DNA from: Clostridia bacterium
GTDB lineage: Bacteria > Bacillota > Clostridia > Oscillospirales > CAG-272
DNA: 62,137 nt
Direction: 5' to 3'
Assembly: GCA_017461365.1 (NCBI GenBank)
Contig: JAFTYG010000002.1
Location: 1-62,137, forward strand
The notes under the pieces are model-generated. The model saw only the letters and a program-made list of their open reading frames with translations, was not told the origin of the DNA and ran no database searches. Below are positions 1 through 62,137 of this stretch, piece by piece. Within the stretch, counting starts at the first letter, position 1. Every line of letters begins with the position of its first letter. The position numbers were made by a program, and so were the translations under genes.

Positions 1-9
1 GCAAGGTTG

Positions 10-89
10 AAAAATACGGATTGAAAGATCCGTCATATTCCTCCTTAGCTCAGTCGGTAGAGCGCATGACTGTTAATCATGATGTCGCT
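10..89 (+). repeat. 80-nt direct repeat, copy 1
   Basis: Matches 152-231 at an exact 142-nt offset with one mismatch (27 versus 169). Each copy holds a short hairpin (ACGGAT/ATCCGT) and then the first 51 nt of a tRNA-Asn gene. The repeat ends inside the T-stem, where copy 1 diverges. Confidence 0.9.
39..89 (+). pseudogene. truncated tRNA-Asn(GTT), 5' part only
   Basis: Identical to the first 51 nt of the complete tRNA-Asn at 181-256, with the anticodon at 72-74. It ends after the variable loop and first T-stem bases, and unrelated sequence follows. The T-arm, the 3' acceptor strand and CCA are missing, so it cannot make a normal tRNA. It may be left from recombination at the tRNA, either a tandem duplication or an element insertion that displaced the 3' half. 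Confidence 0.85.
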
Positions 90-151
90 TGATTTAGTTA
101 GCGACACAGGTTAAAAGTTGGTGTTTTAGCGGCAAGGCGATGGTTGGACAA

Positions 152-231
152 AAAAATACGGATTGAAAAATCCGTCATATTCCTCCTTAGCTCAGTCGGT
201 AGAGCGCATGACTGTTAATCATGATGTCGCT
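152..231 (+). repeat. 80-nt direct repeat, copy 2
   Basis: Second copy of the repeat at 10-89. Here the sequence continues into the intact 3' part of tRNA-Asn. Confidence 0.9.
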
Positions 232-256
232 GGTTCAAGCCCAGCAGGGGGAGCCA
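181..256 (+). tRNA. tRNA-Asn(GTT)
   Basis: A 76-nt cloverleaf. Acceptor strand TCCTCCT pairs with AGGGGGA with one G-T pair, the anticodon GTT is at 214-216, the T-loop GGTTCAAGCC is normal and CCA is encoded at 254-256. A strong terminator follows directly. tRNA genes like this are common integration targets, and the plasmid-like genes begin just downstream. Confidence 0.97.
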
Positions 257-260
257 CTGA

Positions 261-296
261 AAGCCTTGAAAACATTAAGTTTTCAAGGCTTTTTTC
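261..296 (+). terminator. rho-independent terminator after tRNA-Asn
   Basis: A 13-bp perfect stem (261-273 with 279-291), a 5-nt loop and a T run. Confidence 0.93.
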
Positions 297-349
297 GTCT
301 AAATGGACGTTTTAGTGGGTGTTAATCACGCTTTTCTTTTAAATAATCT

Positions 350-394
350 GTTCGCTGATGTCCTTTCTTTACGGATGATTTCAGCGAACTTTTT
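350..394 (+). terminator. terminator-like hairpin in the parB leader
   Basis: GTTCGCTGA (350-358) pairs with TCAGCGAAC (381-389), followed by TTTTT. It ends about 5 nt before the ribosome site of the parB-like gene. There is no room for a promoter in between, so it probably acts as an attenuator. Confidence 0.75.
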
Positions 395-411
395 GTTAAA
401 GGAGAAAAAAG

Positions 412-1293
412 ATGGATACTGCTAAAACCGTTGCAAAGGAATTAACTAACGAGGCTAAGAGAGAAAAGGTCAGAGTAATACCAATTCAATTCTTTGATGA
501 TTTTCCCAAGCACCCATTTAATGTGAAGATGGATGCTGAAATGGAAGCTTTGATCGAGAGCATTAAAGAGTTTGGTATATTAACTCCATTGATTGCTCGC
601 AGAAAAGAAGACGGTCGCTATGAGATAATCGCAGGACACAGACGAAAATTTGCTGCAAAAAAGTTAGGTTTAACTGAATTACCTGTTATTTTACGAGAAA
701 TGACAAGGGATGAAGCCGTTATTGCAATGGTCGATTCTAATCTCCATAGAGAGCGTATTCTACCTTCCGAACGTGCTTACGCATATAAAATGAAAATGGA
801 TGCAAGAAAACGGCAGGGAAAACGCACCGATTTAACTTTTACTCCAGTGGTGTCAAAGTTAAATAGCTATGAAGCACTTGCGCAGGAGAATGGCGAGAGC
901 AGAGAGCAAGTCAGACGCTATATCCGTCTTACGTATCTTATAAAAGAATTATTGGATTTGGTTGACGGAGAGCGTATAGCGCTGCGACCTGCCGTTGAAT
1001 TGTCGTATCTTTCTGTTCGAGAGCAAAAGGATCTCTTTGAGACTATCGACAGTGAGGATGCAACTCCGTCTCACGCGCAGGCAATCAAAATGAAAAAGTT
1101 AAGTCAGCAAGGAAAGCTCACAATGGATACCATTTTCTCAATAATGACACAGCAAAAGCCTAATCAGATTGAGAAAGTGAAGATCTCTTACAGTAAATTT
1201 GAAAAGTATTTCTCTCGCGGTACGCCTCAAGCACACATTGAAGCAATTATTTTTAAGGCTTTGGACGAATATTACGCAAAAAGAAAAAAGTAA
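412..1293 (+). CDS. ParB/Spo0J-family partition protein
   Basis: 293 aa. The N-terminal half is a ParB nucleotide-binding domain (about 20-115), including the G-x-R-R signature GHRR at 75-78 and the following DSNLHRE segment. A helical DNA-binding middle carrying a helix-turn-helix (about 155-215) follows. ParB proteins bind parS-like sites and, where known, act as CTP-dependent DNA clamps in segregation; element-borne forms help plasmids or integrated elements be maintained. No ParA partner lies next to it. The start is set by AAAGGAG ahead of ATG 412, and a terminator hairpin sits just upstream. The family is clear; a segregation role for this copy is inferred. Confidence 0.9.
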   Translation: MDTAKTVAKELTNEAKREKVRVIPIQFFDDFPKHPFNVKMDAEMEALIESIKEFGILTPLIARRKEDGRYEIIAGHRRKFAAKKLGLTELPVILREMTRDEAVIAMVDSNLHRERILPSERAYAYKMKMDARKRQGKRTDLTFTPVVSKLNSYEALAQENGESREQVRRYIRLTYLIKELLDLVDGERIALRPAVELSYLSVREQKDLFETIDSEDATPSHAQAIKMKKLSQQGKLTMDTIFSIMTQQKPNQIEKVKISYSKFEKYFSRGTPQAHIEAIIFKALDEYYAKRKK

Positions 1294-1302
1294 TTTAATT
1301 TT

Positions 1303-1347
1303 AGCACGATAAATTGATGAAAAAACATTGATTTATCGTGCTTTTTT
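1303..1347 (+). terminator. terminator between parB and the next gene
   Basis: A 12-bp perfect stem (1303-1314 with 1331-1342) followed by a T run. The next gene's ribosome site starts at 1354, so no promoter fits between. It therefore ends parB transcripts and attenuates the downstream gene. Confidence 0.88.
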
Positions 1348-1364
1348 GTTTTTAGGAGGTAAAA

Positions 1365-2462
1365 ATGTCAGTATATCAATTAGAAATCAAACAACTTGTG
1401 GATTATCCACGCTGCCGAATATATCGGGAGTTCGTGCAATCCTTAATAGCAGATCGGAACATTCGTACAAGCGGCGGTTCCGGTCTTTTTTATTACACTG
1501 TACTGTCTTGCTACGCAAATTTCAGAACGTCTTATAAAAGGCTCGGAAGTATAAATTATATTATCTTTCCGGGGGAATGGCTTTGTAAAATAGACGAGCT
1601 TTCGTCTCTGCTCCGTGTAAATAGCAAAAGGCAGACAATATCTATTCTAACAGACTTGCAGGATAGACACCTTATTACCTTTACTATCCTTGGTAACGGT
1701 AGCCTTGTTAAATTCAAGATCAATGGCTGGGACACCTTCAACCGTGTATTTGAATACAACGCACCTTGCCAAAAGGATACAGGATTTTTCTTCCTACCCA
1801 TCAGTGTGGCATCGGAGATCATAGGTACGCGCCGTCCGTCCGAAATGGATATACTGCTTGACCTTTGGCTCAATACCGTGTACTGTGATGAACGAGTTGA
1901 GGGCTCTATGCTCGGTCCCGTGGTCTATATGAGAAATTGTAGCGGAAATCCCCTTGTCAGCTATGATTATCTTGCCAGACGTTGGAATATGTCAAAAGCA
2001 ACCGTAGGAAGATATCTTAAAAAGCTGAAGGGTTTAGGATACATATCCCTTACGAATTTCTCCGGCACAAAAGGCTCTGTTATATACTTGCAAAAATATC
2101 TTTCAACTATGTTTCGTATATCCGACGTCATTTTGGATAAAGAGGAGATTGCGATGGCACTGAATATTAACGTTGAGCTTGACGACAGCGTTTCAAACAG
2201 CGACATTAGCGTTTCAAAATTGAATACCGACGCAGTTGTCAGAAAAGTACGTCAAATCCTTACGGCACAAGGCTTTTCGTGCTTTGAGTGCCGCAATTTG
2301 AGGCATATATTATTAAAATTATCCGATTGCAAGAGAAAGGATATATTAAGAAACGATCTATTATCCTTGGGGCATACTCGGTACCGTCTCTTATTTTATT
2401 GCGGCGATCACAGACGGATCGCCGCATTCGATGTGACAGTAAAAAATATTTTCAGAAGATAG
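1365..2462 (+). CDS. winged-helix protein, possible replication initiator
   Basis: 365 aa, with no signal peptide or membrane segment. A winged-helix pattern sits at about 200-232 (DYLARRWNMSKATVGRYLKK then GYISL), like the DNA-binding part of replication initiators and regulators of Gram-positive mobile elements. Another possible helix-turn-helix lies at about 75-105. Placement directly after ParB and before the transfer operon fits a replication or copy-control role, but there is no diagnostic catalytic motif. The start is ATG 1365 after AGGAGGT. A terminator immediately upstream implies attenuated expression. It could equally be a transcription regulator. Confidence 0.6.
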   Translation: MSVYQLEIKQLVDYPRCRIYREFVQSLIADRNIRTSGGSGLFYYTVLSCYANFRTSYKRLGSINYIIFPGEWLCKIDELSSLLRVNSKRQTISILTDLQDRHLITFTILGNGSLVKFKINGWDTFNRVFEYNAPCQKDTGFFFLPISVASEIIGTRRPSEMDILLDLWLNTVYCDERVEGSMLGPVVYMRNCSGNPLVSYDYLARRWNMSKATVGRYLKKLKGLGYISLTNFSGTKGSVIYLQKYLSTMFRISDVILDKEEIAMALNINVELDDSVSNSDISVSKLNTDAVVRKVRQILTAQGFSCFECRNLRHILLKLSDCKRKDILRNDLLSLGHTRYRLLFYCGDHRRIAAFDVTVKNIFRR

Positions 2463-2473
2463 GAGAAAGAAAA

Positions 2474-3007
2474 ATGAAGTCAAAAGAAAAGGATGTATCG
2501 GAAAATACGTTGTACCACGACACTTGGACGTTGTTGCGTAAATACCGTGACGTAGTATGGAGCTTGGAGCTTTCAGTTCAAAAGGTACGCAGGCAGTTTC
2601 AAATCGAGTACGGAAGCAGTATAGAGGATTTTTTGGAATCCATCTACATAGCGGGGGTAGAGCTTGACGGTACTGACATAGCCGAACAAGCGAAGAGCAT
2701 AGAACGAAGTAATAAGATGTTAAAGCTCGTGGATCATTCCGTCAATCTGCTCCGTGAAAAGCACAAAAACGGAGAAGAATATTACTGGATACTCTTTTAT
2801 AGCTTTCTGTCACCTCAGCAATACCGTAGTACAGAGGTTATAATCAAGGAGCTTGAACCTCATATCAGGGAAATAAGTTTTCGTACTTATTATCGTAAGA
2901 GAAAAGAAGCTATAGATGCTTTCTCTTCAATCTTGTGGGGCTATACTTCAAGGGATAGTCTTGAGATTTTAGACAAGTTTTTCCCCAAAAATGAAAATGG
3001 CACATAA
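2474..3007 (+). CDS. ArpU/sigma-like regulatory protein (tentative)
   Basis: 177 aa from ATG 2474, chosen because AGGAGA lies about 8 nt upstream; the open frame extends back to 2288 but overlaps the previous gene. The protein is helical. Its C-terminal part (about 110-155, with FRTYYRKRKEAIDAFSS) resembles the basic helix-turn-helix tail of ArpU-type or sigma-70 region 4-like proteins of phages and mobile elements. It sits only 11 nt after the winged-helix gene, so the two are probably cotranscribed. It is the last gene before the leader of the transfer operon, which would suit a regulator of that operon. The family assignment is weak. Confidence 0.5.
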   Translation: MKSKEKDVSENTLYHDTWTLLRKYRDVVWSLELSVQKVRRQFQIEYGSSIEDFLESIYIAGVELDGTDIAEQAKSIERSNKMLKLVDHSVNLLREKHKNGEEYYWILFYSFLSPQQYRSTEVIIKELEPHIREISFRTYYRKRKEAIDAFSSILWGYTSRDSLEILDKFFPKNENGT

Positions 3008-3045
3008 AAAGCAGAGTATCGCACTAAATTGGCGCGGCTTTGCTC

Positions 3046-3074
3046 TTGCGCCGTAAAAGGATATGTGGTATAAT
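3046..3074 (+). promoter_or_regulatory. promoter of the transfer operon
   Basis: TTGCGC, 17 nt, TATAAT, with the upstream context TGTGG shared with other promoters here. An inverted repeat GGCGC/GCGCC (3031-3052) overlaps the -35 box and could be an operator. Confidence 0.7.
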
Positions 3075-3094
3075 TAGTATGCTTAAAAATGTAT

Positions 3095-3168
3095 CAAGTG
3101 CAATCCGAATATTAAAAACCGTTTCAAAGCATAAAACTTTGAGGCGGTTTTTGTGTTTTCGGCACTTG
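3095..3168 (+). terminator. clamped terminator hairpin, leader element 1
   Basis: An inner 16-bp stem (3114-3129 with 3137-3152, two G-U pairs) ends in TTTTT. An outer clamp CAAGTGC (3095-3101) / GCACTTG (3162-3168) encloses it. A hairpin with the same AAGTGC/GCACTT clamp lies in the second operon's leader at 31133-31193. Confidence 0.75.
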
Positions 3169-3225
3169 GCATATATCGGCAATCTTGCCGAGCAACAAAA
3201 GATATAGAAGGGAGTGGTGATATAT

Positions 3226-3252
3226 ATGGCGGTTCTCAATTCAGACCTTTAA
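3226..3252 (+). CDS. 8-codon leader mini-ORF
   Basis: ATG to TAA encoding MAVLNSDL. It is preceded by an excellent ribosome site (AAGGGAGTGGTGAT, about 3208-3221) and followed 14 nt later by a terminator. The position suggests a leader peptide whose translation affects the downstream hairpin, but nothing in the peptide points to a ligand. Confidence 0.5.
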   Translation: MAVLNSDL

Positions 3253-3266
3253 TTTAATACGTTAAG

Positions 3267-3303
3267 AAAAAACGGTTCGATAATAAAAATCGAGCCGTTT
3301 TTT
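3267..3303 (+). terminator. second leader terminator (attenuator)
   Basis: A 15-bp stem (3267-3281 with 3289-3303, one G-U pair) ending in TTTTTT. It lies between the mini-ORF and the first prepilin gene, so the transfer operon must be read through it. Confidence 0.85.
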
Positions 3304-3380
3304 ATTTCGGAAACCGGCCGAAGAGTTTATCCGGGACAAAGTTCAAAATATATTTTTTAATGAAAAAGGAGATTTAAAAC

Positions 3381-3632
3381 ATGAGAAACACTATTAGAAA
3401 GATTGGAAACACCATCAGAAACAAGGCAACAAAGGCATACATTGCGGGAAAGACCGCACTCTCAGCAAAGAAGGGTGAGGGCTACATCGATACAGCCCTC
3501 AAGATCATCATTTCCGTCGTAATCGGCGGTCTCATCCTCGCTGCACTCTACACACTCTTCAACACTACCGTTATGCCCACGCTGACTGAGAAGATCACAG
3601 GCTTCTTCAGCTATTCGGGCGCGGCGGCGTAA
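3381..3632 (+). CDS. small Tad-type prepilin, DUF6133-like (copy 1)
   Basis: 83 aa. A basic leader (about 1-30) is followed by KKGEGY and one hydrophobic helix (IIISVVIGGLILAALYTLF). This is the layout of Flp/Tad or class III prepilins, cut by a prepilin peptidase next to the Gly-Glu. The C-terminus is short. It is nearly identical from KKGEGY onward to the next gene, so one arose by duplication. As the first two genes of the operon, with AAAGGAG at the start, they are the likely major pilins. The pilin role is inferred from motif and context. Confidence 0.8.
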   Translation: MRNTIRKIGNTIRNKATKAYIAGKTALSAKKGEGYIDTALKIIISVVIGGLILAALYTLFNTTVMPTLTEKITGFFSYSGAAA

Positions 3633-3656
3633 TTTAGAGGAAAGGAGGATAAAAGC

Positions 3657-3890
3657 ATGAGAAAGTTTATCAATAAACTCAGAAGCAAAGCAACGGGAGC
3701 CTACATTTCCGCAAAGACCGCACTTGCGGCGAAAAAGGGCGAGGGCTATATCGATACAGCACTGAAAATCATTATTTCGGTAGTAATCGGCGGTCTTATC
3801 CTTGCAGCGCTCTATACGCTGTTCAATGTAACCGTCATGCCCACTCTTGAGACGAAGATCGGAGAGTTCTTCAACTACTCCGGCACGTAA
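3657..3890 (+). CDS. small Tad-type prepilin, DUF6133-like (copy 2)
   Basis: 77 aa and a close paralogue of the preceding gene: basic leader, KKGEGYIDTALKIIISVVIG, then VMPTL and a short aromatic tail. DNA differences from copy 1 are mostly silent, so the duplication is old but conserved. The ribosome site AAAGGAGG is strong. It is a likely structural pilin processed by the peptidase at 5076-5720. Confidence 0.8.
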   Translation: MRKFINKLRSKATGAYISAKTALAAKKGEGYIDTALKIIISVVIGGLILAALYTLFNVTVMPTLETKIGEFFNYSGT

Positions 3891-3904
3891 GAAAGCGTGA
3901 TATG

Positions 3905-4516
3905 ATGAAGAAATTCATTGCAAACAAACGCGGAGAAGCAAGTGTCAAAACGGCGATCATAATCATAACTTCCGTAGTTGTTGGCGCACTTCTTCTCGGT
4001 GGACTCTATCTCGTATTTGCGAGTGACAACGGTGTTTTAAATACAATGAACAACGAGGTTGCGGGAATGATGGATTATACCCAAGAGCTTCGTTATGAAA
4101 GATATTATGATGAGGCCAGCGGTACATATACAATCAGATATTCCTATGACGGTAGACATTGGAACGAGCCTGAAATGCCAGATTATGGAGATACAGCAAC
4201 AGTTTACGGAGTGATGTCAAATAACTCCGAGAGTGATCCTATCGAGATCGCTCTCATTCAAAAGGGCAGTACGTATTATGTTCTTGCTTCAACCGATGGC
4301 GGTATCACTTGGTCTGAAAAATGTAACTTTACCGCGCAAGGTATTACCCACTTCTATTACGGAACATCAGATCCTCTGCCTTCTGAATCAGGTACCTTCA
4401 GTGGTGAAAGGTTTGTAATTCGCCGTTGGAGTGGCGGCGCTACCTACTTTACAATGACAAGTAGCGGTCTTACATGGTCAACAGGAGGGTGGTCTGATCT
4501 TATTCGTCCAACTTAA
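3905..4516 (+). CDS. pseudopilin with C-terminal Asp-box-like repeats
   Basis: 203 aa from ATG 3905; an adjacent ATG at 3902 is equally possible. It has the same N-terminal prepilin module (NKRGEA, then a hydrophobic helix to about residue 40). A ~150-aa extracellular domain follows with repeated S-x-D-G-x-x-W units: YSYDGRHW, ASTDGGITW and SSGLTW. These resemble the Asp-box (BNR) turns of sialidase-like beta-propellers, though a whole propeller would not fit. It is probably a minor, tip-located pilin with a binding or structural domain. The ribosome site is weak, which fits a minor component. Confidence 0.7.
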   Translation: MKKFIANKRGEASVKTAIIIITSVVVGALLLGGLYLVFASDNGVLNTMNNEVAGMMDYTQELRYERYYDEASGTYTIRYSYDGRHWNEPEMPDYGDTATVYGVMSNNSESDPIEIALIQKGSTYYVLASTDGGITWSEKCNFTAQGITHFYYGTSDPLPSESGTFSGERFVIRRWSGGATYFTMTSSGLTWSTGGWSDLIRPT

Positions 4517-4537
4517 TACAGAAAGGAAAAAATATTA

Positions 4538-5062
4538 ATGAAAAAACTTCTCGCAAACAAACGCGGGGAGGGCTATATCAACACGGCGGTGATTATTATA
4601 ATCGCCGTCGTGATTGGAGGGCTTCTTCTCGGCGGACTATATTTAATTTTTGCCGGAGATAACGGCGTTATGGAGCAAGCGGATAACAAGGTTTACGATA
4701 TGTTCAATACAGGCGGAGAAATTACTCTCAAGCATGAGGGAGAACAGCTCCTATATTCTTATGACGGTGAGACATGGAAAGAATGCACCATAACAGGTAT
4801 GGATGAGACCGGCAGAGTTACGAAATACCTTACAATAGGTGAAGGCGAAAGCCTTGTGCATTTAGTAGCATATAAAACTAATACCAGCGGTCGTATATGT
4901 TACAGCTTAGATGGCAAGGAGTGGATCCCATGTGTTTACGGCAATGCTTCGCTAACTGCAAGCAGTTCAGGAAGAACCGTCTATGCTAATTGCTCCGATG
5001 GAAGATCGTATTATAGCACCAACGGAGTTGATTGGATACTATCCTCAACCGCAAATTACTGA
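4538..5062 (+). CDS. second pseudopilin with Asp-box-like repeats
   Basis: 174 aa. Prepilin start NKRGEGYINTA and a hydrophobic helix, then a ~130-aa domain with YSYDGETW, YSLDGKEW and YSTNGVDW. It is paralogous to the previous gene but diverged in the exposed domain, as expected for adhesive minor pilins. AGAAAGGA precedes ATG 4538. The prepilin peptidase gene starts 13 nt after its stop. Confidence 0.7.
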   Translation: MKKLLANKRGEGYINTAVIIIIAVVIGGLLLGGLYLIFAGDNGVMEQADNKVYDMFNTGGEITLKHEGEQLLYSYDGETWKECTITGMDETGRVTKYLTIGEGESLVHLVAYKTNTSGRICYSLDGKEWIPCVYGNASLTASSSGRTVYANCSDGRSYYSTNGVDWILSSTANY

Positions 5063-5075
5063 TATGGAGGTATAT

Positions 5076-5720
5076 ATGTTCTCAACATACATTCGTCCTA
5101 TCATTCACGCGGGTGAGCGTATTAACCGAACGGTGCTTATGACACTTCTGTGCATGATGCTTTTCGTAGGTGTATCCATGCTCATTGGCGTTGTGCTTAC
5201 CAAGGTGATGAAAGAAAAGGGGTATGTAACAAGTATCCCCATTACCTTAATACTTACAGCTGTGGTGTCACTGTTCCTATATGGCAGATTTGGTCTGTCG
5301 GTAACGGCAATACAAGGCGTGTTTCTTATGTTCGTCCTGCTATATGCGTCGTGTTCGGACTTGACCAATCATATCGTGGACGACTATGTGTGGGTAATCG
5401 TATTCGCACTCGCTTTGCTGAACATTCAGACCGTAGGACTAACATCAATGGTAATGGGAGCTTTCTGTGTCTTTATCCCGCAAATGGCTATGGCACTCTT
5501 GCCACCCCATAAAACTCTCGGTGGAGCGGACATTAAGCTCTCCACAGCCCTTGCGTTCTTACTCGGTTGGCAAAGAGGACTTGCGGCATATATCGTCGGT
5601 CTGCTTCTCGCTATCATCGTTATGTGTATCGTCAATAAGATACGCAAAAATAAGGAAAGCAAAGCCTTTGCTCTTGTACCGTTTTTGTCGGTAGCGGCAA
5701 TGGCTATGTTTATGTTCTAA
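5076..5720 (+). CDS. prepilin peptidase, A24 family (TadV/CpaA type)
   Basis: 214 aa from ATG 5076, chosen for the GGAGG site at 5067-5071; longer starts lie inside the previous gene. It is multi-spanning, with the two A24 aspartates in CSDLTNHIVDDY and GGADIKL. This aspartic protease at the inner face of the membrane removes leader peptides from prepilins. It lacks the N-terminal methylase domain of PilD, as is usual for Tad peptidases. Its substrates are probably the K-[KR]-G-E proteins encoded around it. Confidence 0.88.
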   Translation: MFSTYIRPIIHAGERINRTVLMTLLCMMLFVGVSMLIGVVLTKVMKEKGYVTSIPITLILTAVVSLFLYGRFGLSVTAIQGVFLMFVLLYASCSDLTNHIVDDYVWVIVFALALLNIQTVGLTSMVMGAFCVFIPQMAMALLPPHKTLGGADIKLSTALAFLLGWQRGLAAYIVGLLLAIIVMCIVNKIRKNKESKAFALVPFLSVAAMAMFMF

Positions 5721-5733
5721 GAAAGGAAAGAAT

Positions 5734-6516
5734 ATGAAATTCAATTTTAAGAAAAGGGACACTCCCGAAACCAAACCCGCAGTTAAGAAAAGCAAGTCGG
5801 GCAAAAACATATTTGCCTCACGTTCCTTTATAGGAATACTCTGTATTGTCCTTGCCCTTATCGTCTGCTTCGGCGCGGCTCCCATCATCAATAGAGTCTC
5901 CGATGAAAAGACGGAGATCGTAAGGATGAGAAATACCGTTCTCAAAGGCACACAGCTTACCGAGAACGATATCGAGGTCGTTTCTGTCGGGGCATATAAC
6001 CTATACGAAGGTGTTATCACGGACAAATCCCAAGTCATAGGCAAATATACCACGGGAGATATGTATAAGGGAGAATACATCTTCGCGGAGCATATCACCT
6101 CTGACATTAACACAGCTAACGACATTCTCGGCAGTCTCAACGGAGAGAAGAAAGCTATCAGTATCACAATAGGCTCGTTTGCACTCGGTCTTTCAGGAAA
6201 ACTTGAGACGGGAGATATAATCTCGGTCATCGTTTACGATTCCAAGGAAGGCTACGCGCATACTCCCCCTGAGCTTCGATACGTAAGAGTAATCACCTCT
6301 ACCACCTCACAGGGAATAGATAAGGCGGACAGGACGGATAACACCCAGCCTGTGACCATTACTGTGCTTGTCAATCAGAAACAGGCAGAGCTTCTTGCGA
6401 AGTACGAAAAGACATCATCTATGCACTTTACACTCGAATACAGAGGAGATATGGCAACGGCGCAACGCTTCCTTAATATGCAAGAGGAATACTTTGCTGC
6501 GAATACGGAGGGATAG
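5734..6516 (+). CDS. CpaB/RcpC-like Flp pilus assembly protein
   Basis: 260 aa: cytoplasmic N-terminus, one membrane helix (about 29-50), then an SAF-type domain (NTVLKGTQLTENDIEVV, about 70-130) and a periplasm-facing beta-rich region. CpaB in Gram-negative Tad systems works with the secretin. No secretin is seen here, as expected for a monoderm, so it probably links pilus and cell wall. It lies between the prepilin peptidase and CpaE genes. Confidence 0.82.
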   Translation: MKFNFKKRDTPETKPAVKKSKSGKNIFASRSFIGILCIVLALIVCFGAAPIINRVSDEKTEIVRMRNTVLKGTQLTENDIEVVSVGAYNLYEGVITDKSQVIGKYTTGDMYKGEYIFAEHITSDINTANDILGSLNGEKKAISITIGSFALGLSGKLETGDIISVIVYDSKEGYAHTPPELRYVRVITSTTSQGIDKADRTDNTQPVTITVLVNQKQAELLAKYEKTSSMHFTLEYRGDMATAQRFLNMQEEYFAANTEG

Positions 6517-6519
6517 TCT

Positions 6520-7278
6520 ATGTCATACAAAGATAAGATTATAGCCGTATGGGGAAGCCCCCGTTCAGGCAAAACAGCTTTCTCCTTAAAGCTTGGACAA
6601 ACCCTTTATGAAAAGACAAGAGCGGCGGTGATCGTGCTTTTCTGCGATATAACCACTCCTGCCTTGCCTATACTATTTCCCAATCATAAGGCAACTGAGC
6701 TTTATTCCGTTGGTACAGTGCTGTCAAAGACGGATATTTTCGCAAACGACATAGTATCCAACCTCATAACCGTAAAGGAACGTGCAGACCTCGGCTTTCT
6801 CGGATACAAAAACAAGGAGAACAAATACTCCTTTCCCGAATACGATGCCGCAAAGGCAAGCGAACTGTTTACGGCTATATCCGAGATAGCGGATTATATC
6901 GTAGTAGATTGCGAGTCCGTACCCACAAGCAGTGTACTTACCGATTTTGCTTTGAAGAACGCAAGAGCGACCTTCAAGCTGTGTACCCCCGAGCTTTCCT
7001 GTATAGGCTTCTACCAATCCCAAAACAGTATTATGATAGCAGGCGGTTATCTTCCGGAAAAGACAGTAACGGTTATGAATATCCCGTCAATCGACCTCTC
7101 GATGCTCGCATCCGATGCGGGAACTCATATAGGGAAGATAGATATAACGCTACCTTACAGTCAAAGCATAAGAGACCAATACCTTGAAGGACGGCTGTAT
7201 ATGCCCACACATGACCGTAAGTACATGCAGGCGATAGAGAAAGCGGCAGAGGCGGTGAGAAAAGATGGAGCTGTATAA
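6520..7278 (+). CDS. CpaE/TadZ-like ATPase
   Basis: 252 aa with a P-loop at 12-19 (GSPRSGKT) and a Walker B-like YIVVDCES segment near 127-134. The fold suggests a MinD/ParA-type ATPase. TadZ/CpaE proteins place the pilus machine at a cell site. It starts 3 nt after cpaB and overlaps the TadA gene by 14 nt, so translation is probably coupled. A response-regulator domain found in some CpaE proteins is absent. Confidence 0.8.
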   Translation: MSYKDKIIAVWGSPRSGKTAFSLKLGQTLYEKTRAAVIVLFCDITTPALPILFPNHKATELYSVGTVLSKTDIFANDIVSNLITVKERADLGFLGYKNKENKYSFPEYDAAKASELFTAISEIADYIVVDCESVPTSSVLTDFALKNARATFKLCTPELSCIGFYQSQNSIMIAGGYLPEKTVTVMNIPSIDLSMLASDAGTHIGKIDITLPYSQSIRDQYLEGRLYMPTHDRKYMQAIEKAAEAVRKDGAV

Positions 7279-8566
7279 TCTTCTCAAACTCACACAGCGG
7301 TATATCTCCGAGCATTATTCCTCGGCACTCATAGATAACAGTAAAAGTACGGAGCTTAAAGCATACATAGGGAAGTATCTCTATGATACGGGATATACAG
7401 TAGATGGCTATGACAGAAACAGCCTTATAGAGCGTCTTTTCTGTGAAATGGCAGAGTATTCGATACTTACAAAATACCTCACAGATCCCGATATAGAGGA
7501 AATAAACATCAACGGCTGGGACGACGTTGCTCTTACACATCTTGACGGGCATATAGAGAAAGCAGCGGAATATTTCTTCACCCCCGGTCACGCTGTTGAC
7601 GTGGTAAAGAAGCTCTTACAGCATTCGGGGATGATAATCGACAACGCTACACCCATAGCGCAGGGACACCTTCCAAACAACACCCGTGTCACAGCTCTTA
7701 AAGAGCCTATTGTTGACTCGGACAGAGGTATAGCGGTATCGATTCGTATGCTTCACCCCGCGAGAGTGGATAGAGAGAAGCTGCTCCAATCGGAGTCTAT
7801 ATCCGAAGAAATGCTGTCTTTTCTTGAAATGTGTATCCGTTACGGTGTGTCGTTCGTTGTAGCAGGTCGTACCTCATCGGGAAAGACCACGTTACTCAAT
7901 AGCTTACTCGGCTCTATCCCCGACGGCAAACGTATCTACACCATAGAAAGCGGAGCGAGGGAATTATCTCTCATAAAAAGAGATAAGGACGGTAGAGTAA
8001 GAAATAACGTAGTCCATACACTTTCCCGCCCATCGGATAATCCGTCTTATGACATATCCCAAGAGGATCTTGTTATGGCGGCTCTGCGCTTCGACCCCGA
8101 CGTTATCTGCGTGGGAGAGATGCGAGATGCCGAAGCTCATTCGGCAGTCGAGGCAAGCTCCACCGACCATACCGTTGTTACAACCGTTCACGGTGGCGGC
8201 GGTAAGTACGCTCACAGACGTATTGCCTTTCTGTCACAAAGACGCTTTCCCATAGATATGCGTATATCCTTACAGCAGGCGGCATTGGCGTTTCCAATAG
8301 TCGTATTCGCTCATAAGTTAGAGGATAACAGCCGTAAAGTAATGGATATTACGGAATGTATCGTCCACGACGGCGGAGAGCTTGAATACAGAACGCTATA
8401 CAGATATGCTATCCACAGCAACGAATACACAGACGGAGTATTCTCTATCAAGGGAGAGTTTGTCAAGGAAAACGCTCCGTCAGAAATCCTACGACAAAAG
8501 CTTATGAGGGGCGGTGTTCCCGAAGAGCTGATACGAAGATTTGAGGAAGGAGGAGAACAAAAGTGA
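7265..8566 (+). CDS. tadA: TadA/CpaF secretion ATPase (VirB11-related)
   Basis: 433 aa. Walker A GRTSSGKTTLL (about 201-211), Walker B VICVGEMRD (about 279-287) and a His box ending TTVHGG (about 308-313), after an N-terminal domain. This is the hexameric ATPase that powers Tad pilus assembly. In this hybrid operon it could also serve as the VirB11 equivalent of the type IV secretion machine, because no other VirB11 is present. It overlaps the genes on both sides. Confidence 0.93.
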   Translation: MELYNLLKLTQRYISEHYSSALIDNSKSTELKAYIGKYLYDTGYTVDGYDRNSLIERLFCEMAEYSILTKYLTDPDIEEININGWDDVALTHLDGHIEKAAEYFFTPGHAVDVVKKLLQHSGMIIDNATPIAQGHLPNNTRVTALKEPIVDSDRGIAVSIRMLHPARVDREKLLQSESISEEMLSFLEMCIRYGVSFVVAGRTSSGKTTLLNSLLGSIPDGKRIYTIESGARELSLIKRDKDGRVRNNVVHTLSRPSDNPSYDISQEDLVMAALRFDPDVICVGEMRDAEAHSAVEASSTDHTVVTTVHGGGGKYAHRRIAFLSQRRFPIDMRISLQQAALAFPIVVFAHKLEDNSRKVMDITECIVHDGGELEYRTLYRYAIHSNEYTDGVFSIKGEFVKENAPSEILRQKLMRGGVPEELIRRFEEGGEQK

Positions 8567-9489
8567 CCTTTATATATTTTCTATGCTTTGCTCTTGCAAC
8601 TGTAGGAGTAATATTCGCCTTTGGTCTTACACCGGAGGGGCTTACAAACGACCTTGCCCCCTTGTTCAATAAAAGAAAAACTCTGCGAGATAAATCTCTC
8701 ACGGCAAGGGGTAAGAAAAAGACCAAAAGATTTGTCGTGGAGATACAGAGAATAAAGATCGCCCTTGAGGAAACGGGAAAAGCTAAACATTTTTCTGTAG
8801 CTCTTGCTATATCCGTTATCCTTATGATAGTAGGTTGCATGGTAGCTGTAGTTATAGATAACCTTTTCCTCATTCCCGTCCTTGCCGTGACCTTTGCTAT
8901 GATACCATTTGCATATCTCAAAAAGACCATAAGCATCTACGAGAAGCACGTAAAAGAGGACTTGGAAACTGCGCTGTCTATCATTACGACCTCTTACGTC
9001 CGCAACGATAACATCATCAATGCGGTAAAAGAGAACATCCGTTACTTAAAGCCGCCTATAAAGGGCATATTCGAGAGCTTTCTTGCAGAGACCTCAAGCA
9101 TTACACCCGATATTAGAGTGGCAATCTCTCACCTCAAAGAGAAGATAAACGATACCATATTTGAGGAATGGTGTGACGTGCTTATCTCCTGTCAGAATGA
9201 TAGAACCTTAAAGGACACGCTTATGCCGGTGGTATCCAAGCTGACCGATGTGAGACTTGTAAACAACAGTCTTAAAACAATGCTGGATAACGCAAGGCGA
9301 GAGTATTACACAATGGTGGTAATGGTAGTGACTAATATTCCTATTCTTTACCTCATTAACAAGGATTGGTATAACGCTCTTATGAATACCACGCTCGGCA
9401 AGATCGTTCTTGCCATCTGCGCAGTGGTTATCTTTATTACGGCAATGAGACTTAATAAGATAACCAAGCCTGTAGAATACAAGAGATAG
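8563..9489 (+). CDS. TadB-like inner membrane platform protein
   Basis: 308 aa, starting at GTG 8563 after GGAGGAG and overlapping TadA by 4 nt. There are membrane helices near residues 1-20, 80-125 and 250-300, with a cytoplasmic helical stretch typical of the type II secretion F domain (about 120-240). It pairs with the next gene as the TadB/TadC membrane platform driven by TadA. Confidence 0.85.
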   Translation: MTFIYFLCFALATVGVIFAFGLTPEGLTNDLAPLFNKRKTLRDKSLTARGKKKTKRFVVEIQRIKIALEETGKAKHFSVALAISVILMIVGCMVAVVIDNLFLIPVLAVTFAMIPFAYLKKTISIYEKHVKEDLETALSIITTSYVRNDNIINAVKENIRYLKPPIKGIFESFLAETSSITPDIRVAISHLKEKINDTIFEEWCDVLISCQNDRTLKDTLMPVVSKLTDVRLVNNSLKTMLDNARREYYTMVVMVVTNIPILYLINKDWYNALMNTTLGKIVLAICAVVIFITAMRLNKITKPVEYKR

Positions 9490-9500
9490 GAGGGCAGGAT

Positions 9501-10373
9501 ATGATAATCATTCAAATAATCGTCGGTGCGCTTGTCGCAGTTGGAGTTGGTGCCATATTGATCGACATTCTTCATATCCCCACCCTCAAGGCTCAAAAGG
9601 CGGTAAATAACCTCGGTAAAAAGGGAGATAAGAAGGTAAGCGTAATTGAGATATACCTGAAGGACTTTTCGGTATTTATCTCAAAACACTTAAAGCTCAA
9701 TGAGTATAAGAAAGCTCAGCTTGAAGGAGATCTGCGTACAGCGGGAATGGAGATAACGCCTGAACGCTACGTAGCAGACGCTCTTACAAAAGCTCTCGTT
9801 ATAAGTGTTTTCGCAATACCCGCGTTCTTCGTATTCAAGATAGCCGCTGCCGTTGTTCTTCTTATTGCCGTACTTATCTATTTCAAGGAATACAAGGCGG
9901 TAAGCGGAAAGATAAAGGCAAGACGGCAAAAGATAGAATACGAACTCCCCCGTTTCGTAAGTTCCATTGAGAAAACGATGCAGCACAACAGAGACGTCAT
10001 ATACATACTCGAATCCTATAAGGAAACTGCGGGAGAAGAATTAAAGAGCGAGCTTGAAATAACCATAGCGGATATGCGTTCGGGAAACATTGAGGTGGCT
10101 CTTACAAGACTTGAAACAAGAGTAGGCTCTACTATGATGAGCGACGTCACAAGAGGTTTGGTGGCTCTTAACCGGGGCGACGACAACCGCATCTATTGGG
10201 GACAGCTCGTTATGAAGCTGGCAGACTACCAAAGACAATTACTCCGTCAGCAAGCGGACGCAGTACCGAGGAAGGTCAAGAAGCTGTCTATGGCTCTTAT
10301 GTTCTGCTTTATGCTCATATACGTGGCAGTCATAGGATACGTTCTCGTGACCTCTCTCGGTTCTATACTGTGA
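9501..10373 (+). CDS. TadC-like inner membrane platform protein
   Basis: 290 aa: N-terminal helix, cytoplasmic region, helix pair near 95-125, F-domain helices with conserved polar positions (YELPRFVSSIEKTM, about 148-161), and a C-terminal helix. It is the expected partner of TadB. The order A-B-C is the classic tad order. Confidence 0.85.
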   Translation: MIIIQIIVGALVAVGVGAILIDILHIPTLKAQKAVNNLGKKGDKKVSVIEIYLKDFSVFISKHLKLNEYKKAQLEGDLRTAGMEITPERYVADALTKALVISVFAIPAFFVFKIAAAVVLLIAVLIYFKEYKAVSGKIKARRQKIEYELPRFVSSIEKTMQHNRDVIYILESYKETAGEELKSELEITIADMRSGNIEVALTRLETRVGSTMMSDVTRGLVALNRGDDNRIYWGQLVMKLADYQRQLLRQQADAVPRKVKKLSMALMFCFMLIYVAVIGYVLVTSLGSIL

Positions 10374-10382
10374 GGGGACGCG

Positions 10383-10422
10383 CTTTCTTTTTCTCTTCTT
10401 TGAAAAGAAGCAGAAAAAGAAA
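10383..10422 (+). repeat. CT/AG-rich inverted repeat
   Basis: A pyrimidine-rich arm pairs with an almost complementary AAGAAGCAGAAAAAGAAA arm, forming a long AT-rich hairpin in the only gap above 50 nt in this part of the operon. It has no T run, so it may be a processing or stability element, or a dispersed repeat. Confidence 0.5.
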
Positions 10423-10455
10423 CAAAAAGAGAAGAAACTTTAAAAAAGGAGAAAA

Positions 10456-10863
10456 ATGAAAAGGATATGTAATAAAAAAGGCGAAGGATACGTTGATGTG
10501 GCTGTTGCTGTGCTTGTAATCTCTTTCTTACTTATACTCCTTGTAAGCGTGTTCGGAGTGATACATCAGAAGCAGACACTCAACCAAATGGCGCAGCAGC
10601 TCGCGAAGACGGCGGCAATAAACGGCTGTGTCGGTGACGAGGTACAAGAGCGTTATGAGCAGTTGTGTGAGCAAATGGGTATTACACCCACAATGACCTT
10701 TGAAGCGAACTACTTTGACGAGGATGCGGGAAAGGTACAGATTGGTGACATTATTACATGTACGCTTACAATGGATACTTCTCTCATAGGCTTCGGCGGA
10801 GAGCTGTTTCCCATAGATATGACGGTTACTGCTTCAAGCGTGTCGCAGGTGTATTGGAGGTAA
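10456..10863 (+). CDS. TadE-like pseudopilin (DUF4320 type)
   Basis: 135 aa starting with NKKGEGYVDVAVAVLVI, the same prepilin signature as the first genes of the operon, then one hydrophobic helix and a ~95-aa extracellular domain. DUF4320 proteins are typical of Clostridia conjugative elements. Its place after TadC matches tadE/tadF in tad loci, so it is probably a minor pilin. Confidence 0.78.
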   Translation: MKRICNKKGEGYVDVAVAVLVISFLLILLVSVFGVIHQKQTLNQMAQQLAKTAAINGCVGDEVQERYEQLCEQMGITPTMTFEANYFDEDAGKVQIGDIITCTLTMDTSLIGFGGELFPIDMTVTASSVSQVYWR

Positions 10864-10866
10864 CCC

Positions 10867-11310
10867 ATGAAGATACTCAAGGATAAAAGCGGTGTGAGCT
10901 ACGTTCTTGTATGCGTTATAGTCCTGTTTGCGTCTATGCTCATATATGCGGGCTTGGAGTACAATTCCGTATTGAGTGTAGTGGAGAGCCAAAAGCAAGA
11001 GGTATCCTTTGAACTGGATAAGGTCACAGCCGAATCAGCAAGGGAGAACATAGAGAACGGAGCCACGATAAGCACAGAGGATATAGAGCAAAGAGCATTC
11101 TCAACTCTTGGGTTCTATGATACAAGCATACAGATAAAGGACGGTATCGGATATTCCATGTCACGACCGTCCTTTTCTGTTATAACGGGAACGGATATAA
11201 CCATTACGGCAGAGTATGAGCTGACAGTACCTTTCAGACTGATTGATGCTGAGGTGATAGAAATTACCGTTCCCGTAAGAGTAACGGCAAAATATTATGA
11301 AAGGAATTAA
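10867..11310 (+). CDS. TadE/F-like pseudopilin
   Basis: 147 aa with leader KDKSGVSYV followed by a hydrophobic helix (VLVCVIVLFASMLIYAGL) and a soluble beta-rich domain. The cleavage-site region is a variant of K-[KR]-G-E. It starts 3 nt after the previous stop, with TTGGAGGTAA as ribosome site inside the previous gene. It probably forms a minor pilin pair with that gene's product. Confidence 0.65.
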   Translation: MKILKDKSGVSYVLVCVIVLFASMLIYAGLEYNSVLSVVESQKQEVSFELDKVTAESARENIENGATISTEDIEQRAFSTLGFYDTSIQIKDGIGYSMSRPSFSVITGTDITITAEYELTVPFRLIDAEVIEITVPVRVTAKYYERN

Positions 11311-11312
11311 GA

Positions 11313-11531
11313 ATGGCAGAGATAAATAAGAAAAATTTAAGGGCGGTTACAAGGCTTATTGAGGCAGGCATTACCGATGAAAAGGAGATCGTAAGCCTTG
11401 GTATAGCACGCCTTTTGGAAATACCAAATATAACGATACAGGAGCTTAACGCCATAAGTGAGCTTCAAAAGGCAGTAAAGGCAGGGAAGGTCATATCATT
11501 CCTTGCGGGAGGTGCTACCGATGAAGCTTGA
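11313..11531 (+). CDS. small helical protein, unknown
   Basis: 72 aa, charged, mostly helical, no membrane segment or signal. It starts 2 nt after the previous stop and overlaps the next gene by 11 nt, so it belongs to the operon. I do not recognise a family. A small cytoplasmic adaptor or chaperone would fit, but that is a guess. Confidence 0.6.
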   Translation: MAEINKKNLRAVTRLIEAGITDEKEIVSLGIARLLEIPNITIQELNAISELQKAVKAGKVISFLAGGATDEA

Positions 11532-12222
11532 AGAACTGAAGCTGTGGCGTGAGCGCGAATTGTTCAGCGAGGAAATACCGAGAGAATATGGTTTTCTCGG
11601 TGCGATATATGGCGTATTCCGTGACGGTACCGTGGATTGCGGCACAGAGTTTCCAGCAGGCTTTGGCAGAGATATTCAATGCGAGTTCGGCAGACTCGTC
11701 AGCTTCACGCAATGTGAGGGAGAATGCTTCTTAAAGGATCGCGGCAGAATGAGCGACTATTGCCGTTCCCACCCTCACGCTCGCGTACCGTATAAGTTTA
11801 ATCGTGAATGTTGGGGCTTTCGGGTATTTACAGACAAATACGCTTGGTACATAGCCTGTACCCCTTGGAACGACGGACGGCACTTTACCGTTTACTGCTA
11901 TGACAGAGAGACGCTGATAAGCTGCCTTGCCGAAGAAAAGGGCTTGGTCAGCGAGTGCTTCGGTATCTTGCCTTTTACGGGTGAACTTATTATCATACGC
12001 TTCGGTGAGGACAGCTACAGTCTGTGCGCGGAGAAGGGCGCGACGATTGAGGACAACAAAATTCTTGCTATGGCTCAAAACGGTATGTACGGCATAAACC
12101 GAGCGCAGATATCCGCAATGCAGAACGGCGCCATTTACGGTTGGGATACACCGCTTGCCGATCCGTCAAGCTATGATGAAAACGGATATTTAATTACGAG
12201 ATATGAAAAATGTAAAAAATAG
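11521..12222 (+). CDS. unrecognised soluble protein in transfer operon
   Basis: 233 aa from ATG 11521, chosen for the GGGAGGTG site at 11507-11514. It is rich in aromatic residues and cysteine (eleven Cys), with no signal peptide, so it is likely cytoplasmic. I recognise no catalytic motif. It overlaps the previous gene by 11 nt, which suggests translational coupling. It sits at the boundary between the Tad block and the type IV secretion block. Confidence 0.65.
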   Translation: MKLEELKLWRERELFSEEIPREYGFLGAIYGVFRDGTVDCGTEFPAGFGRDIQCEFGRLVSFTQCEGECFLKDRGRMSDYCRSHPHARVPYKFNRECWGFRVFTDKYAWYIACTPWNDGRHFTVYCYDRETLISCLAEEKGLVSECFGILPFTGELIIIRFGEDSYSLCAEKGATIEDNKILAMAQNGMYGINRAQISAMQNGAIYGWDTPLADPSSYDENGYLITRYEKCKK

Positions 12223-12234
12223 GGAGGAATTTGC

Positions 12235-12618
12235 TTGAAAAAAAGAAAACAAACAAGAACAAAAAAGATAGGAAAGCACATAGACTACGGACGGCTTCTC
12301 TATATGGGCTTCCTGTGTGCGGTTTTAGCGGCATCTTTGTGCCTACCTGCCTTTGCCGCAACGCCTACTATATGGGAAAAGGCAACGGAAATAATGAAGG
12401 ACGTATATAACCAGATACTTCTTATCTCAACCATAGCCGCCGTTGTGTGCGCCGCCGTCGCCTTGCTTCTAATGAACTTTTCAAAAAGCGGAAAGACGGT
12501 TGACGAATCGCGGGCGTGGCTCAAACGAATTGCTATCACTTGGGCGATACTCAACAGTCTCGGATTTATTATGGCTTACGTCACACCCTTCTTCTCGGGC
12601 GGTAAATGGAATGGGTAG
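12235..12618 (+). CDS. VirB2/TrbC-like membrane pilin of the T4SS
   Basis: 127 aa starting at TTG 12235 after GGGAGGAA. A basic N-terminus, then a signal peptide ending in AFA (cut near 43-44), then two hydrophobic helices separated by a short polar loop (SKSGKTVDE). This is the VirB2/TrbC architecture. It lies just before the VirB6-like gene, as in many conjugation operons of Firmicutes. The assignment rests on architecture and context. Confidence 0.65.
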   Translation: MKKRKQTRTKKIGKHIDYGRLLYMGFLCAVLAASLCLPAFAATPTIWEKATEIMKDVYNQILLISTIAAVVCAAVALLLMNFSKSGKTVDESRAWLKRIAITWAILNSLGFIMAYVTPFFSGGKWNG

Positions 12619-12649
12619 CGCTTCAGTCACAGAAAGGATGTGATACAAT

Positions 12650-13360
12650 ATAGGTATTTTAGACGGTATCGTAGAATGGTGTGCACAAAAGGTAATGCTG
12701 GTGCTTGATCTTGCCAGCACATCTGTTTTGGGTGTTCTCGGATGTAATATGGACACCTTCGTTCGGTATTTTCCCGCAGTAGATACAATGTACGATATTT
12801 TCGTAGCACTTGCAATCGGACTTATTCTGCTGAATTGGGTATGGCAGCTTTTTAAAAACTTTGGTTTAGGGTTAGGCTTTGAAGCAGAGGATCCCGTAAA
12901 GCTCAGCATTCGCTCCGTTATCTTTATCTTCCTTGCCCTTTATGCAAGAGATATAGTGGATATTATATTGAAGATTGGCGGTACACCATATATGTGGATA
13001 ATGTCCTCGGAGATAGCTCCCTTGGACTTTTCCTCGTATTATTCTACGGTCCTGACGGTTGCGGGAGTTACGGCAAACGGAGCTGCTACGATAGTTGCTC
13101 TCATACTGACACTTGTCCTCGCTTGGAATTACATCAAGCTGTTATTTGAAGCGGCAGAAAGATATGTACTGCTTGGAGTTCTCGTATTTACTGCGCCGGT
13201 TGCGTTCTCAATGGGAGCATCGCAGACTACGGGAAATATCTTCAAGAGCTGGTGTCGAATGTTCGGCGGACAGGTATTCCTGCTCATAATGAATGCTTGG
13301 TGCCTGAGAGTATTCTCGTCAATGATGGGAGCGTTTTTTGCAAATCCCTTATCACTGTAA
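12650..13360 (+). CDS. VirB6/TrbL-like channel protein, apparent ATA start
   Basis: About 236 aa if begun at ATA 12650 (first residues M-GILDGIVEWCAQK), with five or more membrane helices and the NWVWQLFKNFGLG and AERYVLLGVLVFTAPVAFSMG segments common to VirB6-like proteins of Clostridia elements. The only in-frame ATG (12695) has just AAAAGG 2 nt away and would remove 15 conserved-looking residues. ATA has AAGGATGTGAT (12634-12644) ending 5 nt upstream, which matches 10 of 11 bases of the full anti-SD complement. In the cell it would form the inner membrane channel of the mating machine. Confidence 0.75.
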   Translation: MGILDGIVEWCAQKVMLVLDLASTSVLGVLGCNMDTFVRYFPAVDTMYDIFVALAIGLILLNWVWQLFKNFGLGLGFEAEDPVKLSIRSVIFIFLALYARDIVDIILKIGGTPYMWIMSSEIAPLDFSSYYSTVLTVAGVTANGAATIVALILTLVLAWNYIKLLFEAAERYVLLGVLVFTAPVAFSMGASQTTGNIFKSWCRMFGGQVFLLIMNAWCLRVFSSMMGAFFANPLSL

Positions 13361-13370
13361 AGGAGGTATA

Positions 13371-14297
13371 ATGATAAAACGAAACAAACTAATAACATTT
13401 ATAGCCGTCGCGCTGATTACGGTATCCGTTTTCAGTACGTCGGCTTTTGCTTTGACCGACAGTGAGGTGCAGGCGGCAGTTGCAGAACACGGAGAGAACT
13501 TTATTACAGGAAATATATTTGTGTGGTTTCTGTGCGCCATAGCATTTTTGAAGGTCAGTCAAAAGATAGATAGCTTTCTTGCCGGACTCGGTATCAGCGT
13601 AGGACATACGGGCGGTTCATTGCTCGCTGAGGCAGCCATTGCCACAAGAGGCATATTTACCGCAAAACAGTTTGCGAGCCACTTTGGCGGTGGTTCAGGC
13701 GGCGGAGGTGGCAGCGGTTCCTCGGGGAATAGCGGCGGTGGATTTGCGAGCGGCGGTCTTGTAGGAATGGTCGGTCGAAGATTTACAAAGAGCGGAGTAA
13801 ATAAGGCTACGGGAAAAAGCGGCGGAGGCCTTGGTGGAAAAGCCTATACCTCGTCCGTAAGCAGGGGCGGTAGCTTTGCAAACAATGTTATCGGCAGAGT
13901 TGCAACGGGGAATATATCTTCGATGGGTACTATTTCAGGAGAAGGCTCATCCGAAGCACTTATGTCCTATCTCGGTTATACCGCGATGGGAAGCGAAGCG
14001 GAAGGTGTTCCGTCCTATTCCGACGTTGAGATAGGTGGCGGTCGTATAATGGCGACAGAAGCAAATGAGGAGCATCCAAGCGGTATTTCCGTGGGAATGT
14101 ATCATACTGATACCTATATGAAGCCCTCGGGCGAGCATACAGTCGTAACGGCGGCAGACGGAACGAAGTGGTATAAGCAGTATGCAAAGGACACTGTGGA
14201 GCGCACACCTCATGCAGCTCCTAATGGGGCTATTACATATTCCGAGAGGATAGTCAAAAAACTACCTGATCCGCCTAAGAGAAAGGATAGGGTATAA
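13371..14297 (+). CDS. secreted Gly-rich mating-channel associated protein
   Basis: 308 aa from ATG 13371 (AAAGGAGG upstream; the longer frame has no ribosome site). It has a signal peptide ending in AFA (about residue 27), one further hydrophobic helix (about 45-65), a Gly/Ser-rich linker (about 105-135) and a soluble C-terminal region. The next gene starts exactly at its last base. Position directly after the VirB6-like gene and the glycine linker suggest an accessory channel or pilus-base component. No enzyme motif is visible. Confidence 0.6.
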   Translation: MIKRNKLITFIAVALITVSVFSTSAFALTDSEVQAAVAEHGENFITGNIFVWFLCAIAFLKVSQKIDSFLAGLGISVGHTGGSLLAEAAIATRGIFTAKQFASHFGGGSGGGGGSGSSGNSGGGFASGGLVGMVGRRFTKSGVNKATGKSGGGLGGKAYTSSVSRGGSFANNVIGRVATGNISSMGTISGEGSSEALMSYLGYTAMGSEAEGVPSYSDVEIGGGRIMATEANEEHPSGISVGMYHTDTYMKPSGEHTVVTAADGTKWYKQYAKDTVERTPHAAPNGAITYSERIVKKLPDPPKRKDRV

Positions 14298-15124
14298 TGG
14301 CGGATAACGGGCATCCTGTATCCGAGCCTTTAAAAAAGACCTCGCAGGCGGTAATGGCGACAAAACGAGCCGCGCAAGCTGCAGTTAAGCTTGCCAAAAG
14401 TATAGCAAAGCTCGCCAAAACTATTGCCTCGACCGCAAAAGGCGCGGCAGTCGGCAGTATATACGGAGCGATTGCCGCATTCATATGGGAAAACAAAGGA
14501 CTTATTTTGAAAATAGTATTTGCGGTGTCGCTCATACTTCTCATACCGTCCCTTATAATCTGCATGCTCCCAAGCGTTATATTCAATGGGCTAAGCGAGC
14601 CTTATTCGATAGATAACGGTAACGCACTTATTCTTAATGACAGCACGGTTATTACGAATAACATCAACAGAATATCCAACTCTATAGGAAAAACGATGGC
14701 AAAAGCCAAAGAGGATATATTATCGGATATAGAAAGGGATTTCAAACGCACCGACGCGGATCAGATACAGATAATAGACCCATATGAAAGTACTCTGTCG
14801 TATAGCGTAGCCTCATTCGTTTCGCAGTATTCCGCATCAAAGAGCGACAGTTATCAAGCGGTGTCTATTTTAGAACTGGAGAGCGTGATGGAGAATAACA
14901 GGCACAAGCTGTTTTCTTATACGAGAGCCTTTGAGGAAAGAACTGTCCCTGAGAGTGACGAGACCGAAAAGGTGGCGGTATATACCGTGGTGTATAACGG
15001 AGAGGAATATTTTGCCGACCATATTTTTCACCTATCGGATAAGCAAAAAGCGCTTGCCGCAGATTATAGGGAAAATTTCAAGCTGTTTCTTGGTGAGGAT
15101 AGTTTATGGGAGCAAATAAAGTAA
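14297..15124 (+). CDS. VirB8/CD1108-type membrane protein without a wall hydrolase domain
   Basis: 275 aa. An Ala/Lys-rich amphipathic N-terminus (about 15-55, many AKLAK-like repeats), one strong membrane helix (about 72-95) and an outward helical domain. The N-terminal half resembles mobile-element proteins that usually continue into a lysozyme or NlpC/P60 domain. Here the protein stops first, so the wall-cutting domain is absent or encoded elsewhere. It overlaps the previous gene by 1 nt. Confidence 0.6.
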   Translation: MADNGHPVSEPLKKTSQAVMATKRAAQAAVKLAKSIAKLAKTIASTAKGAAVGSIYGAIAAFIWENKGLILKIVFAVSLILLIPSLIICMLPSVIFNGLSEPYSIDNGNALILNDSTVITNNINRISNSIGKTMAKAKEDILSDIERDFKRTDADQIQIIDPYESTLSYSVASFVSQYSASKSDSYQAVSILELESVMENNRHKLFSYTRAFEERTVPESDETEKVAVYTVVYNGEEYFADHIFHLSDKQKALAADYRENFKLFLGEDSLWEQIK

Positions 15125-15136
15125 GAAAGGAGAGCT

Positions 15137-15484
15137 ATGGAACGAAACGACAGCGAATTTGACGTCTATTACATTCCGCCGAACTTTATTGAGGGTGGGA
15201 CGGTCTTAGGCGGTTTGTTCAAATTAAGAAACGTAATTGAAGCGGGCATTCTTGCATTAGGTGTGGGAGTGCCTATTTTTATGATCGATCTTGATATAAG
15301 TGCCAAGGTCGTGATACTTTGCTTTACGGCATTGCCTCTGGCGCTTATAGCTTTGATCGGTATATCGGGAGAAAGTCTTTTCTCCTATATCATGGGGTTT
15401 CTCAGATTCGTAAAAAGACGCCGTGTACTCGGCGCAAATAAACAAAAGCAAATAAAAAGAAGGAGGAAAAATATTGAAAGGTAA
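15137..15484 (+). CDS. PrgI/VirB3-like membrane protein
   Basis: 115 aa: polar N-terminus with IPPNF, two adjacent membrane helices (about 34-80), and a basic C-terminal tail. This is the compact PrgI/VirB3 layout, and such genes normally lie just upstream of virB4; here only the large surface-protein gene intervenes. It overlaps that gene by 11 nt. Confidence 0.75.
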   Translation: MERNDSEFDVYYIPPNFIEGGTVLGGLFKLRNVIEAGILALGVGVPIFMIDLDISAKVVILCFTALPLALIALIGISGESLFSYIMGFLRFVKRRRVLGANKQKQIKRRRKNIER

Positions 15485-18400
15485 AAAGAAATTTTTAAGA
15501 AGGCTTATTGTGCTTGTAATGACATTACTGACAATCATAGGAACGATGGTAGTTATGCCTGTAAGCACCTCAGCGGCAACCAACAGAGCGGGTGTGTATA
15601 TGCTTTACGGAACGTATAATATCGGGGACGGCAACGTAAGCGGATATCTCGACCGCTTCGGTATTCAGATTGGAACGTCGTATTTTCGTGATGATGCTTC
15701 AACCACAACGAAATACAATTATGCGACCTATGACTGGACGTATTTCACGTTTTACATACACGCGGGAGATATTGACGAGCATACTTCATTCAAGCTAACT
15801 CGCAACGGCTCAACCTACACAAGCAAATCCCTTTCGGGTGATGGTAGCGGATATTTGTATCAAGGCTCACTGTCCGACGGTGATTACGTGCTTACGTATG
15901 TTGGAGAGTATTGGTCGGGTATATTTACAAAGAAGACCTACACCTTTACTTATCACTTTACGGTAGATACAACTGCTCCGTCCGTATCCCTTACAGCAGG
16001 CGGTTCATATATATCAAGCGGTAGCTATACGAATAAGGCTATTAAGTTTAGTGCCAGTGATTCCTATTCGACCTGTAAGATCTACTATAAATCTCCCGGG
16101 TCATCCTCATACACATATACGACGTCGAGCAGTAAATCTGTGTCTGCGTTAACCTCTAATAATGGATGGTGGTACTTCTACGCAAGCGACGGATACCAAA
16201 GCTCAAGCACGTATTCCGTATATCTGGATACCGTTTATCCAGTAGGTAAGATAAGCAATTCAAGCGGTACTACGCTGTTAAGTGGTAGCTATACGAACAA
16301 GCCTGTCAAGTACACAGCCACCGACTCGGGCGGTATCAGCTATTATCAGGTGTTGACACCTACCTCGTCCTCTTGGTCGAGCTATTCATCGGGAACGGCG
16401 CTGTCAAGCTCACACGGCTGGTATTATTTCCGTGCGGTAGATAAAGCAGGAAATGCATCAGGAACATCCAGTGTGTATTATGATGCGACAGCCCCGTACG
16501 GTACTCTTTATGGCGGAACTTCTGCCAAATCATCGGGAAGCTACACTAACGCATCATATATTAAGTATCAGGCGTCCGACTCTCATAGCGGCATATCAAG
16601 CTGTTATGTGTTGAAGCCGGGCAGTAGCTCCTATGTGTCTTATACAAACGGAAGCCAACTGACGGCAGAGGGGACATACTATTTCTACTGTGTTGACCGA
16701 AGTGGCAATCAGTCCTCGGTGGTATCAATTACACTTGACAGAACACTTCCGACAGCGCAGCTTTACGTTGACGGAGATCCCATTTCAAGCGGCTCTTACA
16801 CAAACGGAGAATATATCTCCTTTGAGTCAAACGGCAACTGTTACGTAAAGCTCCCGAACAGCACGAGCTTCTCAGAATATGTATCGGGTACGGAATATGA
16901 CAAATCAGGTAAATACGTATTCTACGCTACGGACGCGGCGGGAAACAACACAGGAGAATATTCTATCGTAATTGACCGCACGGCAAAGACCGTCACCCTC
17001 GATAATGTGTTTGACGGAAAGACAGACGGTGACGTAAGGGTATATTGGAAGGATGGGGATGCAGATGTCTACGCTCCCATTACAAGCGTTACTGTCAACG
17101 GAAAGGACATTTCTAACGGAGATAGAGTTTATACCATTGCTACGGGCGAATACGAGGTAAGCGTGACCGATGCGGCGGGGAACACTTGGTCTACGTCTTT
17201 CGTGTCCTCGAAAAAGAACATCCTGAACGATACTTTGCAAAAGGAATACTATGAGGCAACAGATATTAACGGCGACGTGTTCTCCTTTGAAACCTACGAC
17301 AGCGCATTTGCCTTTGCAATCGAGCGCGAAAATTTGCTTGTAAGCAAGGGTACTTGGAGCAGCTCCGTATGGGATACGGGTATTCCTATGGACGCGAAGG
17401 ACAGCGTAAATGCGGTAAACGGTGAGTATTATATCTATAAAAAATCCGGAAAACCCGATGAGACAGTCGCATATTTTACCCTTGAGCGTCTGGGTGAGGT
17501 GATAGCAGAATATGCCGCTGACGGTATCAAGTCATACTATTATTGGCAAAAGACTCCCGCAACGCAAGGCGATGGTGAGAACCTATACAGAGAGTCAGAC
17601 GGCGGTACGCTTACCGTGAACAGCGTCATACTGGGAGAGAATATCGGTGTTCTTCTTGACGGTAAGGAATTTACGGGAAGCGTGATCGAAACAGAGGGGA
17701 AACATACCGTGACCGTGTATGACAGCTTTGGTAATTCCCGCGACTATACGGTTACAATAGTACGCAATACCCCCGATATTCTCTATGCCGTAGGCGAGGG
17801 AACGAACAACAGTATTTCCTTTGATCGTACCTATTACTTCAAGGACGAGGTGCGTTTTTTAATATCGGATACTATCGACACATTCGCAATGTTCCGCATA
17901 CTTGACGAGAACGGAAATATTGTTGCTATTCGAAGCGTAGGTGAGAGCTATACGATCACCGAGAGCGGAAGCTATACCGTTATCTCAATTAACCACGCAG
18001 GCGACTCACAGCCATTGAAGCTGGTTATATCTCGCAATGCTCCCACCGTAGATATGAATGCGGATGACGGAGAAAAACGGCTTATAATCACCGTAACACC
18101 AAGCAAGGACAGAGAATCCCATATCCAAAGCATTGAGATACTGAAATCCGCGGACGGAGGCTCTACTTGGCAAACGCTTACCGAGGACGATTACGGAACT
18201 GCTGTAACGCTTGAAAGAACGGTATATGAATTCCGTACAAGCGGTCTTTATAAGGTCACGGTAACCGATGAATTTCGGACGGGTATGGATGCCGTTGTAA
18301 AGCAGCTTGATTACACGCAACCGTTGCCCGCAGGTACACTTGAAGGTGTCACAAACGGCGGATATACAAACTCAAATGTGACGTTTGCTTGGACGGATGA

Positions 18401-19484
18401 GGCTATCGTTTCCGTCACGAAGAACGGAGAGACTATCGAATACAATTCGGGAGATGTCCTTAATGAGAACGGCGCATACACAATTATCTTTGAAAATCAC
18501 GACGGCAACAGGGCTGAATACCGTTTTGTTATCGACAAGATAAAGCCTGAGATCGCAGTCGAGGGAGCAAGGAGCGATATGCCCGTAAATACTCCCGTAA
18601 CGGTCAGCTTCACAGAAAATGGACTTACCGCTATCATTATAAAGGATGGAACGGAAAGCCCGTATATCTCGGGAACGGCAGTGACAGAGCACGGGCAGTA
18701 CACAATAAGGGTAACTGACAGGGCAAACAACGTATCGGAAACAAGCTTTACCATTGATAAAGAAGTGGAGTATACCGTCAATGTTCATAACGAAAGCGTA
18801 TCCACAAGTGTGATACTTACAGTCAATGAGGATGCAGAGGTGTTGGTTTATAAAAACGGAGAGCTTATAGAATACGAAACAGGAGCGGCAATTACCGAGC
18901 CTGCGGATTATCTTATCAAGCTCACAGATGCTTTTGGAAACACTGAGGAAATAGCCTTTACCATCGTACCGTCTGTAGTTCAGAAGCTTGAATACAACTT
19001 TGATAACGTCGAAGGCTTTGAAAAAATCCTTGTTAACGGTGAGGACAAGAGACTTAACTACGGCACTCTTGAACTGCTCACGGACGGCACTTATGAGGTG
19101 AGTGTCATAGCGAGCGGCGTTACACATTCCTTTAGTGTAACAGTCGATGCAACCGCGCCTACGCTTACGCTTGACGGTGTTGATAATGGCGGTACGACCA
19201 AGAAAAGCGTTACTCTTACCGATATGAGCGATGATGCTACGATACAGGTCTTTCTCGATGACTTGCCCATTGATTATGAAATGGGCGACGAGCTTGAGGA
19301 TATAGGCATTTACAAGGTCGTGCTGACTGATGAGGCGGGAAATGTGACCGAATACAGCTTTGAGATCCTTTGGAAGATGCCTGCCGCGGCAATCGTTCTT
19401 ATCGTTGTAGCGGTGCTCGGAGTTGTCGGAGTAGTTGTATGGATGATAATTTCCGGCAAACGTAAAAAGGAATATTACAGCTGA
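15474..19484 (+). CDS. 1336-aa surface protein with Ig-like repeats, C-terminal anchor
   Basis: Starts at TTG 15474 after AAGGAGG. Signal peptide (about 1-33, ending SAA), then many beta-sandwich modules. Four related units begin with [SL]SGSYTN near residues 180, 270, 355 and 440, and DxxxPT-type linkers precede later modules. A transmembrane helix (about 1305-1325) and a short basic tail end the protein, with no LPXTG motif. Repeated bacterial Ig-like domains suggest a long stalk projecting through the wall, suitable for cell contact during mating. It lies inside the T4SS operon between PrgI and VirB4, so a mating-adhesin role is likely but inferred. Confidence 0.78.
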   Translation: MKGKKKFLRRLIVLVMTLLTIIGTMVVMPVSTSAATNRAGVYMLYGTYNIGDGNVSGYLDRFGIQIGTSYFRDDASTTTKYNYATYDWTYFTFYIHAGDIDEHTSFKLTRNGSTYTSKSLSGDGSGYLYQGSLSDGDYVLTYVGEYWSGIFTKKTYTFTYHFTVDTTAPSVSLTAGGSYISSGSYTNKAIKFSASDSYSTCKIYYKSPGSSSYTYTTSSSKSVSALTSNNGWWYFYASDGYQSSSTYSVYLDTVYPVGKISNSSGTTLLSGSYTNKPVKYTATDSGGISYYQVLTPTSSSWSSYSSGTALSSSHGWYYFRAVDKAGNASGTSSVYYDATAPYGTLYGGTSAKSSGSYTNASYIKYQASDSHSGISSCYVLKPGSSSYVSYTNGSQLTAEGTYYFYCVDRSGNQSSVVSITLDRTLPTAQLYVDGDPISSGSYTNGEYISFESNGNCYVKLPNSTSFSEYVSGTEYDKSGKYVFYATDAAGNNTGEYSIVIDRTAKTVTLDNVFDGKTDGDVRVYWKDGDADVYAPITSVTVNGKDISNGDRVYTIATGEYEVSVTDAAGNTWSTSFVSSKKNILNDTLQKEYYEATDINGDVFSFETYDSAFAFAIERENLLVSKGTWSSSVWDTGIPMDAKDSVNAVNGEYYIYKKSGKPDETVAYFTLERLGEVIAEYAADGIKSYYYWQKTPATQGDGENLYRESDGGTLTVNSVILGENIGVLLDGKEFTGSVIETEGKHTVTVYDSFGNSRDYTVTIVRNTPDILYAVGEGTNNSISFDRTYYFKDEVRFLISDTIDTFAMFRILDENGNIVAIRSVGESYTITESGSYTVISINHAGDSQPLKLVISRNAPTVDMNADDGEKRLIITVTPSKDRESHIQSIEILKSADGGSTWQTLTEDDYGTAVTLERTVYEFRTSGLYKVTVTDEFRTGMDAVVKQLDYTQPLPAGTLEGVTNGGYTNSNVTFAWTDEAIVSVTKNGETIEYNSGDVLNENGAYTIIFENHDGNRAEYRFVIDKIKPEIAVEGARSDMPVNTPVTVSFTENGLTAIIIKDGTESPYISGTAVTEHGQYTIRVTDRANNVSETSFTIDKEVEYTVNVHNESVSTSVILTVNEDAEVLVYKNGELIEYETGAAITEPADYLIKLTDAFGNTEEIAFTIVPSVVQKLEYNFDNVEGFEKILVNGEDKRLNYGTLELLTDGTYEVSVIASGVTHSFSVTVDATAPTLTLDGVDNGGTTKKSVTLTDMSDDATIQVFLDDLPIDYEMGDELEDIGIYKVVLTDEAGNVTEYSFEILWKMPAAAIVLIVVAVLGVVGVVVWMIISGKRKKEYYS

Positions 19485-19498
19485 TAGCAGAGGTCAAA

Positions 19499-22006
19499 AT
19501 GACAAAAACGGATAATAACAAAAGACAGTCGGGCAGAGGCGCGCAGGAGTCGAGATACTTAAACCCTGCCGCAGAATATCTGCCCGTGTATAAGATCGAA
19601 AACGGTATTATCTACACAAAGGATTACCGATACGTAAAAATAGTAGAGGTCAATCCTATAAACTTTATGCTCCGTAGTCCGAGAGAACAGCGGAGCATAA
19701 TCTATTCATTCGTCAGCTTTCTTAAAATAAGTCCCGTAAAAATGCAGTTTAAGGTGATTTCAAAGGGTGCTGACATAAACCGCCATATTGAAATGATACG
19801 GCGTGAAATGGAGACAGAAACGGACGAAAACTGCCGTATGCTTCAAGAAGATTATCTGGAGCTTATCAGGCGGCTTGGTTCTCGTGAGGCGACCACAAGA
19901 CGTTTTTTAATTGCCTTTGAATATGAGGCTGAAGGAGCTCGGCGCGGAAATGAGGAGTCAGAAGCTATCTCTTTCTTACATACCGCCGCACGAACTGCGG
20001 TTAATTTCTTAAAGCAGTGCGGTAATGAGGTGCTGATGCCCGAAGACGAGGATGAATTTTTAGCCGAGGTCCTTTACAGTGTACTGTGCCGACAGACAAG
20101 CAGTACGGTACCGTTTCACAAGCGTATTCCGCAGGTGATAGCCGAATACGTGGCGACGGGGAAGAACATCAATGACATACCTTGCTCGGAGTTCTTTGCC
20201 CCAAAATCCATTGATTTTACCCGTGGGCGTTACGTATGCGTGGACGGTCTTTATCAATCATATCTGCTTATCCCGTCTTTTGGATATAGGTCAGAGGTAA
20301 CGGCAGGATGGTTGAGCCTTCTTATAAATGCGGGTGACGGAATCGACGTGGATCTGTTCCTTACAAAGCAACCGAAGGATAGAATGGTGCAAAAGCTAGG
20401 GCAACAGCTTCGTATCAATCACTCTAAAATAAAGGACACGAGTGACACAAATACCAATTTTGACAGTCTCGATGATGCAATCCAAAGTGGGTATTTTCTC
20501 AAGCACGGTATTGCGGAGAACGAGGATTTTTACTATATGAATACACTCATTACCGTCACGGGAACGAGTCCTGCCGAGCTTGATTACAGAGAAAAAGAAA
20601 TGAGAAAGCTGCTTCTTTCTCACGATATTACAGCGGTCAGTTGCACCTTCCGTGAGGAGCAAGCCTTTCTTTCCGCTCTGCCTCTCGCAACACTTGAAAA
20701 GCACTTGTTTGAGCGTTCTAAAAGGAACGTACTGACACGGGGCGCGGCGAGCTGTTACCCCTTCGTCAGCTTTGAAATGTGCGACGATAACGGCATTCTG
20801 TTGGGCGTCAACCGTTTCAATAACTCTCTTACCATAGTGGATATTTTCAATTCACAGGTATATAAGAACGCTAACATTTCCATTCTCGGAACGTCGGGCG
20901 CGGGTAAGACATTCTTGATGCAACTGATGGCTCTCCGTATGAGACGAAAGGGAATACAGGTGTTTATCGTAGCTCCATTAAAGGGACACGAGTTTTACCG
21001 AGCTTGTCAGAATATCGGCGGTGAGTTCATACAGATTTCTCCAGCATCTCAGAGCTGTATTAACATAATGGAGATACGAAAGGCGGATAAATCCGCTGAC
21101 GAGCTCATTGACGGTATTACCGCAAATAAGTCAGCCCTTGCCTCGAAAATACAAAGACTGCACATTTTCTTTAGTCTGCTCATACCCGATATGACTCACG
21201 AGGAAAGACAGTTGCTTGATGAAGCGCTCATAAAGACCTATGAAGAAAAGGGCATTACCCACGATAACGACTCCCTTGCAGCTCCCGATAATCCCGAGCA
21301 TTACCGTCAAATGCCCGTTCTCGGAGACCTTCACGCCATACTTAAAAAGGACGCACAAACACGGCGTATGGCAAATATTCTGAACCGCCTTGTGAACGGT
21401 TCTGCAAGCACCTTTTCACAGCAAACCAACGTCAATCTGGATAACAAGTACACGGTGCTTGACATATCCGAGCTTGGCGGCGACCTTCTTCCCGTGGGAA
21501 TGTTTGTAGCGCTCGATTATGTATGGGATAAGGCGAAGGAAAACCGTACCGTAGAGAAGACCATTTTCATTGACGAATGTTGGCAGCTTATCGGCGGTAC
21601 GGGTAACAGGCTTGCCGCTGAATTTGTGTTGGAGATCTTTAAAATTATCCGTGGATACGGCGGCTCTGCTGTGTGCGCTACGCAGGACCTTAACGACTTT
21701 TTTGCTCTTGACGACGGCAAATACGGAAAGGGAATTATAAACAACTGCAAGACGAAAATCGTTCTCAATCTTGAGGATGAGGAAGCGCAGAGAGTACAGT
21801 CGATACTGCGATTGTCCGAGGCGGAGCTTATGGAGATAACGCATTTTGAACGCGGAAATGGGCTTATAAGCACCAACAACAATAACATTTCGGTGGAATT
21901 CAAGTGCAGTCAGTTAGAAAAAAATCTTATTACGACAGACCGCCGAGAACTGCAAAATATTATGCAGGAAAGAGCGGCGCAGACAAACAAGGAGGATGAA
22001 AAATGA
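19499..22006 (+). CDS. virB4: VirB4-family conjugation ATPase
   Basis: 835 aa. Walker A GTSGAGKT (about 464-471), Walker B TIFIDECW (about 688-695) and a downstream ATQDLNDFF segment typical of VirB4/TraC proteins, preceded by the usual ~400-aa N-terminal domain. It energises pilus assembly and substrate transfer at the inner membrane. It starts 14 nt after the surface protein gene and overlaps the next gene by 4 nt. Confidence 0.95.
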   Translation: MTKTDNNKRQSGRGAQESRYLNPAAEYLPVYKIENGIIYTKDYRYVKIVEVNPINFMLRSPREQRSIIYSFVSFLKISPVKMQFKVISKGADINRHIEMIRREMETETDENCRMLQEDYLELIRRLGSREATTRRFLIAFEYEAEGARRGNEESEAISFLHTAARTAVNFLKQCGNEVLMPEDEDEFLAEVLYSVLCRQTSSTVPFHKRIPQVIAEYVATGKNINDIPCSEFFAPKSIDFTRGRYVCVDGLYQSYLLIPSFGYRSEVTAGWLSLLINAGDGIDVDLFLTKQPKDRMVQKLGQQLRINHSKIKDTSDTNTNFDSLDDAIQSGYFLKHGIAENEDFYYMNTLITVTGTSPAELDYREKEMRKLLLSHDITAVSCTFREEQAFLSALPLATLEKHLFERSKRNVLTRGAASCYPFVSFEMCDDNGILLGVNRFNNSLTIVDIFNSQVYKNANISILGTSGAGKTFLMQLMALRMRRKGIQVFIVAPLKGHEFYRACQNIGGEFIQISPASQSCINIMEIRKADKSADELIDGITANKSALASKIQRLHIFFSLLIPDMTHEERQLLDEALIKTYEEKGITHDNDSLAAPDNPEHYRQMPVLGDLHAILKKDAQTRRMANILNRLVNGSASTFSQQTNVNLDNKYTVLDISELGGDLLPVGMFVALDYVWDKAKENRTVEKTIFIDECWQLIGGTGNRLAAEFVLEIFKIIRGYGGSAVCATQDLNDFFALDDGKYGKGIINNCKTKIVLNLEDEEAQRVQSILRLSEAELMEITHFERGNGLISTNNNNISVEFKCSQLEKNLITTDRRELQNIMQERAAQTNKEDEK

Positions 22007-22527
22007 TAACAAGAGAACAGTTATACAGCAAGGAAGTTGGTTCTTTGCTCCGTGATATCACCACCTATCACTGTATGAAAGGTGAGCAATTAAAGCGGCT
22101 ATATCATATGCAAGAGGACAAGCTTGAAAGACTTTTGACGTATATCGTAAAGCAAGGACGCATCTATTATGACGCTCAAAAAGGTATATATTACGATTCT
22201 CCCGATATGCAGACTGATTCTGAAATGTTGGCGGCAATCTGGGTACTCACAGACTTTGGAGATAAGACGGAATATCACAGTACAGACTCTTTTCCGACTC
22301 AAATCATCTTCTTTGCTGACGGTGAAACATACGAAATTATCTACGTTCCCCAAGACAAAGAGACACTTATTTTACACGCAATGAATATGCGTCACGATAA
22401 CGACTGCGGCAAGAAAATACTTATTGTGGAGTGCGTTGAGCAGATTGAAAATATCGAGCTTGAGGGAGCTATCTTTTGCACCGTAGATATGAAAAACGGT
22501 GACGTGCAGTATTACAAAAAGGAATAG
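22003..22527 (+). CDS. DUF5697-like protein
   Basis: 174 aa, soluble. The N-terminal ~65 residues look like a winged helix (LLRDITTYHCMKGEQLKRLY then GRIYYD), followed by an alpha/beta domain. Similar small proteins of unknown function accompany VirB4 in conjugative elements of Clostridia. It overlaps virB4 by ATGA-type coupling. Confidence 0.6.
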   Translation: MITREQLYSKEVGSLLRDITTYHCMKGEQLKRLYHMQEDKLERLLTYIVKQGRIYYDAQKGIYYDSPDMQTDSEMLAAIWVLTDFGDKTEYHSTDSFPTQIIFFADGETYEIIYVPQDKETLILHAMNMRHDNDCGKKILIVECVEQIENIELEGAIFCTVDMKNGDVQYYKKE

Positions 22528-22541
22528 GAAAGGAGGTTTTT

Positions 22542-23204
22542 TTGGACAGACAAACCATAAATAAAAGAATTACTGGGATACAGAATGAGGTTGAAAAGCT
22601 CGTTAGAACCCTACGTGCGATGGAGCATACAGACCTTGTGCAATACCCCGAAAACTACGAAATGCTATCCACTGATGCGGCACTTCGAGGTGAGCTTATA
22701 ACCTGCCGTTTGAGGCATCTGATATACAGCACGACAAGCATAAAAAAGTCAGATTATCTCGCTTCGGCAGGTGTGGTCCAGGGCATAGAAATTAAGTGCG
22801 AGGACGGTATTTTGGAGATAACCTTGCCGTGCCTGATGCCGAAACGCAGTCAGCGTAAGAGTACGGAATTTCTTATTGATCCGTTATATTTTACTTTAAG
22901 CGGTTATGTAAATACGCATAAGATCCCGCGCTTTGAGCATTGTGTCGTATGCTTCTCCCACGTATATGATGAAGCTCTGTCAGACAGATGTATCAGAGAT
23001 TACGATAACTTGGAGTTAAAACAAATTCTGGACGTTGTTTCCGCTTTCGTAATGAAAGACGACAGCGGACTTCTGTGCGACGCATATAACACTACTGAGG
23101 TCGGAAAAAGAAGCTGTACACGTATAACGGTAATGGATAAGGAACGGTTTCCAAAGTGGCTGGAGGAGCGTAAAAGCACGCTTAAAGCAATATCGGATTT
23201 TTAG
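22542..23204 (+). CDS. DUF6100-like protein
   Basis: 220 aa starting at TTG 22542 after AAAGGAGG. An N-terminal coiled-coil-like helix (about 8-30) is followed by a mixed alpha/beta domain. There is no signal peptide and no catalytic motif that I recognise. It resembles proteins of unknown function found in the same place in related elements. 143 nt of AT-rich sequence separate it from the next gene. Confidence 0.6.
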   Translation: MDRQTINKRITGIQNEVEKLVRTLRAMEHTDLVQYPENYEMLSTDAALRGELITCRLRHLIYSTTSIKKSDYLASAGVVQGIEIKCEDGILEITLPCLMPKRSQRKSTEFLIDPLYFTLSGYVNTHKIPRFEHCVVCFSHVYDEALSDRCIRDYDNLELKQILDVVSAFVMKDDSGLLCDAYNTTEVGKRSCTRITVMDKERFPKWLEERKSTLKAISDF

Positions 23205-23347
23205 CGAATTTTCGAGAATTTTTTTCTATATGCCGCAAAAACGGGTTTTATATGTTATTTTTGGAGACAGTCATTAGAAAACAGACGAAAAAATACCCTG
23301 ATTTAAAACTTGTGCGGTAAAAAAAGAAAAACAAGGAGGTGGTATCT

Positions 23348-24460
23348 ATACCACGCAAAATTGCCCTCCCCGATAAACAAACGAGGGCTTATGAATTACT
23401 TGAACTTGCCGCCATATTCGGTGAGTTCCCAACAACATCACTGTGGCGGCTGTCCGGTAGTGCAAGCTACAAGGAGACAGTTGTCACGGCTCTCAAAAAG
23501 CAAGGACTTATAAAGACACACTATAAGGACGGACGGCGAGGACTGCGCCCAACGACCACCGCAAAGAAGCTGCTTGTTGCGGACAACCCCGAACGCTTTT
23601 CCGCATATATGTCCGAAAACGCCGATACCAACCACATAAGGAGTGAGCCCCACCGCCGTGAGCGTTTGTATCGAATTGCCGAGGCAACTCTTACAATGAA
23701 AAATGCGGGCGCATCGGTTTACCGTGACGAACACCCTCCGATCTTTTCACTGACTTGGGAAGAAGACGATTATATTCAATCCCCGCTGTTCTATTCTTCA
23801 CGTGAGATAAGAGACACGGGCGTGGAGTTCTTTAAGACAAAGGGGGCGCGTTACGTGGGTATATTACTGACAAGCGAAAATGCCTTTGTTACTTATAACC
23901 TTGGCAACGGTCTTATTAAGTGGGCGTACAAAGCAGAAATGAGGACAAAAGCCGTTTTAGAACGGCTGCTCTGTATTGAACGCCTACCAACACAATACTC
24001 CCCAGAGTCAATTAAAGGTCTTGTTCTCGGTAACTCAATGGAGCTAGCCTTTGAGATACTCAAAAAAAGCAGACAGCATTATCTCATTCTTGACGATAAC
24101 TACGAAAACTTTTATTTTGTTACCAACGACGAGAAGGGGGAAATGCTCGTTCGGCTTTTATGCCGCCCTGACCTCTGTGATGAGCTTGACGAGATATTGA
24201 CCGATGACTTGTATCCCGCACGAAAGGGGGCTCTTATTGACCACGACGCTGTGACCGAGGACGGCAGACCTGTGCTTCTCGCCTATAAATGCGACCTGAA
24301 GCGAATACGCAAATTTGATACCGCCCTTGCCCTACAGGAAAAGACAGGTATCATTATCTGCTTTGACTATCAAGCTGAGGTCCTGCGCCGTTATTGCTGT
24401 GATGCGGTAGAGTTTCAAACCCTTGACTTTGAGAAAACAGAGAGGAGGTTATTTCAGTAG
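23348..24460 (+). CDS. winged-helix protein (replication-relaxation-like), apparent ATA start
   Basis: About 370 aa from ATA 23348 (M-PRKIALPDKQTRAYELL). AAGGAGGTGGT (23333-23343) ends 4 nt upstream. The earlier in-frame GTG (23339) overlaps that ribosome site and cannot use it. GTGGTAT/ATACCAC (23339-23345 and 23348-23354) forms an inverted repeat over the site and start. The N-terminus is a winged helix (about 10-75); the rest is alpha/beta and ends in a segment that may be nuclease-like. It resembles the replication-relaxation family in layout and lies directly before VirD4, where DNA-processing genes often sit. No relaxase tyrosine motif or HUH is visible. Confidence 0.65.
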   Translation: MPRKIALPDKQTRAYELLELAAIFGEFPTTSLWRLSGSASYKETVVTALKKQGLIKTHYKDGRRGLRPTTTAKKLLVADNPERFSAYMSENADTNHIRSEPHRRERLYRIAEATLTMKNAGASVYRDEHPPIFSLTWEEDDYIQSPLFYSSREIRDTGVEFFKTKGARYVGILLTSENAFVTYNLGNGLIKWAYKAEMRTKAVLERLLCIERLPTQYSPESIKGLVLGNSMELAFEILKKSRQHYLILDDNYENFYFVTNDEKGEMLVRLLCRPDLCDELDEILTDDLYPARKGALIDHDAVTEDGRPVLLAYKCDLKRIRKFDTALALQEKTGIIICFDYQAEVLRRYCCDAVEFQTLDFEKTERRLFQ

Positions 24461-26325
24461 ATAAGAAAAAGTTTTTCAAAATAGCTGCTGCCCTTGTTCC
24501 GCTCTTGTTCGCTCTGCTTTACGGCGGCGGTTACGTCGCGCAATTTATCCGTAACTATAACGAGTGGCAAGCCACGGGCGCTACGATGGGGGACGGAAGT
24601 TCCCCTGCCGCCCCGTCCTTTGCTATAGGCGCGTGCTTTGCGGCTATGTTTTCATTCCCCTACGGTATCATCGGTATCGCACTCTGCATAGGTGTCCTTG
24701 CTTTGCTTATCTTTATGGTAATGAAGATGGGCTACGGAGACAAGGGCGAGTATGACAGAACGAGAAATCTCGTTTACTCCGCCAAAGGTACTTACGGTAC
24801 AGCGGGCTTTATGCCTAAGAAAGAGGTGTCCGAGGTTCTGGACTTGGTTGATGATGTGCGTAAGCACAGCGGAACCATTCTCGGTAAGCTCGACGGACGG
24901 GCGGTATGTGTTCCAAAAGAAACGCGGCTTAACGCTAATCTTGCCGTGTACGGTGCGAGCGGTTCTATGAAAACACGAGCGTTTTGTATTAACAGAATAT
25001 TGCAAAGCGCAGCGGATGACCGAAGGGAGTCGCTTATAATTTGCGATCCGAAGTCAGAGCTGTATGAAAAGACGAGTGAGTATCTTCGCTCCAAGGGTTA
25101 TGAGGTCAAGGTGTTCAATCTTGTAACTCCCGAAGCCTCTGACTCTTGGAACTGTCTGTGCGAGATCGGCGGCGACGAGCTGATGGCACAGCTCTTCTGT
25201 GACGTCATTATTAAAAATACAGGCTCGGAGAGAGGAGACCACTTCTGGGACAGCGCGGAAATGAATTTGCTTAAAGCATTAGTCCTTTGTGTAGAGCAGG
25301 GATATCCCGAGGATAGAAAGAACATAGGAGAAGTATATGCGCTTTTGACACCAAGCTACACAGATCCCGAAAAGAAGTTAAACGAGCTATTTGAAAATTT
25401 GCCGACGACGCACCCAGCCAGAGCGCCTTATGCAATATTCAAGCAAGCATCCGAGACGGTACGAAGCGGGGTAATCATTGGACTTGGCTCAAGGTTGCAG
25501 GTGTTCCAAAACAGACAGATACGGAATATCACCTCTTACAGTGAAATAGACTTGGAGCTTCCCGGCAAGAAGCCCTGCGCCTATTACTGCATTACGAGCG
25601 ATCAGGATAGCACCTTTGATTTTCTTTCTTCGCTGTTCCTGTCATTCGTATTTATCAAGCTCGTACGGTATGCGGATAAGAATTGCCCTAACGGAAAGCT
25701 GCCCGTACCCGTCCACGTGCTTGGAGAGGAGCTGACCGCCTGCGGTGTTATTCCCGATCTAAGCCGCAAAATATCTGTTATACGCTCACGAAACATATCT
25801 ATGTCCTGTGTGTTCCAAAACCTCGCGGGACTACAAAACCGCTATCCGTATAACCAATGGCAGGAGATACTCGGCAACTCGGATATCCAACTCTTTCTTG
25901 GGTGTGTTGACGAGCTGACGGCAAAATACATCAGCGACCGTTCGGGTGAGGTATCTATTGCGGTAACAAGCAAAGCAAAGCAGCTCGGTACGTGGCGAGT
26001 CAGCGACTATACACCCGAATACCGAGAGACCAGTGGCGTGGGCAAAAGAAAATTACTCACGATGGATGAGGTACTTCGGCTACCTATAAACAAAGCTCTC
26101 GTAATAATCCGAGGGCGTAAGGTGTTACAGGTGGATAAGTTTGATTACACCTCGCACCCCGAAGCTGACAAGCTCATACCGTGCAAGGCATCCGAGCATA
26201 TCCCTGAATGGAGCAAGCACCTCCGTCCAGAGATAACGGAAAAAAACGAGAAAAAGGCTAAAAAGAAATCGTCTGTAAAGACAGGCGTAGTAAAAACAAA
26301 TAAAGATGCTATAATGTCAAATTAA
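24457..26325 (+). CDS. virD4: VirD4/TraG coupling protein, apparent GTA start
   Basis: 622 aa if begun at GTA 24457 (M-DKKKFFKIAAALVPLLF). Two membrane helices (about 7-28 and 52-88), P-loop GASGSMKT (about 166-173, Met in place of the last Gly), Walker B SLIICDPKSE, and the family's C-terminal motifs. It recruits DNA-protein substrate to the secretion channel. No ATG, GTG or TTG gives the first helix its basic start; TTG 24505 would delete most of that helix. GAGGAGGTTAT (24442-24452) ends 4 nt before GTA. The overlap GTAG joins this start with the upstream TAG stop. Confidence 0.88.
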   Translation, partial: VDKKKFFKIAAALVPLLFALLYGGGYVAQFIRNYNEWQATGATMGDGSSPAAPSFAIGACFAAMFSFPYGIIGIALCIGVLALLIFMVMKMGYGDKGEYDRTRNLVYSAKGTYGTAGFMPKKEVSEVLDLVDDVRKHSGTILGKLDGRAVCVPKETRLNANLAVYGASGSMKTRAFCINRILQSAADDRRESLIICDPKSELYEKTSEYLRSKGYEVKVFNLVTPEASDSWNCLCEIGGDELMAQLFCDVIIKNTGSERGDHFWDSAEMNLLKALVLCVEQGYPEDRKNIGEVYALLTPSYTDPEKKLNELFENLPTTHPARAPYAIFKQASETVRSGVIIGLGSRLQVFQNRQIRNITSYSEIDLELPGKKPCAYYCITSDQDSTFDFLSSLFLSFVFIKLVRYADKNCPNGKLPVPVHVLGEELTACGVIPDLSRKISVIRSRNISMSCVFQNLAGLQNRYPYNQWQEILGNSDIQLFLGCVDELTAKYISDRSGEVSIAVTSKAKQLGTWRVSDYTPEYRETSGVGKRKLLTMDEVLRLPINKALVIIRGRKVLQVDKFDYTSHPEADKLIPCKASEHIPEWSKHLRPEITEKNEKKAKKKSSVKTGVVKTNKDAIMSN

Positions 26326-26326
26326 A

Positions 26327-26354
26327 AAGGACTGCGAAATGATCCGCAGTCCTT
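26327..26354. terminator. bidirectional terminator, end of transfer operon
   Basis: AAGGACTGCG pairs with CGCAGTCCTT around an 8-nt loop, flanked by A- and T-rich runs. It lies between virD4 and the convergent DUF4143 gene. Confidence 0.85.
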
Positions 26355-26360
26355 CAAAAA

Positions 26361-27569
26361 TCAGGTGTTTAACAGAAAATCTATTATATTGTAGTGCTTG
26401 ATACCGTTTCGTGAGAAATCAAACATGTCGGCTGAAATAACGTATTTGGGGTAATTATCGTCGATATACGAGAAAGGTCTGAACTCTCTTTCTATAGTCG
26501 ATTCATCGGAGAGCAGGTAAGCAACCTGAATATAGATTTTTTCTTTATCGCGATTATAGCAGATAAAGTCTATTTCATATTCTCCGACCTTACCTACGTT
26601 TATCTCATATCCGCGGGAGAGCATTTCGAGATATACGACGTTCTCAAAGAGCTTACTGTAATCTATAAGCTCGCTGCTCTTAATGTGATTGCGAATGCCG
26701 AGATCAACGCTGTAATATTTCTCGTTGGTCGAAAGCAAAGCCTTTCCCTTGGTATCATAACGCTTTACCGAGCAGATAACAAGCGCCTTGAGAATATACG
26801 AAACGTAGGATACTACCGTATTGACCGTGGTGTTGATGCCCTCGGACTTTAGCGCCTTACATATTGAGTTAGCAGAGAAGGGATTTCCAATGTTATCAAG
26901 CAGAAAAACGATGATACGTTTAAGCAGGTCAATATCACTTATCTTATTTCTTTCAACGATATCGTTTACAACGATGGTATTGAAAATATCCTCAAGATAG
27001 GTCTGCTTGGATTGCTTTTCGGGAAGAGAACAGCACTGGGGAAGTCCGCCGAACTCAATATACTCGTTAAAGAGAGCTTCATCGGAAATATCTCTTCCAA
27101 GCTCTTTGGCGTACGCTCTTACTTCGGTGAAGGTAAAGGGATAAATATCAAAATGCACGTGGCGCCCCGCGATGTGTGTTGCAAGCTCTCCCGAGAGCAG
27201 CTTAGAGTTAGAGCCCGTGATATAAATATCGCAGTTTATGTCTACAAGGAATGAGGCAAGTATCTTTTCCCATTCGGATACGTCCTGTATCTCGTCAAAG
27301 AAAAGATATATCTTCTTTCCGCCGAGTCCCTCGTACTTATCTATCACATGCTGATACAGAGTCTCGCCATTAAGATATTTTCTGTACACAAAGGATTCAA
27401 AGTTAATATACACTATCTGATTTTCTGAAATACCGTTATCAAGCAAATGCTCTTTGAGCTGTGTAAGCAATACGGTCTTGCCGCTACGTCTTACACCCAC
27501 CAAAGCCTTTATTAAAGGCTTATCTATAAACGGAATGATTTTATCTAAATATTTTGTTCTCTTTATCAT
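26361..27569 (-). CDS. DUF4143-type AAA ATPase
   Basis: 402 aa. P-loop GVRRSGKT (25-32), Walker B YLFFDEIQ, sensor TGSNSKLLS and an arginine-rich region, then a C-terminal DUF4143 domain with nuclease-like features (FENVVYLEMLSRGYEINVGK, then EIDFICY). These proteins are common single-gene passengers in bacteria and archaea and their role is poorly known. It is the only minus-strand gene in the first 41 kb, has its own promoter and sits exactly between two element operons, so it is probably a separately acquired gene. Confidence 0.88.
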   Translation of the reverse strand: MIKRTKYLDKIIPFIDKPLIKALVGVRRSGKTVLLTQLKEHLLDNGISENQIVYINFESFVYRKYLNGETLYQHVIDKYEGLGGKKIYLFFDEIQDVSEWEKILASFLVDINCDIYITGSNSKLLSGELATHIAGRHVHFDIYPFTFTEVRAYAKELGRDISDEALFNEYIEFGGLPQCCSLPEKQSKQTYLEDIFNTIVVNDIVERNKISDIDLLKRIIVFLLDNIGNPFSANSICKALKSEGINTTVNTVVSYVSYILKALVICSVKRYDTKGKALLSTNEKYYSVDLGIRNHIKSSELIDYSKLFENVVYLEMLSRGYEINVGKVGEYEIDFICYNRDKEKIYIQVAYLLSDESTIEREFRPFSYIDDNYPKYVISADMFDFSRNGIKHYNIIDFLLNT

Positions 27570-27598
27570 AACACAACTCCTTTTCTATAATTTATTAA

Positions 27599-27627
27599 AT
27601 TATATCACATAATTTTTGAGTTGTCAA
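27599..27627 (-). promoter_or_regulatory. promoter of the DUF4143 gene
   Basis: On the minus strand: TTGACA (27622-27627), 17 nt, TATAAT (27599-27604). A consensus promoter about 30 nt before the start codon. Confidence 0.85.
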
Positions 27628-27669
27628 TAGTTTTATGTAAAGCGAAAATATAAAATGTGTAAAATCAAG

Positions 27670-27687
27670 TCTAATTTTGAAATTAGA
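27670..27687. promoter_or_regulatory. perfect inverted repeat before the S1 gene
   Basis: TCTAATTT, TG, AAATTAGA: 8-bp arms around 2 nt, ending about 6 nt before the ribosome site of the S1-domain gene. It is a candidate operator. Confidence 0.5.
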
Positions 27688-27707
27688 AATAAAAAGGAGA
27701 AATTATT

Positions 27708-28904
27708 ATGACAAAAAAGAAAAACGAAGACCTTGAGGCTGCAATGAATATAACCTCGTCCGAGGCAACAGAAGCAGAGGAGCAGTCAACCTTGCTTGAA
27801 ATTGCTCCCGAAGAGACATCGATAGAAGAAGCTATGGCGCAAATCACAGAACCCGAGGATGCACCGCCCAAGCGTAAAAGAGCAACAAAAAAGAAAAGTG
27901 AAGAACCTACGGAGACGGCAGCGGAAGCTCACGAGGAGATTATCAAAGAAACGCCGGAAACATATGATACCAAAGAAGAGGGAACTGTCTCCGAAGAAGT
28001 CACCATTCTTACCATCAAAGCAGGTGATGAAGCTCAGACGGAGAACGAACGCGCAGAGATCGCGTGGCATGAGATCCGTACCTCGCATATTGCACGGAGA
28101 ATTCTCACGGGAATGCTTGGTGGTATCGAGCAGATGGAGAATGGCACTACCGTTGCCATTGTAGATTATAAGGGCTACCGTATCGTTATTCCCCTCAAGG
28201 AGATGGGCATACTCACCTTGAATGGAATGCACCCCGGTCAGTATAAGGATTATGTCAGCCGCCAGCAGAAGTTGCTTAACAATATGCTCGGTGCAGACAT
28301 CGACTTTATTGTAAAAGGCATCGACCTTGAAACGAGAAGCGTAGTTGCAAGCCGTAAAGACGCAATGCTCAAAAAGCGTAAGACCTTCTATATGGAACAT
28401 AATGAGGACGGCTCGTATAAGATCTACAACGGGCGTATCGTTCAGGCTCGTGTTCTTGCCGTTGCCGAAAAGGGTATCCGTATTGAAGTCTTTGGAGTTG
28501 AATGCTCCATTATGGCAAGAGACCTGTCCTGGGATTGGATAGGCGACGCTCACGACCGATTCTCCGTAGGAGACCGTATTCTCGTTCGTGTTCTCACTGT
28601 AGATAGGGATAGCGTAGAAAACATCACGGTAACAGCCGACGTTAAGAGTGTTACCGAGCAGGACAGACGTCCAAATCTCAGTCTTTGCCGTGTTCAAAGC
28701 AAATATGCTGGTAGGGTAACCGACGTTCATAACGGTGTTATTTACGTTCGCCTTACCAACGGCGTTAACGCAATCGCCCATTCCTGCTATGACCGCAGGC
28801 TGCCGGGCAAAAAGGATGACGTGAGCTTTGCAGTTACGCACATTGATGAGGAGCGCGGTGTTGCAATAGGCATTATCACGCGAATTATAAAGCAAAATCT
28901 GTAA
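27708..28904 (+). CDS. S1 RNA-binding domain protein of the element
   Basis: 398 aa. An acidic, disordered N-terminus (about 1-110, with a basic patch KRKRATKKK) is followed by a helical segment and two S1-like OB-fold repeats (about 240-305 and 325-390; GRIVQARVLAVAEKGIRIEV and YAGRVTDVHNGVIYVRL). S1 domains bind single-stranded RNA. Genes like this recur in Clostridia conjugative elements without a known role. A role in RNA-based control of the element's attenuated operons is possible but untested. AAAAGGAG precedes ATG 27708. Confidence 0.8.
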   Translation: MTKKKNEDLEAAMNITSSEATEAEEQSTLLEIAPEETSIEEAMAQITEPEDAPPKRKRATKKKSEEPTETAAEAHEEIIKETPETYDTKEEGTVSEEVTILTIKAGDEAQTENERAEIAWHEIRTSHIARRILTGMLGGIEQMENGTTVAIVDYKGYRIVIPLKEMGILTLNGMHPGQYKDYVSRQQKLLNNMLGADIDFIVKGIDLETRSVVASRKDAMLKKRKTFYMEHNEDGSYKIYNGRIVQARVLAVAEKGIRIEVFGVECSIMARDLSWDWIGDAHDRFSVGDRILVRVLTVDRDSVENITVTADVKSVTEQDRRPNLSLCRVQSKYAGRVTDVHNGVIYVRLTNGVNAIAHSCYDRRLPGKKDDVSFAVTHIDEERGVAIGIITRIIKQNL

Positions 28905-28913
28905 GTTAAATAT

Positions 28914-28949
28914 ATCGGAGCTTTGTCATATCGGCAGAGCTCCGATTTT
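28914..28949 (+). terminator. terminator after the S1 gene
   Basis: ATCGGAGCT (28914-28922) pairs with AGCTCCGAT (28938-28946), followed by TTTT. Confidence 0.85.
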
Positions 28950-29024
28950 CTTATTTGAGGACATAATTGTTAATTATTTTTGAATTTTTGCGAAAAAAGG
29001 CTAAAAATAGGGGGGTGAATTGAT

Positions 29025-29393
29025 TTGAAAAATCGTTTAATGATAGTGAGGGGAGAAAATAATATCCACTCAGAACAAGAGACACAAGAGCTTTACCACT
29101 TTCTTACACTCGTCGATGGGAATTACAGAAACGCAATATACATTGAATGTGCTGACGGACAAGGATATATGCTCACGATGGATCGTGATGCAAAACCTGT
29201 GCTGTACCTGATACAGAAATTTTATGATCTGACAGGAGAGCTTCCGTCAAGCGATGAGATGATGGGTACGCTAAATAGTCAAACGGTTGAGTGCTTATAC
29301 CGTAAGTGGCTGTTGTGGAATACCGATAGCAAGTGTAGATGTGGAATATGTGAAATGTATAGACAACAAAAGAAAAAAGAACGGAGGTGTTGA
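29025..29393 (+). CDS. small unrecognised protein
   Basis: 122 aa starting at TTG 29025 after GGGGGGTG. A soluble alpha/beta protein with four Cys near the C-terminus (CRCGICEMY), perhaps metal-binding. It overlaps the ribosome site of the next gene. No family recognised. Confidence 0.6.
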   Translation: MKNRLMIVRGENNIHSEQETQELYHFLTLVDGNYRNAIYIECADGQGYMLTMDRDAKPVLYLIQKFYDLTGELPSSDEMMGTLNSQTVECLYRKWLLWNTDSKCRCGICEMYRQQKKKERRC

Positions 29394-29398
29394 AGAAA

Positions 29399-29809
29399 AT
29401 GAAAAAGAATAAGGTGTACTGTCCGTATTGCGGTGCGGAAGCAAGGCTACGACCGGCAAGCGCTATATACGGGGATAGTACAAAAGCCGTAAACGAGGAC
29501 AAATATCTGTATGTTTGTAACCGTTATCCAAAATGCGATTCCTACGTTGCGGCGCATAAGAAAACAGGATTGCCTATGGGAAGTCTTGCAAACAAGGAGC
29601 TTAGGCACAAACGTATGTTGGCTCACAGGGCAATCGACAGACTGTGGCAAAGCGGAATAATGTCAACCCCGCGTGTGTATCAATGGCTTCAAGCTAAATT
29701 CGGTCTTAGCGAAAAACAGATGCACATTGCAAAATTCAGCGAGTATATGTGCGATCAGGTTATAGCCGCCTGTGACGAGGTTTACAACAGATTAAGAACA
29801 GCAAATTAA
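29399..29809 (+). CDS. DUF3268-like zinc-finger protein
   Basis: 136 aa from ATG 29399 (GGAGG 11 nt upstream; GTG 29387 overlaps the ribosome site). The N-terminus has a zinc ribbon, CPYCG (about 7-11) paired with VCNRYPKC (about 40-47). A helical domain follows. Such proteins are frequent in Gram-positive mobile elements and are thought to bind nucleic acid. Confidence 0.78.
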   Translation: MKKNKVYCPYCGAEARLRPASAIYGDSTKAVNEDKYLYVCNRYPKCDSYVAAHKKTGLPMGSLANKELRHKRMLAHRAIDRLWQSGIMSTPRVYQWLQAKFGLSEKQMHIAKFSEYMCDQVIAACDEVYNRLRTAN

Positions 29810-29833
29810 AATACATAAAAAAGGAGAAAAACA

Positions 29834-30523
29834 ATGACTATCAAACTTTATACCGCAGTAGGAACCTTTAAGCAGAGGCGCGGACCAAAGGGTATGACCT
29901 ATCCTTACGTTGAACTTGGCAAGCAAGAATACGTACTTGATATGCAGGAGATGGTTCTATGGACCGTACTTAATTGGAGAATACTCGACGAGGGAGAGGT
30001 AAAATTGCTTTATGAAAAGAAGCTGGTAGAGCTCAAGCTCGATTATCATAAGACCTTTGAGACCTGCCTGTATTATCTTGTTCAAAGAGGACTAATAGCC
30101 GAGGGAAAGGGTAATATTGGGGAAGACGCATTGTACGACCTTCTCTCCAACCTTTACGTTGTACCCATTCCCCAGAATGTCTTGCTTCGGATGTTTTCGT
30201 TTGTAAGACTTACATTTAAGGGAGTGCCGCTGACAAGTACACGCAAGCTCCTAAAGGGCGATAAGCGAACCAATGGAGAGAAAAAGGTTATGCGTATTGC
30301 GAATCAAGCGATATTCTCCACGGCGGAGCTTATTAAGTGCGTGGAGCAAGATAAAACGAAATTTGATTGTGACGAGGATATACTCGACGCTCTATATTCC
30401 GATGAATTTACTACAAGTGAGAATATTGCTTACAGTGTAAGAAGTTCGCTCGCTTGCCGTCCTGTACTTATAGACGTTGTAAATCTGTATCTGCGTCAGC
30501 AGATCGTATTTGGGAGGATGTGA
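29834..30523 (+). CDS. unrecognised winged-helix-like protein
   Basis: 229 aa, soluble. The middle (about 45-100, with VKLLYEKKLVELKLDYHKTF then LVQRGLIAEG) looks like a winged helix. No enzyme motif. AAAAAGGAG precedes the start. It lies 2 nt before the next gene and is probably cotranscribed with it. Confidence 0.6.
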   Translation: MTIKLYTAVGTFKQRRGPKGMTYPYVELGKQEYVLDMQEMVLWTVLNWRILDEGEVKLLYEKKLVELKLDYHKTFETCLYYLVQRGLIAEGKGNIGEDALYDLLSNLYVVPIPQNVLLRMFSFVRLTFKGVPLTSTRKLLKGDKRTNGEKKVMRIANQAIFSTAELIKCVEQDKTKFDCDEDILDALYSDEFTTSENIAYSVRSSLACRPVLIDVVNLYLRQQIVFGRM

Positions 30524-30525
30524 GT

Positions 30526-30984
30526 ATGGAGAATTGGAAAAATGCGCCGGCACCGTTAAAGCGGAAACTGGTCCTGACGGTGTCGGCAGGCATCCTTTGT
30601 CTGCTTGTTGGAGTAGCAATGTGTGTTTATTCCAAAGATAATATGATGCTCTTTCTGAGCCTTGCAGTGTTCGGTGTGAGCATATATAAGGCATATACCG
30701 TTTATCGCGTAGTGTCAAAGCAGCAATATGAGATTATCGAGGGTATCTGTATAGGTGTAATCCCCAAACCACTGCAAAGGTTCAGGAAGGTCAGGATAAA
30801 AGACAACGATGGAAACGAAACAACCCTGCTTCTCAACAAGCAATCCAAGGTGAAGATAGGCGACCGATACCGCTTTTACTTTCAAAAGACATCGAGAGTG
30901 GCGCTTGGCAGCGATTATCTTGATACAGTGTTATCCTCGGATTGCTTTCTTGGATATGAGGCAGTATCCGAACAAGAAAAATAA
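30526..30984 (+). CDS. two-helix membrane protein
   Basis: 152 aa from ATG 30526 (GGGAGGATG upstream). Two membrane helices (about 17-35 and 40-57) and a cytoplasmic beta-rich domain of about 90 residues. No family recognised. It is the last gene of the block before the second operon's promoter. Confidence 0.6.
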   Translation: MENWKNAPAPLKRKLVLTVSAGILCLLVGVAMCVYSKDNMMLFLSLAVFGVSIYKAYTVYRVVSKQQYEIIEGICIGVIPKPLQRFRKVRIKDNDGNETTLLLNKQSKVKIGDRYRFYFQKTSRVALGSDYLDTVLSSDCFLGYEAVSEQEK

Positions 30985-31018
30985 TTCCAACAAAACACTA
31001 TATATTGTGCAAAAGGTA

Positions 31019-31047
31019 TTGACAACATCAATATATTGTGGTATAAT
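31019..31047 (+). promoter_or_regulatory. strong promoter of the second operon
   Basis: TTGACA (31019-31024), 17 nt, TATAAT (31042-31047) with TGTGG just upstream of the -10 box. A perfect consensus promoter. Confidence 0.9.
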
Positions 31048-31132
31048 ACCAGTGTAATTGATTTTTGTGCGTTGTCCGACAGGACTATTTCATGGCATTC
31101 GCCGTGTTGCACACGTTGTTATTTTTGTACGC

Positions 31133-31193
31133 AAAGTGCTGACTTTTCAGTTTTCGCTTTTTTCGCGAAAAACTGTTTTGACGGCACTTTTTT
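31133..31193 (+). terminator. clamped terminator hairpin, second leader
   Basis: An inner stem CAGTTTTCGC / GCGAAAAACTG (31148-31157 with 31165-31175, one bulge) is enclosed by the clamp AAAGTGC (31133-31139) / GCACTTT (31184-31190), ending in a T run. The clamp matches that of the leader at 3095-3168. Confidence 0.75.
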
Positions 31194-31234
31194 ATATAGA
31201 TCATTAAAGCCGTATGGCAGAAAGGAGTGTCGGA

Positions 31235-31276
31235 ATGAGAATGAAGATGAAGCGCAGAAAAAGTCCTTCGGGATAA
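31235..31276 (+). CDS. 13-aa basic leader mini-ORF
   Basis: ATG to TAA encoding MRMKMKRRKSPSG, preceded by AGAAAGGAGTG. It lies between the two leader terminators, as the 8-codon ORF does at 3226-3252. The six basic residues in the first nine codons could slow a ribosome. Confidence 0.5.
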   Translation: MRMKMKRRKSPSG

Positions 31277-31321
31277 GCGCAATCAATGCGAAAATGAATG
31301 GTTGCCGAAAGTAATCGGCGC

Positions 31322-31376
31322 AAAAGAGGAACCGTTAGATGTTTTTAGGAAAGAACGTCGGCGGTTCCTCTTTTTT
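31322..31376 (+). terminator. second leader terminator (attenuator)
   Basis: AAAAGAGGAACCG (31322-31334) pairs with CGGTTCCTCTTTT (31362-31374), with further T residues. It lies about 45 nt before the first gene of the operon, which has no other visible promoter. Confidence 0.88.
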
Positions 31377-31419
31377 GTTTTTCAAGAAAATCTAAAAACA
31401 GAAGGGATGAGAAAAAAGA

Positions 31420-32226
31420 ATGAAAAAGAAAACGAATTTATGGGCGGCGATAAGCGTTCTTATAACGTCGTTGCTTTTGATCGCAGTATTTACAAGAGGA
31501 TACGTGCTGCTTGGTTTGAGTGTTGTAACTCTCGTTGTGTGGACTCTCTTTGTAGTATTCAAGTTTGGCGTGCCCTACATCAACAGAAAACTCGACGAGA
31601 TGGAAGCACGTCAGATGCGCGAGTATTATGAGGCGGAATACGAGGCTGAGTCAAACGGAAAGGATGACGCAAAGAAAACGTGCAAAACACTTTTGCGCCA
31701 TGTCAACTACCGCATTACAAATCATCTGAAATCGGCGTATCCCGATGCGGCGTGGGAGTGGGAAACAGACGCTCCCGAAAAGCTCGTATCATCGGGTGGT
31801 ACGGGGCGCATCAAGGTATATAACGTTCCCGATTTCAGTCACGCCGACGTTACGGTAAACAGCAAAGCCGAACTGAGCTTCAAAATGATCAATGTCGTTC
31901 CGATGAGCACCGTAGAGCCAACTCAATCCGGTGAGAACAATGCAAAGCGTTCGTCAAAGGATCCTGTTGATCCACGAATATGGTATGAACAGAAAGCGCG
32001 CGTTGTCCTTGACAACCTTATATCCGATCTTGGTTCAAGAGGGTATAGCAATCTATCAATCACAGAGGAAGGTAACGTTATTATTCAGCAAGCAGATAGA
32101 ACGATCATAAAAGCAAAGCTGGAGGCAATGCCCGACAGATTCTCTTGGGATAGACTTTCAAAGGTGCTTCAAAGCGAGGGCTTGGTGGCAGATATCACGG
32201 ATGATGCCCTGAACGTGTCGTGGTGA
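31420..32226 (+). CDS. membrane-anchored protein, unknown
   Basis: 268 aa with two N-terminal membrane helices (about 8-25 and 28-48), a charged helical linker, and a soluble C-terminal domain (about 90-268). It is the first gene of the second operon. No recognised family. Confidence 0.6.
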   Translation: MKKKTNLWAAISVLITSLLLIAVFTRGYVLLGLSVVTLVVWTLFVVFKFGVPYINRKLDEMEARQMREYYEAEYEAESNGKDDAKKTCKTLLRHVNYRITNHLKSAYPDAAWEWETDAPEKLVSSGGTGRIKVYNVPDFSHADVTVNSKAELSFKMINVVPMSTVEPTQSGENNAKRSSKDPVDPRIWYEQKARVVLDNLISDLGSRGYSNLSITEEGNVIIQQADRTIIKAKLEAMPDRFSWDRLSKVLQSEGLVADITDDALNVSW

Positions 32227-32255
32227 CCTTGCAAAACAGGAAGGAGAGATGAGCT

Positions 32256-33329
32256 ATGAAAGAAGGTCTTGCCATAGAAGAATTGGCGACCGAGATCATG
32301 CGTCAGAATGAAATCAAAGAGGATTACGTGGTAAACAGCAATAATCTTCAAATGGAGCTATATGACTCCGAACTGTATCTCCGTGTTATGGATAACGATG
32401 AGATTGACCGTCTTGAGCCGTTGTCCATTACGGAGGTCGCTCACAGACAGATAGGCGCAAGGCTCGGTATTCCTGCAAAATATTACAGCAGAATGCTTGA
32501 GGAGGGCAAGACCATTTTGACACAGAACGTCAACTATTGGTTCAGACAAAATCCGGAACAGCGTATGCTGCGAATATTGGAGGGAAGAGTGCGGGCTTTT
32601 TTGAGCAACCGTTATCTCAGAATAGACAATCACGAGGTAATATGCGCCGTTATGCCTGTTATTGGAGAGATTGCCAACGTAGGATTTCTCAGCAATCAGC
32701 TCACGGATAATCATCTGTATATCAAGGCTGTCAACCCGAATATGCAGCGCGAAATATCCCCCGGACGAACAGTTCAGGCAGGTATCGTAATCTGTAATAG
32801 CGAGACGGGACTTGGAACGTTTTATGTATCTCCCATGCTTTACTGTCCCGAGCATAAGCTCGGTATGATAACCGACATAGGAAAAGTAAAGCGGACGCAT
32901 TCGGGACCTGTATATAGGACAACGGAGCATTTTCAGCTTCGTCCCGAGCAGTTTTTGATGGCGGACGATACTACGTTTCTTGAACGGATACGAGACTCTG
33001 TACGTGATGCTTTGGACGAAGAGATGTTCGAGCAGACTGTAATGGCTATGCGTGAGGCAACAAACACTCAACTGAATGAAACAGATCCTCCATACGTTGT
33101 AAACGTTGCTGCAAACACCTTCGGAATTACCGAAACAGAGGAGGCGGGCGTATTACAGCATCTTATGGACAGCAATGATATGACACTCTTTGGACTCGCA
33201 ACAGCCGTAACAAGACAGAGCGTGGATGCGGAGACCTACGAGCGCGCAACCGATCTTGAGGAGATTAGCTACAAAATACTTACTATGCCCCATAATCAGT
33301 GGGAACGAATGAATCATATAGTAGCGTAA
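32256..33329 (+). CDS. DUF932 plasmid/phage-type protein
   Basis: 357 aa. It shows the hallmarks of DUF932 proteins: an N-terminal segment leading to LSITEVAHRQIGARLGIPAKYY, then a beta-rich core (VRAFLSNRYLRIDNHEV, then GIVICNSETGLGTFYVSP) and a helical C-terminus. The family is spread on plasmids, phages and conjugative elements, but its biochemical role is unknown. It precedes the SSB-like gene, consistent with a DNA-metabolism cluster. Confidence 0.82.
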   Translation: MKEGLAIEELATEIMRQNEIKEDYVVNSNNLQMELYDSELYLRVMDNDEIDRLEPLSITEVAHRQIGARLGIPAKYYSRMLEEGKTILTQNVNYWFRQNPEQRMLRILEGRVRAFLSNRYLRIDNHEVICAVMPVIGEIANVGFLSNQLTDNHLYIKAVNPNMQREISPGRTVQAGIVICNSETGLGTFYVSPMLYCPEHKLGMITDIGKVKRTHSGPVYRTTEHFQLRPEQFLMADDTTFLERIRDSVRDALDEEMFEQTVMAMREATNTQLNETDPPYVVNVAANTFGITETEEAGVLQHLMDSNDMTLFGLATAVTRQSVDAETYERATDLEEISYKILTMPHNQWERMNHIVA

Positions 33330-33370
33330 GCTGACTAAAACAAAATTTTAAAATTAGGAGAATAAATAAA

Positions 33371-34222
33371 ATGACTTACAATAACAATGAAACCGCTATG
33401 GTAGAACACAAGCCCTTTATACTTCCCGAAATGGCTTCTGGAGAATTTTCGGATGATGACCTTCAGGACGACCTTGACGGCGTACAGCTTAGCTTTACCC
33501 GTGTAAAGATACCCGCGGGTGGCGCGGTTTTCTTTGAGATTCCCGGTGACAATCCCGACGACCCCGAACCGACCAAAGAGATAGAGGGAGTTATCTTGTA
33601 TTCCCACCTTAATTACGCGTACTGGCCCGACGGATCGGAATACGACGATAACGTTCCGCCCCTGTGTACCTCTTTTGATGGTAAGGTAGGATGCGGCGAG
33701 CCCGGCGGCGCTTGCGATATTTGCATGTATAACAAATACGGTACAGCGACGGACGGAAAGGGAAATCCCGCAAAAGGAAAGGCGTGTAAGAATATGCGGA
33801 ATCTGTATATTCTTCGCAGCGGAGAAATAATGCCTATTATGCTGTCTCTGTCTCCCACAAGCCTTAAACCCTATAATGACTTTGCCAGAGCATGCTTCTT
33901 GTCCAAGAACCGTCCTACCTATACGGGGCTTGTTAAAATCACTCTTAGAAAGGTGGAAGGCGCAAACGCATACAGCGTGGCTGTATTCAAGAAGGTAAGA
34001 AACTTTGAGGGTGAGGAGCTGGCACAGGTAACGGCATACGCAAAGACCTTCAGAGCGCAGATCAAGGCATTTCTTCAGACAAGAACGACCGAAGCAATGA
34101 ACGCTAATGATGTGGATCCAATTGTTGGAGACGGCTCCTACAGCTATAGCGAGGACGGAGGTCACTTTGTCATATCGAGCAATGATTCAATCAACGGGGA
34201 TACGGACGATATCCCGCTGTAA
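33371..34222 (+). CDS. probable zinc-binding ssDNA-binding protein
   Basis: 283 aa. A Cys cluster (about residues 98-140: C, CGEPGGACDIC, then AC) looks like a zinc finger between beta-rich segments. The tail is acidic and ends DTDDIPL, very like the SSB C-terminal tip (acidic stretch plus IPF or IPL) that docks repair and replication proteins. No classical SSB OB-fold signature is evident, so this may be a separate lineage of ssDNA-binding protein. Its place between DUF932 and a sigma factor fits an element replication role. The assignment is inferred from tail and context. Confidence 0.6.
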   Translation: MTYNNNETAMVEHKPFILPEMASGEFSDDDLQDDLDGVQLSFTRVKIPAGGAVFFEIPGDNPDDPEPTKEIEGVILYSHLNYAYWPDGSEYDDNVPPLCTSFDGKVGCGEPGGACDICMYNKYGTATDGKGNPAKGKACKNMRNLYILRSGEIMPIMLSLSPTSLKPYNDFARACFLSKNRPTYTGLVKITLRKVEGANAYSVAVFKKVRNFEGEELAQVTAYAKTFRAQIKAFLQTRTTEAMNANDVDPIVGDGSYSYSEDGGHFVISSNDSINGDTDDIPL

Positions 34223-34248
34223 ACAACTTTTAAAGAAATATAATAACA

Positions 34249-34291
34249 AACAGGGATACCGCTTTCTTCGGATAGCGGTATCCCTGTTTTT
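34249..34291 (+). terminator. strong terminator directly before the sigma gene
   Basis: A 14-bp perfect stem (34249-34262 with 34275-34288) and TTTTT. The sigma gene's ribosome site begins at 34294, leaving no room for a promoter. Confidence 0.92.
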
Positions 34292-34306
34292 ACGGAGGAT
34301 TTTATT

Positions 34307-34840
34307 ATGAAATTAAGACCATTAACAGAAAAAGAACAGAAATTTGCAGAGGAGAATCACGAGTTAGTGTATTCATTCCTTAATGAAAAAAGATTAAACG
34401 AAGACGACTTCTATGATGTCGTTATATTTGGATATCTTCGTGCGGTACAGAAGTGGTGTGAAAACTCCGTTAAATTCTTGAATTTTTCAACCTATGCTTG
34501 GAAATGTATGCAAAATGAGTTGAAAGACCATTATAAGTTTCTGTCTTGTCAGAAACGCAATGATTCAGTAGTAAGCATTGATGATGCTATTTATGGAGAT
34601 AGGATTATTGGTGCTGAACGTACAGTTTCTTATGACGAATATGTAACAAGACTCAAAACAGAATTACTCCTGCACGAATTGGCACGGAGATTACCCGAAA
34701 GGGAAATGCGGATTGTCAAAATGAGAGTACACGGGGATAGATTACAGGATATCGCAAGGGCGGAGAAGCTTAATTTTCAGCAGATTGGACGGCTGCTTGA
34801 CGATATATATCCGACAGTCATACAAATATTCTATTCGTAA
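34307..34840 (+). CDS. sigma-70 family (ECF-like) factor
   Basis: 177 aa. A region 2-like segment (about 25-80, with DDFYDVVIFGYLRAVQKW then FSTYAWKCMQNELKDHYK) and a region 4-like helix-turn-helix (about 125-170, LLHELARRLPEREMRIVKMR then LQDIARAEKLNFQQIGRLL). It could direct transcription of element promoters. It is expressed only if polymerase passes the strong terminator just upstream, so it may be an output of antitermination. Confidence 0.8.
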   Translation: MKLRPLTEKEQKFAEENHELVYSFLNEKRLNEDDFYDVVIFGYLRAVQKWCENSVKFLNFSTYAWKCMQNELKDHYKFLSCQKRNDSVVSIDDAIYGDRIIGAERTVSYDEYVTRLKTELLLHELARRLPEREMRIVKMRVHGDRLQDIARAEKLNFQQIGRLLDDIYPTVIQIFYS

Positions 34841-34858
34841 TGAAAGGGAGAAGCAAGA

Positions 34859-35089
34859 ATGAAAAAAACGGTGTGCATCAGCGGTCGTGTAATGCTGCCT
34901 ATAAAAGAAGGCGCGAGAGCCGTTATTTCGTGCGGTGGAGGCTTTGTTTACACTTCGCGAGTAGTAGAAATATTTGAGGTGAGCGAGGATATGGTCCATT
35001 TCGAAACGATGAACTCTATATATAAAGTATCGCTTGTTCCCAATCCCGTGACAGCTGTAATATCGGATGCTTATGCCAAATGCGCATAA
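34859..35089 (+). CDS. small beta-rich protein, unknown
   Basis: 76 aa, soluble, preceded by AAAGGGAG. No recognised family. Its end overlaps the next frame by 10 nt. Confidence 0.55.
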   Translation: MKKTVCISGRVMLPIKEGARAVISCGGGFVYTSRVVEIFEVSEDMVHFETMNSIYKVSLVPNPVTAVISDAYAKCA

Positions 35090-35343
35090 TGGAAGGGGAG
35101 TGTATTGTTATAAAATACTTCGATAAAAATGGCGCTGAAATCAAAGCCGGTATGCTGCTTCGCATGAGCGACGGCAGTATTGAGCGGGTATTTGACACAA
35201 CCGATAACGATGGCAATTCAGATCTCGGTATCAGTGCTACAAACGAGGACTATCTTCGTAGGCATCCCGATGCTCGTCGCGAGTATTACAGTCTTATGAG
35301 TATTTGCTTGCGAAACGTTGAGGTGTGTAATGACCGGACATAG
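35080..35343 (+). CDS. small protein with uncertain start
   Basis: 87 aa if begun at ATG 35080. However, the only good ribosome site, GGAAGGGGAG (35091-35100), lies inside this frame. Used normally it would start translation at GTT 35107 or ATA 35110, giving about 78 aa beginning (M)IKYFDKNGAE. ATG 35080 and 35089 lack a ribosome site but could rely on coupling to the overlapping previous gene. It is a soluble beta-rich protein of unknown function. Confidence 0.55.
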   Translation: MRIMEGECIVIKYFDKNGAEIKAGMLLRMSDGSIERVFDTTDNDGNSDLGISATNEDYLRRHPDARREYYSLMSICLRNVEVCNDRT

Positions 35344-35740
35344 ACGAAGGTTAATAGAAAGCGGGCTTCTTGTCCCGCTTTCAAATGAAATAATTGCTCG
35401 CAGGAACGGCATCATAGTGCAGATGGCTGAACGAAAAGCCAGAGGCGAAAAAGTGCGTAGCGGAGACATTCCTAACTGTTGTGTGTTTAGATCGGACGAC
35501 TATCGTAACCACGTTTTGCTTTCAGGAAATAGGTGTTGTCAAGATGCAGAGCTTATTGCTGACAAGCTGTACGGTTATGAGGCAAGTCGCATCTGCCATT
35601 ACCTTGGCTTGCATGATCCGGAGCAACCGCCCCGTTCCTTGAAAGGCTTACCGCCATTTGAAATGTACAAATGGTGTACCCGTTCGGAGTGGGATGAATG
35701 GGTAGCACAGCGAGCGCAAGTGTCAATATTTGACGAATAA
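35330..35740 (+). CDS. small Cys-containing protein, unknown
   Basis: 136 aa from ATG 35330 (TTGAGGTG 5-11 nt upstream), overlapping the previous gene by 14 nt. It is basic in the N-terminal half, with Cys at CC, RCC, CHY and WC that could bind metal. No recognised family. Confidence 0.55.
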   Translation: MTGHRRRLIESGLLVPLSNEIIARRNGIIVQMAERKARGEKVRSGDIPNCCVFRSDDYRNHVLLSGNRCCQDAELIADKLYGYEASRICHYLGLHDPEQPPRSLKGLPPFEMYKWCTRSEWDEWVAQRAQVSIFDE

Positions 35741-35759
35741 TTATCGGAAAGGATTTACT

Positions 35760-36176
35760 ATGAACAGAACAGCAGAAAAAACTACGGCATACGCCAACGA
35801 CCTACAATCGGCACTGGCGCTTGAATGCAGTCGTGAGGATGCCAAAAGGATGGGCACTCTAAAGGAATGGAAAGTCATAAATCGAAAGGTACAGAAATTG
35901 CTCCGTAGAAGCAAACGCCTTGAACGATATATTAACGCTTCATCGAGAACTTGGCAAGACGTAAAGGACAACATACCACTCGCAGGATATATCGCTCTTG
36001 CAATATTTCTTGCCTTGCCGTGGCTTATCTTAGAGTTTGCAGTTGCAACGTTAGGAGTCCTTCTCGTCACCAAAATGATAGGCATATCCTTTTCCATCCC
36101 GACAGCCGCTATCGTGTGGCTTGTCTATGAGGTGATTGCTGTTGTTATACGGCTTATTATGCAAAAAAGGAGTTGA
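35760..36176 (+). CDS. two-helix membrane protein
   Basis: 138 aa from ATG 35760 (GGAAAGGA upstream). A charged helical N-terminus (about 1-70) and two membrane helices (about 76-105 and 110-133). Unknown function. Confidence 0.6.
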   Translation: MNRTAEKTTAYANDLQSALALECSREDAKRMGTLKEWKVINRKVQKLLRRSKRLERYINASSRTWQDVKDNIPLAGYIALAIFLALPWLILEFAVATLGVLLVTKMIGISFSIPTAAIVWLVYEVIAVVIRLIMQKRS

Positions 36177-36180
36177 TAAA

Positions 36181-36498
36181 ATGAATGAGAATGAATTTGC
36201 CGTAAAGGTGATCTTTAATGGCGTGGAATATCCCTTTGCCTTCGGTTCGGAGGCGTATATATTCCATACGGGCGTATATAACGGTATTCATAAGAAATAC
36301 GGCATAGACGGATTGATGAGATATGTGACTGCGGTACACGAATGTTATATTGCCGACAGCCGAAAAACACCCCTCAGAGACCTTGGAGACTATATGGCAA
36401 GGCATTGGGCTTCTGTTGAAGAAAGAGCCAGACGTGAAATTTTAGACGATTTCTATGAGCTATATGATAACGGAGGCGAAAATGGGACTTTTAGATAA
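36181..36498 (+). CDS. small acidic protein, unknown
   Basis: 105 aa from ATG 36181 (AAAGGAG upstream). Soluble, helical. It overlaps the next gene by 17 nt. No recognised family. Confidence 0.55.
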   Translation: MNENEFAVKVIFNGVEYPFAFGSEAYIFHTGVYNGIHKKYGIDGLMRYVTAVHECYIADSRKTPLRDLGDYMARHWASVEERARREILDDFYELYDNGGENGTFR

Positions 36499-37369
36499 GC
36501 TGGCGGCTGTTACAGTAGATACAGATACGAGGATATCCGAGCAGGATCGAAAGGTATGTCAAGCGCACCAAAAGGCTTATGAGAATGCCCGAGAAACCTT
36601 TACGTATCTTTATGAGCTATGGACGGTATTTGTGAATGAGCAGCAGAAAATGATTTCAGAGGTGTCCGAAGATTCTTATGTTCAGGAACGATATTACAGG
36701 CTGGATGGCATTTCAACAAGTGCAATAAGTAATAAAATAGAGGCATTACATCAAATTTTTATTACGTCTATCGTTCAGTATTTCAATGAAAAATATCACG
36801 TATCCGTTGAATACGACATCATAAGAAATATCTTCATTCCAAAAGCTCCTGAACATTCGTGGGAGAAGAGCCGTGCCGAGGAATATCACAAAAAGATGGC
36901 AACGATGATATTACGGTATGAGGATATATTGGAGCAGATATTCGTACAGCTCGGCGGTCGAACCTTTGAGGAGAGGGCTCTTGACGAGCTGAAAGCGAAG
37001 TGTCACGATTTCTCTTGGAATTTAAGCAGAAAGAAGCCCGAGTATATTATTCGGGGAGATACAATCCAATTTGACGGAATTGCTTGTTATTGCGAAGATT
37101 GGTGCAGACGTACCGTATGGAAGATACGCGACGGTATGAAAAGCGTTCTAAAGGCAATCGCTCACTTTGAAACACAACAGCTCGATTACCTTCCAAAGGA
37201 TATTGCGTTTCTTGTAGGGTACGATGATAAATGCTCGTCCTCTTACGAATTTGAGTATGAAAAGGTAAAGAAGATCCGTATGTTTAAGAACAATCGCGTT
37301 GACATTAAGTTTGCAAGCAAGGAATTGGCTAATCAGTTCGCCGAGACGTACCTCGGGCTTGTAGCATAA
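36482..37369 (+). CDS. DUF4942-like protein
   Basis: 295 aa from ATG 36482 (GGAGGCG upstream). A long helical N-terminal region and a C-terminal part with IQFDGIACYCEDWCRR and VKKIRMFKNNRVDIKF, which resembles DUF4942 proteins. These are found next to, or fused with, DNA methylases of mobile elements, and the neighbour here is a methylase-helicase 13 nt downstream. It probably works with that enzyme in DNA modification. Confidence 0.6.
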   Translation: MGLLDKLAAVTVDTDTRISEQDRKVCQAHQKAYENARETFTYLYELWTVFVNEQQKMISEVSEDSYVQERYYRLDGISTSAISNKIEALHQIFITSIVQYFNEKYHVSVEYDIIRNIFIPKAPEHSWEKSRAEEYHKKMATMILRYEDILEQIFVQLGGRTFEERALDELKAKCHDFSWNLSRKKPEYIIRGDTIQFDGIACYCEDWCRRTVWKIRDGMKSVLKAIAHFETQQLDYLPKDIAFLVGYDDKCSSSYEFEYEKVKKIRMFKNNRVDIKFASKELANQFAETYLGLVA

Positions 37370-37382
37370 AGGGGGATAGACA

Positions 37383-40300
37383 GTGAAATATAATTATCGC
37401 AATGAAAATATTCCCCAAGATAAACGCAGAGAGATAAACGACAAAATTCTTTATCTTATTGACGCAGGAAAGACCGAGGAAGCGGATATAATGCAAGAGG
37501 ACATCTACAATGCCTATACGGGTGACGGCGGTTTACACGGTCTGAATCGTTCCGACTATAACAATTATTCGGAGTACAGTGACGCTAAGAAAGAAATCGA
37601 GAACGGACAGTTCTTTACACCGCCGAGCATTTGTCAAACGGTAGCGGGCTGTCTTGGAGTAGGGAAGGGGGACCTTATCGCAGACTTAACCTGCGGTATA
37701 GGAAACTTCTTCAATTTTATGCCGACAGAGGTAAACCTATATGGCTGCGAGATCGATAACAAAGCCTACAAGGTTGCAAAGCATCTTTATCCCGATGCCT
37801 CTATCGTTAATCAGGATATCCGACTGTATCAGCCGGGTATCCTTTTTGATTACGTGCTTGGCAACCCACCTTTCAACGTTAAATGGTGGATCGAGGATAA
37901 TAAGGAAATGATGTCGCAGCTGTATTATTGCGTAAAGGCTTACGAGCTGTTAAAGCCTTGTGGCATTCTTGCTATTGTTGTTCCAAAATCCTTTCTTGCA
38001 GATGATTTCTTTGACGGAACGATGGTAAGAGAAATGGAGCAACGATTTAATTTTCTTGGACAGTTTGACCTGTCAAAAACTGCGTTTTCGGCAATGGGGG
38101 TATCGTCCTTTCCTACAAAGCTTCAGTTCTGGCAGAAAAAGAAAGATGCTGAGGATACATCTATGCCCTATTATCCCACAAGCTCAACGGCACGTCCGCC
38201 AGACCTTGCTGAAAGAATAGCGAGGGCAAAGGCGGAGCTGTCTGACAGTCGAATGGATCTGCTGAAAGCAACGGCGCAAAATAAGCAAACGTCAGCGAAC
38301 TTTGCGTATAAGGTGGATAAGATGCTTTATCAGATAAAGGTGCACCCGCGCATTGCTACCGAGCATTCCCGTTGCTGCGCCTACGTTCACCGCTTTTACA
38401 CCGAAAAGCAACCCGAGAGTATGCCGTATGAGGAGTGGTGCCACAAACGACTTACAGAGGAAAAGGTATTAGCATATCTCAAGCAGGTACTTAAAAAGCA
38501 GAATGAGCCGCCGCAAGAGGACAGAATAGCTCTTGTAAAGCGAGACTATGATTTTGTTTATAAGGGTTATTCCTACGCATCAAGACGACAATTGACTGAG
38601 GAAATGAAAAAGCCTGTGCCGATGTATTTGTTAGCATCGTCTGACGGTGATAATGGATTTACACGCTATTCAAAGCTGATACGAAGAAAGCAGAAAGAGT
38701 ATATTATTCAAAATCAACAGTTTGAGGATATGAGCATAGACGCTGATATAGAGCGTTGGCTAAAGTCTCTCACTATCTGGGATTCGGAGAACGAGGAAGA
38801 AATTAAGCTCAACGAAAAGCAGTGCCGTGACATCAATCTTATGCTCCAAAAAAGGTACGGATTATTGCAATGGGAGCAAGGGTGCGGCAAGACACTTGCG
38901 GGTATAGCGGTGAGTCAATACAGAATGGAGAAACAGCACATACATCACACGTGGGTAATTTCCTCTGCGATATCAATTCGCAATAACTGGGATGATGTGT
39001 TGGAAAATTATAATCTGCCATACGTATTCTTTGAACATCTTGGAGATCTGTCTCGCATAAAGCAGGGAGATACTGTCATAGCAACGCTGAACGCAATAAG
39101 AACGTATCAAAAGCAGATAAAACGGTGGGTACGAATACACAATGAAAAGATACAGCTTGTTTTCGATGAGAGTGACGAAATTTCCAACGCATCGGGGGCA
39201 ACGACTAAGGCTTGCCTTGACTGTTTCCGCCGCTGTAAGTATAAATTGCTTGAGACAGGAACGAGTACGAGAAATAACATTGTTGAGTTTGCTCCGCAGC
39301 TTGAACTGCTCTATAACAACTCGGTAAATATGATATCTTGGTGTGATAGAATTTACAAGCGTGATAAAGAGAGCGGGGAGCTCTACTCACAAGCAAACGA
39401 TTACTTCGGTATGCCTATTCCCGCATATAAGCGAGGATACTCTCTGTTTTCCGCTTCCCATCTTCCCGAGAAGATAACGGTATTCGGAATAGGACAGCGG
39501 ACGCAGGACATCTACAATGCCGACGTTCTTCGTGAAATACTTGGTAAGACGGTCATTACACGTACCTTTGAGGAAATCACGGGTAAAGAAATAAGACGCA
39601 TTCATCAGGTCCCCGTGAAATTCAGCACTGCGGAAAAGGCAATTTACCAACAGGCAATCGAGCGATTTATGGAATTACGGTGGAATTATTTCCAAAGTAC
39701 AGGCAACTCCCGTAAGGACTCTATGATGGTACTGCTTCAACAAATACTATTACTGCTCCGCATTAGCGCGGCGCCGAGCTCTATGGCAGAATATGTGGGT
39801 GATACTCCCGTGAAGATACAAAAGGTTCTGTCAATGGTAGAGGAATGGGGAGACGAAATCGTAGCCATCGGTGTGAGGCATATCCCCGTCCTTGAGGAAT
39901 ATCGGAAGGCAATACAAGCCGCATTTCCCGACAGACCTTTGTTCGTGGTAATAGGAGGTAAGACCAGCTTTGCTAAACGTAGGGCACTGCGTAAAACGCT
40001 GAAAGAGAGTAAAAACGGTATTCTACTGTGCACTCAACAGAGCCTACCCAGCAGTGTGAATTTTGAGTACGTTAACAAGATCATCATTCCCGAGCTGCAT
40101 TATAACAACTCTAAAATGAGCCAATTCTATATGCGTTTTATCCGCTATACCTCAACCGAATGGAAGGACATTTATTTTGTCACCTACGCGGGTAGTATAG
40201 AGTCGAATCTGATGCAGATGGTTATGGCTAAAGAAAAACTCAATCTGTTTATGAAAGGGCAGAATAAGGATCTTGACGAGATATACGAAAAATTCGGTGT

Positions 40301-40391
40301 TGATTACGACCTGTTATCTATGCTTATGTATCGTGAGGCAGACGAGGAAGGGCGTTTCCATATACGCTGGGGAGAACAAAAAATAGCTTAA
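37383..40391 (+). CDS. N6-adenine DNA methylase / SNF2-type helicase fusion
   Basis: 1002 aa starting at GTG 37383. The N-terminal methylase domain has FTPP (about 80), the SAM-binding DLTCGIGNFF and the catalytic NPPF (about 161-164). The second half is a superfamily 2 helicase: P-loop QGCGKT (about 499-504), DESD (about 596-599) in the DEAH position, and C-terminal motifs ending QFYMRFIRYTS. Similar fusions occur on phages and conjugative elements, where they may protect incoming DNA from host restriction. No restriction nuclease is encoded nearby, which argues for modification or anti-restriction rather than a full R-M system. Confidence 0.88.
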   Translation: MKYNYRNENIPQDKRREINDKILYLIDAGKTEEADIMQEDIYNAYTGDGGLHGLNRSDYNNYSEYSDAKKEIENGQFFTPPSICQTVAGCLGVGKGDLIADLTCGIGNFFNFMPTEVNLYGCEIDNKAYKVAKHLYPDASIVNQDIRLYQPGILFDYVLGNPPFNVKWWIEDNKEMMSQLYYCVKAYELLKPCGILAIVVPKSFLADDFFDGTMVREMEQRFNFLGQFDLSKTAFSAMGVSSFPTKLQFWQKKKDAEDTSMPYYPTSSTARPPDLAERIARAKAELSDSRMDLLKATAQNKQTSANFAYKVDKMLYQIKVHPRIATEHSRCCAYVHRFYTEKQPESMPYEEWCHKRLTEEKVLAYLKQVLKKQNEPPQEDRIALVKRDYDFVYKGYSYASRRQLTEEMKKPVPMYLLASSDGDNGFTRYSKLIRRKQKEYIIQNQQFEDMSIDADIERWLKSLTIWDSENEEEIKLNEKQCRDINLMLQKRYGLLQWEQGCGKTLAGIAVSQYRMEKQHIHHTWVISSAISIRNNWDDVLENYNLPYVFFEHLGDLSRIKQGDTVIATLNAIRTYQKQIKRWVRIHNEKIQLVFDESDEISNASGATTKACLDCFRRCKYKLLETGTSTRNNIVEFAPQLELLYNNSVNMISWCDRIYKRDKESGELYSQANDYFGMPIPAYKRGYSLFSASHLPEKITVFGIGQRTQDIYNADVLREILGKTVITRTFEEITGKEIRRIHQVPVKFSTAEKAIYQQAIERFMELRWNYFQSTGNSRKDSMMVLLQQILLLLRISAAPSSMAEYVGDTPVKIQKVLSMVEEWGDEIVAIGVRHIPVLEEYRKAIQAAFPDRPLFVVIGGKTSFAKRRALRKTLKESKNGILLCTQQSLPSSVNFEYVNKIIIPELHYNNSKMSQFYMRFIRYTSTEWKDIYFVTYAGSIESNLMQMVMAKEKLNLFMKGQNKDLDEIYEKFGVDYDLLSMLMYREADEEGRFHIRWGEQKIA

Positions 40392-40402
40392 GGAGAATAA
40401 AA

Positions 40403-41230
40403 ATGAAAATAGCATTAAATCAAAAATTTGATACACCTTATGAAAGCATAAAAATCGTTCGATATGCAAAGGACGGAAATACAGTTATAACCAAGAAAGT
40501 TATGGCTCAAAACATCGGTAACAACTTTTATGCAACAAAGCCGAGAGACGGTGGATACGGACAGTGGAAGCTCCGGGATATTTATATCTATTATCCCTCG
40601 GCTTCAATCGGCTTATATATTGAGTGCGCCGATGAAAACAGAGTTGTTAACTTACCCGACTTTATTGATACTCCCGAGGGTTTGATAGCTCACATCGATG
40701 AACTTGTAAAGAACGATCAGCATATACGTCTTTCGCTTATCGAGGTCGTTAAGTACATAGCACCGGAAAGAGTTGCAATGTACGTGAAAGCGAGAGAGTT
40801 TCGTAATTATAGGCTTGAAGAAGAAAGGGCTAAAAAGAGAGCGGGGCAGCAGGAGTCTTATCGCAAGGAAATTGAGGAGATCAATCAAAAGGCGTTTAAT
40901 CAAGAGAATGAATGTATTCGTATTTTCAAAGAAAACGGTGATATTCGTAATGATACGATCACAACGGCAAAAGCTGAAGAAGACGGATACCCCAAAACAA
41001 CAAGCACGAGTATTCTTTTATATCTCTTGCGTAAGTACGATATCCACGTACCGTTAAAAACACAAGGTTGGATAAATAATTCTCTGCACACCGTAACGAT
41101 CAAGGACGGCAGCGTTACGCGGATCGCATACAATCGAAAAAGCGTTGTCAGTAACAAGGCTATAGAATGTATCGAGAAGCTGTCACAGGCTATACAAGCA
41201 AAAGAAAAGTCGGGAGATACAAATGGCTAA
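40403..41230 (+). CDS. coiled-coil protein, unknown
   Basis: 275 aa, soluble: a beta-rich N-terminal domain (about 1-90), a long charged coiled coil (about 130-180, YRLEEERAKKRAGQQESYRK onward), and a C-terminal domain. It overlaps the next gene by 8 nt. No recognised family. Confidence 0.6.
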   Translation: MKIALNQKFDTPYESIKIVRYAKDGNTVITKKVMAQNIGNNFYATKPRDGGYGQWKLRDIYIYYPSASIGLYIECADENRVVNLPDFIDTPEGLIAHIDELVKNDQHIRLSLIEVVKYIAPERVAMYVKAREFRNYRLEEERAKKRAGQQESYRKEIEEINQKAFNQENECIRIFKENGDIRNDTITTAKAEEDGYPKTTSTSILLYLLRKYDIHVPLKTQGWINNSLHTVTIKDGSVTRIAYNRKSVVSNKAIECIEKLSQAIQAKEKSGDTNG

Positions 41231-41417
41231 GATAAATAAGCAACACAAATGGGATACCTGCATTCACGCGCTCTGTCCCTTCGGCAGAGGCTTTGCGTTG
41301 TGTAGCTACGGTATGGATTTCCCCGGAAAAGAGTTGTCCGCAAAGGATTTTCCAATTTGCATGGCGAAAGGCGTATGCCGAAAAGAAGAAGCGAAAAAGA
41401 AGACGGAAACAAAATAA
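41223..41417 (+). CDS. 64-aa Cys-rich protein
   Basis: Six or so Cys spread over the middle (CIHALCPFGRGFALCSYG, then CMAKGVC), suggesting metal binding. GGGAGAT precedes the start. Unknown function. Confidence 0.6.
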   Translation: MAKINKQHKWDTCIHALCPFGRGFALCSYGMDFPGKELSAKDFPICMAKGVCRKEEAKKKTETK

Positions 41418-41489
41418 TTTTATTTTTTTGCAAAAATAATTGATTGCCGTCGTATTTATAAGTAGAGGTCAAAAAGGAGGATAAATGCT

Positions 41490-41930
41490 ATGAAAAAAGA
41501 ACTGAAAATTGCGGCATATATGCGCGTGGGTAGTTATAATCAGTTGCATAATACTACCGAACATATTCCTGACACGAACAACACTGCAAGAAAGTGTGCT
41601 ATCTACAACAGATATAGCGTGGATGTTCCCGAAAGATTAGCAGAAATGCGGGGCAAGCTGATAGCCTACTGCCAAGAAAATTTGGGTGTCAGTGACTACA
41701 ACCTATTCGAAGAAATAGGCTCGGTGCTTGAAAAAAGGGACGTCTTTGACGATATGTTGGATAGAATAAATCAAGGCGAGTTTACGGACCTTTTGGTTTA
41801 TCAGCTTGATCGACTGTATAAGCCTGCGTATAATTTCGATAAGTTTGTGGAAATCATAGAGACCTTGCAAGAAAAAGTAAACGTACACGTATCCGAAGAT
41901 GATAAAACAATAGCGAAAAGACAAACGTAA
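41490..41930 (+). CDS. degenerate serine-recombinase N-terminal domain protein
   Basis: 146 aa. AIYNRYSVD (about 38-46) fits the catalytic Y-x-R-x-S start of serine recombinases, and the rest (KLIAYCQENLG, DVFDDMLDRINQGEFTDLLVYQLDRL) follows the resolvase fold. An extra AAYMRVGSYNQ at 8-18 looks like a duplicated start motif with Gly at the catalytic Ser position. There is no DNA-binding or zinc-ribbon domain, so it is too short for an integrase. It may be a remnant, or a regulator reused from a resolvase. Confidence 0.72.
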   Translation: MKKELKIAAYMRVGSYNQLHNTTEHIPDTNNTARKCAIYNRYSVDVPERLAEMRGKLIAYCQENLGVSDYNLFEEIGSVLEKRDVFDDMLDRINQGEFTDLLVYQLDRLYKPAYNFDKFVEIIETLQEKVNVHVSEDDKTIAKRQT

Positions 41931-41939
41931 TAAATAAAC

Positions 41940-41967
41940 GGCGGAGGAGCTTTAATGCCCCTCCGCC
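41940..41967. terminator. bidirectional terminator between convergent genes
   Basis: GGCGGAGG pairs with CCTCCGCC. It sits between the recombinase-like gene and the convergent XRE gene. Confidence 0.85.
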
Positions 41968-41973
41968 ATTCTA

Positions 41974-42285
41974 TTATCGTCTTATGAGATCCTTGACAAG
42001 CGCCGCAATCGTATCGAGCTGTTTATCGTTCAGCTTCTTCATATCGGCAATTATCGCGTCGAGCTTTGACGGGTTCGACGATTCCATATCAAAGAACTCG
42101 CTCGGTGTCACTCCAAGATATTCGCAGATATAGAAAATACCTTCAAGTGACGGCTTTGATTTTCCGCTTTCGATGTTATTGATGTATCCGGGGTTCTGAC
42201 CAATAGATAAACTCATATCACGGGCAGATACTCCTTTCTTTTCACGCAAACGCGCAAGCCTTATGGCAAAGTCCTTTTCGTCCAT
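41974..42285 (-). CDS. XRE-family transcription regulator
   Basis: 103 aa. An N-terminal helix-turn-helix (about 6-58: LARLREKKGVSARDMSLSIG then INNIESGKSKPSLEGIFYI), and a helical tail ending VKDLIRR that may dimerise. It is divergent from the SLOG gene. ACCCATAA occurs on both sides of the shared promoter region (about 42318 and 42414), a candidate operator. It may act as the element's repressor. Confidence 0.87.
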   Translation of the reverse strand: MDEKDFAIRLARLREKKGVSARDMSLSIGQNPGYINNIESGKSKPSLEGIFYICEYLGVTPSEFFDMESSNPSKLDAIIADMKKLNDKQLDTIAALVKDLIRR

Positions 42286-42363
42286 ATTATCACCTCACAG
42301 CCTATATATAATATTTTAACCCATAAAGGCAAGAAAAATATTTGTTAACAGGCTGTAATTTTA

Positions 42364-42392
42364 TTGAAATAACGGCGGAAAAGTGTTATAAT
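42364..42392 (+). promoter_or_regulatory. promoter of the SLOG gene
   Basis: TTGAAA (42364-42369), 17 nt, TATAAT (42387-42392), about 40 nt before the start codon. Confidence 0.8.
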
Positions 42393-42431
42393 AGTAAAAA
42401 GTATTAGAAATAAACCCATAAGGAGTAAAAA

Positions 42432-42914
42432 ATGAAGCCTTATATCGTTTCTTTGTTTGGTCATAGAGACCTACACGCCCACAGAAAAGTTGAAGAAAAG
42501 CTAACGGAAATACTGCGTGAATTGATAAGAACGAAAGAGTATGTCGAGATTTACATAGGGAGAAACGGTGAATTTGACAGATTCGCCGCCTCGGTCGTAA
42601 AATCCGTTATTAAAGACTTTTCTTATGGCAATATCGGAATGACACTTGTACTTCCGTATCCTGACAAGGATATGGAATATTACGACGCATACTACGATAG
42701 CATAACAATTCCCGAATGTGTAGCAGGAATACATCCAAAGGGCGCAATCACCAAAAGAAACAAATGGATGGTTGAAGAAAGCGACCTTGTTATTTGTTAC
42801 GTGGAGCGAGAGACCGGTGGAGCATATTCCGCAGTTAAATACGCAAAGAAACTAAAGAAAAGAGTTGTTAATATTGGGAGTGCCGAGGATGTTGAAAATG
42901 AGGAATATAAGTAA
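42432..42914 (+). CDS. SLOG-family (DUF1273/YpsA-like) protein
   Basis: 160 aa. SLFGHRDL at the N-terminus, GRNGEFDRFAAS (about 44-55), and the C-terminal SDLVICYVERETGGAYSAVKYA match the Rossmann-like SLOG nucleotide-binding fold. Some SLOG proteins act as sensors or effectors of nucleotide-signal defence systems, and others process nucleotides. It overlaps the next gene, so they may form a pair. Confidence 0.82.
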   Translation: MKPYIVSLFGHRDLHAHRKVEEKLTEILRELIRTKEYVEIYIGRNGEFDRFAASVVKSVIKDFSYGNIGMTLVLPYPDKDMEYYDAYYDSITIPECVAGIHPKGAITKRNKWMVEESDLVICYVERETGGAYSAVKYAKKLKKRVVNIGSAEDVENEEYK

Positions 42915-43386
42915 GAGAAAAGCGTTAAGGAAGCTAAGAAAAATACGAAAGAATGGATACAAAATCGATAGTAAGACAGAGAAGAATTTACGGATAGATA
43001 TGATGAGAGCTTGGCGACGTCTGGCTTTTCATATCTTGGTATATTTGAGTGCTAATCCCGATATTCTTGCTGCCAATAACAATCAAGAGATATATGATAA
43101 AGTGCGTGATATACAGATAAGGTATCACGGGCGTAATCATTCTGACTCATCTTACGAAGATATTGGCAGAACGGTTGATCTTTTGGTAGAATTCAAAATC
43201 AAGTATGAAGATGGGGCGGATTACTTTGTGGAGCAGGGGACTATGGAGCTTTACAGACCGAGTACGGTACATAGCAGTGAATGGAAAGAAAAGGTACTGT
43301 TTGAGATGTTCTTTTTTGCAATCTCGCCGGAAATCTATTCTAAAACAATAAATGAATTAGCTATGCGAGAGGAAGCATTGAATTGA
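42889..43386 (+). CDS. basic helical protein paired with SLOG
   Basis: 165 aa from ATG 42889 (GGGAG 8 nt upstream); ATG 42898 is an alternative. A highly basic N-terminus (KRKALRKLRKIRKNGYK) precedes a helical body. It overlaps the SLOG gene by 26 nt, so the two probably form one unit. No family recognised. It could be an effector partner, but nothing shows that directly. Confidence 0.6.
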   Translation: MLKMRNISKRKALRKLRKIRKNGYKIDSKTEKNLRIDMMRAWRRLAFHILVYLSANPDILAANNNQEIYDKVRDIQIRYHGRNHSDSSYEDIGRTVDLLVEFKIKYEDGADYFVEQGTMELYRPSTVHSSEWKEKVLFEMFFFAISPEIYSKTINELAMREEALN

Positions 43387-43453
43387 ATAATGATTGCTGA
43401 TAATAGAAACAGAAAAAGCATAGTGAAAAAGCGTTAATGTCGCTGCTATTATA

Positions 43454-43500
43454 TTACCGTTTTATGAGCTCATTAGCAAGTGTATTTTGTTTTTGGTAGT
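43454..43500 (-). pseudogene. remnant of an XRE-like 3' end
   Basis: Minus-strand codons read QNTLANELIKR then stop, similar to the C-terminus of the XRE gene (DTIAALVKDLIRR then stop). The bases after the stop are also alike (TAATATAATAGC versus TAATAGAATGGC). Only this tail remains, just after the SLOG pair. Confidence 0.45.
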
Positions 43501-43577
43501 GTGTAATTTGAGAATACACAAATGAAGTGTTATTTAAAAATTTCCAAGAGATGGAATTTTGGTTTTTGTGCGGTGTG

Positions 43578-43606
43578 TTGACTTTTTCGGGAAAATATGA
43601 TATAAT
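43578..43606 (+). promoter_or_regulatory. promoter of the AraC-family gene
   Basis: TTGACT, 17 nt, TATAAT, followed by a GAAAGGAGA ribosome site and a GTG start. Confidence 0.85.
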
Positions 43607-43640
43607 ATACTAAAGGTATCGGTATGAAAGGAGAAAGATC

Positions 43641-44516
43641 GTGAGCGAATCGCAGTATGATTACAGACATATAAGATTAAAGAAGCGCCCCCTGACTGTG
43701 TCGAAAAAGACGTATACTATCACAAAATCCACGCTTCATTTTCACGATGCGCATGAGATACTGATAATAGAGCAGGGGCAGTATAAAATTTATTCTCCAC
43801 AGCTTGTGTATGAGGGAGAGGGACCGTGCATTGTGTTCTTCAGGCTTGGCACCTACCACGGAGCGGTCAGGAGCAACTGCGAAACATTGCCCTATGTTTT
43901 CCACGTTATGAATTTCCGTCAGCGTGTGCTTGACGGTATGCCGGGGCATCCGATCTGCGCAGATAAATGCTTCGATGCGAGCACTATCGTTATACCCATT
44001 GATAACGATACACTTCAGCTTTTTCTTCCTATGCTCGACCGTCTTGAAGCGTTAAGCGATTATACGTACGAGACGCCCATGCCACCCTTGATGAATGGGT
44101 ATTTTGCCGCCATACTGAATTATATTTATGAGCTTATAAAGGAAAATAAGAGCATATCGTTTGACGGTGAGGGCGATGAAGAAAATTACATATCCAAGGT
44201 AATAAAGGAAACGCTGGAGGCGATCAATAGAGGAGAGAACGTTACCGTATCGGCGCTTGCAGGGCGGTTCCACGTAAGCGGTACAAAGCTGTCGAGGGAT
44301 TTTGGCAAGATAACGGGAATATCCATAAAGCAGATGATAGACACGTTGCGGCTTGAGAGGATAAAGCGACTGCTCAGAGACGGTAAGAGCAATATCGAGG
44401 TCTCTGAGCTTTGCGGATTTTCCAACAGCGACTATCTCATTCAGTTTTTTAATAAACATATGAATATGTCACCCGGAGAGTACCGACGTCAAAAGGCTCA
44501 AAAGCCTGTTAATTAA
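43641..44516 (+). CDS. AraC-family transcription regulator
   Basis: 291 aa from GTG 43641. A cupin-like ligand-binding N-terminus (LHFHDAHEILIIEQGQYKI onward) and a C-terminal double helix-turn-helix (about 195-285, with LRLERIKRLLRDG and CGFSNSDYLIQFFNKHMNMS). AraC proteins of this layout often control nearby carbohydrate genes. The downstream genes share a conserved promoter block (44638-44710 and 48979-49050) that may be its target. It marks the start of the non-element region. Confidence 0.9.
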   Translation: MSESQYDYRHIRLKKRPLTVSKKTYTITKSTLHFHDAHEILIIEQGQYKIYSPQLVYEGEGPCIVFFRLGTYHGAVRSNCETLPYVFHVMNFRQRVLDGMPGHPICADKCFDASTIVIPIDNDTLQLFLPMLDRLEALSDYTYETPMPPLMNGYFAAILNYIYELIKENKSISFDGEGDEENYISKVIKETLEAINRGENVTVSALAGRFHVSGTKLSRDFGKITGISIKQMIDTLRLERIKRLLRDGKSNIEVSELCGFSNSDYLIQFFNKHMNMSPGEYRRQKAQKPVN

Positions 44517-44538
44517 GTTTAATGTAATAAAAGTTAAT

Positions 44539-44586
44539 AAGCGGACAACAGAATGGCATATCGCATAAAATCTGTTGCCCGCTTTT
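44539..44586 (+). terminator. terminator after the AraC gene
   Basis: AAGCGGACAACAGA pairs with TCTGTTGCCCGCTT, ending in TTTT. Its stem resembles the terminator at 48880-48926. Confidence 0.85.
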
Positions 44587-44673
44587 GTTATTGTTGCCTA
44601 TATCACTTGATTTTGAAAGCAATTTTTGAAAAAAATCTATGTTTTTTTGAAAAATTCGTGTCGACAATCAAGG

Positions 44674-44702
44674 TTTACTGTTGATTAAATTTATGGTATA
44701 AT
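44674..44702 (+). promoter_or_regulatory. promoter of the 785-aa secreted protein gene
   Basis: TTTACT, 17 nt, TATAAT. The block from about 44638 to 44710 is closely similar to the block before the second EEP lipoprotein gene. Confidence 0.75.
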
Positions 44703-44762
44703 TAATATGTGCAAATATTCTAATTTGCGCCTAGAAAATAAAAATTTTTAGGAGGTTATTAT

Positions 44763-47120
44763 ATGAAAACCATGTGCAATCCCGCAAAACACCTATGGCG
44801 CGTTGTCCTTGCAATGATTCTTGTAGTGTCAATGCTCGGCGCGGCGTCGGTTATGTGCTTTGCAGAAACCACCGCTTCGGAGGAAGCGACAGAACCCACG
44901 GGCATTACGAATGTCGGTGTGTCTCTCGGCGAGGACATCATTGTCAAATTCGCTACGAGCGCGACTACCGCTGACGGCTCAAAGCTCACCGTTGTATTTA
45001 ACGGGGAGACTATCGAGCTTACACAAAACGTAGACGGCGTATTTGAGTTCGTTGGAGTAACACCCCAGAACCTGGGCGACGAAATGACCGCAACGCTTAC
45101 CGACGCTGACGGCGCACAGGTTGGCGAGGCAAAGACTGTAAGCGTTAAGACTTACCTTGAAGGACTGCTCGCGCTTTCCTACGAGAATAGCGGTTGCAAG
45201 TCACAGCTTCAGTATCAGGCAATGCGTGAGCTTTGCGTTAATATGCTCAACTACGGCGCGGCAGCGCAGACCTACGTAGAGCACGACGTAGAAAACCTTG
45301 CTAATGCGGGACTTTCTGACGAGCAGAAGGCTCTTGCAACAGAAAAAATAACCGTTACCGATACCGACAAGGCTGTCAGTGGCTCAGCTTGGGTGGGTGC
45401 AGGCGTGCGCTTTGACTACAAGCTCGGTCTGTATTTTGTATTCACAGCGGCAAGCGCTGACGAGTACACCGCAACCATCAACGGTGAAGCGGTGACTGCC
45501 GAGGCTTACACGGCTCTTGGCGAGGGCTACTATGTTATCCGTTATAACAGCTTCAACGCAACTAATATGAACGAAGTTGTTACGGCAAAGCTCGCAAAGG
45601 ACGGCGCGGATGATCAGACCTTCGCGTACAGCATCAAGTCCTACGTTGCATCCAAGGGCGGCGACGAGAGCGCAATTGCAAACCTTGTAAATGCTACTTA
45701 CGTTTACGGCTTCGCGGCTGTTGCTTACTCGGCAGAGTACGTTACCGTTGATCCCACTTTTGAGGAAGTGGGAAGCATCTCTATGGACGGCAAGGGCTAC
45801 GACTTCAGCAATTCCAAGTACGGAACAGTAACGCTTCCTGTACTTAACTTTACCGATTATACAGCGGAAACCGTAAATAACGGTACAGAGCTTGCACCAG
45901 AGGTTGCTACTACCTTTACGCTTAACGACGACACAGTTGCTTATACAAAGACTTTTGAATCAACTAACTATATTGACGTAAATGGTACTATTTGCTCCGA
46001 GTATGATATGGCAAAAGCAGAAAGTGATAGTATTGATATAGAATATAGCGAAGCAACAGGTTACACCGTAACGGGAACAAATGCGACTCTTACGAATCTT
46101 ATGTCATATGGTGCAGATATTATGGTTAAGGGCGACATAACCATAAACAATCGTACTGAAATACTCGGAATCACCTTTACGGTCGGTGACGGAACAGAGA
46201 CGGGAAAAGGTACTGTAATTTTTGTAGAACCAACTGAGGGTGCGGCTGATAGCTCGGCAACGGTAGCTGTCAGAGATAAGAGTGAGCTGATCGTTTCCAA
46301 GAGTAGTTCTCTTGAAGTTCGGGCACAGTCAGGGTATAGTATTTATCTTGGTGCAGGAATGAGTTCTCCTTATACGGACGTTATGCTTTTGGTTGATGGC
46401 ACTTTGACAGCGAATAATAAGCTTCAATCGACGGTTGCATATCAAGTTAACACGGATTATGAATTTGGATTTAAGCCTGCGGTATATGTTCGTGAAGGTG
46501 TGTTGAACGCCGAGAAGCTGTTGACATGTACAATGCAGATTGGTAGCGAAGCTGAAAACAAGTCGGGTACGCTTAATGTATCTACCCAGTTAACTTATAG
46601 TAAAAATACATGGGCAAATAGACACGCATTGGCAAAAGGACAGGCTACGATAGAAGCTGGATATTTTTATGTTCGTAGCTCGAATGCCGGCGGTAGTCAG
46701 GTATATTTGGGTTCCGAGATGAAGTTTATATCTACTGGTGACGGATTTATTGAAGGAACTGAGAAAACAAATAACTATCATTTGTTTATTTGCGACGGAT
46801 TTACATATAACGGTCCCGATACTTTTACTAAGTATAAACTGAGTGGTTCGAATTTGACTTTGTACTCATTAAAAACGTTTAATGTAAATCTGGATGGAAA
46901 AGAAGATACAACGGTACGAATTGTTAATACAGAAGCTTTGTCAACAGCTACTAATACATATGCCGCTGTAACTGATAATTTCCCAGCGTTGGCAGAAGGT
47001 GTATCGTTGACCTCTATCGAGGAAACGGTAGATTACGGTCTCGCCGGAACATTTACCAAGGCAACTTACGTTGACGGCGATGGCGTAACTCAGACTATTT
47101 GGTATCAGATAGTTGACTGA
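44763..47120 (+). CDS. large secreted protein, beta-rich C-terminus
   Basis: 785 aa. Signal peptide ending CFA-ET (about residue 36). The N-terminal half (about 45-325) has Ig-like beta strands and repeated helical segments (LNYGAAAQTY, VYGFAAVAYS) seen in secreted proteins of gut Clostridia. The second half (about 400-780) is threonine- and glycine-rich with a repeating beta pattern, perhaps a beta helix. Base and codon use becomes clearly more AT-rich from about 45950 to 47000, suggesting that the second half was acquired or is fast-evolving. There is no cell-wall anchor. Function unknown; surface binding is plausible. Confidence 0.75.
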   Translation: MKTMCNPAKHLWRVVLAMILVVSMLGAASVMCFAETTASEEATEPTGITNVGVSLGEDIIVKFATSATTADGSKLTVVFNGETIELTQNVDGVFEFVGVTPQNLGDEMTATLTDADGAQVGEAKTVSVKTYLEGLLALSYENSGCKSQLQYQAMRELCVNMLNYGAAAQTYVEHDVENLANAGLSDEQKALATEKITVTDTDKAVSGSAWVGAGVRFDYKLGLYFVFTAASADEYTATINGEAVTAEAYTALGEGYYVIRYNSFNATNMNEVVTAKLAKDGADDQTFAYSIKSYVASKGGDESAIANLVNATYVYGFAAVAYSAEYVTVDPTFEEVGSISMDGKGYDFSNSKYGTVTLPVLNFTDYTAETVNNGTELAPEVATTFTLNDDTVAYTKTFESTNYIDVNGTICSEYDMAKAESDSIDIEYSEATGYTVTGTNATLTNLMSYGADIMVKGDITINNRTEILGITFTVGDGTETGKGTVIFVEPTEGAADSSATVAVRDKSELIVSKSSSLEVRAQSGYSIYLGAGMSSPYTDVMLLVDGTLTANNKLQSTVAYQVNTDYEFGFKPAVYVREGVLNAEKLLTCTMQIGSEAENKSGTLNVSTQLTYSKNTWANRHALAKGQATIEAGYFYVRSSNAGGSQVYLGSEMKFISTGDGFIEGTEKTNNYHLFICDGFTYNGPDTFTKYKLSGSNLTLYSLKTFNVNLDGKEDTTVRIVNTEALSTATNTYAAVTDNFPALAEGVSLTSIEETVDYGLAGTFTKATYVDGDGVTQTIWYQIVD

Positions 47121-47137
47121 TTTGGAGGTAAGATATT

Positions 47138-47284
47138 ATGAAAAAATATGAAAACGCAAAAGTTGAGCTTATCTCCTTTGAAACGAATGAGGACATTCTT
47201 ACTACAAGTAATATCGGTCCCGTGCTTTACGACAACGGCGCTATCGACGGAGAGCTTGACTACGCAAACGAAGTAGGTCAATAA
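47138..47284 (+). CDS. 48-aa MKKY-type peptide (copy 1)
   Basis: ATG 47138 after GGAGGTAAG, 17 nt past the large secreted protein gene. The N-terminus MKKYENAKVELISF leads to EDILTTS and then an acidic Gly/Asn-rich tail. A second gene with the same start pattern (MKKYNTPEITLVSI, DIMSAS) lies in the same position after the next large secreted protein. There is no signal peptide or membrane helix. It resembles a leader-plus-core precursor, but no peptide-modifying enzyme gene is nearby. The ribosome site and conservation make it likely to be real. Confidence 0.72.
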   Translation: MKKYENAKVELISFETNEDILTTSNIGPVLYDNGAIDGELDYANEVGQ

Positions 47285-47292
47285 GCCAATTT

Positions 47293-47583
47293 ATGAAAAA
47301 AACAATCAGATATTTGAGTGCGGCTCTTGCCGCTGCCTCAATGCTCACTTTGCTCGCCGCTTGCGGCGAGCAAAGTGCCCAAGGGGGCGAAACGGAAGAA
47401 TTTATTTCCGAAACGTATGACAGCAACGGCTTTGAAAGCGTTGACAGTACAAGTGACAGCGTTACCGAAAGCGGTGACGGTAATAATGAAAGCAGTACCG
47501 AGGCGGAGGATAAAGATGATGATGATACGGAAACGGGCGGAAGCTCGGGCGGTACGGTACACCTGCCGATGCTACCGATTTGA
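47293..47583 (+). CDS. short acidic lipoprotein
   Basis: 96 aa. Lipoprotein signal with lipobox LAAC (Cys about residue 24), then an almost wholly acidic, Ser/Thr/Gly-rich tail with no folded domain, ending HLPMLPI. It could be a truncated relative of the two EEP lipoproteins that follow (same signal plus acidic linker, enzyme domain missing), or a genuine small lipoprotein. It starts 8 nt after the MKKY peptide gene. Confidence 0.6.
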   Translation: MKKTIRYLSAALAAASMLTLLAACGEQSAQGGETEEFISETYDSNGFESVDSTSDSVTESGDGNNESSTEAEDKDDDDTETGGSSGGTVHLPMLPI

Positions 47584-47601
47584 TTGGGAAGGTGATCACG
47601 T

Positions 47602-48858
47602 ATGAAAATACTGTTAAGATATATTAGCGCAGCACTGCTTGTGACAATACTTCTCGGCGTGTTTGTTTCCTGTAAAGAGGAGGAGCCCACACCGACTCCC
47701 GACAGTATCACGACCGATGACGGAACGACCGACGACGGAACGACCGATGACGGAACGACCGATGACGGAACGACCGATGACGGAACGACCGATGATGGCA
47801 CGACCGATGATGGAACGACCGACGACGGAACGACCGATGACGGAACGACCGATGATGGAACGACCGACGATGGAACGACCGATGACGGAACGACCGATGA
47901 TGGCACGACCGATGATGGAACGACCGACGACGGAACGACCGACGATAATGAAAACAATGTAAAGAATGGAACGGTTGTATCTATGAATCATTTAAACGCT
48001 ACAGTAATGTCCTTTAATATCCGTTACGAAAATTCTGAGAGTAACGTGGCAATTCGTCAATGGGATAACAGAAAAGAGGCAGTTTACGATTTTATACTCG
48101 GAAGCGGCGCGGACATAATCGGATTTCAAGAGGTCAAGGAGTCTCAGTACAACGACCTCAAGACGGGAATTTCCGAAAAGTATGAGATAATATGGTACGC
48201 AAGCTACGTCAACGATTCAAATCCGCAGGGTAACGCAGTGGCATACAAAAAGGACGAATGGAAGGTCGTGGGTACTCCCGAGCATTTCTTCCTATCTCCA
48301 ACTCCCGACGTTCCTTCAAGCGGATGGCTGACCAGCCACTACCGTTCCTGTATAAACGCTCTCTTTGAGCATATCGAAACGGGCAAGCGCGTTAACGTGT
48401 TTGTAACGCACCTTGACCACAAGTATGTGACCGATATGGTTAATGGCATAAGTCTGATACTTGAGAGAATGGGCGAGAGTGAGTACCCCGTATATCTTTG
48501 CGGCGACTTCAACTGCACTCCCGAATCCGAAGCATACGCTATTGCCGCAAAGGCTTTACAGGATGCGCAAAAAACGGCGCTTGACAGCGACGAGGGCACG
48601 ACCTTTACGGGCTGGGATGACTCCTACACCGATGAGAATAAATACGTCATTGACTACTGCTTCTTCAGCAAGGGCGACGTTGTTCCGCTGGTCTATGAGA
48701 TATGCGACGGTACGTGGGGAGAGAACAACGAAAATAAGCTCTCCGACCACAGACCCATTATGGCTACGGTTCGATTGATATACGATCTTGAAAAGAGCTA
48801 TCCCGACACGACCGAGAACGGCTTCGATTGCGCCATAGATCCTGTCTCGGCAGAGTGA
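47602..48858 (+). CDS. EEP-family lipoprotein with TTDDG repeat linker (copy 1)
   Basis: 418 aa. Lipobox FVSC (Cys about 22), an Asp/Thr repeat linker (about 38-115), then an endonuclease/exonuclease/phosphatase domain: MSFNIRY (about 136), IIGFQEV (about 171-177), GDFNC (about 300) and SDHRPI (about 386). These metal-dependent enzymes cut phosphodiester or phosphate bonds in nucleic acids, lipids or sugar phosphates. Outside the cell, nucleic acid or phosphate scavenging is plausible. A paralogue follows at 49070. Confidence 0.87.
   Translation: MKILLRYISAALLVTILLGVFVSCKEEEPTPTPDSITTDDGTTDDGTTDDGTTDDGTTDDGTTDDGTTDDGTTDDGTTDDGTTDDGTTDDGTTDDGTTDDGTTDDGTTDDGTTDDNENNVKNGTVVSMNHLNATVMSFNIRYENSESNVAIRQWDNRKEAVYDFILGSGADIIGFQEVKESQYNDLKTGISEKYEIIWYASYVNDSNPQGNAVAYKKDEWKVVGTPEHFFLSPTPDVPSSGWLTSHYRSCINALFEHIETGKRVNVFVTHLDHKYVTDMVNGISLILERMGESEYPVYLCGDFNCTPESEAYAIAAKALQDAQKTALDSDEGTTFTGWDDSYTDENKYVIDYCFFSKGDVVPLVYEICDGTWGENNENKLSDHRPIMATVRLIYDLEKSYPDTTENGFDCAIDPVSAE
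47710..47949 (+). repeat. 15-nt in-frame tandem repeat (about 16 units)
   Basis: Units such as ACGACCGATGACGGA encode TTDDG. Units differ mainly at silent GAC/GAT positions. Slippage would change linker length without shifting the frame. Confidence 0.93.
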
Positions 48859-48879
48859 ATCTGACAACTTAAAAATCAC

Positions 48880-48926
48880 AAGCGGACAACGGTGGCGTTT
48901 TTAACAAATGCTGTTGTCCGCTTTTT
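48880..48926 (+). terminator. terminator after EEP copy 1
   Basis: AAGCGGACAAC (48880-48890) pairs with GTTGTCCGCTT (48913-48923), ending in TTTTT. Confidence 0.88.
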
Positions 48927-49013
48927 GTAAGTGTTATACAAGGGACTTATATACGAGGCTTTTTCGTGCAGAAAAACTATGTTTTTGAACAAAAAACGTG
49001 TTGACATTTGCGG

Positions 49014-49042
49014 TTTACCGCAAGAACGAAATGTGGTATAAT
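49014..49042 (+). promoter_or_regulatory. promoter of EEP copy 2
   Basis: TTTACC, 17 nt, TATAAT with TGTGG context. The inverted repeat TGCGGT TT ACCGCA (49009-49022) covers the -35 box and may be an operator. TTGACA at 49001-49006 is too far from this -10 box to pair with it. Confidence 0.78.
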
Positions 49043-49069
49043 TTATATGTATTGCGGAAGGAGGCAACA

Positions 49070-50275
49070 ATGAAAAAAGTAATTAAAATATTATGCTTAA
49101 CCATATGCGCGGTTATGCTTTTGAGTGCGCTTGCGTCCTGTAAAAAGGACGAGCCGACGCCTACACCCGACGATAGCGAATCACAGTCGGTAGAGGACAG
49201 CGGCAGCAACGAGACGCCCGGCGACGGAACCGACGATGGAACCGACGACGGCACGGACGACGGAACGGATGACGGAACCGACGATGGAACCGACGATGGA
49301 ACCGACGACGGAACGGATGACGGAGCAGACGACGGAACCGACGACGGAACGGATGACGGAACCGACGATGGCACGGATGAAACGCCCGAAAATCTGACGA
49401 CGGTCGGAGCTACCGTGATGTCATTTAACATCCGTTATCTTAATTCCGAAAGTGACGTGGCAGTACGCCAGTGGGATAACAGAAAGGAAGCCGTTTTCGA
49501 TTTTATACTCGGAAGCGGGGCGGGCATTATCGGAATGCAGGAGGTTAAAGCGTCTCAGTACTTTGATCTCAAGGACGGTTTAGCTGAAAAGTACGAGGTG
49601 CTTTGGTACGCAAGCTACGTAGATTCTAACCCGCAGGGTAATGCCGTAGCATACGACAGAAGCGTATGGCAGCTTATCGGTACCCCCAAGCATTTCTGGC
49701 TCTCACCTACTCCCGATATACAGTCATCGGGCTGGCAGACGAGCCACTACCGCTCCTGTATAAATGCTCTCTTTGAGCATAAGGAAACAGGCGTTCGCTT
49801 CAACGTATTCGTAACGCACCTTGACCACAAGTATGAGACCGATATGGTCAACGGCATAAGTCTGATACTTGAAAGAATGGGCGAGTGCGAGTATCCCACC
49901 TATCTCTGCGGTGACTTTAACTGTAATCCCGGCTCTGCCGCATACAACGTTGCTGCGGCGGCTATGCAGGATGCGCAGGTAACGGCGCTTGACAGCGACG
50001 AGGGCACGACCTATACAGGCTGGGATGACACCTATACCGATGAGAACAAATACGTCATTGACTATTGCTTCTTCAGCAAGAAAAACGTAGCCGTAAAGAC
50101 CTTCGAAATATGTGACGGTACTTGGGGAGAGAACAATGAAAATAAGCTCTCCGACCACAGACCCATAATGGCAACTGTCGATATTTCAGGTGTTGCGTTT
50201 ACCTATCCCGATATATCAGGTGTTGATGGAGTGGAAAACTTTGATGACGTGGACAAATCGACCGGGATATATTAA
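49070..50275 (+). CDS. EEP-family lipoprotein with DGTD repeat linker (copy 2)
   Basis: 401 aa from ATG 49070 (GAAGGAGG upstream; the longer frame runs into the promoter). Lipobox LASC (Cys about 24), a DGTD-rich linker (about 50-105), then the EEP catalytic domain with MSFNIRY (about 120), GMQEV, GDFNC (about 281) and SDHRPI (about 363). It is highly similar to copy 1 over the enzyme domain, but the linker repeat has a different unit, so linkers evolved separately. Confidence 0.87.
   Translation: MKKVIKILCLTICAVMLLSALASCKKDEPTPTPDDSESQSVEDSGSNETPGDGTDDGTDDGTDDGTDDGTDDGTDDGTDDGTDDGADDGTDDGTDDGTDDGTDETPENLTTVGATVMSFNIRYLNSESDVAVRQWDNRKEAVFDFILGSGAGIIGMQEVKASQYFDLKDGLAEKYEVLWYASYVDSNPQGNAVAYDRSVWQLIGTPKHFWLSPTPDIQSSGWQTSHYRSCINALFEHKETGVRFNVFVTHLDHKYETDMVNGISLILERMGECEYPTYLCGDFNCNPGSAAYNVAAAAMQDAQVTALDSDEGTTYTGWDDTYTDENKYVIDYCFFSKKNVAVKTFEICDGTWGENNENKLSDHRPIMATVDISGVAFTYPDISGVDGVENFDDVDKSTGIY
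49231..49380 (+). repeat. 12-nt in-frame tandem repeat
   Basis: About a dozen units encoding DGTD, with mainly silent differences and one DGAD unit. Confidence 0.88.
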
Positions 50276-50308
50276 TCAAATATAATTTTACCGATTTAGG
50301 AGAAAAAG

Positions 50309-51862
50309 ATGAAAAAAATTTTAATGAGAATTGCGTGTCTTATTTTAGTTCTGCTTATGCTTGTTCCAAGCATTGTTGCGTGTAAGAAGAACACGCCCGA
50401 TGGTGAGGAAAGCAGCGAACAATCTAATGATGTAGTAGATACAAGCAGCGAATCGGGAACAAGTAAGTACGATGTTTATGATGACCTCGGAGACATCGAC
50501 CTCGGAGGACGCAGAGTGACTATCGCTCAGACGGGCATGGAAGATTATGCTAACGAGATCTCGATAGAGCGTTTGACGGGAGATATTGTCAACGACGCTG
50601 TTTATAAGAGAAATGCAAACGTTGAAAACAGATTGAACATTGATCTTCAAAGCGTTTCCATCGGAAACGGTGTTTATTCGGTATTGAACGATCTTGAGAC
50701 GAATATTCTCGGCGGCACAGTTCAGTACGACATTGTTATGAACCCCTCTTATACTGCTTGCGCATACACAACAAGAGGTCTTTTCCGTGATTTGAAAAAG
50801 ATAGACAATATAGACCTTGAAAAGGTATATTGGTCGCCGTATCTGAACGATGCTTATGAGATAGGCGGAGTGCAGTACGTTGCATCAGGCGCGATATCGT
50901 TGAGCTTCTTTAAATTCGTGTTTATCACGATGGTAAACGACCAAATTCTTTCCCAGACTACAGGAGAGGTTCCGGACCTTGTTCAGGTAGTTAAGGACGG
51001 AAAGTGGACAATTGAATACCAAAAGAACCTTACCAAAAATTATTACAGCGATTTTGGTGCTCCCGGAAAGGATTCGGAGGATATTTTCGGATTTGTATCA
51101 ACCACGTCTATCCACGTTGACCCTTATGTTTCATCGGGAGAAATCACCTTCCTTGAAAAGAGTAACGATGGCTTTTATTCGTGGGCGTTTGACTTTGAAA
51201 AGGCTTCAAACGTAATGGACGACGTAATAGAACTGTTTAGTCTTGAATCCTCGTATCGTGACCCCACCGATAGCATGGATAACGTTGTAGATATGTTTGC
51301 GTCGAGTCACGCTCTTATGGCAACTATGAGATTTTACGAGCTTGAAAGTGCATCGATCAGAAATATGAAGGATGAATATACCGTTCTTCCTATACCGAGA
51401 TATTCTGAAGATCAGGAAGGATATTATTCTCTTATCTCTGACCGTTTTACAGGCGTTGTTGTTCCCGCAAGTGTTCGCGATGATGATGTTGAGAATATCG
51501 GAGCAGTTCTTGAAGCAATGGCATCCGAGAGCTACCGTACTGTCGCTCCCGCTTACTATGAGACCGCTCTTAAGGTAAGATACGTGGATGACGCCAGCGC
51601 TTGGGAAATGATGGATATTATCATAGAGAATGTAAAAATGGACGCAGTTCTCCCCTATACAGCAGCTCTTGAATTGCCTGATGAAACAAGAAACACCGTT
51701 ATAAAGCTGTGGCGTTGGACTATATATAAGGCTTACACCGATGGCACGTCAATTATGGCCTCTACGTTTAATGAGAACGTTGGAATTAAGATCAACGATA
51801 AGCTCAACGGCGAGGACGGCTTGCAGACTTACATAAGAGAGCAGCTTGCAAAACAGCAGTAA
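50309..51862 (+). CDS. extracellular solute-binding lipoprotein (family 1-like)
   Basis: 517 aa. Lipobox IVAC (Cys about 25), an acidic linker, then a two-domain binding protein (VTIAQTGMEDY onward, DIVMNPSYTACAYTTRGLF, and GVVVPASVRD in the C-terminal lobe). It would present a sugar or peptide to an ABC importer. No permease or ATPase gene lies next to it, so the importer must be elsewhere, or the protein has another role. Confidence 0.8.
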   Translation: MKKILMRIACLILVLLMLVPSIVACKKNTPDGEESSEQSNDVVDTSSESGTSKYDVYDDLGDIDLGGRRVTIAQTGMEDYANEISIERLTGDIVNDAVYKRNANVENRLNIDLQSVSIGNGVYSVLNDLETNILGGTVQYDIVMNPSYTACAYTTRGLFRDLKKIDNIDLEKVYWSPYLNDAYEIGGVQYVASGAISLSFFKFVFITMVNDQILSQTTGEVPDLVQVVKDGKWTIEYQKNLTKNYYSDFGAPGKDSEDIFGFVSTTSIHVDPYVSSGEITFLEKSNDGFYSWAFDFEKASNVMDDVIELFSLESSYRDPTDSMDNVVDMFASSHALMATMRFYELESASIRNMKDEYTVLPIPRYSEDQEGYYSLISDRFTGVVVPASVRDDDVENIGAVLEAMASESYRTVAPAYYETALKVRYVDDASAWEMMDIIIENVKMDAVLPYTAALELPDETRNTVIKLWRWTIYKAYTDGTSIMASTFNENVGIKINDKLNGEDGLQTYIREQLAKQQ

Positions 51863-51890
51863 AAATATTACGCAGAAAGGAAAATATATT

Positions 51891-54740
51891 ATGAAAAGAA
51901 AAAACAAAGTTTTGGCTTTACTCTTATCGCTTCTTCTTGCAGTTTCTATTTTCCCTCTGTCAGCAATGGCGACAGAAGCAACGGGCAGCGAGGTGTCGAC
52001 GGTAAGTACTGATGCTGCGGCGATATCCACGGTCGAGCAGTTTTTGGGAATGACTTCAGGTAAGGATTATTATCTTACAGAGGATATTGACTTTTCTAAG
52101 GAAAGCGATGACTGGTCAGGTGACAATTCCGCTTATACCTTCGACGAGACAACTGGCGAGCTGGTTGTAAGAAATCTCGTTGCAAGCTTTTACGGAACAC
52201 TTAACGGAAACGGTAATACCATTTCGGGCTTTAAGTTTACCTATACCGCTACTGAGGCGACGGCGACCGAGAATGTTTGTATCGGTGTATTCGGCGAGCT
52301 TGGAAACGGCACTTATTCAACGGTTATCTCCAACCTCAAAATCGGAACAGAGAACAGCGCAATCGTTGCAAAATTTAATGACTCTGTAACGACAAATTAC
52401 ACAATTGATGGAACGGATACTAAAACAATTCTTGCGTTTGGTTATGTTTGCGGTTGGGCGACGGCGGGACGTTCCGTTACACTTAATAATATTTATGTAA
52501 ACGGCGATGTGGAGGGTGTCCTTGGAACACGAAACGGAATATCAATTGGCGGACTTGTTGGAGACTCATATCGACAGTCCCTTACCGTAAATGACAGTAG
52601 CTTTAACGGAAGCATTGTAGTTAGCTCTGATAGAACGGGAAATCACTCTTACATTGGCGGAATTGTAGCCTTCTTCAGGTCAAGGGATGGGCTTAGAGGT
52701 ACTGTAAACAACTGTGTTAACAACGCGGCATTAAGCATCACCTACACAGGAGAGGGCGCGCCCACCGATGCATCGTCTGTAGGTGGAATAGTGGGCACAA
52801 CCTACCTTGCGAATGTAATTACCAATTGCGCAAATAACGGTACGCTTACCGCAGGCGGCGATACGCATCTCGGCGGTATTCTCGGCTATGACGCTACGAC
52901 TGTTCTGGTTTTAATAGCAGATTCCTCTACAACTTCGGGAGATATTTACGGTAGCTATAAATCAGGAGCAAGAATTTGCGTTGCAGGTTGCAAGTCTGGG
53001 GAAGCTGCAAGTGATCAGAATTCCGAAATGACCGCAATAGCAAGTGTTGACGATTTTGATAAGCTTGAAGGCAGTGATGGATTTTTCTGTCTTGCGAATA
53101 ATATAGACTTTGAAGATGTTACGCAAACTACCTTTGTTGTAACTAACTTTAACGGGGTTCTTTACGGAAACGGATATACGATCAAAAATCTTAAATTTGG
53201 AACGACGGGTGATACAGGATTTTTTAAGGTTCTTTCAAATGAAAAAGAATCGGCGATAATAAATCTTAATATGGGAACTGCGTCAAAACCCGTTGAGGTT
53301 CGTGCCACAGGAAGTGGAAAGGTTCATTCTGTTCTTGCTGTAAAATGTAACACGGCATATAATGCAATTATAAGTCAGGTTAATATCTATGCTGATATGT
53401 ATGTTGAAGCCGAAAACGTCAATGCTGTCGGTGGCTTTATGGCGATGGGATCCGCTCAGGACATTATGAACTGTAATTTTTATGGTACAATTACGACGAA
53501 TAGTACGAACAATACCAATACAGATTACAAGGCAGATGTTGCAGGATTTGTTGGCTACCTTGCGCGTCCGGCAGATCCAAACAGAGACCAAAAAATATCC
53601 TGTATGCTAAACTGCAATAATTTTGCTAATATAAATGTTTGTAGCACAGCTGAATCTACATTGCCGATGACAGTGGCAGGGTTCATTGCAAGTGATCCCA
53701 CGGCACGTGGTTCTGTCATCGCTAATAGCACTAACTTTGGTGATATTTCTGTTGGAGATGAGTGTACTATAAGTCACGTTGGAAGTATAGTAGGTTGGAA
53801 GGATTGGGGACATTTATATGTAGCAGATTGCGAAAACTTTGGAGATATCAGCGGTGTATACGCAGGCTCGGTATTGGGATCCTCTCGTGGAAGTTCAAAT
53901 GGAAATACCGGTCTTTATTCAAGCGTAAACGGCTTTGAGGACTACGGAAGGGTTACCGCAGGCTACGAAACTCCCAATAACTCATACGTATGCTACACTG
54001 GTACAGACCTGAACACGGTAGTAAACGTCAAGACCGAGGCGGGTAATATTATCGGTATGAAGGATGGGGCATCAATAAGAATTGACCCTGTTGTTACAGG
54101 ACTTCGCTATAAGGCGAATATTTCCGAGGATGCTCTTGCGAAGCTTGAGGAGATATTTGGAGAGGGAACGGTTTCCTACGGAACTATCATTGCTCCCGAA
54201 GCTTTCATAACAGCAGCAGGCAATGAGTTTACAATGGATGCTCTTGATAAATTAGCAGAAAGCAGAAAAGATCTGTTTGCGAATGGAAATAAGGCATACG
54301 TAGACATTCCCGCAACTCAGTGGTTTGTTGGTGAGGACGGAGAAGAGAAGGGCGTTATCTCGGGCTCTATTGTCAATATGAGCGGACTTTACAAGGATAG
54401 ATTCGTTGGCAGAGCGTATATCAAGGTTACCGTAGGTAATGATGTTGTATACACTCTTTATGCGGATTATTTTGAAAATGATGTCGAGAATTCTACGAGA
54501 ACAGTTGAACAGGTTACTTCTTCCGCATTAAATGATCTTATCTATGTAAAGGACCAGATCTACTATACCTATAATTCCGAAACAAAAGTGTATACGAAAA
54601 TTCCTGCTGAAAAGCTCGACGCATACAAGGTTGAATACACACTTGATGTCGGTGCTAAAGATGGATATGAGAGGTATAGCGGCTATACTCAAGAAGAGTA
54701 TGATGATCTTACCGACCTCCTTGCGCTTATTAATGGGTAA
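51891..54740 (+). CDS. large secreted protein with GLUG-like repeats
   Basis: 949 aa from ATG 51891 (AGAAAGGA upstream). Signal peptide ending AMA (about residue 27). The body has many GGxxG...NC.N.G repeats (GGIVGTTYLANVITNCANNG and similar) of the GLUG type, often in surface adhesins or peptidase-associated proteins, and a C-terminal region (VGRAYIKVTVGNDVVYTLYA). Base use is more AT-rich from about 52370 to 53850. An MKKY-type peptide gene follows directly. No anchor motif. Confidence 0.78.
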   Translation: MKRKNKVLALLLSLLLAVSIFPLSAMATEATGSEVSTVSTDAAAISTVEQFLGMTSGKDYYLTEDIDFSKESDDWSGDNSAYTFDETTGELVVRNLVASFYGTLNGNGNTISGFKFTYTATEATATENVCIGVFGELGNGTYSTVISNLKIGTENSAIVAKFNDSVTTNYTIDGTDTKTILAFGYVCGWATAGRSVTLNNIYVNGDVEGVLGTRNGISIGGLVGDSYRQSLTVNDSSFNGSIVVSSDRTGNHSYIGGIVAFFRSRDGLRGTVNNCVNNAALSITYTGEGAPTDASSVGGIVGTTYLANVITNCANNGTLTAGGDTHLGGILGYDATTVLVLIADSSTTSGDIYGSYKSGARICVAGCKSGEAASDQNSEMTAIASVDDFDKLEGSDGFFCLANNIDFEDVTQTTFVVTNFNGVLYGNGYTIKNLKFGTTGDTGFFKVLSNEKESAIINLNMGTASKPVEVRATGSGKVHSVLAVKCNTAYNAIISQVNIYADMYVEAENVNAVGGFMAMGSAQDIMNCNFYGTITTNSTNNTNTDYKADVAGFVGYLARPADPNRDQKISCMLNCNNFANINVCSTAESTLPMTVAGFIASDPTARGSVIANSTNFGDISVGDECTISHVGSIVGWKDWGHLYVADCENFGDISGVYAGSVLGSSRGSSNGNTGLYSSVNGFEDYGRVTAGYETPNNSYVCYTGTDLNTVVNVKTEAGNIIGMKDGASIRIDPVVTGLRYKANISEDALAKLEEIFGEGTVSYGTIIAPEAFITAAGNEFTMDALDKLAESRKDLFANGNKAYVDIPATQWFVGEDGEEKGVISGSIVNMSGLYKDRFVGRAYIKVTVGNDVVYTLYADYFENDVENSTRTVEQVTSSALNDLIYVKDQIYYTYNSETKVYTKIPAEKLDAYKVEYTLDVGAKDGYERYSGYTQEEYDDLTDLLALING

Positions 54741-54754
54741 GGTGGGATATTATT

Positions 54755-54922
54755 ATGAAGAAATATAATACCCCCGAAATTACACTCGTATCTATAAATA
54801 CTTTAGATATTATGTCGGCTTCTATCCAAGGTGATGGAGCTGACCCCTACAGATCGGCGGGAGATTGGCGCTCGGCGATTGACAGTATCGGTTCAGGATT
54901 AGCCGACAACGGTATGAGTTGA
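54755..54922 (+). CDS. 55-aa MKKY-type peptide (copy 2)
   Basis: ATG 54755 after AAGGTGGG, 14 nt past the large secreted protein gene. MKKYNTPEITLVSI, then DIMSAS and a Gly/Asp/Ser-rich tail (GDGADPYRSAGDWRS). It shares its N-terminal pattern, length class and genomic position with the peptide at 47138-47284. No signal peptide. The paired position argues against a chance ORF. Confidence 0.72.
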   Translation: MKKYNTPEITLVSINTLDIMSASIQGDGADPYRSAGDWRSAIDSIGSGLADNGMS

Positions 54923-54939
54923 TTTTGAAAACACTTTGC

Positions 54940-54968
54940 GGGGCGTTGTATGCAAATTGCAACGCCCC
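54940..54968 (+). terminator. hairpin before the MBL lipoprotein gene
   Basis: GGGGCGTTG pairs with CAACGCCCC, followed by a weak T run (TATTT). It ends the peptide transcript or attenuates the next gene, whose ribosome site follows within 12 nt. Confidence 0.7.
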
Positions 54969-54992
54969 TATTTAAACAGAAAGGCAACTATA

Positions 54993-57131
54993 ATGAAAAA
55001 GCTAAAGAATATATTTATTATCGTGTTGGCTCTTTCGCTTACGCTTGGTCTTTTTTCCTGTAAAAAGAAAAATGAAGGCGGGGACGATACTACCCCGACA
55101 GTTGACCCTATAAGCTTTCTTGATTATGCGGTCATTCGTCCCGATCAAATATCGGATACTTTGCTTAATGATGTATCTGATATGTATATGACACTGATTT
55201 CATTGTCAGGTAAAGATAATGTATTGGCTTCCGACTTTTTAGCAAACGGTCAGGAGCCCGACTCCGAAGCAAAAGAAATACTTATAGGACACACTAACCG
55301 TCCTGAGACAGAGCAGGTGCTTTCTCAGCTTGAGGGTGATGAATATGCGATTGCGGTCATAGGCAACAAAATAGTCATCACAGGTATTGCCGACAGCCTT
55401 ACTCCGATGGCTCTTGAATATTTTGTGAGCACATATCTTAGTGATGGTGCAGACGGTATGATAGAAGGCGATCTTTTTTACAAGGCATCAACTGAAACAG
55501 CAGTTATAGTTGACAGGGGAGAGCCTGTTTATACACTTGTGAGATCGGAAACCGAGTATGAGGGTATGGTGGATCTGTGTTATGAGGTGTCTGACGCAAT
55601 TTACTTTGCATCGGGAGTAACACTTCCCATAAAAACAGATAGACTGACTACGGGTGCGAGCCACGATGATAACGCTTTTGAAATACTGTTCGGAGACGTT
55701 ACATATTCGCAGACACAGGACTTAAAGCCGAATGTGGATCCGGATGGGTATAATATCGAATTTATCGGGAACAAAATAGTAATCTATGCTTGGAATGCCG
55801 AAAGCATGGAAAAAGCAGTTGCGGAGTTTGCTAATATGCTTACTTACGCTTGTTACACCAATGCCGAAGGAAAAACAACAGTATGTATTCCTAAGCAAAG
55901 GATTCTTGGAAAGAATAACGATGTAAATTACTATATGGATATTCCTTATGAGGTAAACGGAAACCGTTATGATAATGTTTACGACTGCTCTGACGGTGGA
56001 ATGATGCTCTATTGGAATGAGGTTGATGAAGAAATTCTTTCTTCTTACGCAAGCGCATTAGAGGGAATGGGATATACAAGGCATCAGGGACTTGATAATA
56101 CATCTGTCGGTGCTGCTACCTATTATAAAGACAAGGCATCGGTTCATATCTACTATCTCAAGAGAACTAAAGAATTTCGCGTTGTAACCCAGAATAATGC
56201 AGTTCTACCCGTTAATGCATACGATTATGAGAAGGTATGCTCACCTGCTGTAACGCAGATTGGTATTTATAATGACGAAAAGGTTTATACGGGAATGTCG
56301 TACCTTATCAGACTTGAGGACGGTACCTTTGTAGTGATCGACGGCGGTATAGATCTTGAATATAATGCAAAGATACTTTATGATACGATGGTCGAGCAAA
56401 AGCCTGAACAAATTGATGATATTGTTATTTCCGCATGGATTCTGACTCACGGACATACAGACCATTTTGGAGCTCTCAAAAACTTTATCAATAATTACGA
56501 TAACAAAGTAACGGTAAAAATGCTCATCGGTAACGACGTATCGGATACTATTTATGCACTTACCGAAAAGAGTACGCGTGGATTTGATTTCAATAGTGTA
56601 AGAGGCAAATTCGGCGGATGTGTTTATATGAAAGCTCATACAGGTCAGCAATTCTTCTTCCCGGGAGCTACGTTTACCATTATGTACACACATGAAGACG
56701 TGTATCCACGGACTATGAATTTGTTTAACGATTTCGCAAGTACAATGTTCGATGCTGTAATAGACGATACTCGCTTTATTTGGCTTGCGGATATGGAAAA
56801 CGCCTCGGCAAAACGCTTTAAGGAAATGTATGCTTCCGATATGAAGTGCGACGTGCTTCAAATGGGACACCACGGTATGGGCGGAGCATCTTATGACGTA
56901 TATTCACTTTGCAATCCGAGTGTTGCTTTCTGGCCTGCGGGGGCGGCAGTTACGGATTATAGCGGTTGGTGGAATCTTGCGCAGAATAAATTCCTACGTG
57001 AAAAGGTTGGGGAGGATAATCTGTTGCTTGCCAAGAACGGAAATCAAACAATTTGGTTTGACAAGTTACCTGACATTGGTGGATTACAAGGTGCTGAAAG
57101 TACAGACGGCAGTCATACCAAGGACTATTAA
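54993..57131 (+). CDS. MBL-fold metallohydrolase lipoprotein
   Basis: 712 aa from ATG 54993 (AGAAAGG upstream). Lipobox LFSC (Cys about 18). An N-terminal ~320-aa domain precedes a metallo-beta-lactamase domain with the metal site HGHTDH (about 486-491), a downstream DxH-type LADMENAS region and GHHGM. It hydrolyses an unknown extracellular substrate; phosphodiesters and lactones are common for the fold. The C-terminal ~380 residues are homologous to the next gene, which lacks the signal and first domain. Confidence 0.8.
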   Translation: MKKLKNIFIIVLALSLTLGLFSCKKKNEGGDDTTPTVDPISFLDYAVIRPDQISDTLLNDVSDMYMTLISLSGKDNVLASDFLANGQEPDSEAKEILIGHTNRPETEQVLSQLEGDEYAIAVIGNKIVITGIADSLTPMALEYFVSTYLSDGADGMIEGDLFYKASTETAVIVDRGEPVYTLVRSETEYEGMVDLCYEVSDAIYFASGVTLPIKTDRLTTGASHDDNAFEILFGDVTYSQTQDLKPNVDPDGYNIEFIGNKIVIYAWNAESMEKAVAEFANMLTYACYTNAEGKTTVCIPKQRILGKNNDVNYYMDIPYEVNGNRYDNVYDCSDGGMMLYWNEVDEEILSSYASALEGMGYTRHQGLDNTSVGAATYYKDKASVHIYYLKRTKEFRVVTQNNAVLPVNAYDYEKVCSPAVTQIGIYNDEKVYTGMSYLIRLEDGTFVVIDGGIDLEYNAKILYDTMVEQKPEQIDDIVISAWILTHGHTDHFGALKNFINNYDNKVTVKMLIGNDVSDTIYALTEKSTRGFDFNSVRGKFGGCVYMKAHTGQQFFFPGATFTIMYTHEDVYPRTMNLFNDFASTMFDAVIDDTRFIWLADMENASAKRFKEMYASDMKCDVLQMGHHGMGGASYDVYSLCNPSVAFWPAGAAVTDYSGWWNLAQNKFLREKVGEDNLLLAKNGNQTIWFDKLPDIGGLQGAESTDGSHTKDY

Positions 57132-57142
57132 ATTATAGAATT

Positions 57143-58288
57143 ATGAAAAACTATTTGAACATTCCGCATAAAATAAACAACAGAAGCTACGATGGCATAT
57201 ACGATTGTTATGACGGAGCGGTGATGTTCTATTGGGGCGGCGTCGAGGAATCGGCGCTCGCCTCCTATGGAGCAGAGCTTGAAAAAATGGGATATACTCC
57301 GTATCAGGAGCATGAAGACAGAAACATTCACTCGGTAACCTACCGTGACGGCGATATTTCAGTGCATACGTACTTTTTGAAAAGAGTCGGAGAATTTCGT
57401 GTGATCACGCAGGAAAATGCCGTTCTTCCCGTAAATCCGCATCCGTACAAGGAGCTTTGCGCTCCGTCCGTTACACAGCTTGGAATTTATAACGATCCGA
57501 AGGTATATACGGGAATGGGGTATCTTATACGCCTTGCAGACGGAACATTCGTGGTTATAGACGGCGGTATTGAACTTGATTATAACAGTGAGCTTCTTTA
57601 TCGGTTGATGTCCGAGCAGAAGCCCGACGGTATTGATGATATCGTGATCTCGGCGTGGATACTTACGCACGGTCATGGAGATCATTTCGGAGTTATAAAT
57701 AATTTTTTGGAACAATACGAAGACAAGGTAATCGTAAAGATGCTTGTTGGCAATGATATTTCCGATTATGTATATGCAACCACCGAGAAGGGAATACGAA
57801 GCTTTGATTTTGATAGCGTTGTAGGGCATTTCGGTGGATGTGTTCTGATGAAGGCACACACGGGACAGAAATTTTATTTTCCGGGCGCTACCTTTACGGT
57901 TTTGCGCACTCACGAGGATATTTATCCACAAACTATGCATTTGTTCAACGACGTGGCAAGCACTGTTATTGACGCGGTTGTTGGAAAGACACGCTTTTTG
58001 TGGCTTGCCGACGTTGAAAAATCATCAGCGCCAAGGCTTCAGGAAATGTACGGCGAGGATCTGAAATGCGACGTGATGCAGATAGCCCATCACGGTATAG
58101 GAAATGGTTGGGACGACCTTTATGCACTCTGCAATCCCAAAATAGCTCTATGGCCTGCGGGAGACGAGGTTTTGACCTATAAGGACGGAATACGCTTTGA
58201 GCGACCGCACATCAAATATCTGGTAGATACCACGGAGCAGATGATATACGCGGCTTATGGAAATCATACCTTTGAGTTTGAAAAATAA
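57143..58288 (+). CDS. cytoplasmic MBL-fold paralogue
   Basis: 381 aa without a signal peptide, matching the C-terminal half of the preceding gene from NNRSYDGIYDC onward. HGHGDH at about 176-181 and HHGIG further on keep the metal site. It begins 11 nt after the lipoprotein gene with a poor ribosome site, so it may depend on coupling. Probably a duplicate acting on the same chemistry inside the cell. Confidence 0.78.
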   Translation: MKNYLNIPHKINNRSYDGIYDCYDGAVMFYWGGVEESALASYGAELEKMGYTPYQEHEDRNIHSVTYRDGDISVHTYFLKRVGEFRVITQENAVLPVNPHPYKELCAPSVTQLGIYNDPKVYTGMGYLIRLADGTFVVIDGGIELDYNSELLYRLMSEQKPDGIDDIVISAWILTHGHGDHFGVINNFLEQYEDKVIVKMLVGNDISDYVYATTEKGIRSFDFDSVVGHFGGCVLMKAHTGQKFYFPGATFTVLRTHEDIYPQTMHLFNDVASTVIDAVVGKTRFLWLADVEKSSAPRLQEMYGEDLKCDVMQIAHHGIGNGWDDLYALCNPKIALWPAGDEVLTYKDGIRFERPHIKYLVDTTEQMIYAAYGNHTFEFEK

Positions 58289-58327
58289 CGTAAATAATAA
58301 CTTGAAAAAAGAAAGATAAAGAATATT

Positions 58328-60718
58328 ATGAAAAGATATAACTTTCAAACCAACGGTACAAGCAATTATAAATCAATGATAAAGGGGGATAAGTACCGTA
58401 TTACGGTACTTACCCCCTCGCTTGTCCGTTTGGAATACAGTGAGAACGGAGACTTTGAGGATAGGGCGACACAGTCGGTCATAAACAGGGATTTTTCTGT
58501 ACCCGAGTTCTGCGTTGAGAGAAACGCAAACGGCTTGGTAATAGAAACAGAAAAGCTGAAGCTTTGCTACGATGAAAAGCCTTTTTCCGAAAATGGCTTG
58601 ACCGTTGAGGTTAAAGAAATAGACGGTTCGGTATGGCGTTACGGTCAAAAGCTGAATGATCTAAAGGGTACATACAGAACGCTCGACCGTATGGACGGAG
58701 ATATTTACTATACAAGAGGCGACAGGCAACAAATAAAGATAGAGCTTGGTACAGGTCTTATGTCAAGAGAGGGTTTTTCCGTCATCGACGACAGCACATC
58801 AATGGCTTTGACAGAGGACGGCTGGGTAGAGCCGAGAAAGCAGGGAACAGATATCTATTTCTTCGGCTACGGCCACAGATACCTTGAAGCACTTACTGAC
58901 TTCTATCACCTCTGCGGAAAAACACCTCTGCTTCCGAGATATGTATTCGGTAACTGGTGGAGCAGATATTATCGCTATACCGAAGAAAGCTATATGGAGC
59001 TTATGAACCGCTTTGAGGCTGAAAAGCTCCCTTTCTCGGTTGCCGTTATCGATATGGATTGGCATTTGGTCGATGATGTTGACGAGAAGTACGGCGGAGC
59101 AAAGCGAGGCTGGACGGGATATACGTGGAACAGAAAGTTTTTCCCCGATCCCGAGCGCTTTATGAAGTGGCTTCACGATAAGAATATGAAGGTCACCCTC
59201 AATGTCCACCCCGCCGACGGTGTGCGTGATTTTGAGGAGATATACCCTAAAATGGCTAAGGCAATGGGTATCGACCCCGCAAGTGAGAAGCCTGTGGAAT
59301 TCGATGCGTCAAGCCCCGAATTTATGAAGGTCTATTTTGACGTTCTTTGCCACGACCTTGAGCGCGAGGGTGTTGACTTCTGGTGGATAGATTGGCAGCA
59401 AGGCACAAGCTCCAAAATGGACGGTCTTGATCCCCTCTGGATACTCAACCATTTCCACTATCTTGACAGTGCGTGGAAGGGCACTCGTCCTATGACATTT
59501 TCACGGTATGCAGGAGTGGGAAGCCACAGATACCCTATAGGCTTTTCGGGCGACACAACTATAACTTGGAAGAGCCTTGACTATCAGCCTTACTTTACAA
59601 ACACCGCAAGTAACATCGGATACGGCTGGTGGAGCCACGATATAGGCGGTCATATGTGGGGTGAGCGAGATGATGAGCTTACGGCAAGATGGGTGCAGTA
59701 CGGTGTGTTCTCACCTATAAACCGTCTGCACAGCTCAAACAATCCCTTCTCGGGTAAAGAGCCTTGGAGATATAACGATATTACGCGAAATGTTATGAAC
59801 AAATATCTCCGTTTGCGCCACGCTATGATACCCTACCTTTACACGATGAACAGGCTTGCGAGCAGAAACGATCTGCCCCTCATTCAGCCCATGTACTACG
59901 CAGAGCCCGAACGTGAGGAAGCATATAATGTACCCAACGAATATTACTTCGGAACAGAGCTTATCGTCTCTCCAATAACGACGCAGATAGATAGCGTATC
60001 AAAAGCGGCAAAGGCATCGACATGGCTTCCCGAGGGACTTTGGTGCGATATGTTCAGCGGAACAGTCTATGAGGGCGGTAAGATGACCGACCTGTGGAGA
60101 ACGGTGGACGACATTCCCGTGCTTATGAAGGCGGGAGCTATCGTACCTATGACCGATATGAGTGAGTACAGCAACACCGTGGATAATCCCGCTGCGCTTG
60201 AAGTCCTCGTATTCCCCGCAAAGAACGGGCATTTCACTCTTTGGGAGGATGCGGGAGACACGCCCGAGGATAAGGACGAAAATTGGGTATCCACAGAGCT
60301 TGGACTTACTGACGGCAAATTTACCGTAGGCAAGGCAAACGGCAATCTGTCTGTTATCCCCGAAAAGAGAAGCTGGAGAATAGTGTTCTGCTCGGTAGAG
60401 AACACCACTGTTACCGTAACGGTTGACGGTAAGACTGTAAATGCGGAGACCGACTACAACGAGAATTATAATCGTTTGACGGTTACTATTCCTGCAACCG
60501 AGGTTACAAGCAATATTACCGTATCTCTTGCCGATGTCGCAATAGCCGACAACAGACGCCAGCGTATCTACGAGATACTTGAACAGGCGCAAATGGATTA
60601 TGAATTAAAGCACGAGCTATGGAAGGCAATAAACGAAGGCAGTGAAGATATACTGGACGTACTATCCAATATTGAAATGAGCGAGAGCGTAAGAGCGTGT
60701 ATATTTGAGGTTGTTTAA
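58328..60718 (+). CDS. GH31 family glycoside hydrolase
   Basis: 796 aa. The GH31 barrel (about 180-570) has the nucleophile Asp in FWWIDWQQG (about residue 354) and a likely acid Asp in FSGDTTITW (about 409), with a beta-sandwich N-domain and a C-terminal beta domain. It is an alpha-glucosidase or alpha-xylosidase; the specificity is not visible. No signal peptide, so it works inside the cell on imported oligosaccharide. A weak AAGAAAGATAAAG ribosome site precedes the start. Confidence 0.9.
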   Translation: MKRYNFQTNGTSNYKSMIKGDKYRITVLTPSLVRLEYSENGDFEDRATQSVINRDFSVPEFCVERNANGLVIETEKLKLCYDEKPFSENGLTVEVKEIDGSVWRYGQKLNDLKGTYRTLDRMDGDIYYTRGDRQQIKIELGTGLMSREGFSVIDDSTSMALTEDGWVEPRKQGTDIYFFGYGHRYLEALTDFYHLCGKTPLLPRYVFGNWWSRYYRYTEESYMELMNRFEAEKLPFSVAVIDMDWHLVDDVDEKYGGAKRGWTGYTWNRKFFPDPERFMKWLHDKNMKVTLNVHPADGVRDFEEIYPKMAKAMGIDPASEKPVEFDASSPEFMKVYFDVLCHDLEREGVDFWWIDWQQGTSSKMDGLDPLWILNHFHYLDSAWKGTRPMTFSRYAGVGSHRYPIGFSGDTTITWKSLDYQPYFTNTASNIGYGWWSHDIGGHMWGERDDELTARWVQYGVFSPINRLHSSNNPFSGKEPWRYNDITRNVMNKYLRLRHAMIPYLYTMNRLASRNDLPLIQPMYYAEPEREEAYNVPNEYYFGTELIVSPITTQIDSVSKAAKASTWLPEGLWCDMFSGTVYEGGKMTDLWRTVDDIPVLMKAGAIVPMTDMSEYSNTVDNPAALEVLVFPAKNGHFTLWEDAGDTPEDKDENWVSTELGLTDGKFTVGKANGNLSVIPEKRSWRIVFCSVENTTVTVTVDGKTVNAETDYNENYNRLTVTIPATEVTSNITVSLADVAIADNRRQRIYEILEQAQMDYELKHELWKAINEGSEDILDVLSNIEMSESVRACIFEVV

Positions 60719-60732
60719 AGGATATGGTGAAA

Positions 60733-61695
60733 ATGAAAAAGCAATATATATCTGATGAAAAAGCAGGGCTTAGCACGATGCGTGATCCCATGGTTATGGT
60801 ACACGGAGATACATACTATCTCACAGGAACGCAGCCGCCCTATTGGGACGGCTACAACGATGGCGTTCACCTGTGGTCAAGTAAGGATATGATAAGCTTT
60901 ACCTACCACGGCTTAATACTCAAACGCTCGGATATGACCGAGGATATGTGGTGCGTAGACCGTTTTTGGGCCCCCGAGCTGTTTGACGGCAAGGACGGTT
61001 GGTTTTACCTTACGTTCAACTGTAAAAACAAGAGTGAGAAATATTATCATACGCAGGCGTGCGGACTTGCCCGTTCAAGAAACGTAACAGGTCCGTATGA
61101 GATACTGACTCCCGATACTCCCCTGACCGAAAAGCAAGGACACGCAAACGATGCCCATCTGTTCCGCGATGATAACGGCGAGATGTGGTTTGCTTCAAAC
61201 ATTGCCCGTCTTGGCGGACAAACACTTCACAAGATAGACCTTGAAAAAGCAGAGCTTGGAGAGTTCATACTCGTGGGCGGCGTCGGAGAGGAAGGAGAAT
61301 GGGATCACGTAGGTGTTGAGGGCGCGTGTATCGTTAAGCGACACGGTATATATTTTCATTGGTATTCAAGCTGGACTCTTGATTATGATGGCGGTGTCTT
61401 TACAACGGACAACGTAAGCACGTATAGATCGGGGATCTTTACGTCGGACAGTATGAGAGGTCCGTGGATAAAATCGCCGCAAAACCCTATACTCGATTCA
61501 AACGAGATATGGCACAAGGCAGGGCATAACCATAGCTTTACGGGGCTTGACGGTAAGGATTATATTATATTTCACGCAAATCTTAAGAAGCCGGACGGAG
61601 AGGACATCGAGCGCATATTCATACGCCGAGTAGACTACCTTCCCGACGGAACTGTTAAGATTTATGAAAATATTGGATTTGGAGAACAGGAGTGA
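60733..61695 (+). CDS. GH43-like glycosidase
   Basis: 320 aa from ATG 60733 (AAAGG about 11 nt upstream; ATG 60724 is too close). A five-bladed propeller pattern with MRDPMVMVHGDTYYLTG (catalytic Asp about 18), RFWAPELFDG and a VGVEGACIVKRHG segment. GH43 enzymes release arabinose or xylose from plant polysaccharide fragments. No signal peptide, so cytoplasmic. It sits 14 nt after the GH31 gene, so the two likely act on the same oligosaccharide. Confidence 0.85.
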   Translation: MKKQYISDEKAGLSTMRDPMVMVHGDTYYLTGTQPPYWDGYNDGVHLWSSKDMISFTYHGLILKRSDMTEDMWCVDRFWAPELFDGKDGWFYLTFNCKNKSEKYYHTQACGLARSRNVTGPYEILTPDTPLTEKQGHANDAHLFRDDNGEMWFASNIARLGGQTLHKIDLEKAELGEFILVGGVGEEGEWDHVGVEGACIVKRHGIYFHWYSSWTLDYDGGVFTTDNVSTYRSGIFTSDSMRGPWIKSPQNPILDSNEIWHKAGHNHSFTGLDGKDYIIFHANLKKPDGEDIERIFIRRVDYLPDGTVKIYENIGFGEQE

Positions 61696-61725
61696 CCTTA
61701 TTAAGGTAAGATAACAGGAGGAATT

Positions 61726-62137
61726 ATGAAACCGCTTATAGAAAAAACACTTATACTTGCTCACAGAGGAGCAAGTGGATATGCACCCGAAAACACGATG
61801 GAAGCCTTTGAGCTTGCCGCAAAAATGGGTGCTGACGGATTAGAACTTGATGTGCATTTTACAGCAGACGGAGAGGTGGTGGTATGTCACGATGAAAAAA
61901 TAGACCGTACCTCGAACGGTCAAGGACTGGTTACCGATTATACCCTTGCCGAGCTCAAAGCTATGGATTTCGGCTATCATTTTAATGGAGAGAAGAGAAA
62001 GGGCGTAAAAATTCCCACTCTTGACGAGGTGTACGAGCTTGTTGCGCCTCTCGGAATGATCGTGAATGTTGAGATAAAATCTGCTGATCCCGAGATAGTC
62101 AAGGCGTGCGACGCTATTGCCGAGAGGCACGAAATGA
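61726..62137 (+). CDS. glycerophosphodiester phosphodiesterase, partial
   Basis: Runs off the window end after 137 codons. It starts at ATG 61726 (AGGAGG upstream). LILAHRGASGYAPENT (about 9-24) with catalytic HR, then LELDVHF and CHDEKIDRTSNG, are classic GDPD motifs. It cleaves glycerophosphodiesters to glycerol-3-phosphate and an alcohol. Confidence 0.9.
   Translation, partial: MKPLIEKTLILAHRGASGYAPENTMEAFELAAKMGADGLELDVHFTADGEVVVCHDEKIDRTSNGQGLVTDYTLAELKAMDFGYHFNGEKRKGVKIPTLDEVYELVAPLGMIVNVEIKSADPEIVKACDAIAERHEM

Follow-up and report, generated by a model that had tools for sequence, protein, structure and literature searches.

Pilus-assisted conjugation is already known in Gram-negative bacteria. 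The IncI plasmids R64 and TP114 carry an element-encoded type IV filament machine; according to parts of the TP114 study (PMC9045228), the TP114 pilus is important for mating in broth and in the gut, and a minor pilin serves as adhesin in plasmids of this kind. Similarly, parts of a study on Pseudomonas aeruginosa (PMC5297154) describe the PAPI-1 island as an integrated element whose transfer is aided by its own type IV pilus, which recognises the recipient. Gram-positive systems encode no conjugative pili according to passages of a 2025 T4SS review (PMC12857230), which also present PrgB of pCF10 and other LPXTG mating adhesins as contact devices tied to Gram-positive T4SSs. The word Tad is absent from the main text of this review, and no description of Tad modules in clostridial T4SS operons was found in titles and abstract openings of the open-access papers listed by the literature searches. 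In the Gram-positive Cutibacterium acnes, tad plasmids of the p15.1.R1 group combine a tad locus with VirB4/TcpC-like genes, and the relevant parts of that report leave the functional link between tad and transfer open (PMC5696575).

Here we analysed the window, a stretch of 62,137 nucleotides from a member of Clostridia that is probably a gut bacterium. It appears to carry a gene-transfer element with a complete Tad pilus set inside a DNA-transfer operon, a departure from textbook Gram-positive systems that had been proposed in the first-pass annotation and that our comparisons support. Similar to elements of the R64 and PAPI-1 kind, pilus machine and T4SS occur on one element, as seen in the layout of the window and in the linkage analysis below. 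Unlike R64 and TP114, which are Gram-negative and have a PilV shufflon and a type IVb thin pilus, the window encodes Tad machinery, whose genes are embedded in a clostridial-type element's T4SS operon. PAPI-1 is also Gram-negative with a different pilus type, and its T4SS presumably differs from that of the window. The C. acnes plasmids, as far as described in parts of the report (PMC5696575), are actinobacterial, have the transfer locus upstream of tad and show no exchange with adhesins. ICEs of the CTn (CD1105-CD1115) family share with the window a VirD4 scoring above the CD1115 cut-off as well as VirB4 and CD1108-like genes, but the VirB4 and CD1108 matches of the window fall below cut-offs, Tad genes lie in its operon and no relaxase was found among its scanned ORFs. 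We take this family to be the Tn1549/CTn family. Different from pCF10 with its PrgB, the element of the window would make contact by a Tad pilus and not by an LPXTG protein.

Gene Content and Operon Organization

Twenty-five plus-strand genes with verified coordinates (3381-26325; Table 1) run from a Tad pilus set into a clostridial-type T4SS, with two small genes (orf72 and orf239b) between the Tad block and virB2. Eight of the 24 junctions overlap, the widest gap is 134 nt, and the open frames of all 25 genes are intact. The region 2235-20122, which spans both borders of the Tad block, is repeated on a second contig of the assembly with 1 mismatch in 17,888 bases. The single-strand operon layout with many short overlaps and the full Tad set linked to a T4SS, as read in the first-pass annotation, are thus borne out, and Pfam matches, identity and synteny recover its gene set and order.

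Table 1. Annotated features of the window and the evidence for each.
Feature	Positions	Strand	Evidence
ParB	412..1293	+	PF02195 9.7e-18
T4SS promoter/attenuator leader	3008..3153	+	TATAAT -10-like box; ATGCTTAAA at 3079-3087; intrinsic terminator 3113-3153 (terminator scan)
Short DUF6133 prepilin 1	3381..3632	+	PF19629 2e-23
Short DUF6133 prepilin 2	3657..3890	+	PF19629 5.2e-24
Long prepilin 3 with C-terminal domain	3902..4516	+	PF19629 7.1e-10; weak BNR 0.04; alignment
Long prepilin 4 with C-terminal domain	4538..5062	+	PF19629 3.3e-15; alignment
A24 prepilin peptidase (start codon probably further 3')	4983..5720	+	PF01478 8.7e-10; GGADIK motif
CpaB/RcpC	5734..6516	+	PF16976 1.5e-10
CpaE/TadZ-like ATPase	6520..7278	+	32% to a pESS17301a gene of the ParA family, flanked there by CpaB and TadA
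TadA/CpaF motor ATPase	7265..8566	+	PF00437 (T2SSE) 3.1e-26; CpaF 8rkd best solved match; Walker A GRTSSGKT
TadB	8563..9489	+	40% to pTPHSE1 gene after TadA
TadC	9501..10373	+	38% to pTPHSE1 'secretion protein F'
TadE-like pseudopilin (DUF4320)	10456..10863	+	PF14208 3e-32; TadE 0.14
TadF-like pseudopilin	10867..11310	+	Position; 31-34% to gene after DUF4320 in L027, L029, L031, L033
orf72 and orf239b, Tad-module-associated	11313..12222	+	Homologues ~6 kb or less from the Tad modules of L025, L033 and L136
VirB2-like protein	12235..12618	+	75% to Vescimonas gene annotated 'fimbrial protein'; T4SS_pilin only 0.1
VirB6-like pair	12695..14297	+	Synteny in VirB4-relatives; 73% and 49% to Vescimonas genes; no meaningful Pfam match
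CD1108-like protein without hydrolase domains	14297..15124	+	NF045974 0.0012, below cut-off
PrgI (VirB3-like)	15137..15484	+	PF12666 0.038, weak; 51% to PrgI part of PrgI-VirB4 fusion
1336-aa surface protein	15474..19484	+	Judged by eye: signal at the N-terminus, repeats, membrane anchor at the C-terminus, LPXTG absent
VirB4 ATPase	19499..22006	+	PF19044 (P-loop_TraG) 8.8e-20; CD1110 255 bits, below 325 cut-off
DUF5697, DUF6100, orf373 (conserved T4SS-linked genes)	22003..24460	+	Pfam; conservation in VirB4-relatives
VirD4 coupling protein, CD1115 family	24505..26325	+	T4SS-DNA_transf 2.5e-47; NF045973 402 bits vs cut-off 250
Slot for a surface module (empty), flanked by S1 and orf122	28905..29024	+	Sister elements: Tad or LPXTG/sortase genes here

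For the Tad (Flp) machinery we identified TadA/CpaF, TadB and TadC, an A24 peptidase, CpaB and, by homology, TadZ. CpaE, TadB and TadC gave no meaningful Pfam match and were called by identity to genes in the same place on annotated plasmids; the TadF-like pseudopilin has no Pfam match. The canonical Flp prepilin cleavage site G/xxxxEY is absent from the prepilins of the window, where the sites read KKG-EGYID, KRG-EASVK and KRG-EGYIN, and relatives have A or G before the E. With respect to the cleavage site, these prepilins appear to be a DUF6133 variant.

Both VirB4 and VirD4 of a Gram-positive conjugative T4SS are present, the former below and the latter above NCBIfam cut-offs, and the VirB2-, VirB6- and PrgI-like calls are based mainly on synteny and identity to a Vescimonas element (75%, 73%/49% and 51%, respectively). 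The lysozyme and C39 regions of a CD1108 homologue were not found in the window, nor was a peptidoglycan hydrolase (VirB1-like) domain among the 60 scanned ORFs. Where PrgI was detected in loci with a related VirB4 (VirB4-relatives), it starts no more than 1 kb before VirB4. The 1336-aa surface protein had no match at E 1e-4 across 80 VirB4-relatives.

The Tad block is located between the T4SS promoter/attenuator leader and virB2. Among the 67 VirB4-relatives with at least 450 nt of upstream sequence, the leader motif occurs 88-214 nt 5' of virB2 in 41 and was not found in 26, compared with 23 of 1420 random stretches. A terminator-like hairpin follows the motif in all 41 of these relatives (control, 132 of 670).

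Origin and Recurrence of the Tad-T4SS Association

Eighty loci with a VirB4 60-80% identical were fetched for comparison. Both genes flanking the Tad block of the window are visible in 44 of them, and Tad genes lie between them in none. This gene order, which the first-pass annotation proposed to look for in other clostridial elements, was not found at this junction in the 44 loci; prepilins and an A24 peptidase occur within the T4SS operon of one same-family genome (G436), at a different junction. In the TadA tree the window groups with elements of an unrelated T4SS, whereas in the VirB4 tree it groups with sister ICEs, and the conflict is significant (AU p 4.6e-81 and 2.9e-77). This conflict rules out that the Tad and T4SS genes of the window descend together as a unit and indicates that the Tad block came from another element type. 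In L025, L033 and L136-L139, parB sits immediately 5' of the Tad genes, and ParB of the window probably arrived together with the Tad module. Among viral contigs, the TadA alignment had no matches and the VirB4 query retrieved a single locus (L142, 59% identical), where the search for element genes recovered orf239-, PrgI- and VirB4-like stretches and nothing else.

More broadly, TadA of the element type lies within 35 kb of VirD4 or VirB4 in 22 of 36 loci. The loci behind this count are related by descent and lie on contigs of unequal length, and an intermediate match (207 bits) as well as a fragmented copy were excluded from it. TadA and T4SS genes agree in strand in 35 of 35 comparisons. 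Ordinary TadA of the same 32 genomes is linked to a T4SS in 0 of 21 cases among the matches listed; this difference, together with conservation of the leader, rules out chance adjacency. The association recurs with different T4SSs, and five plasmids that were examined carry Tad beside other T4SSs. Isolated Tad genes, which had been put forward as evidence against a functional link, do exist: 14 of the 36 loci have no VirD4 or VirB4 within 35 kb (5 on contigs shorter than 25 kb and 9 on contigs of 43-224 kb), while the linkage stands for the other 22.

Surface Modules and Mobility Genes

A slot downstream of the T4SS, empty in the window, holds two kinds of module in sister elements, either Tad genes in diverged form or very large LPXTG proteins and sortases. 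Sister elements with the resident Tad module are present in cultured gut commensals such as Fournierella massiliensis DSM 100451 and Diplocloster modestus ASD4241. None of the 13 fetched Tad-bearing slots has an LPXTG or sortase motif, and the 21 TadA-less slots include 12 with LPXTG proteins, 2 with a sortase only and 7 in which neither was found; because slots were partly picked for having no known TadA, this exclusivity arises partly from selection. Of the relatives in which the slot is visible, those closest to the window have LPXTG proteins. On the VirB4 tree, a quick tree with SH-aLRT support only, the slot state changes at least two times and the window is nested among LPXTG carriers. 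Another close relative (L044) has no slot, and TadA was not found in its genome. Tad and LPXTG proteins could instead serve gut colonisation.

No relaxase match was obtained among the 60 scanned ORFs of the window, and the only integrase candidate there is a 146-aa resolvase N-terminal (serine-recombinase) fragment. The element may thus lack parts or be unable to move. The sole PF03432 match of its own genome is on another contig; in the eight sister genomes searched, a match to this family was seen in G064, on the opposite strand and 12 kb away from VirB4. We considered orf373 as a relaxase and dropped it, since profile searches gave no relaxase match. A search for att sites with the 3' end of tRNA-Asn returned one match and no second copy, and the left end of the element may be cut by the contig.

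Functional Interpretation

We consider it rather likely, if by no means certain, that this locus encodes a Tad pilus that is exchangeable, serves mating contact, is transcribed along with the T4SS and is distinct from its motor. An integrated clostridial-type conjugative element would have taken up foreign Tad genes behind its promoter/attenuator and ahead of virB2. Firing of this promoter and read-through of the attenuator would then yield the pilus jointly with the transfer channel; the A24 peptidase would process the DUF6133 prepilins, and TadA, TadB and TadC would drive extension of a thin pilus and perhaps its retraction. Contact with recipients would be made by the long minor pilins, together with the 1336-aa surface protein, and VirB4 and VirD4 would then pass DNA via a VirB6-based channel. 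As part of this explanation, and held with similar reserve, the Tad pilus would stand in for sortase-anchored surface proteins, which the closest relatives have where their slot is visible. Transcription as one unit, assembly of a pilus and its use in mating are all predicted, and mediation of mating contact by Tad is plausible. Several results weigh against this reading: no relaxase match and only a recombinase fragment among the 60 scanned ORFs, the CD1108 homologue without hydrolase domains, the element-type TadA loci with no T4SS nearby, the relatives without leader motif, slot or slot module, and the non-canonical prepilin sites.

The pilus might alternatively be hitch-hiking cargo for colonisation of host or biofilm, its place in the operon being convenient and not functional. 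Many bacteria have adhesive Tad pili, efficient gut colonisation by Bifidobacterium breve requires its Tad locus according to parts of one report (PMC5696575), and the loci without a nearby T4SS agree with such a role. However, Tad was inserted immediately behind the T4SS leader, same-strand linkage to different T4SSs recurs, and LPXTG proteins occupy a T4SS-linked slot in other sisters. Colonisation cargo could yield part of these patterns too, and we regard this reading as unlikely but deserving of weight.

We give little credence to a decaying mosaic in which recombination joined Tad and T4SS genes and neither is now used. The search of 60 ORFs that yielded neither a relaxase nor an intact integrase, the CD1108 homologue without hydrolase domains and the empty S1 slot would fit such decay, but every operon gene remains an intact open frame, leader and hairpin are retained, two near-identical copies were assembled, and a related genome (G436) has a similar arrangement; the relaxase itself may be of an unrecognised type or lie left of the contig edge.

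It is very improbable that TadA is a VirB11-like T4SS motor, with the pseudopilins as part of the transfer channel. The first-pass annotation had noted the missing VirB11 and suggested that TadA powers both machines; TadA and VirB11 do belong to one superfamily, and VirB11 is the top NCBIfam match (122.9 bits, against 116.2 for TadA TIGR03819), but both scores are below cut-off (373 for TIGR03819). Among solved structures CpaF matches best (116 bits; VirB11, 70 bits), and the Tad platform is complete with its own TadB and TadC. Of 43 genomes that have this T4SS, many of them incomplete drafts, 15 gave no TadA match at E<=1e-20; TadA hence is not an obligate motor, on which ground we reject the VirB11 role. 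Gram-positive T4SSs generally lack VirB11 according to parts of the review (PMC12857230), and therefore the window needs no substitute.

Extending the mating-pilus reading from the window to its relatives, we tentatively propose, with somewhat more doubt than confidence, that clostridial conjugative elements make a retractile Tad conjugative pilus that catches recipients and pulls them in, an exchangeable module under T4SS promoter/attenuator control and interchangeable with sortase-anchored adhesins. The question of contact is testable because sisters with Tad, with LPXTG proteins and without a module share one T4SS backbone. If true, a Tad pilus combined with a clostridial T4SS would fill a gap for anaerobic gut bacteria, in which little is known of how donor and recipient meet.

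Organization of the Tad–T4SS operon

The window is the complete contig C52 (62,137 bases) of a 2.38-Mb assembly in 92 contigs. As the first-pass annotation had claimed, a Tad set and a type IV secretion (T4SS) set lie tightly packed on one strand, and both the gene set and its order are present in a run of 25 genes that overlap at eight of 24 junctions and have a widest gap of 134 nt. Names given to CpaE, TadB, TadC, VirB2, and VirB6 are based on synteny and homology rather than on curated models. Contig C19 of the same assembly copies the window over 17,888 bases with one mismatch, so that each end of the Tad block is covered by two assembled contigs; this copy represents either a second copy of the element or a strain variant.

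Features of the window
Position	Strand	Feature	Observation
10–89, 152–231		80-nt near-perfect direct repeat	5′ part of tRNA-Asn; first copy a truncated tRNA
2235–20122		Segment copied in C19
3079–3087		ATGCTYAAA motif	next gene the first prepilin, not virB2
3113–3153		Terminator-like hairpin
3226–3252		8-codon reading frame past the attenuator (by eye)	ribosome-binding-like stretch
about 3262–3305		Second hairpin with T run (by eye)	ahead of the pilin genes
3381–26325	+	Operon	25 genes
5′ portion	+	Tad part	four DUF6133 prepilins, A24 peptidase, CpaB, CpaE-like ATPase, TadA, TadB, TadC
after TadC	+	Pseudopilins	DUF4320 (TadE-like), then TadF-like
before VirB2-like gene	+	Two small genes	follow the pseudopilins
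3′ portion	+	T4SS part	VirB2-like, two VirB6-like, CD1108-like, PrgI, 1336-aa surface protein, VirB4, DUF5697, DUF6100, orf373, VirD4
14297–15124	+	CD1108-like
22003–24460	+	DUF5697, DUF6100, orf373	accompany virB4–virD4 in many sister elements
26361–27569	−	AAA_14/DUF4143 ATPase	between virD4 and S1
28904 (S1 end), 29025 (orf122 start)		Slot	empty
47602–50275		Tandem pair of endonuclease/exonuclease/phosphatase-family genes	locally about 80% similar; both contain a short tandem repeat (15-nt and 12-nt units)

The virD4 gene and S1, the conserved gene downstream of it, lie close together in many sister elements (relatives with a related VirB4). Orf373, a protein of no assigned function, may have a winged-helix N-terminus. 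The cleavage sites of the window prepilins differ from the canonical Flp site.

Neither a relaxase nor a peptidoglycan hydrolase domain was found among 60 scanned ORFs of the window. Matches to PF03432 were entirely absent from three of eight sister genomes (G061, G062, and G098) and absent from the contig near the element in three others (G080, G087, and G060), while the nearest match lay 43 kb from VirB4 in G085 and a match lay 12 kb from VirB4 on the opposite strand in G064; this pattern indicates that some sister elements may have a relaxase gene close by. The CD1108-like protein, as in many relatives, is without the lysozyme-like and C39 hydrolase domains of its counterpart in locus L156. 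Neither an intact integrase nor an att pair was found in the window; the tRNA-Asn repeat may be a relic of integration near the edge of the contig.

The T4SS backbone and its leader

Scanning of genome contigs with the window VirB4 yielded 119 relatives, of which 80 loci (60–80% identity) were kept. These loci have in common, whole or in part, the order rep365-orf239-virB2-virB6a-virB6b-CD1108-prgI-virB4-DUF5697-DUF6100-orf373-virD4-S1; a Blautia-type subset of VirB4 relatives (e.g., L091–L103, L118, and L121) has a different gene order. Both orf239 and virB2 were detected in 44 of the 80 loci, with a spacing of at most 2.8 kb in 43 and of 6.0 kb in L057, where the orf239 match is fragmentary and at the locus edge. 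No Tad match (E 1e-4) falls between the two genes in any of the 44 loci; in the window the Tad block separates them by 9.2 kb.

A promoter-like stretch ending in ATGCTYAAA occurs 88–214 nt upstream of virB2 in 41 of 67 relatives with at least 450 nt upstream (absent in 26), compared with 23 of 1420 stretches drawn at random from these loci. All 41 are followed by a terminator-like hairpin whose T run starts within 60 nt; 132 of 670 random 110-nt stretches contained a hairpin anywhere. The same motif and hairpin precede the first prepilin gene of the window, which suggests one attenuated promoter common to Tad and T4SS and, by extension, their co-transcription. The short reading frame and second hairpin further downstream look like a second attenuation step before the pilin genes.

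An independent case is G436, a genome of the same family in which Tad genes also lie within a T4SS operon, at a different junction, and where rep365-orf239-leader-virB2-virB6a-virB6b-CD1108 is followed by three prepilins and an A24 peptidase before the contig ends (identities to the window of 85% for virB2, 79% for virB6a, 72% for virB6b, and 51% for CD1108). Neither TadA nor VirB4 was found in this assembly at E 1e-20, and the case is thus incomplete.

Origin of the Tad block

The window TadA is 62–77% identical to TadA in G054, G009, G003, and G033 (twice), and the VirB4 found near four of these five loci is only 22–26% identical to that of the window. In 12 sisters, TadA identity to the window is 39–42% vs. 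68–74% for VirB4. In trees of 19 matched pairs, picked by us and containing long branches, the window TadA joined one G033 copy, G009, G003, and G054 (support 100/99), whereas its VirB4 joined the sister ICEs (support 99/99); swapped placements were rejected (p-AU 4.6e-81 and 2.9e-77), and plain identities give the same conflict. These sequence comparisons show the Tad block to be foreign to the T4SS of the window. The window parB probably came with it, because in L025, L033, and L136–L139 the Tad block is directly preceded by parB.

A slot for exchangeable surface modules

In sister elements, a diverged Tad block occupies the interval from S1 to the orf122/DUF3268 genes in 13 fetched stretches (L122, L123, L125–L134, and L141), and 21 S1–TadA pairs, by coordinates, share a contig and a strand and lie within 25 kb of each other. 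The Vescimonas fastidiosa element (pMM35_02, L144) instead has a sortase-assembled pilus operon there, encoding a SpaA/SpaH LPXTG pilus and two class C sortases; this sister element also has a fused PrgI–VirB4 gene. Among 20 further stretches downstream of S1, plus Vescimonas as the 21st, none with TadA, LPXTG proteins (443–2557 aa) occur in 12 of 21, a sortase motif only in two (L149 and L160, both contig-ended), and neither in seven. Of these seven, L154, L155, and L162 have other genes in the slot (the L154 and L155 genomes have a TadA at 24 and 51 kb from S1), and L156–L158 and L163 differ in gene order. The far border gene is not seen in L150, L151, L159, and L164. Three large slot proteins were scanned, all with SpaA-fold and two with thioester domains, and each of three scanned sortase candidates has a match to the Sortase model. 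No LPXTG protein or sortase was found by motif, wider motif included, in the 13 Tad stretches; the exclusivity of Tad and LPXTG arises partly by selection, since the 20 stretches were picked mainly for their lack of a known TadA.

In Anaerotignum/Tyzzerella elements L159 and L160, CpaB- and CpaE-like genes lie beside a sortase (L159 also has an LPXTG protein), with no tadA in the stretch; these are possible remnants of a Tad module under replacement.

On a quick VirB4 tree of 30 rows, in which L105 was assigned from its sortase only, the slot state changed at least twice, and the window grouped with L043, L045, and L046, all LPXTG carriers (SH-aLRT 96). L042 (80% VirB4 identity) ends short of the slot; in L044 (75%) both S1 and the slot are missing, and its genome shows no TadA. 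The simplest history is that the LPXTG protein was lost and a Tad block gained at the start of the T4SS operon.

Linkage of Tad and T4SS genes

A large survey describes Tad systems as the type IV filaments most often transferred and plasmid-borne (PMC6668835). TadA scores across 291 genomes from the same class as the window separated an element type (>250 bits) from an ordinary type (<190), leaving out one 207-bit match and one fragmented copy. VirD4/VirB4 lay within 35 kb of 22 of 36 element-type loci (32 genomes), with strand agreement in all 35 comparisons, and of none of 21 ordinary loci among the matches listed for the same genomes (Fisher p 1.8e-6, with non-independent loci and contig sizes unmatched between groups). 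The linkage is thus common, not universal. For the Tad genes standing alone that the first-pass annotation named as counterevidence, the picture is mixed: the other 14 loci (five on contigs <25 kb, nine on contigs of 43–224 kb) had no VirD4/VirB4 within 35 kb, and their fetched stretches contained no T4SS homologues.

Five of the six best plasmid matches were opened, all with a Tad block near T4SS genes; where compared, their VirB4 is unlike that of the window (no match or 22–23% in four). In the sixth, OY725878, coordinates place TadA about 14 kb from a VirB4 of the window type (67%), with both genes on one strand. In Clostridioides plasmids L143 (pCd5_2), L039, and L041, a related Tad block lies upstream or downstream of other-type transfer genes, with cell-wall-binding repeat proteins nearby. 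A Gram-positive precedent is a plasmid of Cutibacterium acnes that carries both tad and VirB4/TcpC-like genes; the authors describe the functional link between them as unclear (PMC5696575).

Potential role of the Tad pilus in transfer

The T4SS as such does not need TadA, and the proposal that TadA powers both machines is not borne out: 15 of 43 genomes with this T4SS (44 of 80 loci taken in, many in incomplete drafts) yielded no TadA match at E ≤ 1e-20, and in several others only ordinary TadA is present. VirB11 is described as missing from Gram-positive T4SSs (PMC12857230). A 2025 review holds that conjugative pili are not encoded by Gram-positive systems.

A role of type IV pili in aiding conjugation is established for TP114 (PMC9045228) and PAPI-1 (PMC5297154). 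In the window, pilus and channel would most likely be expressed together, the Tad pilus would make first contact with the recipient, with the long minor pilins and the 1336-aa protein as candidate binders, and DNA would then be moved by the T4SS. Since CpaF motors drive both extension and retraction in Caulobacter (PMC11300603), retraction of the Tad pilus could, by analogy, draw the mating cells together.
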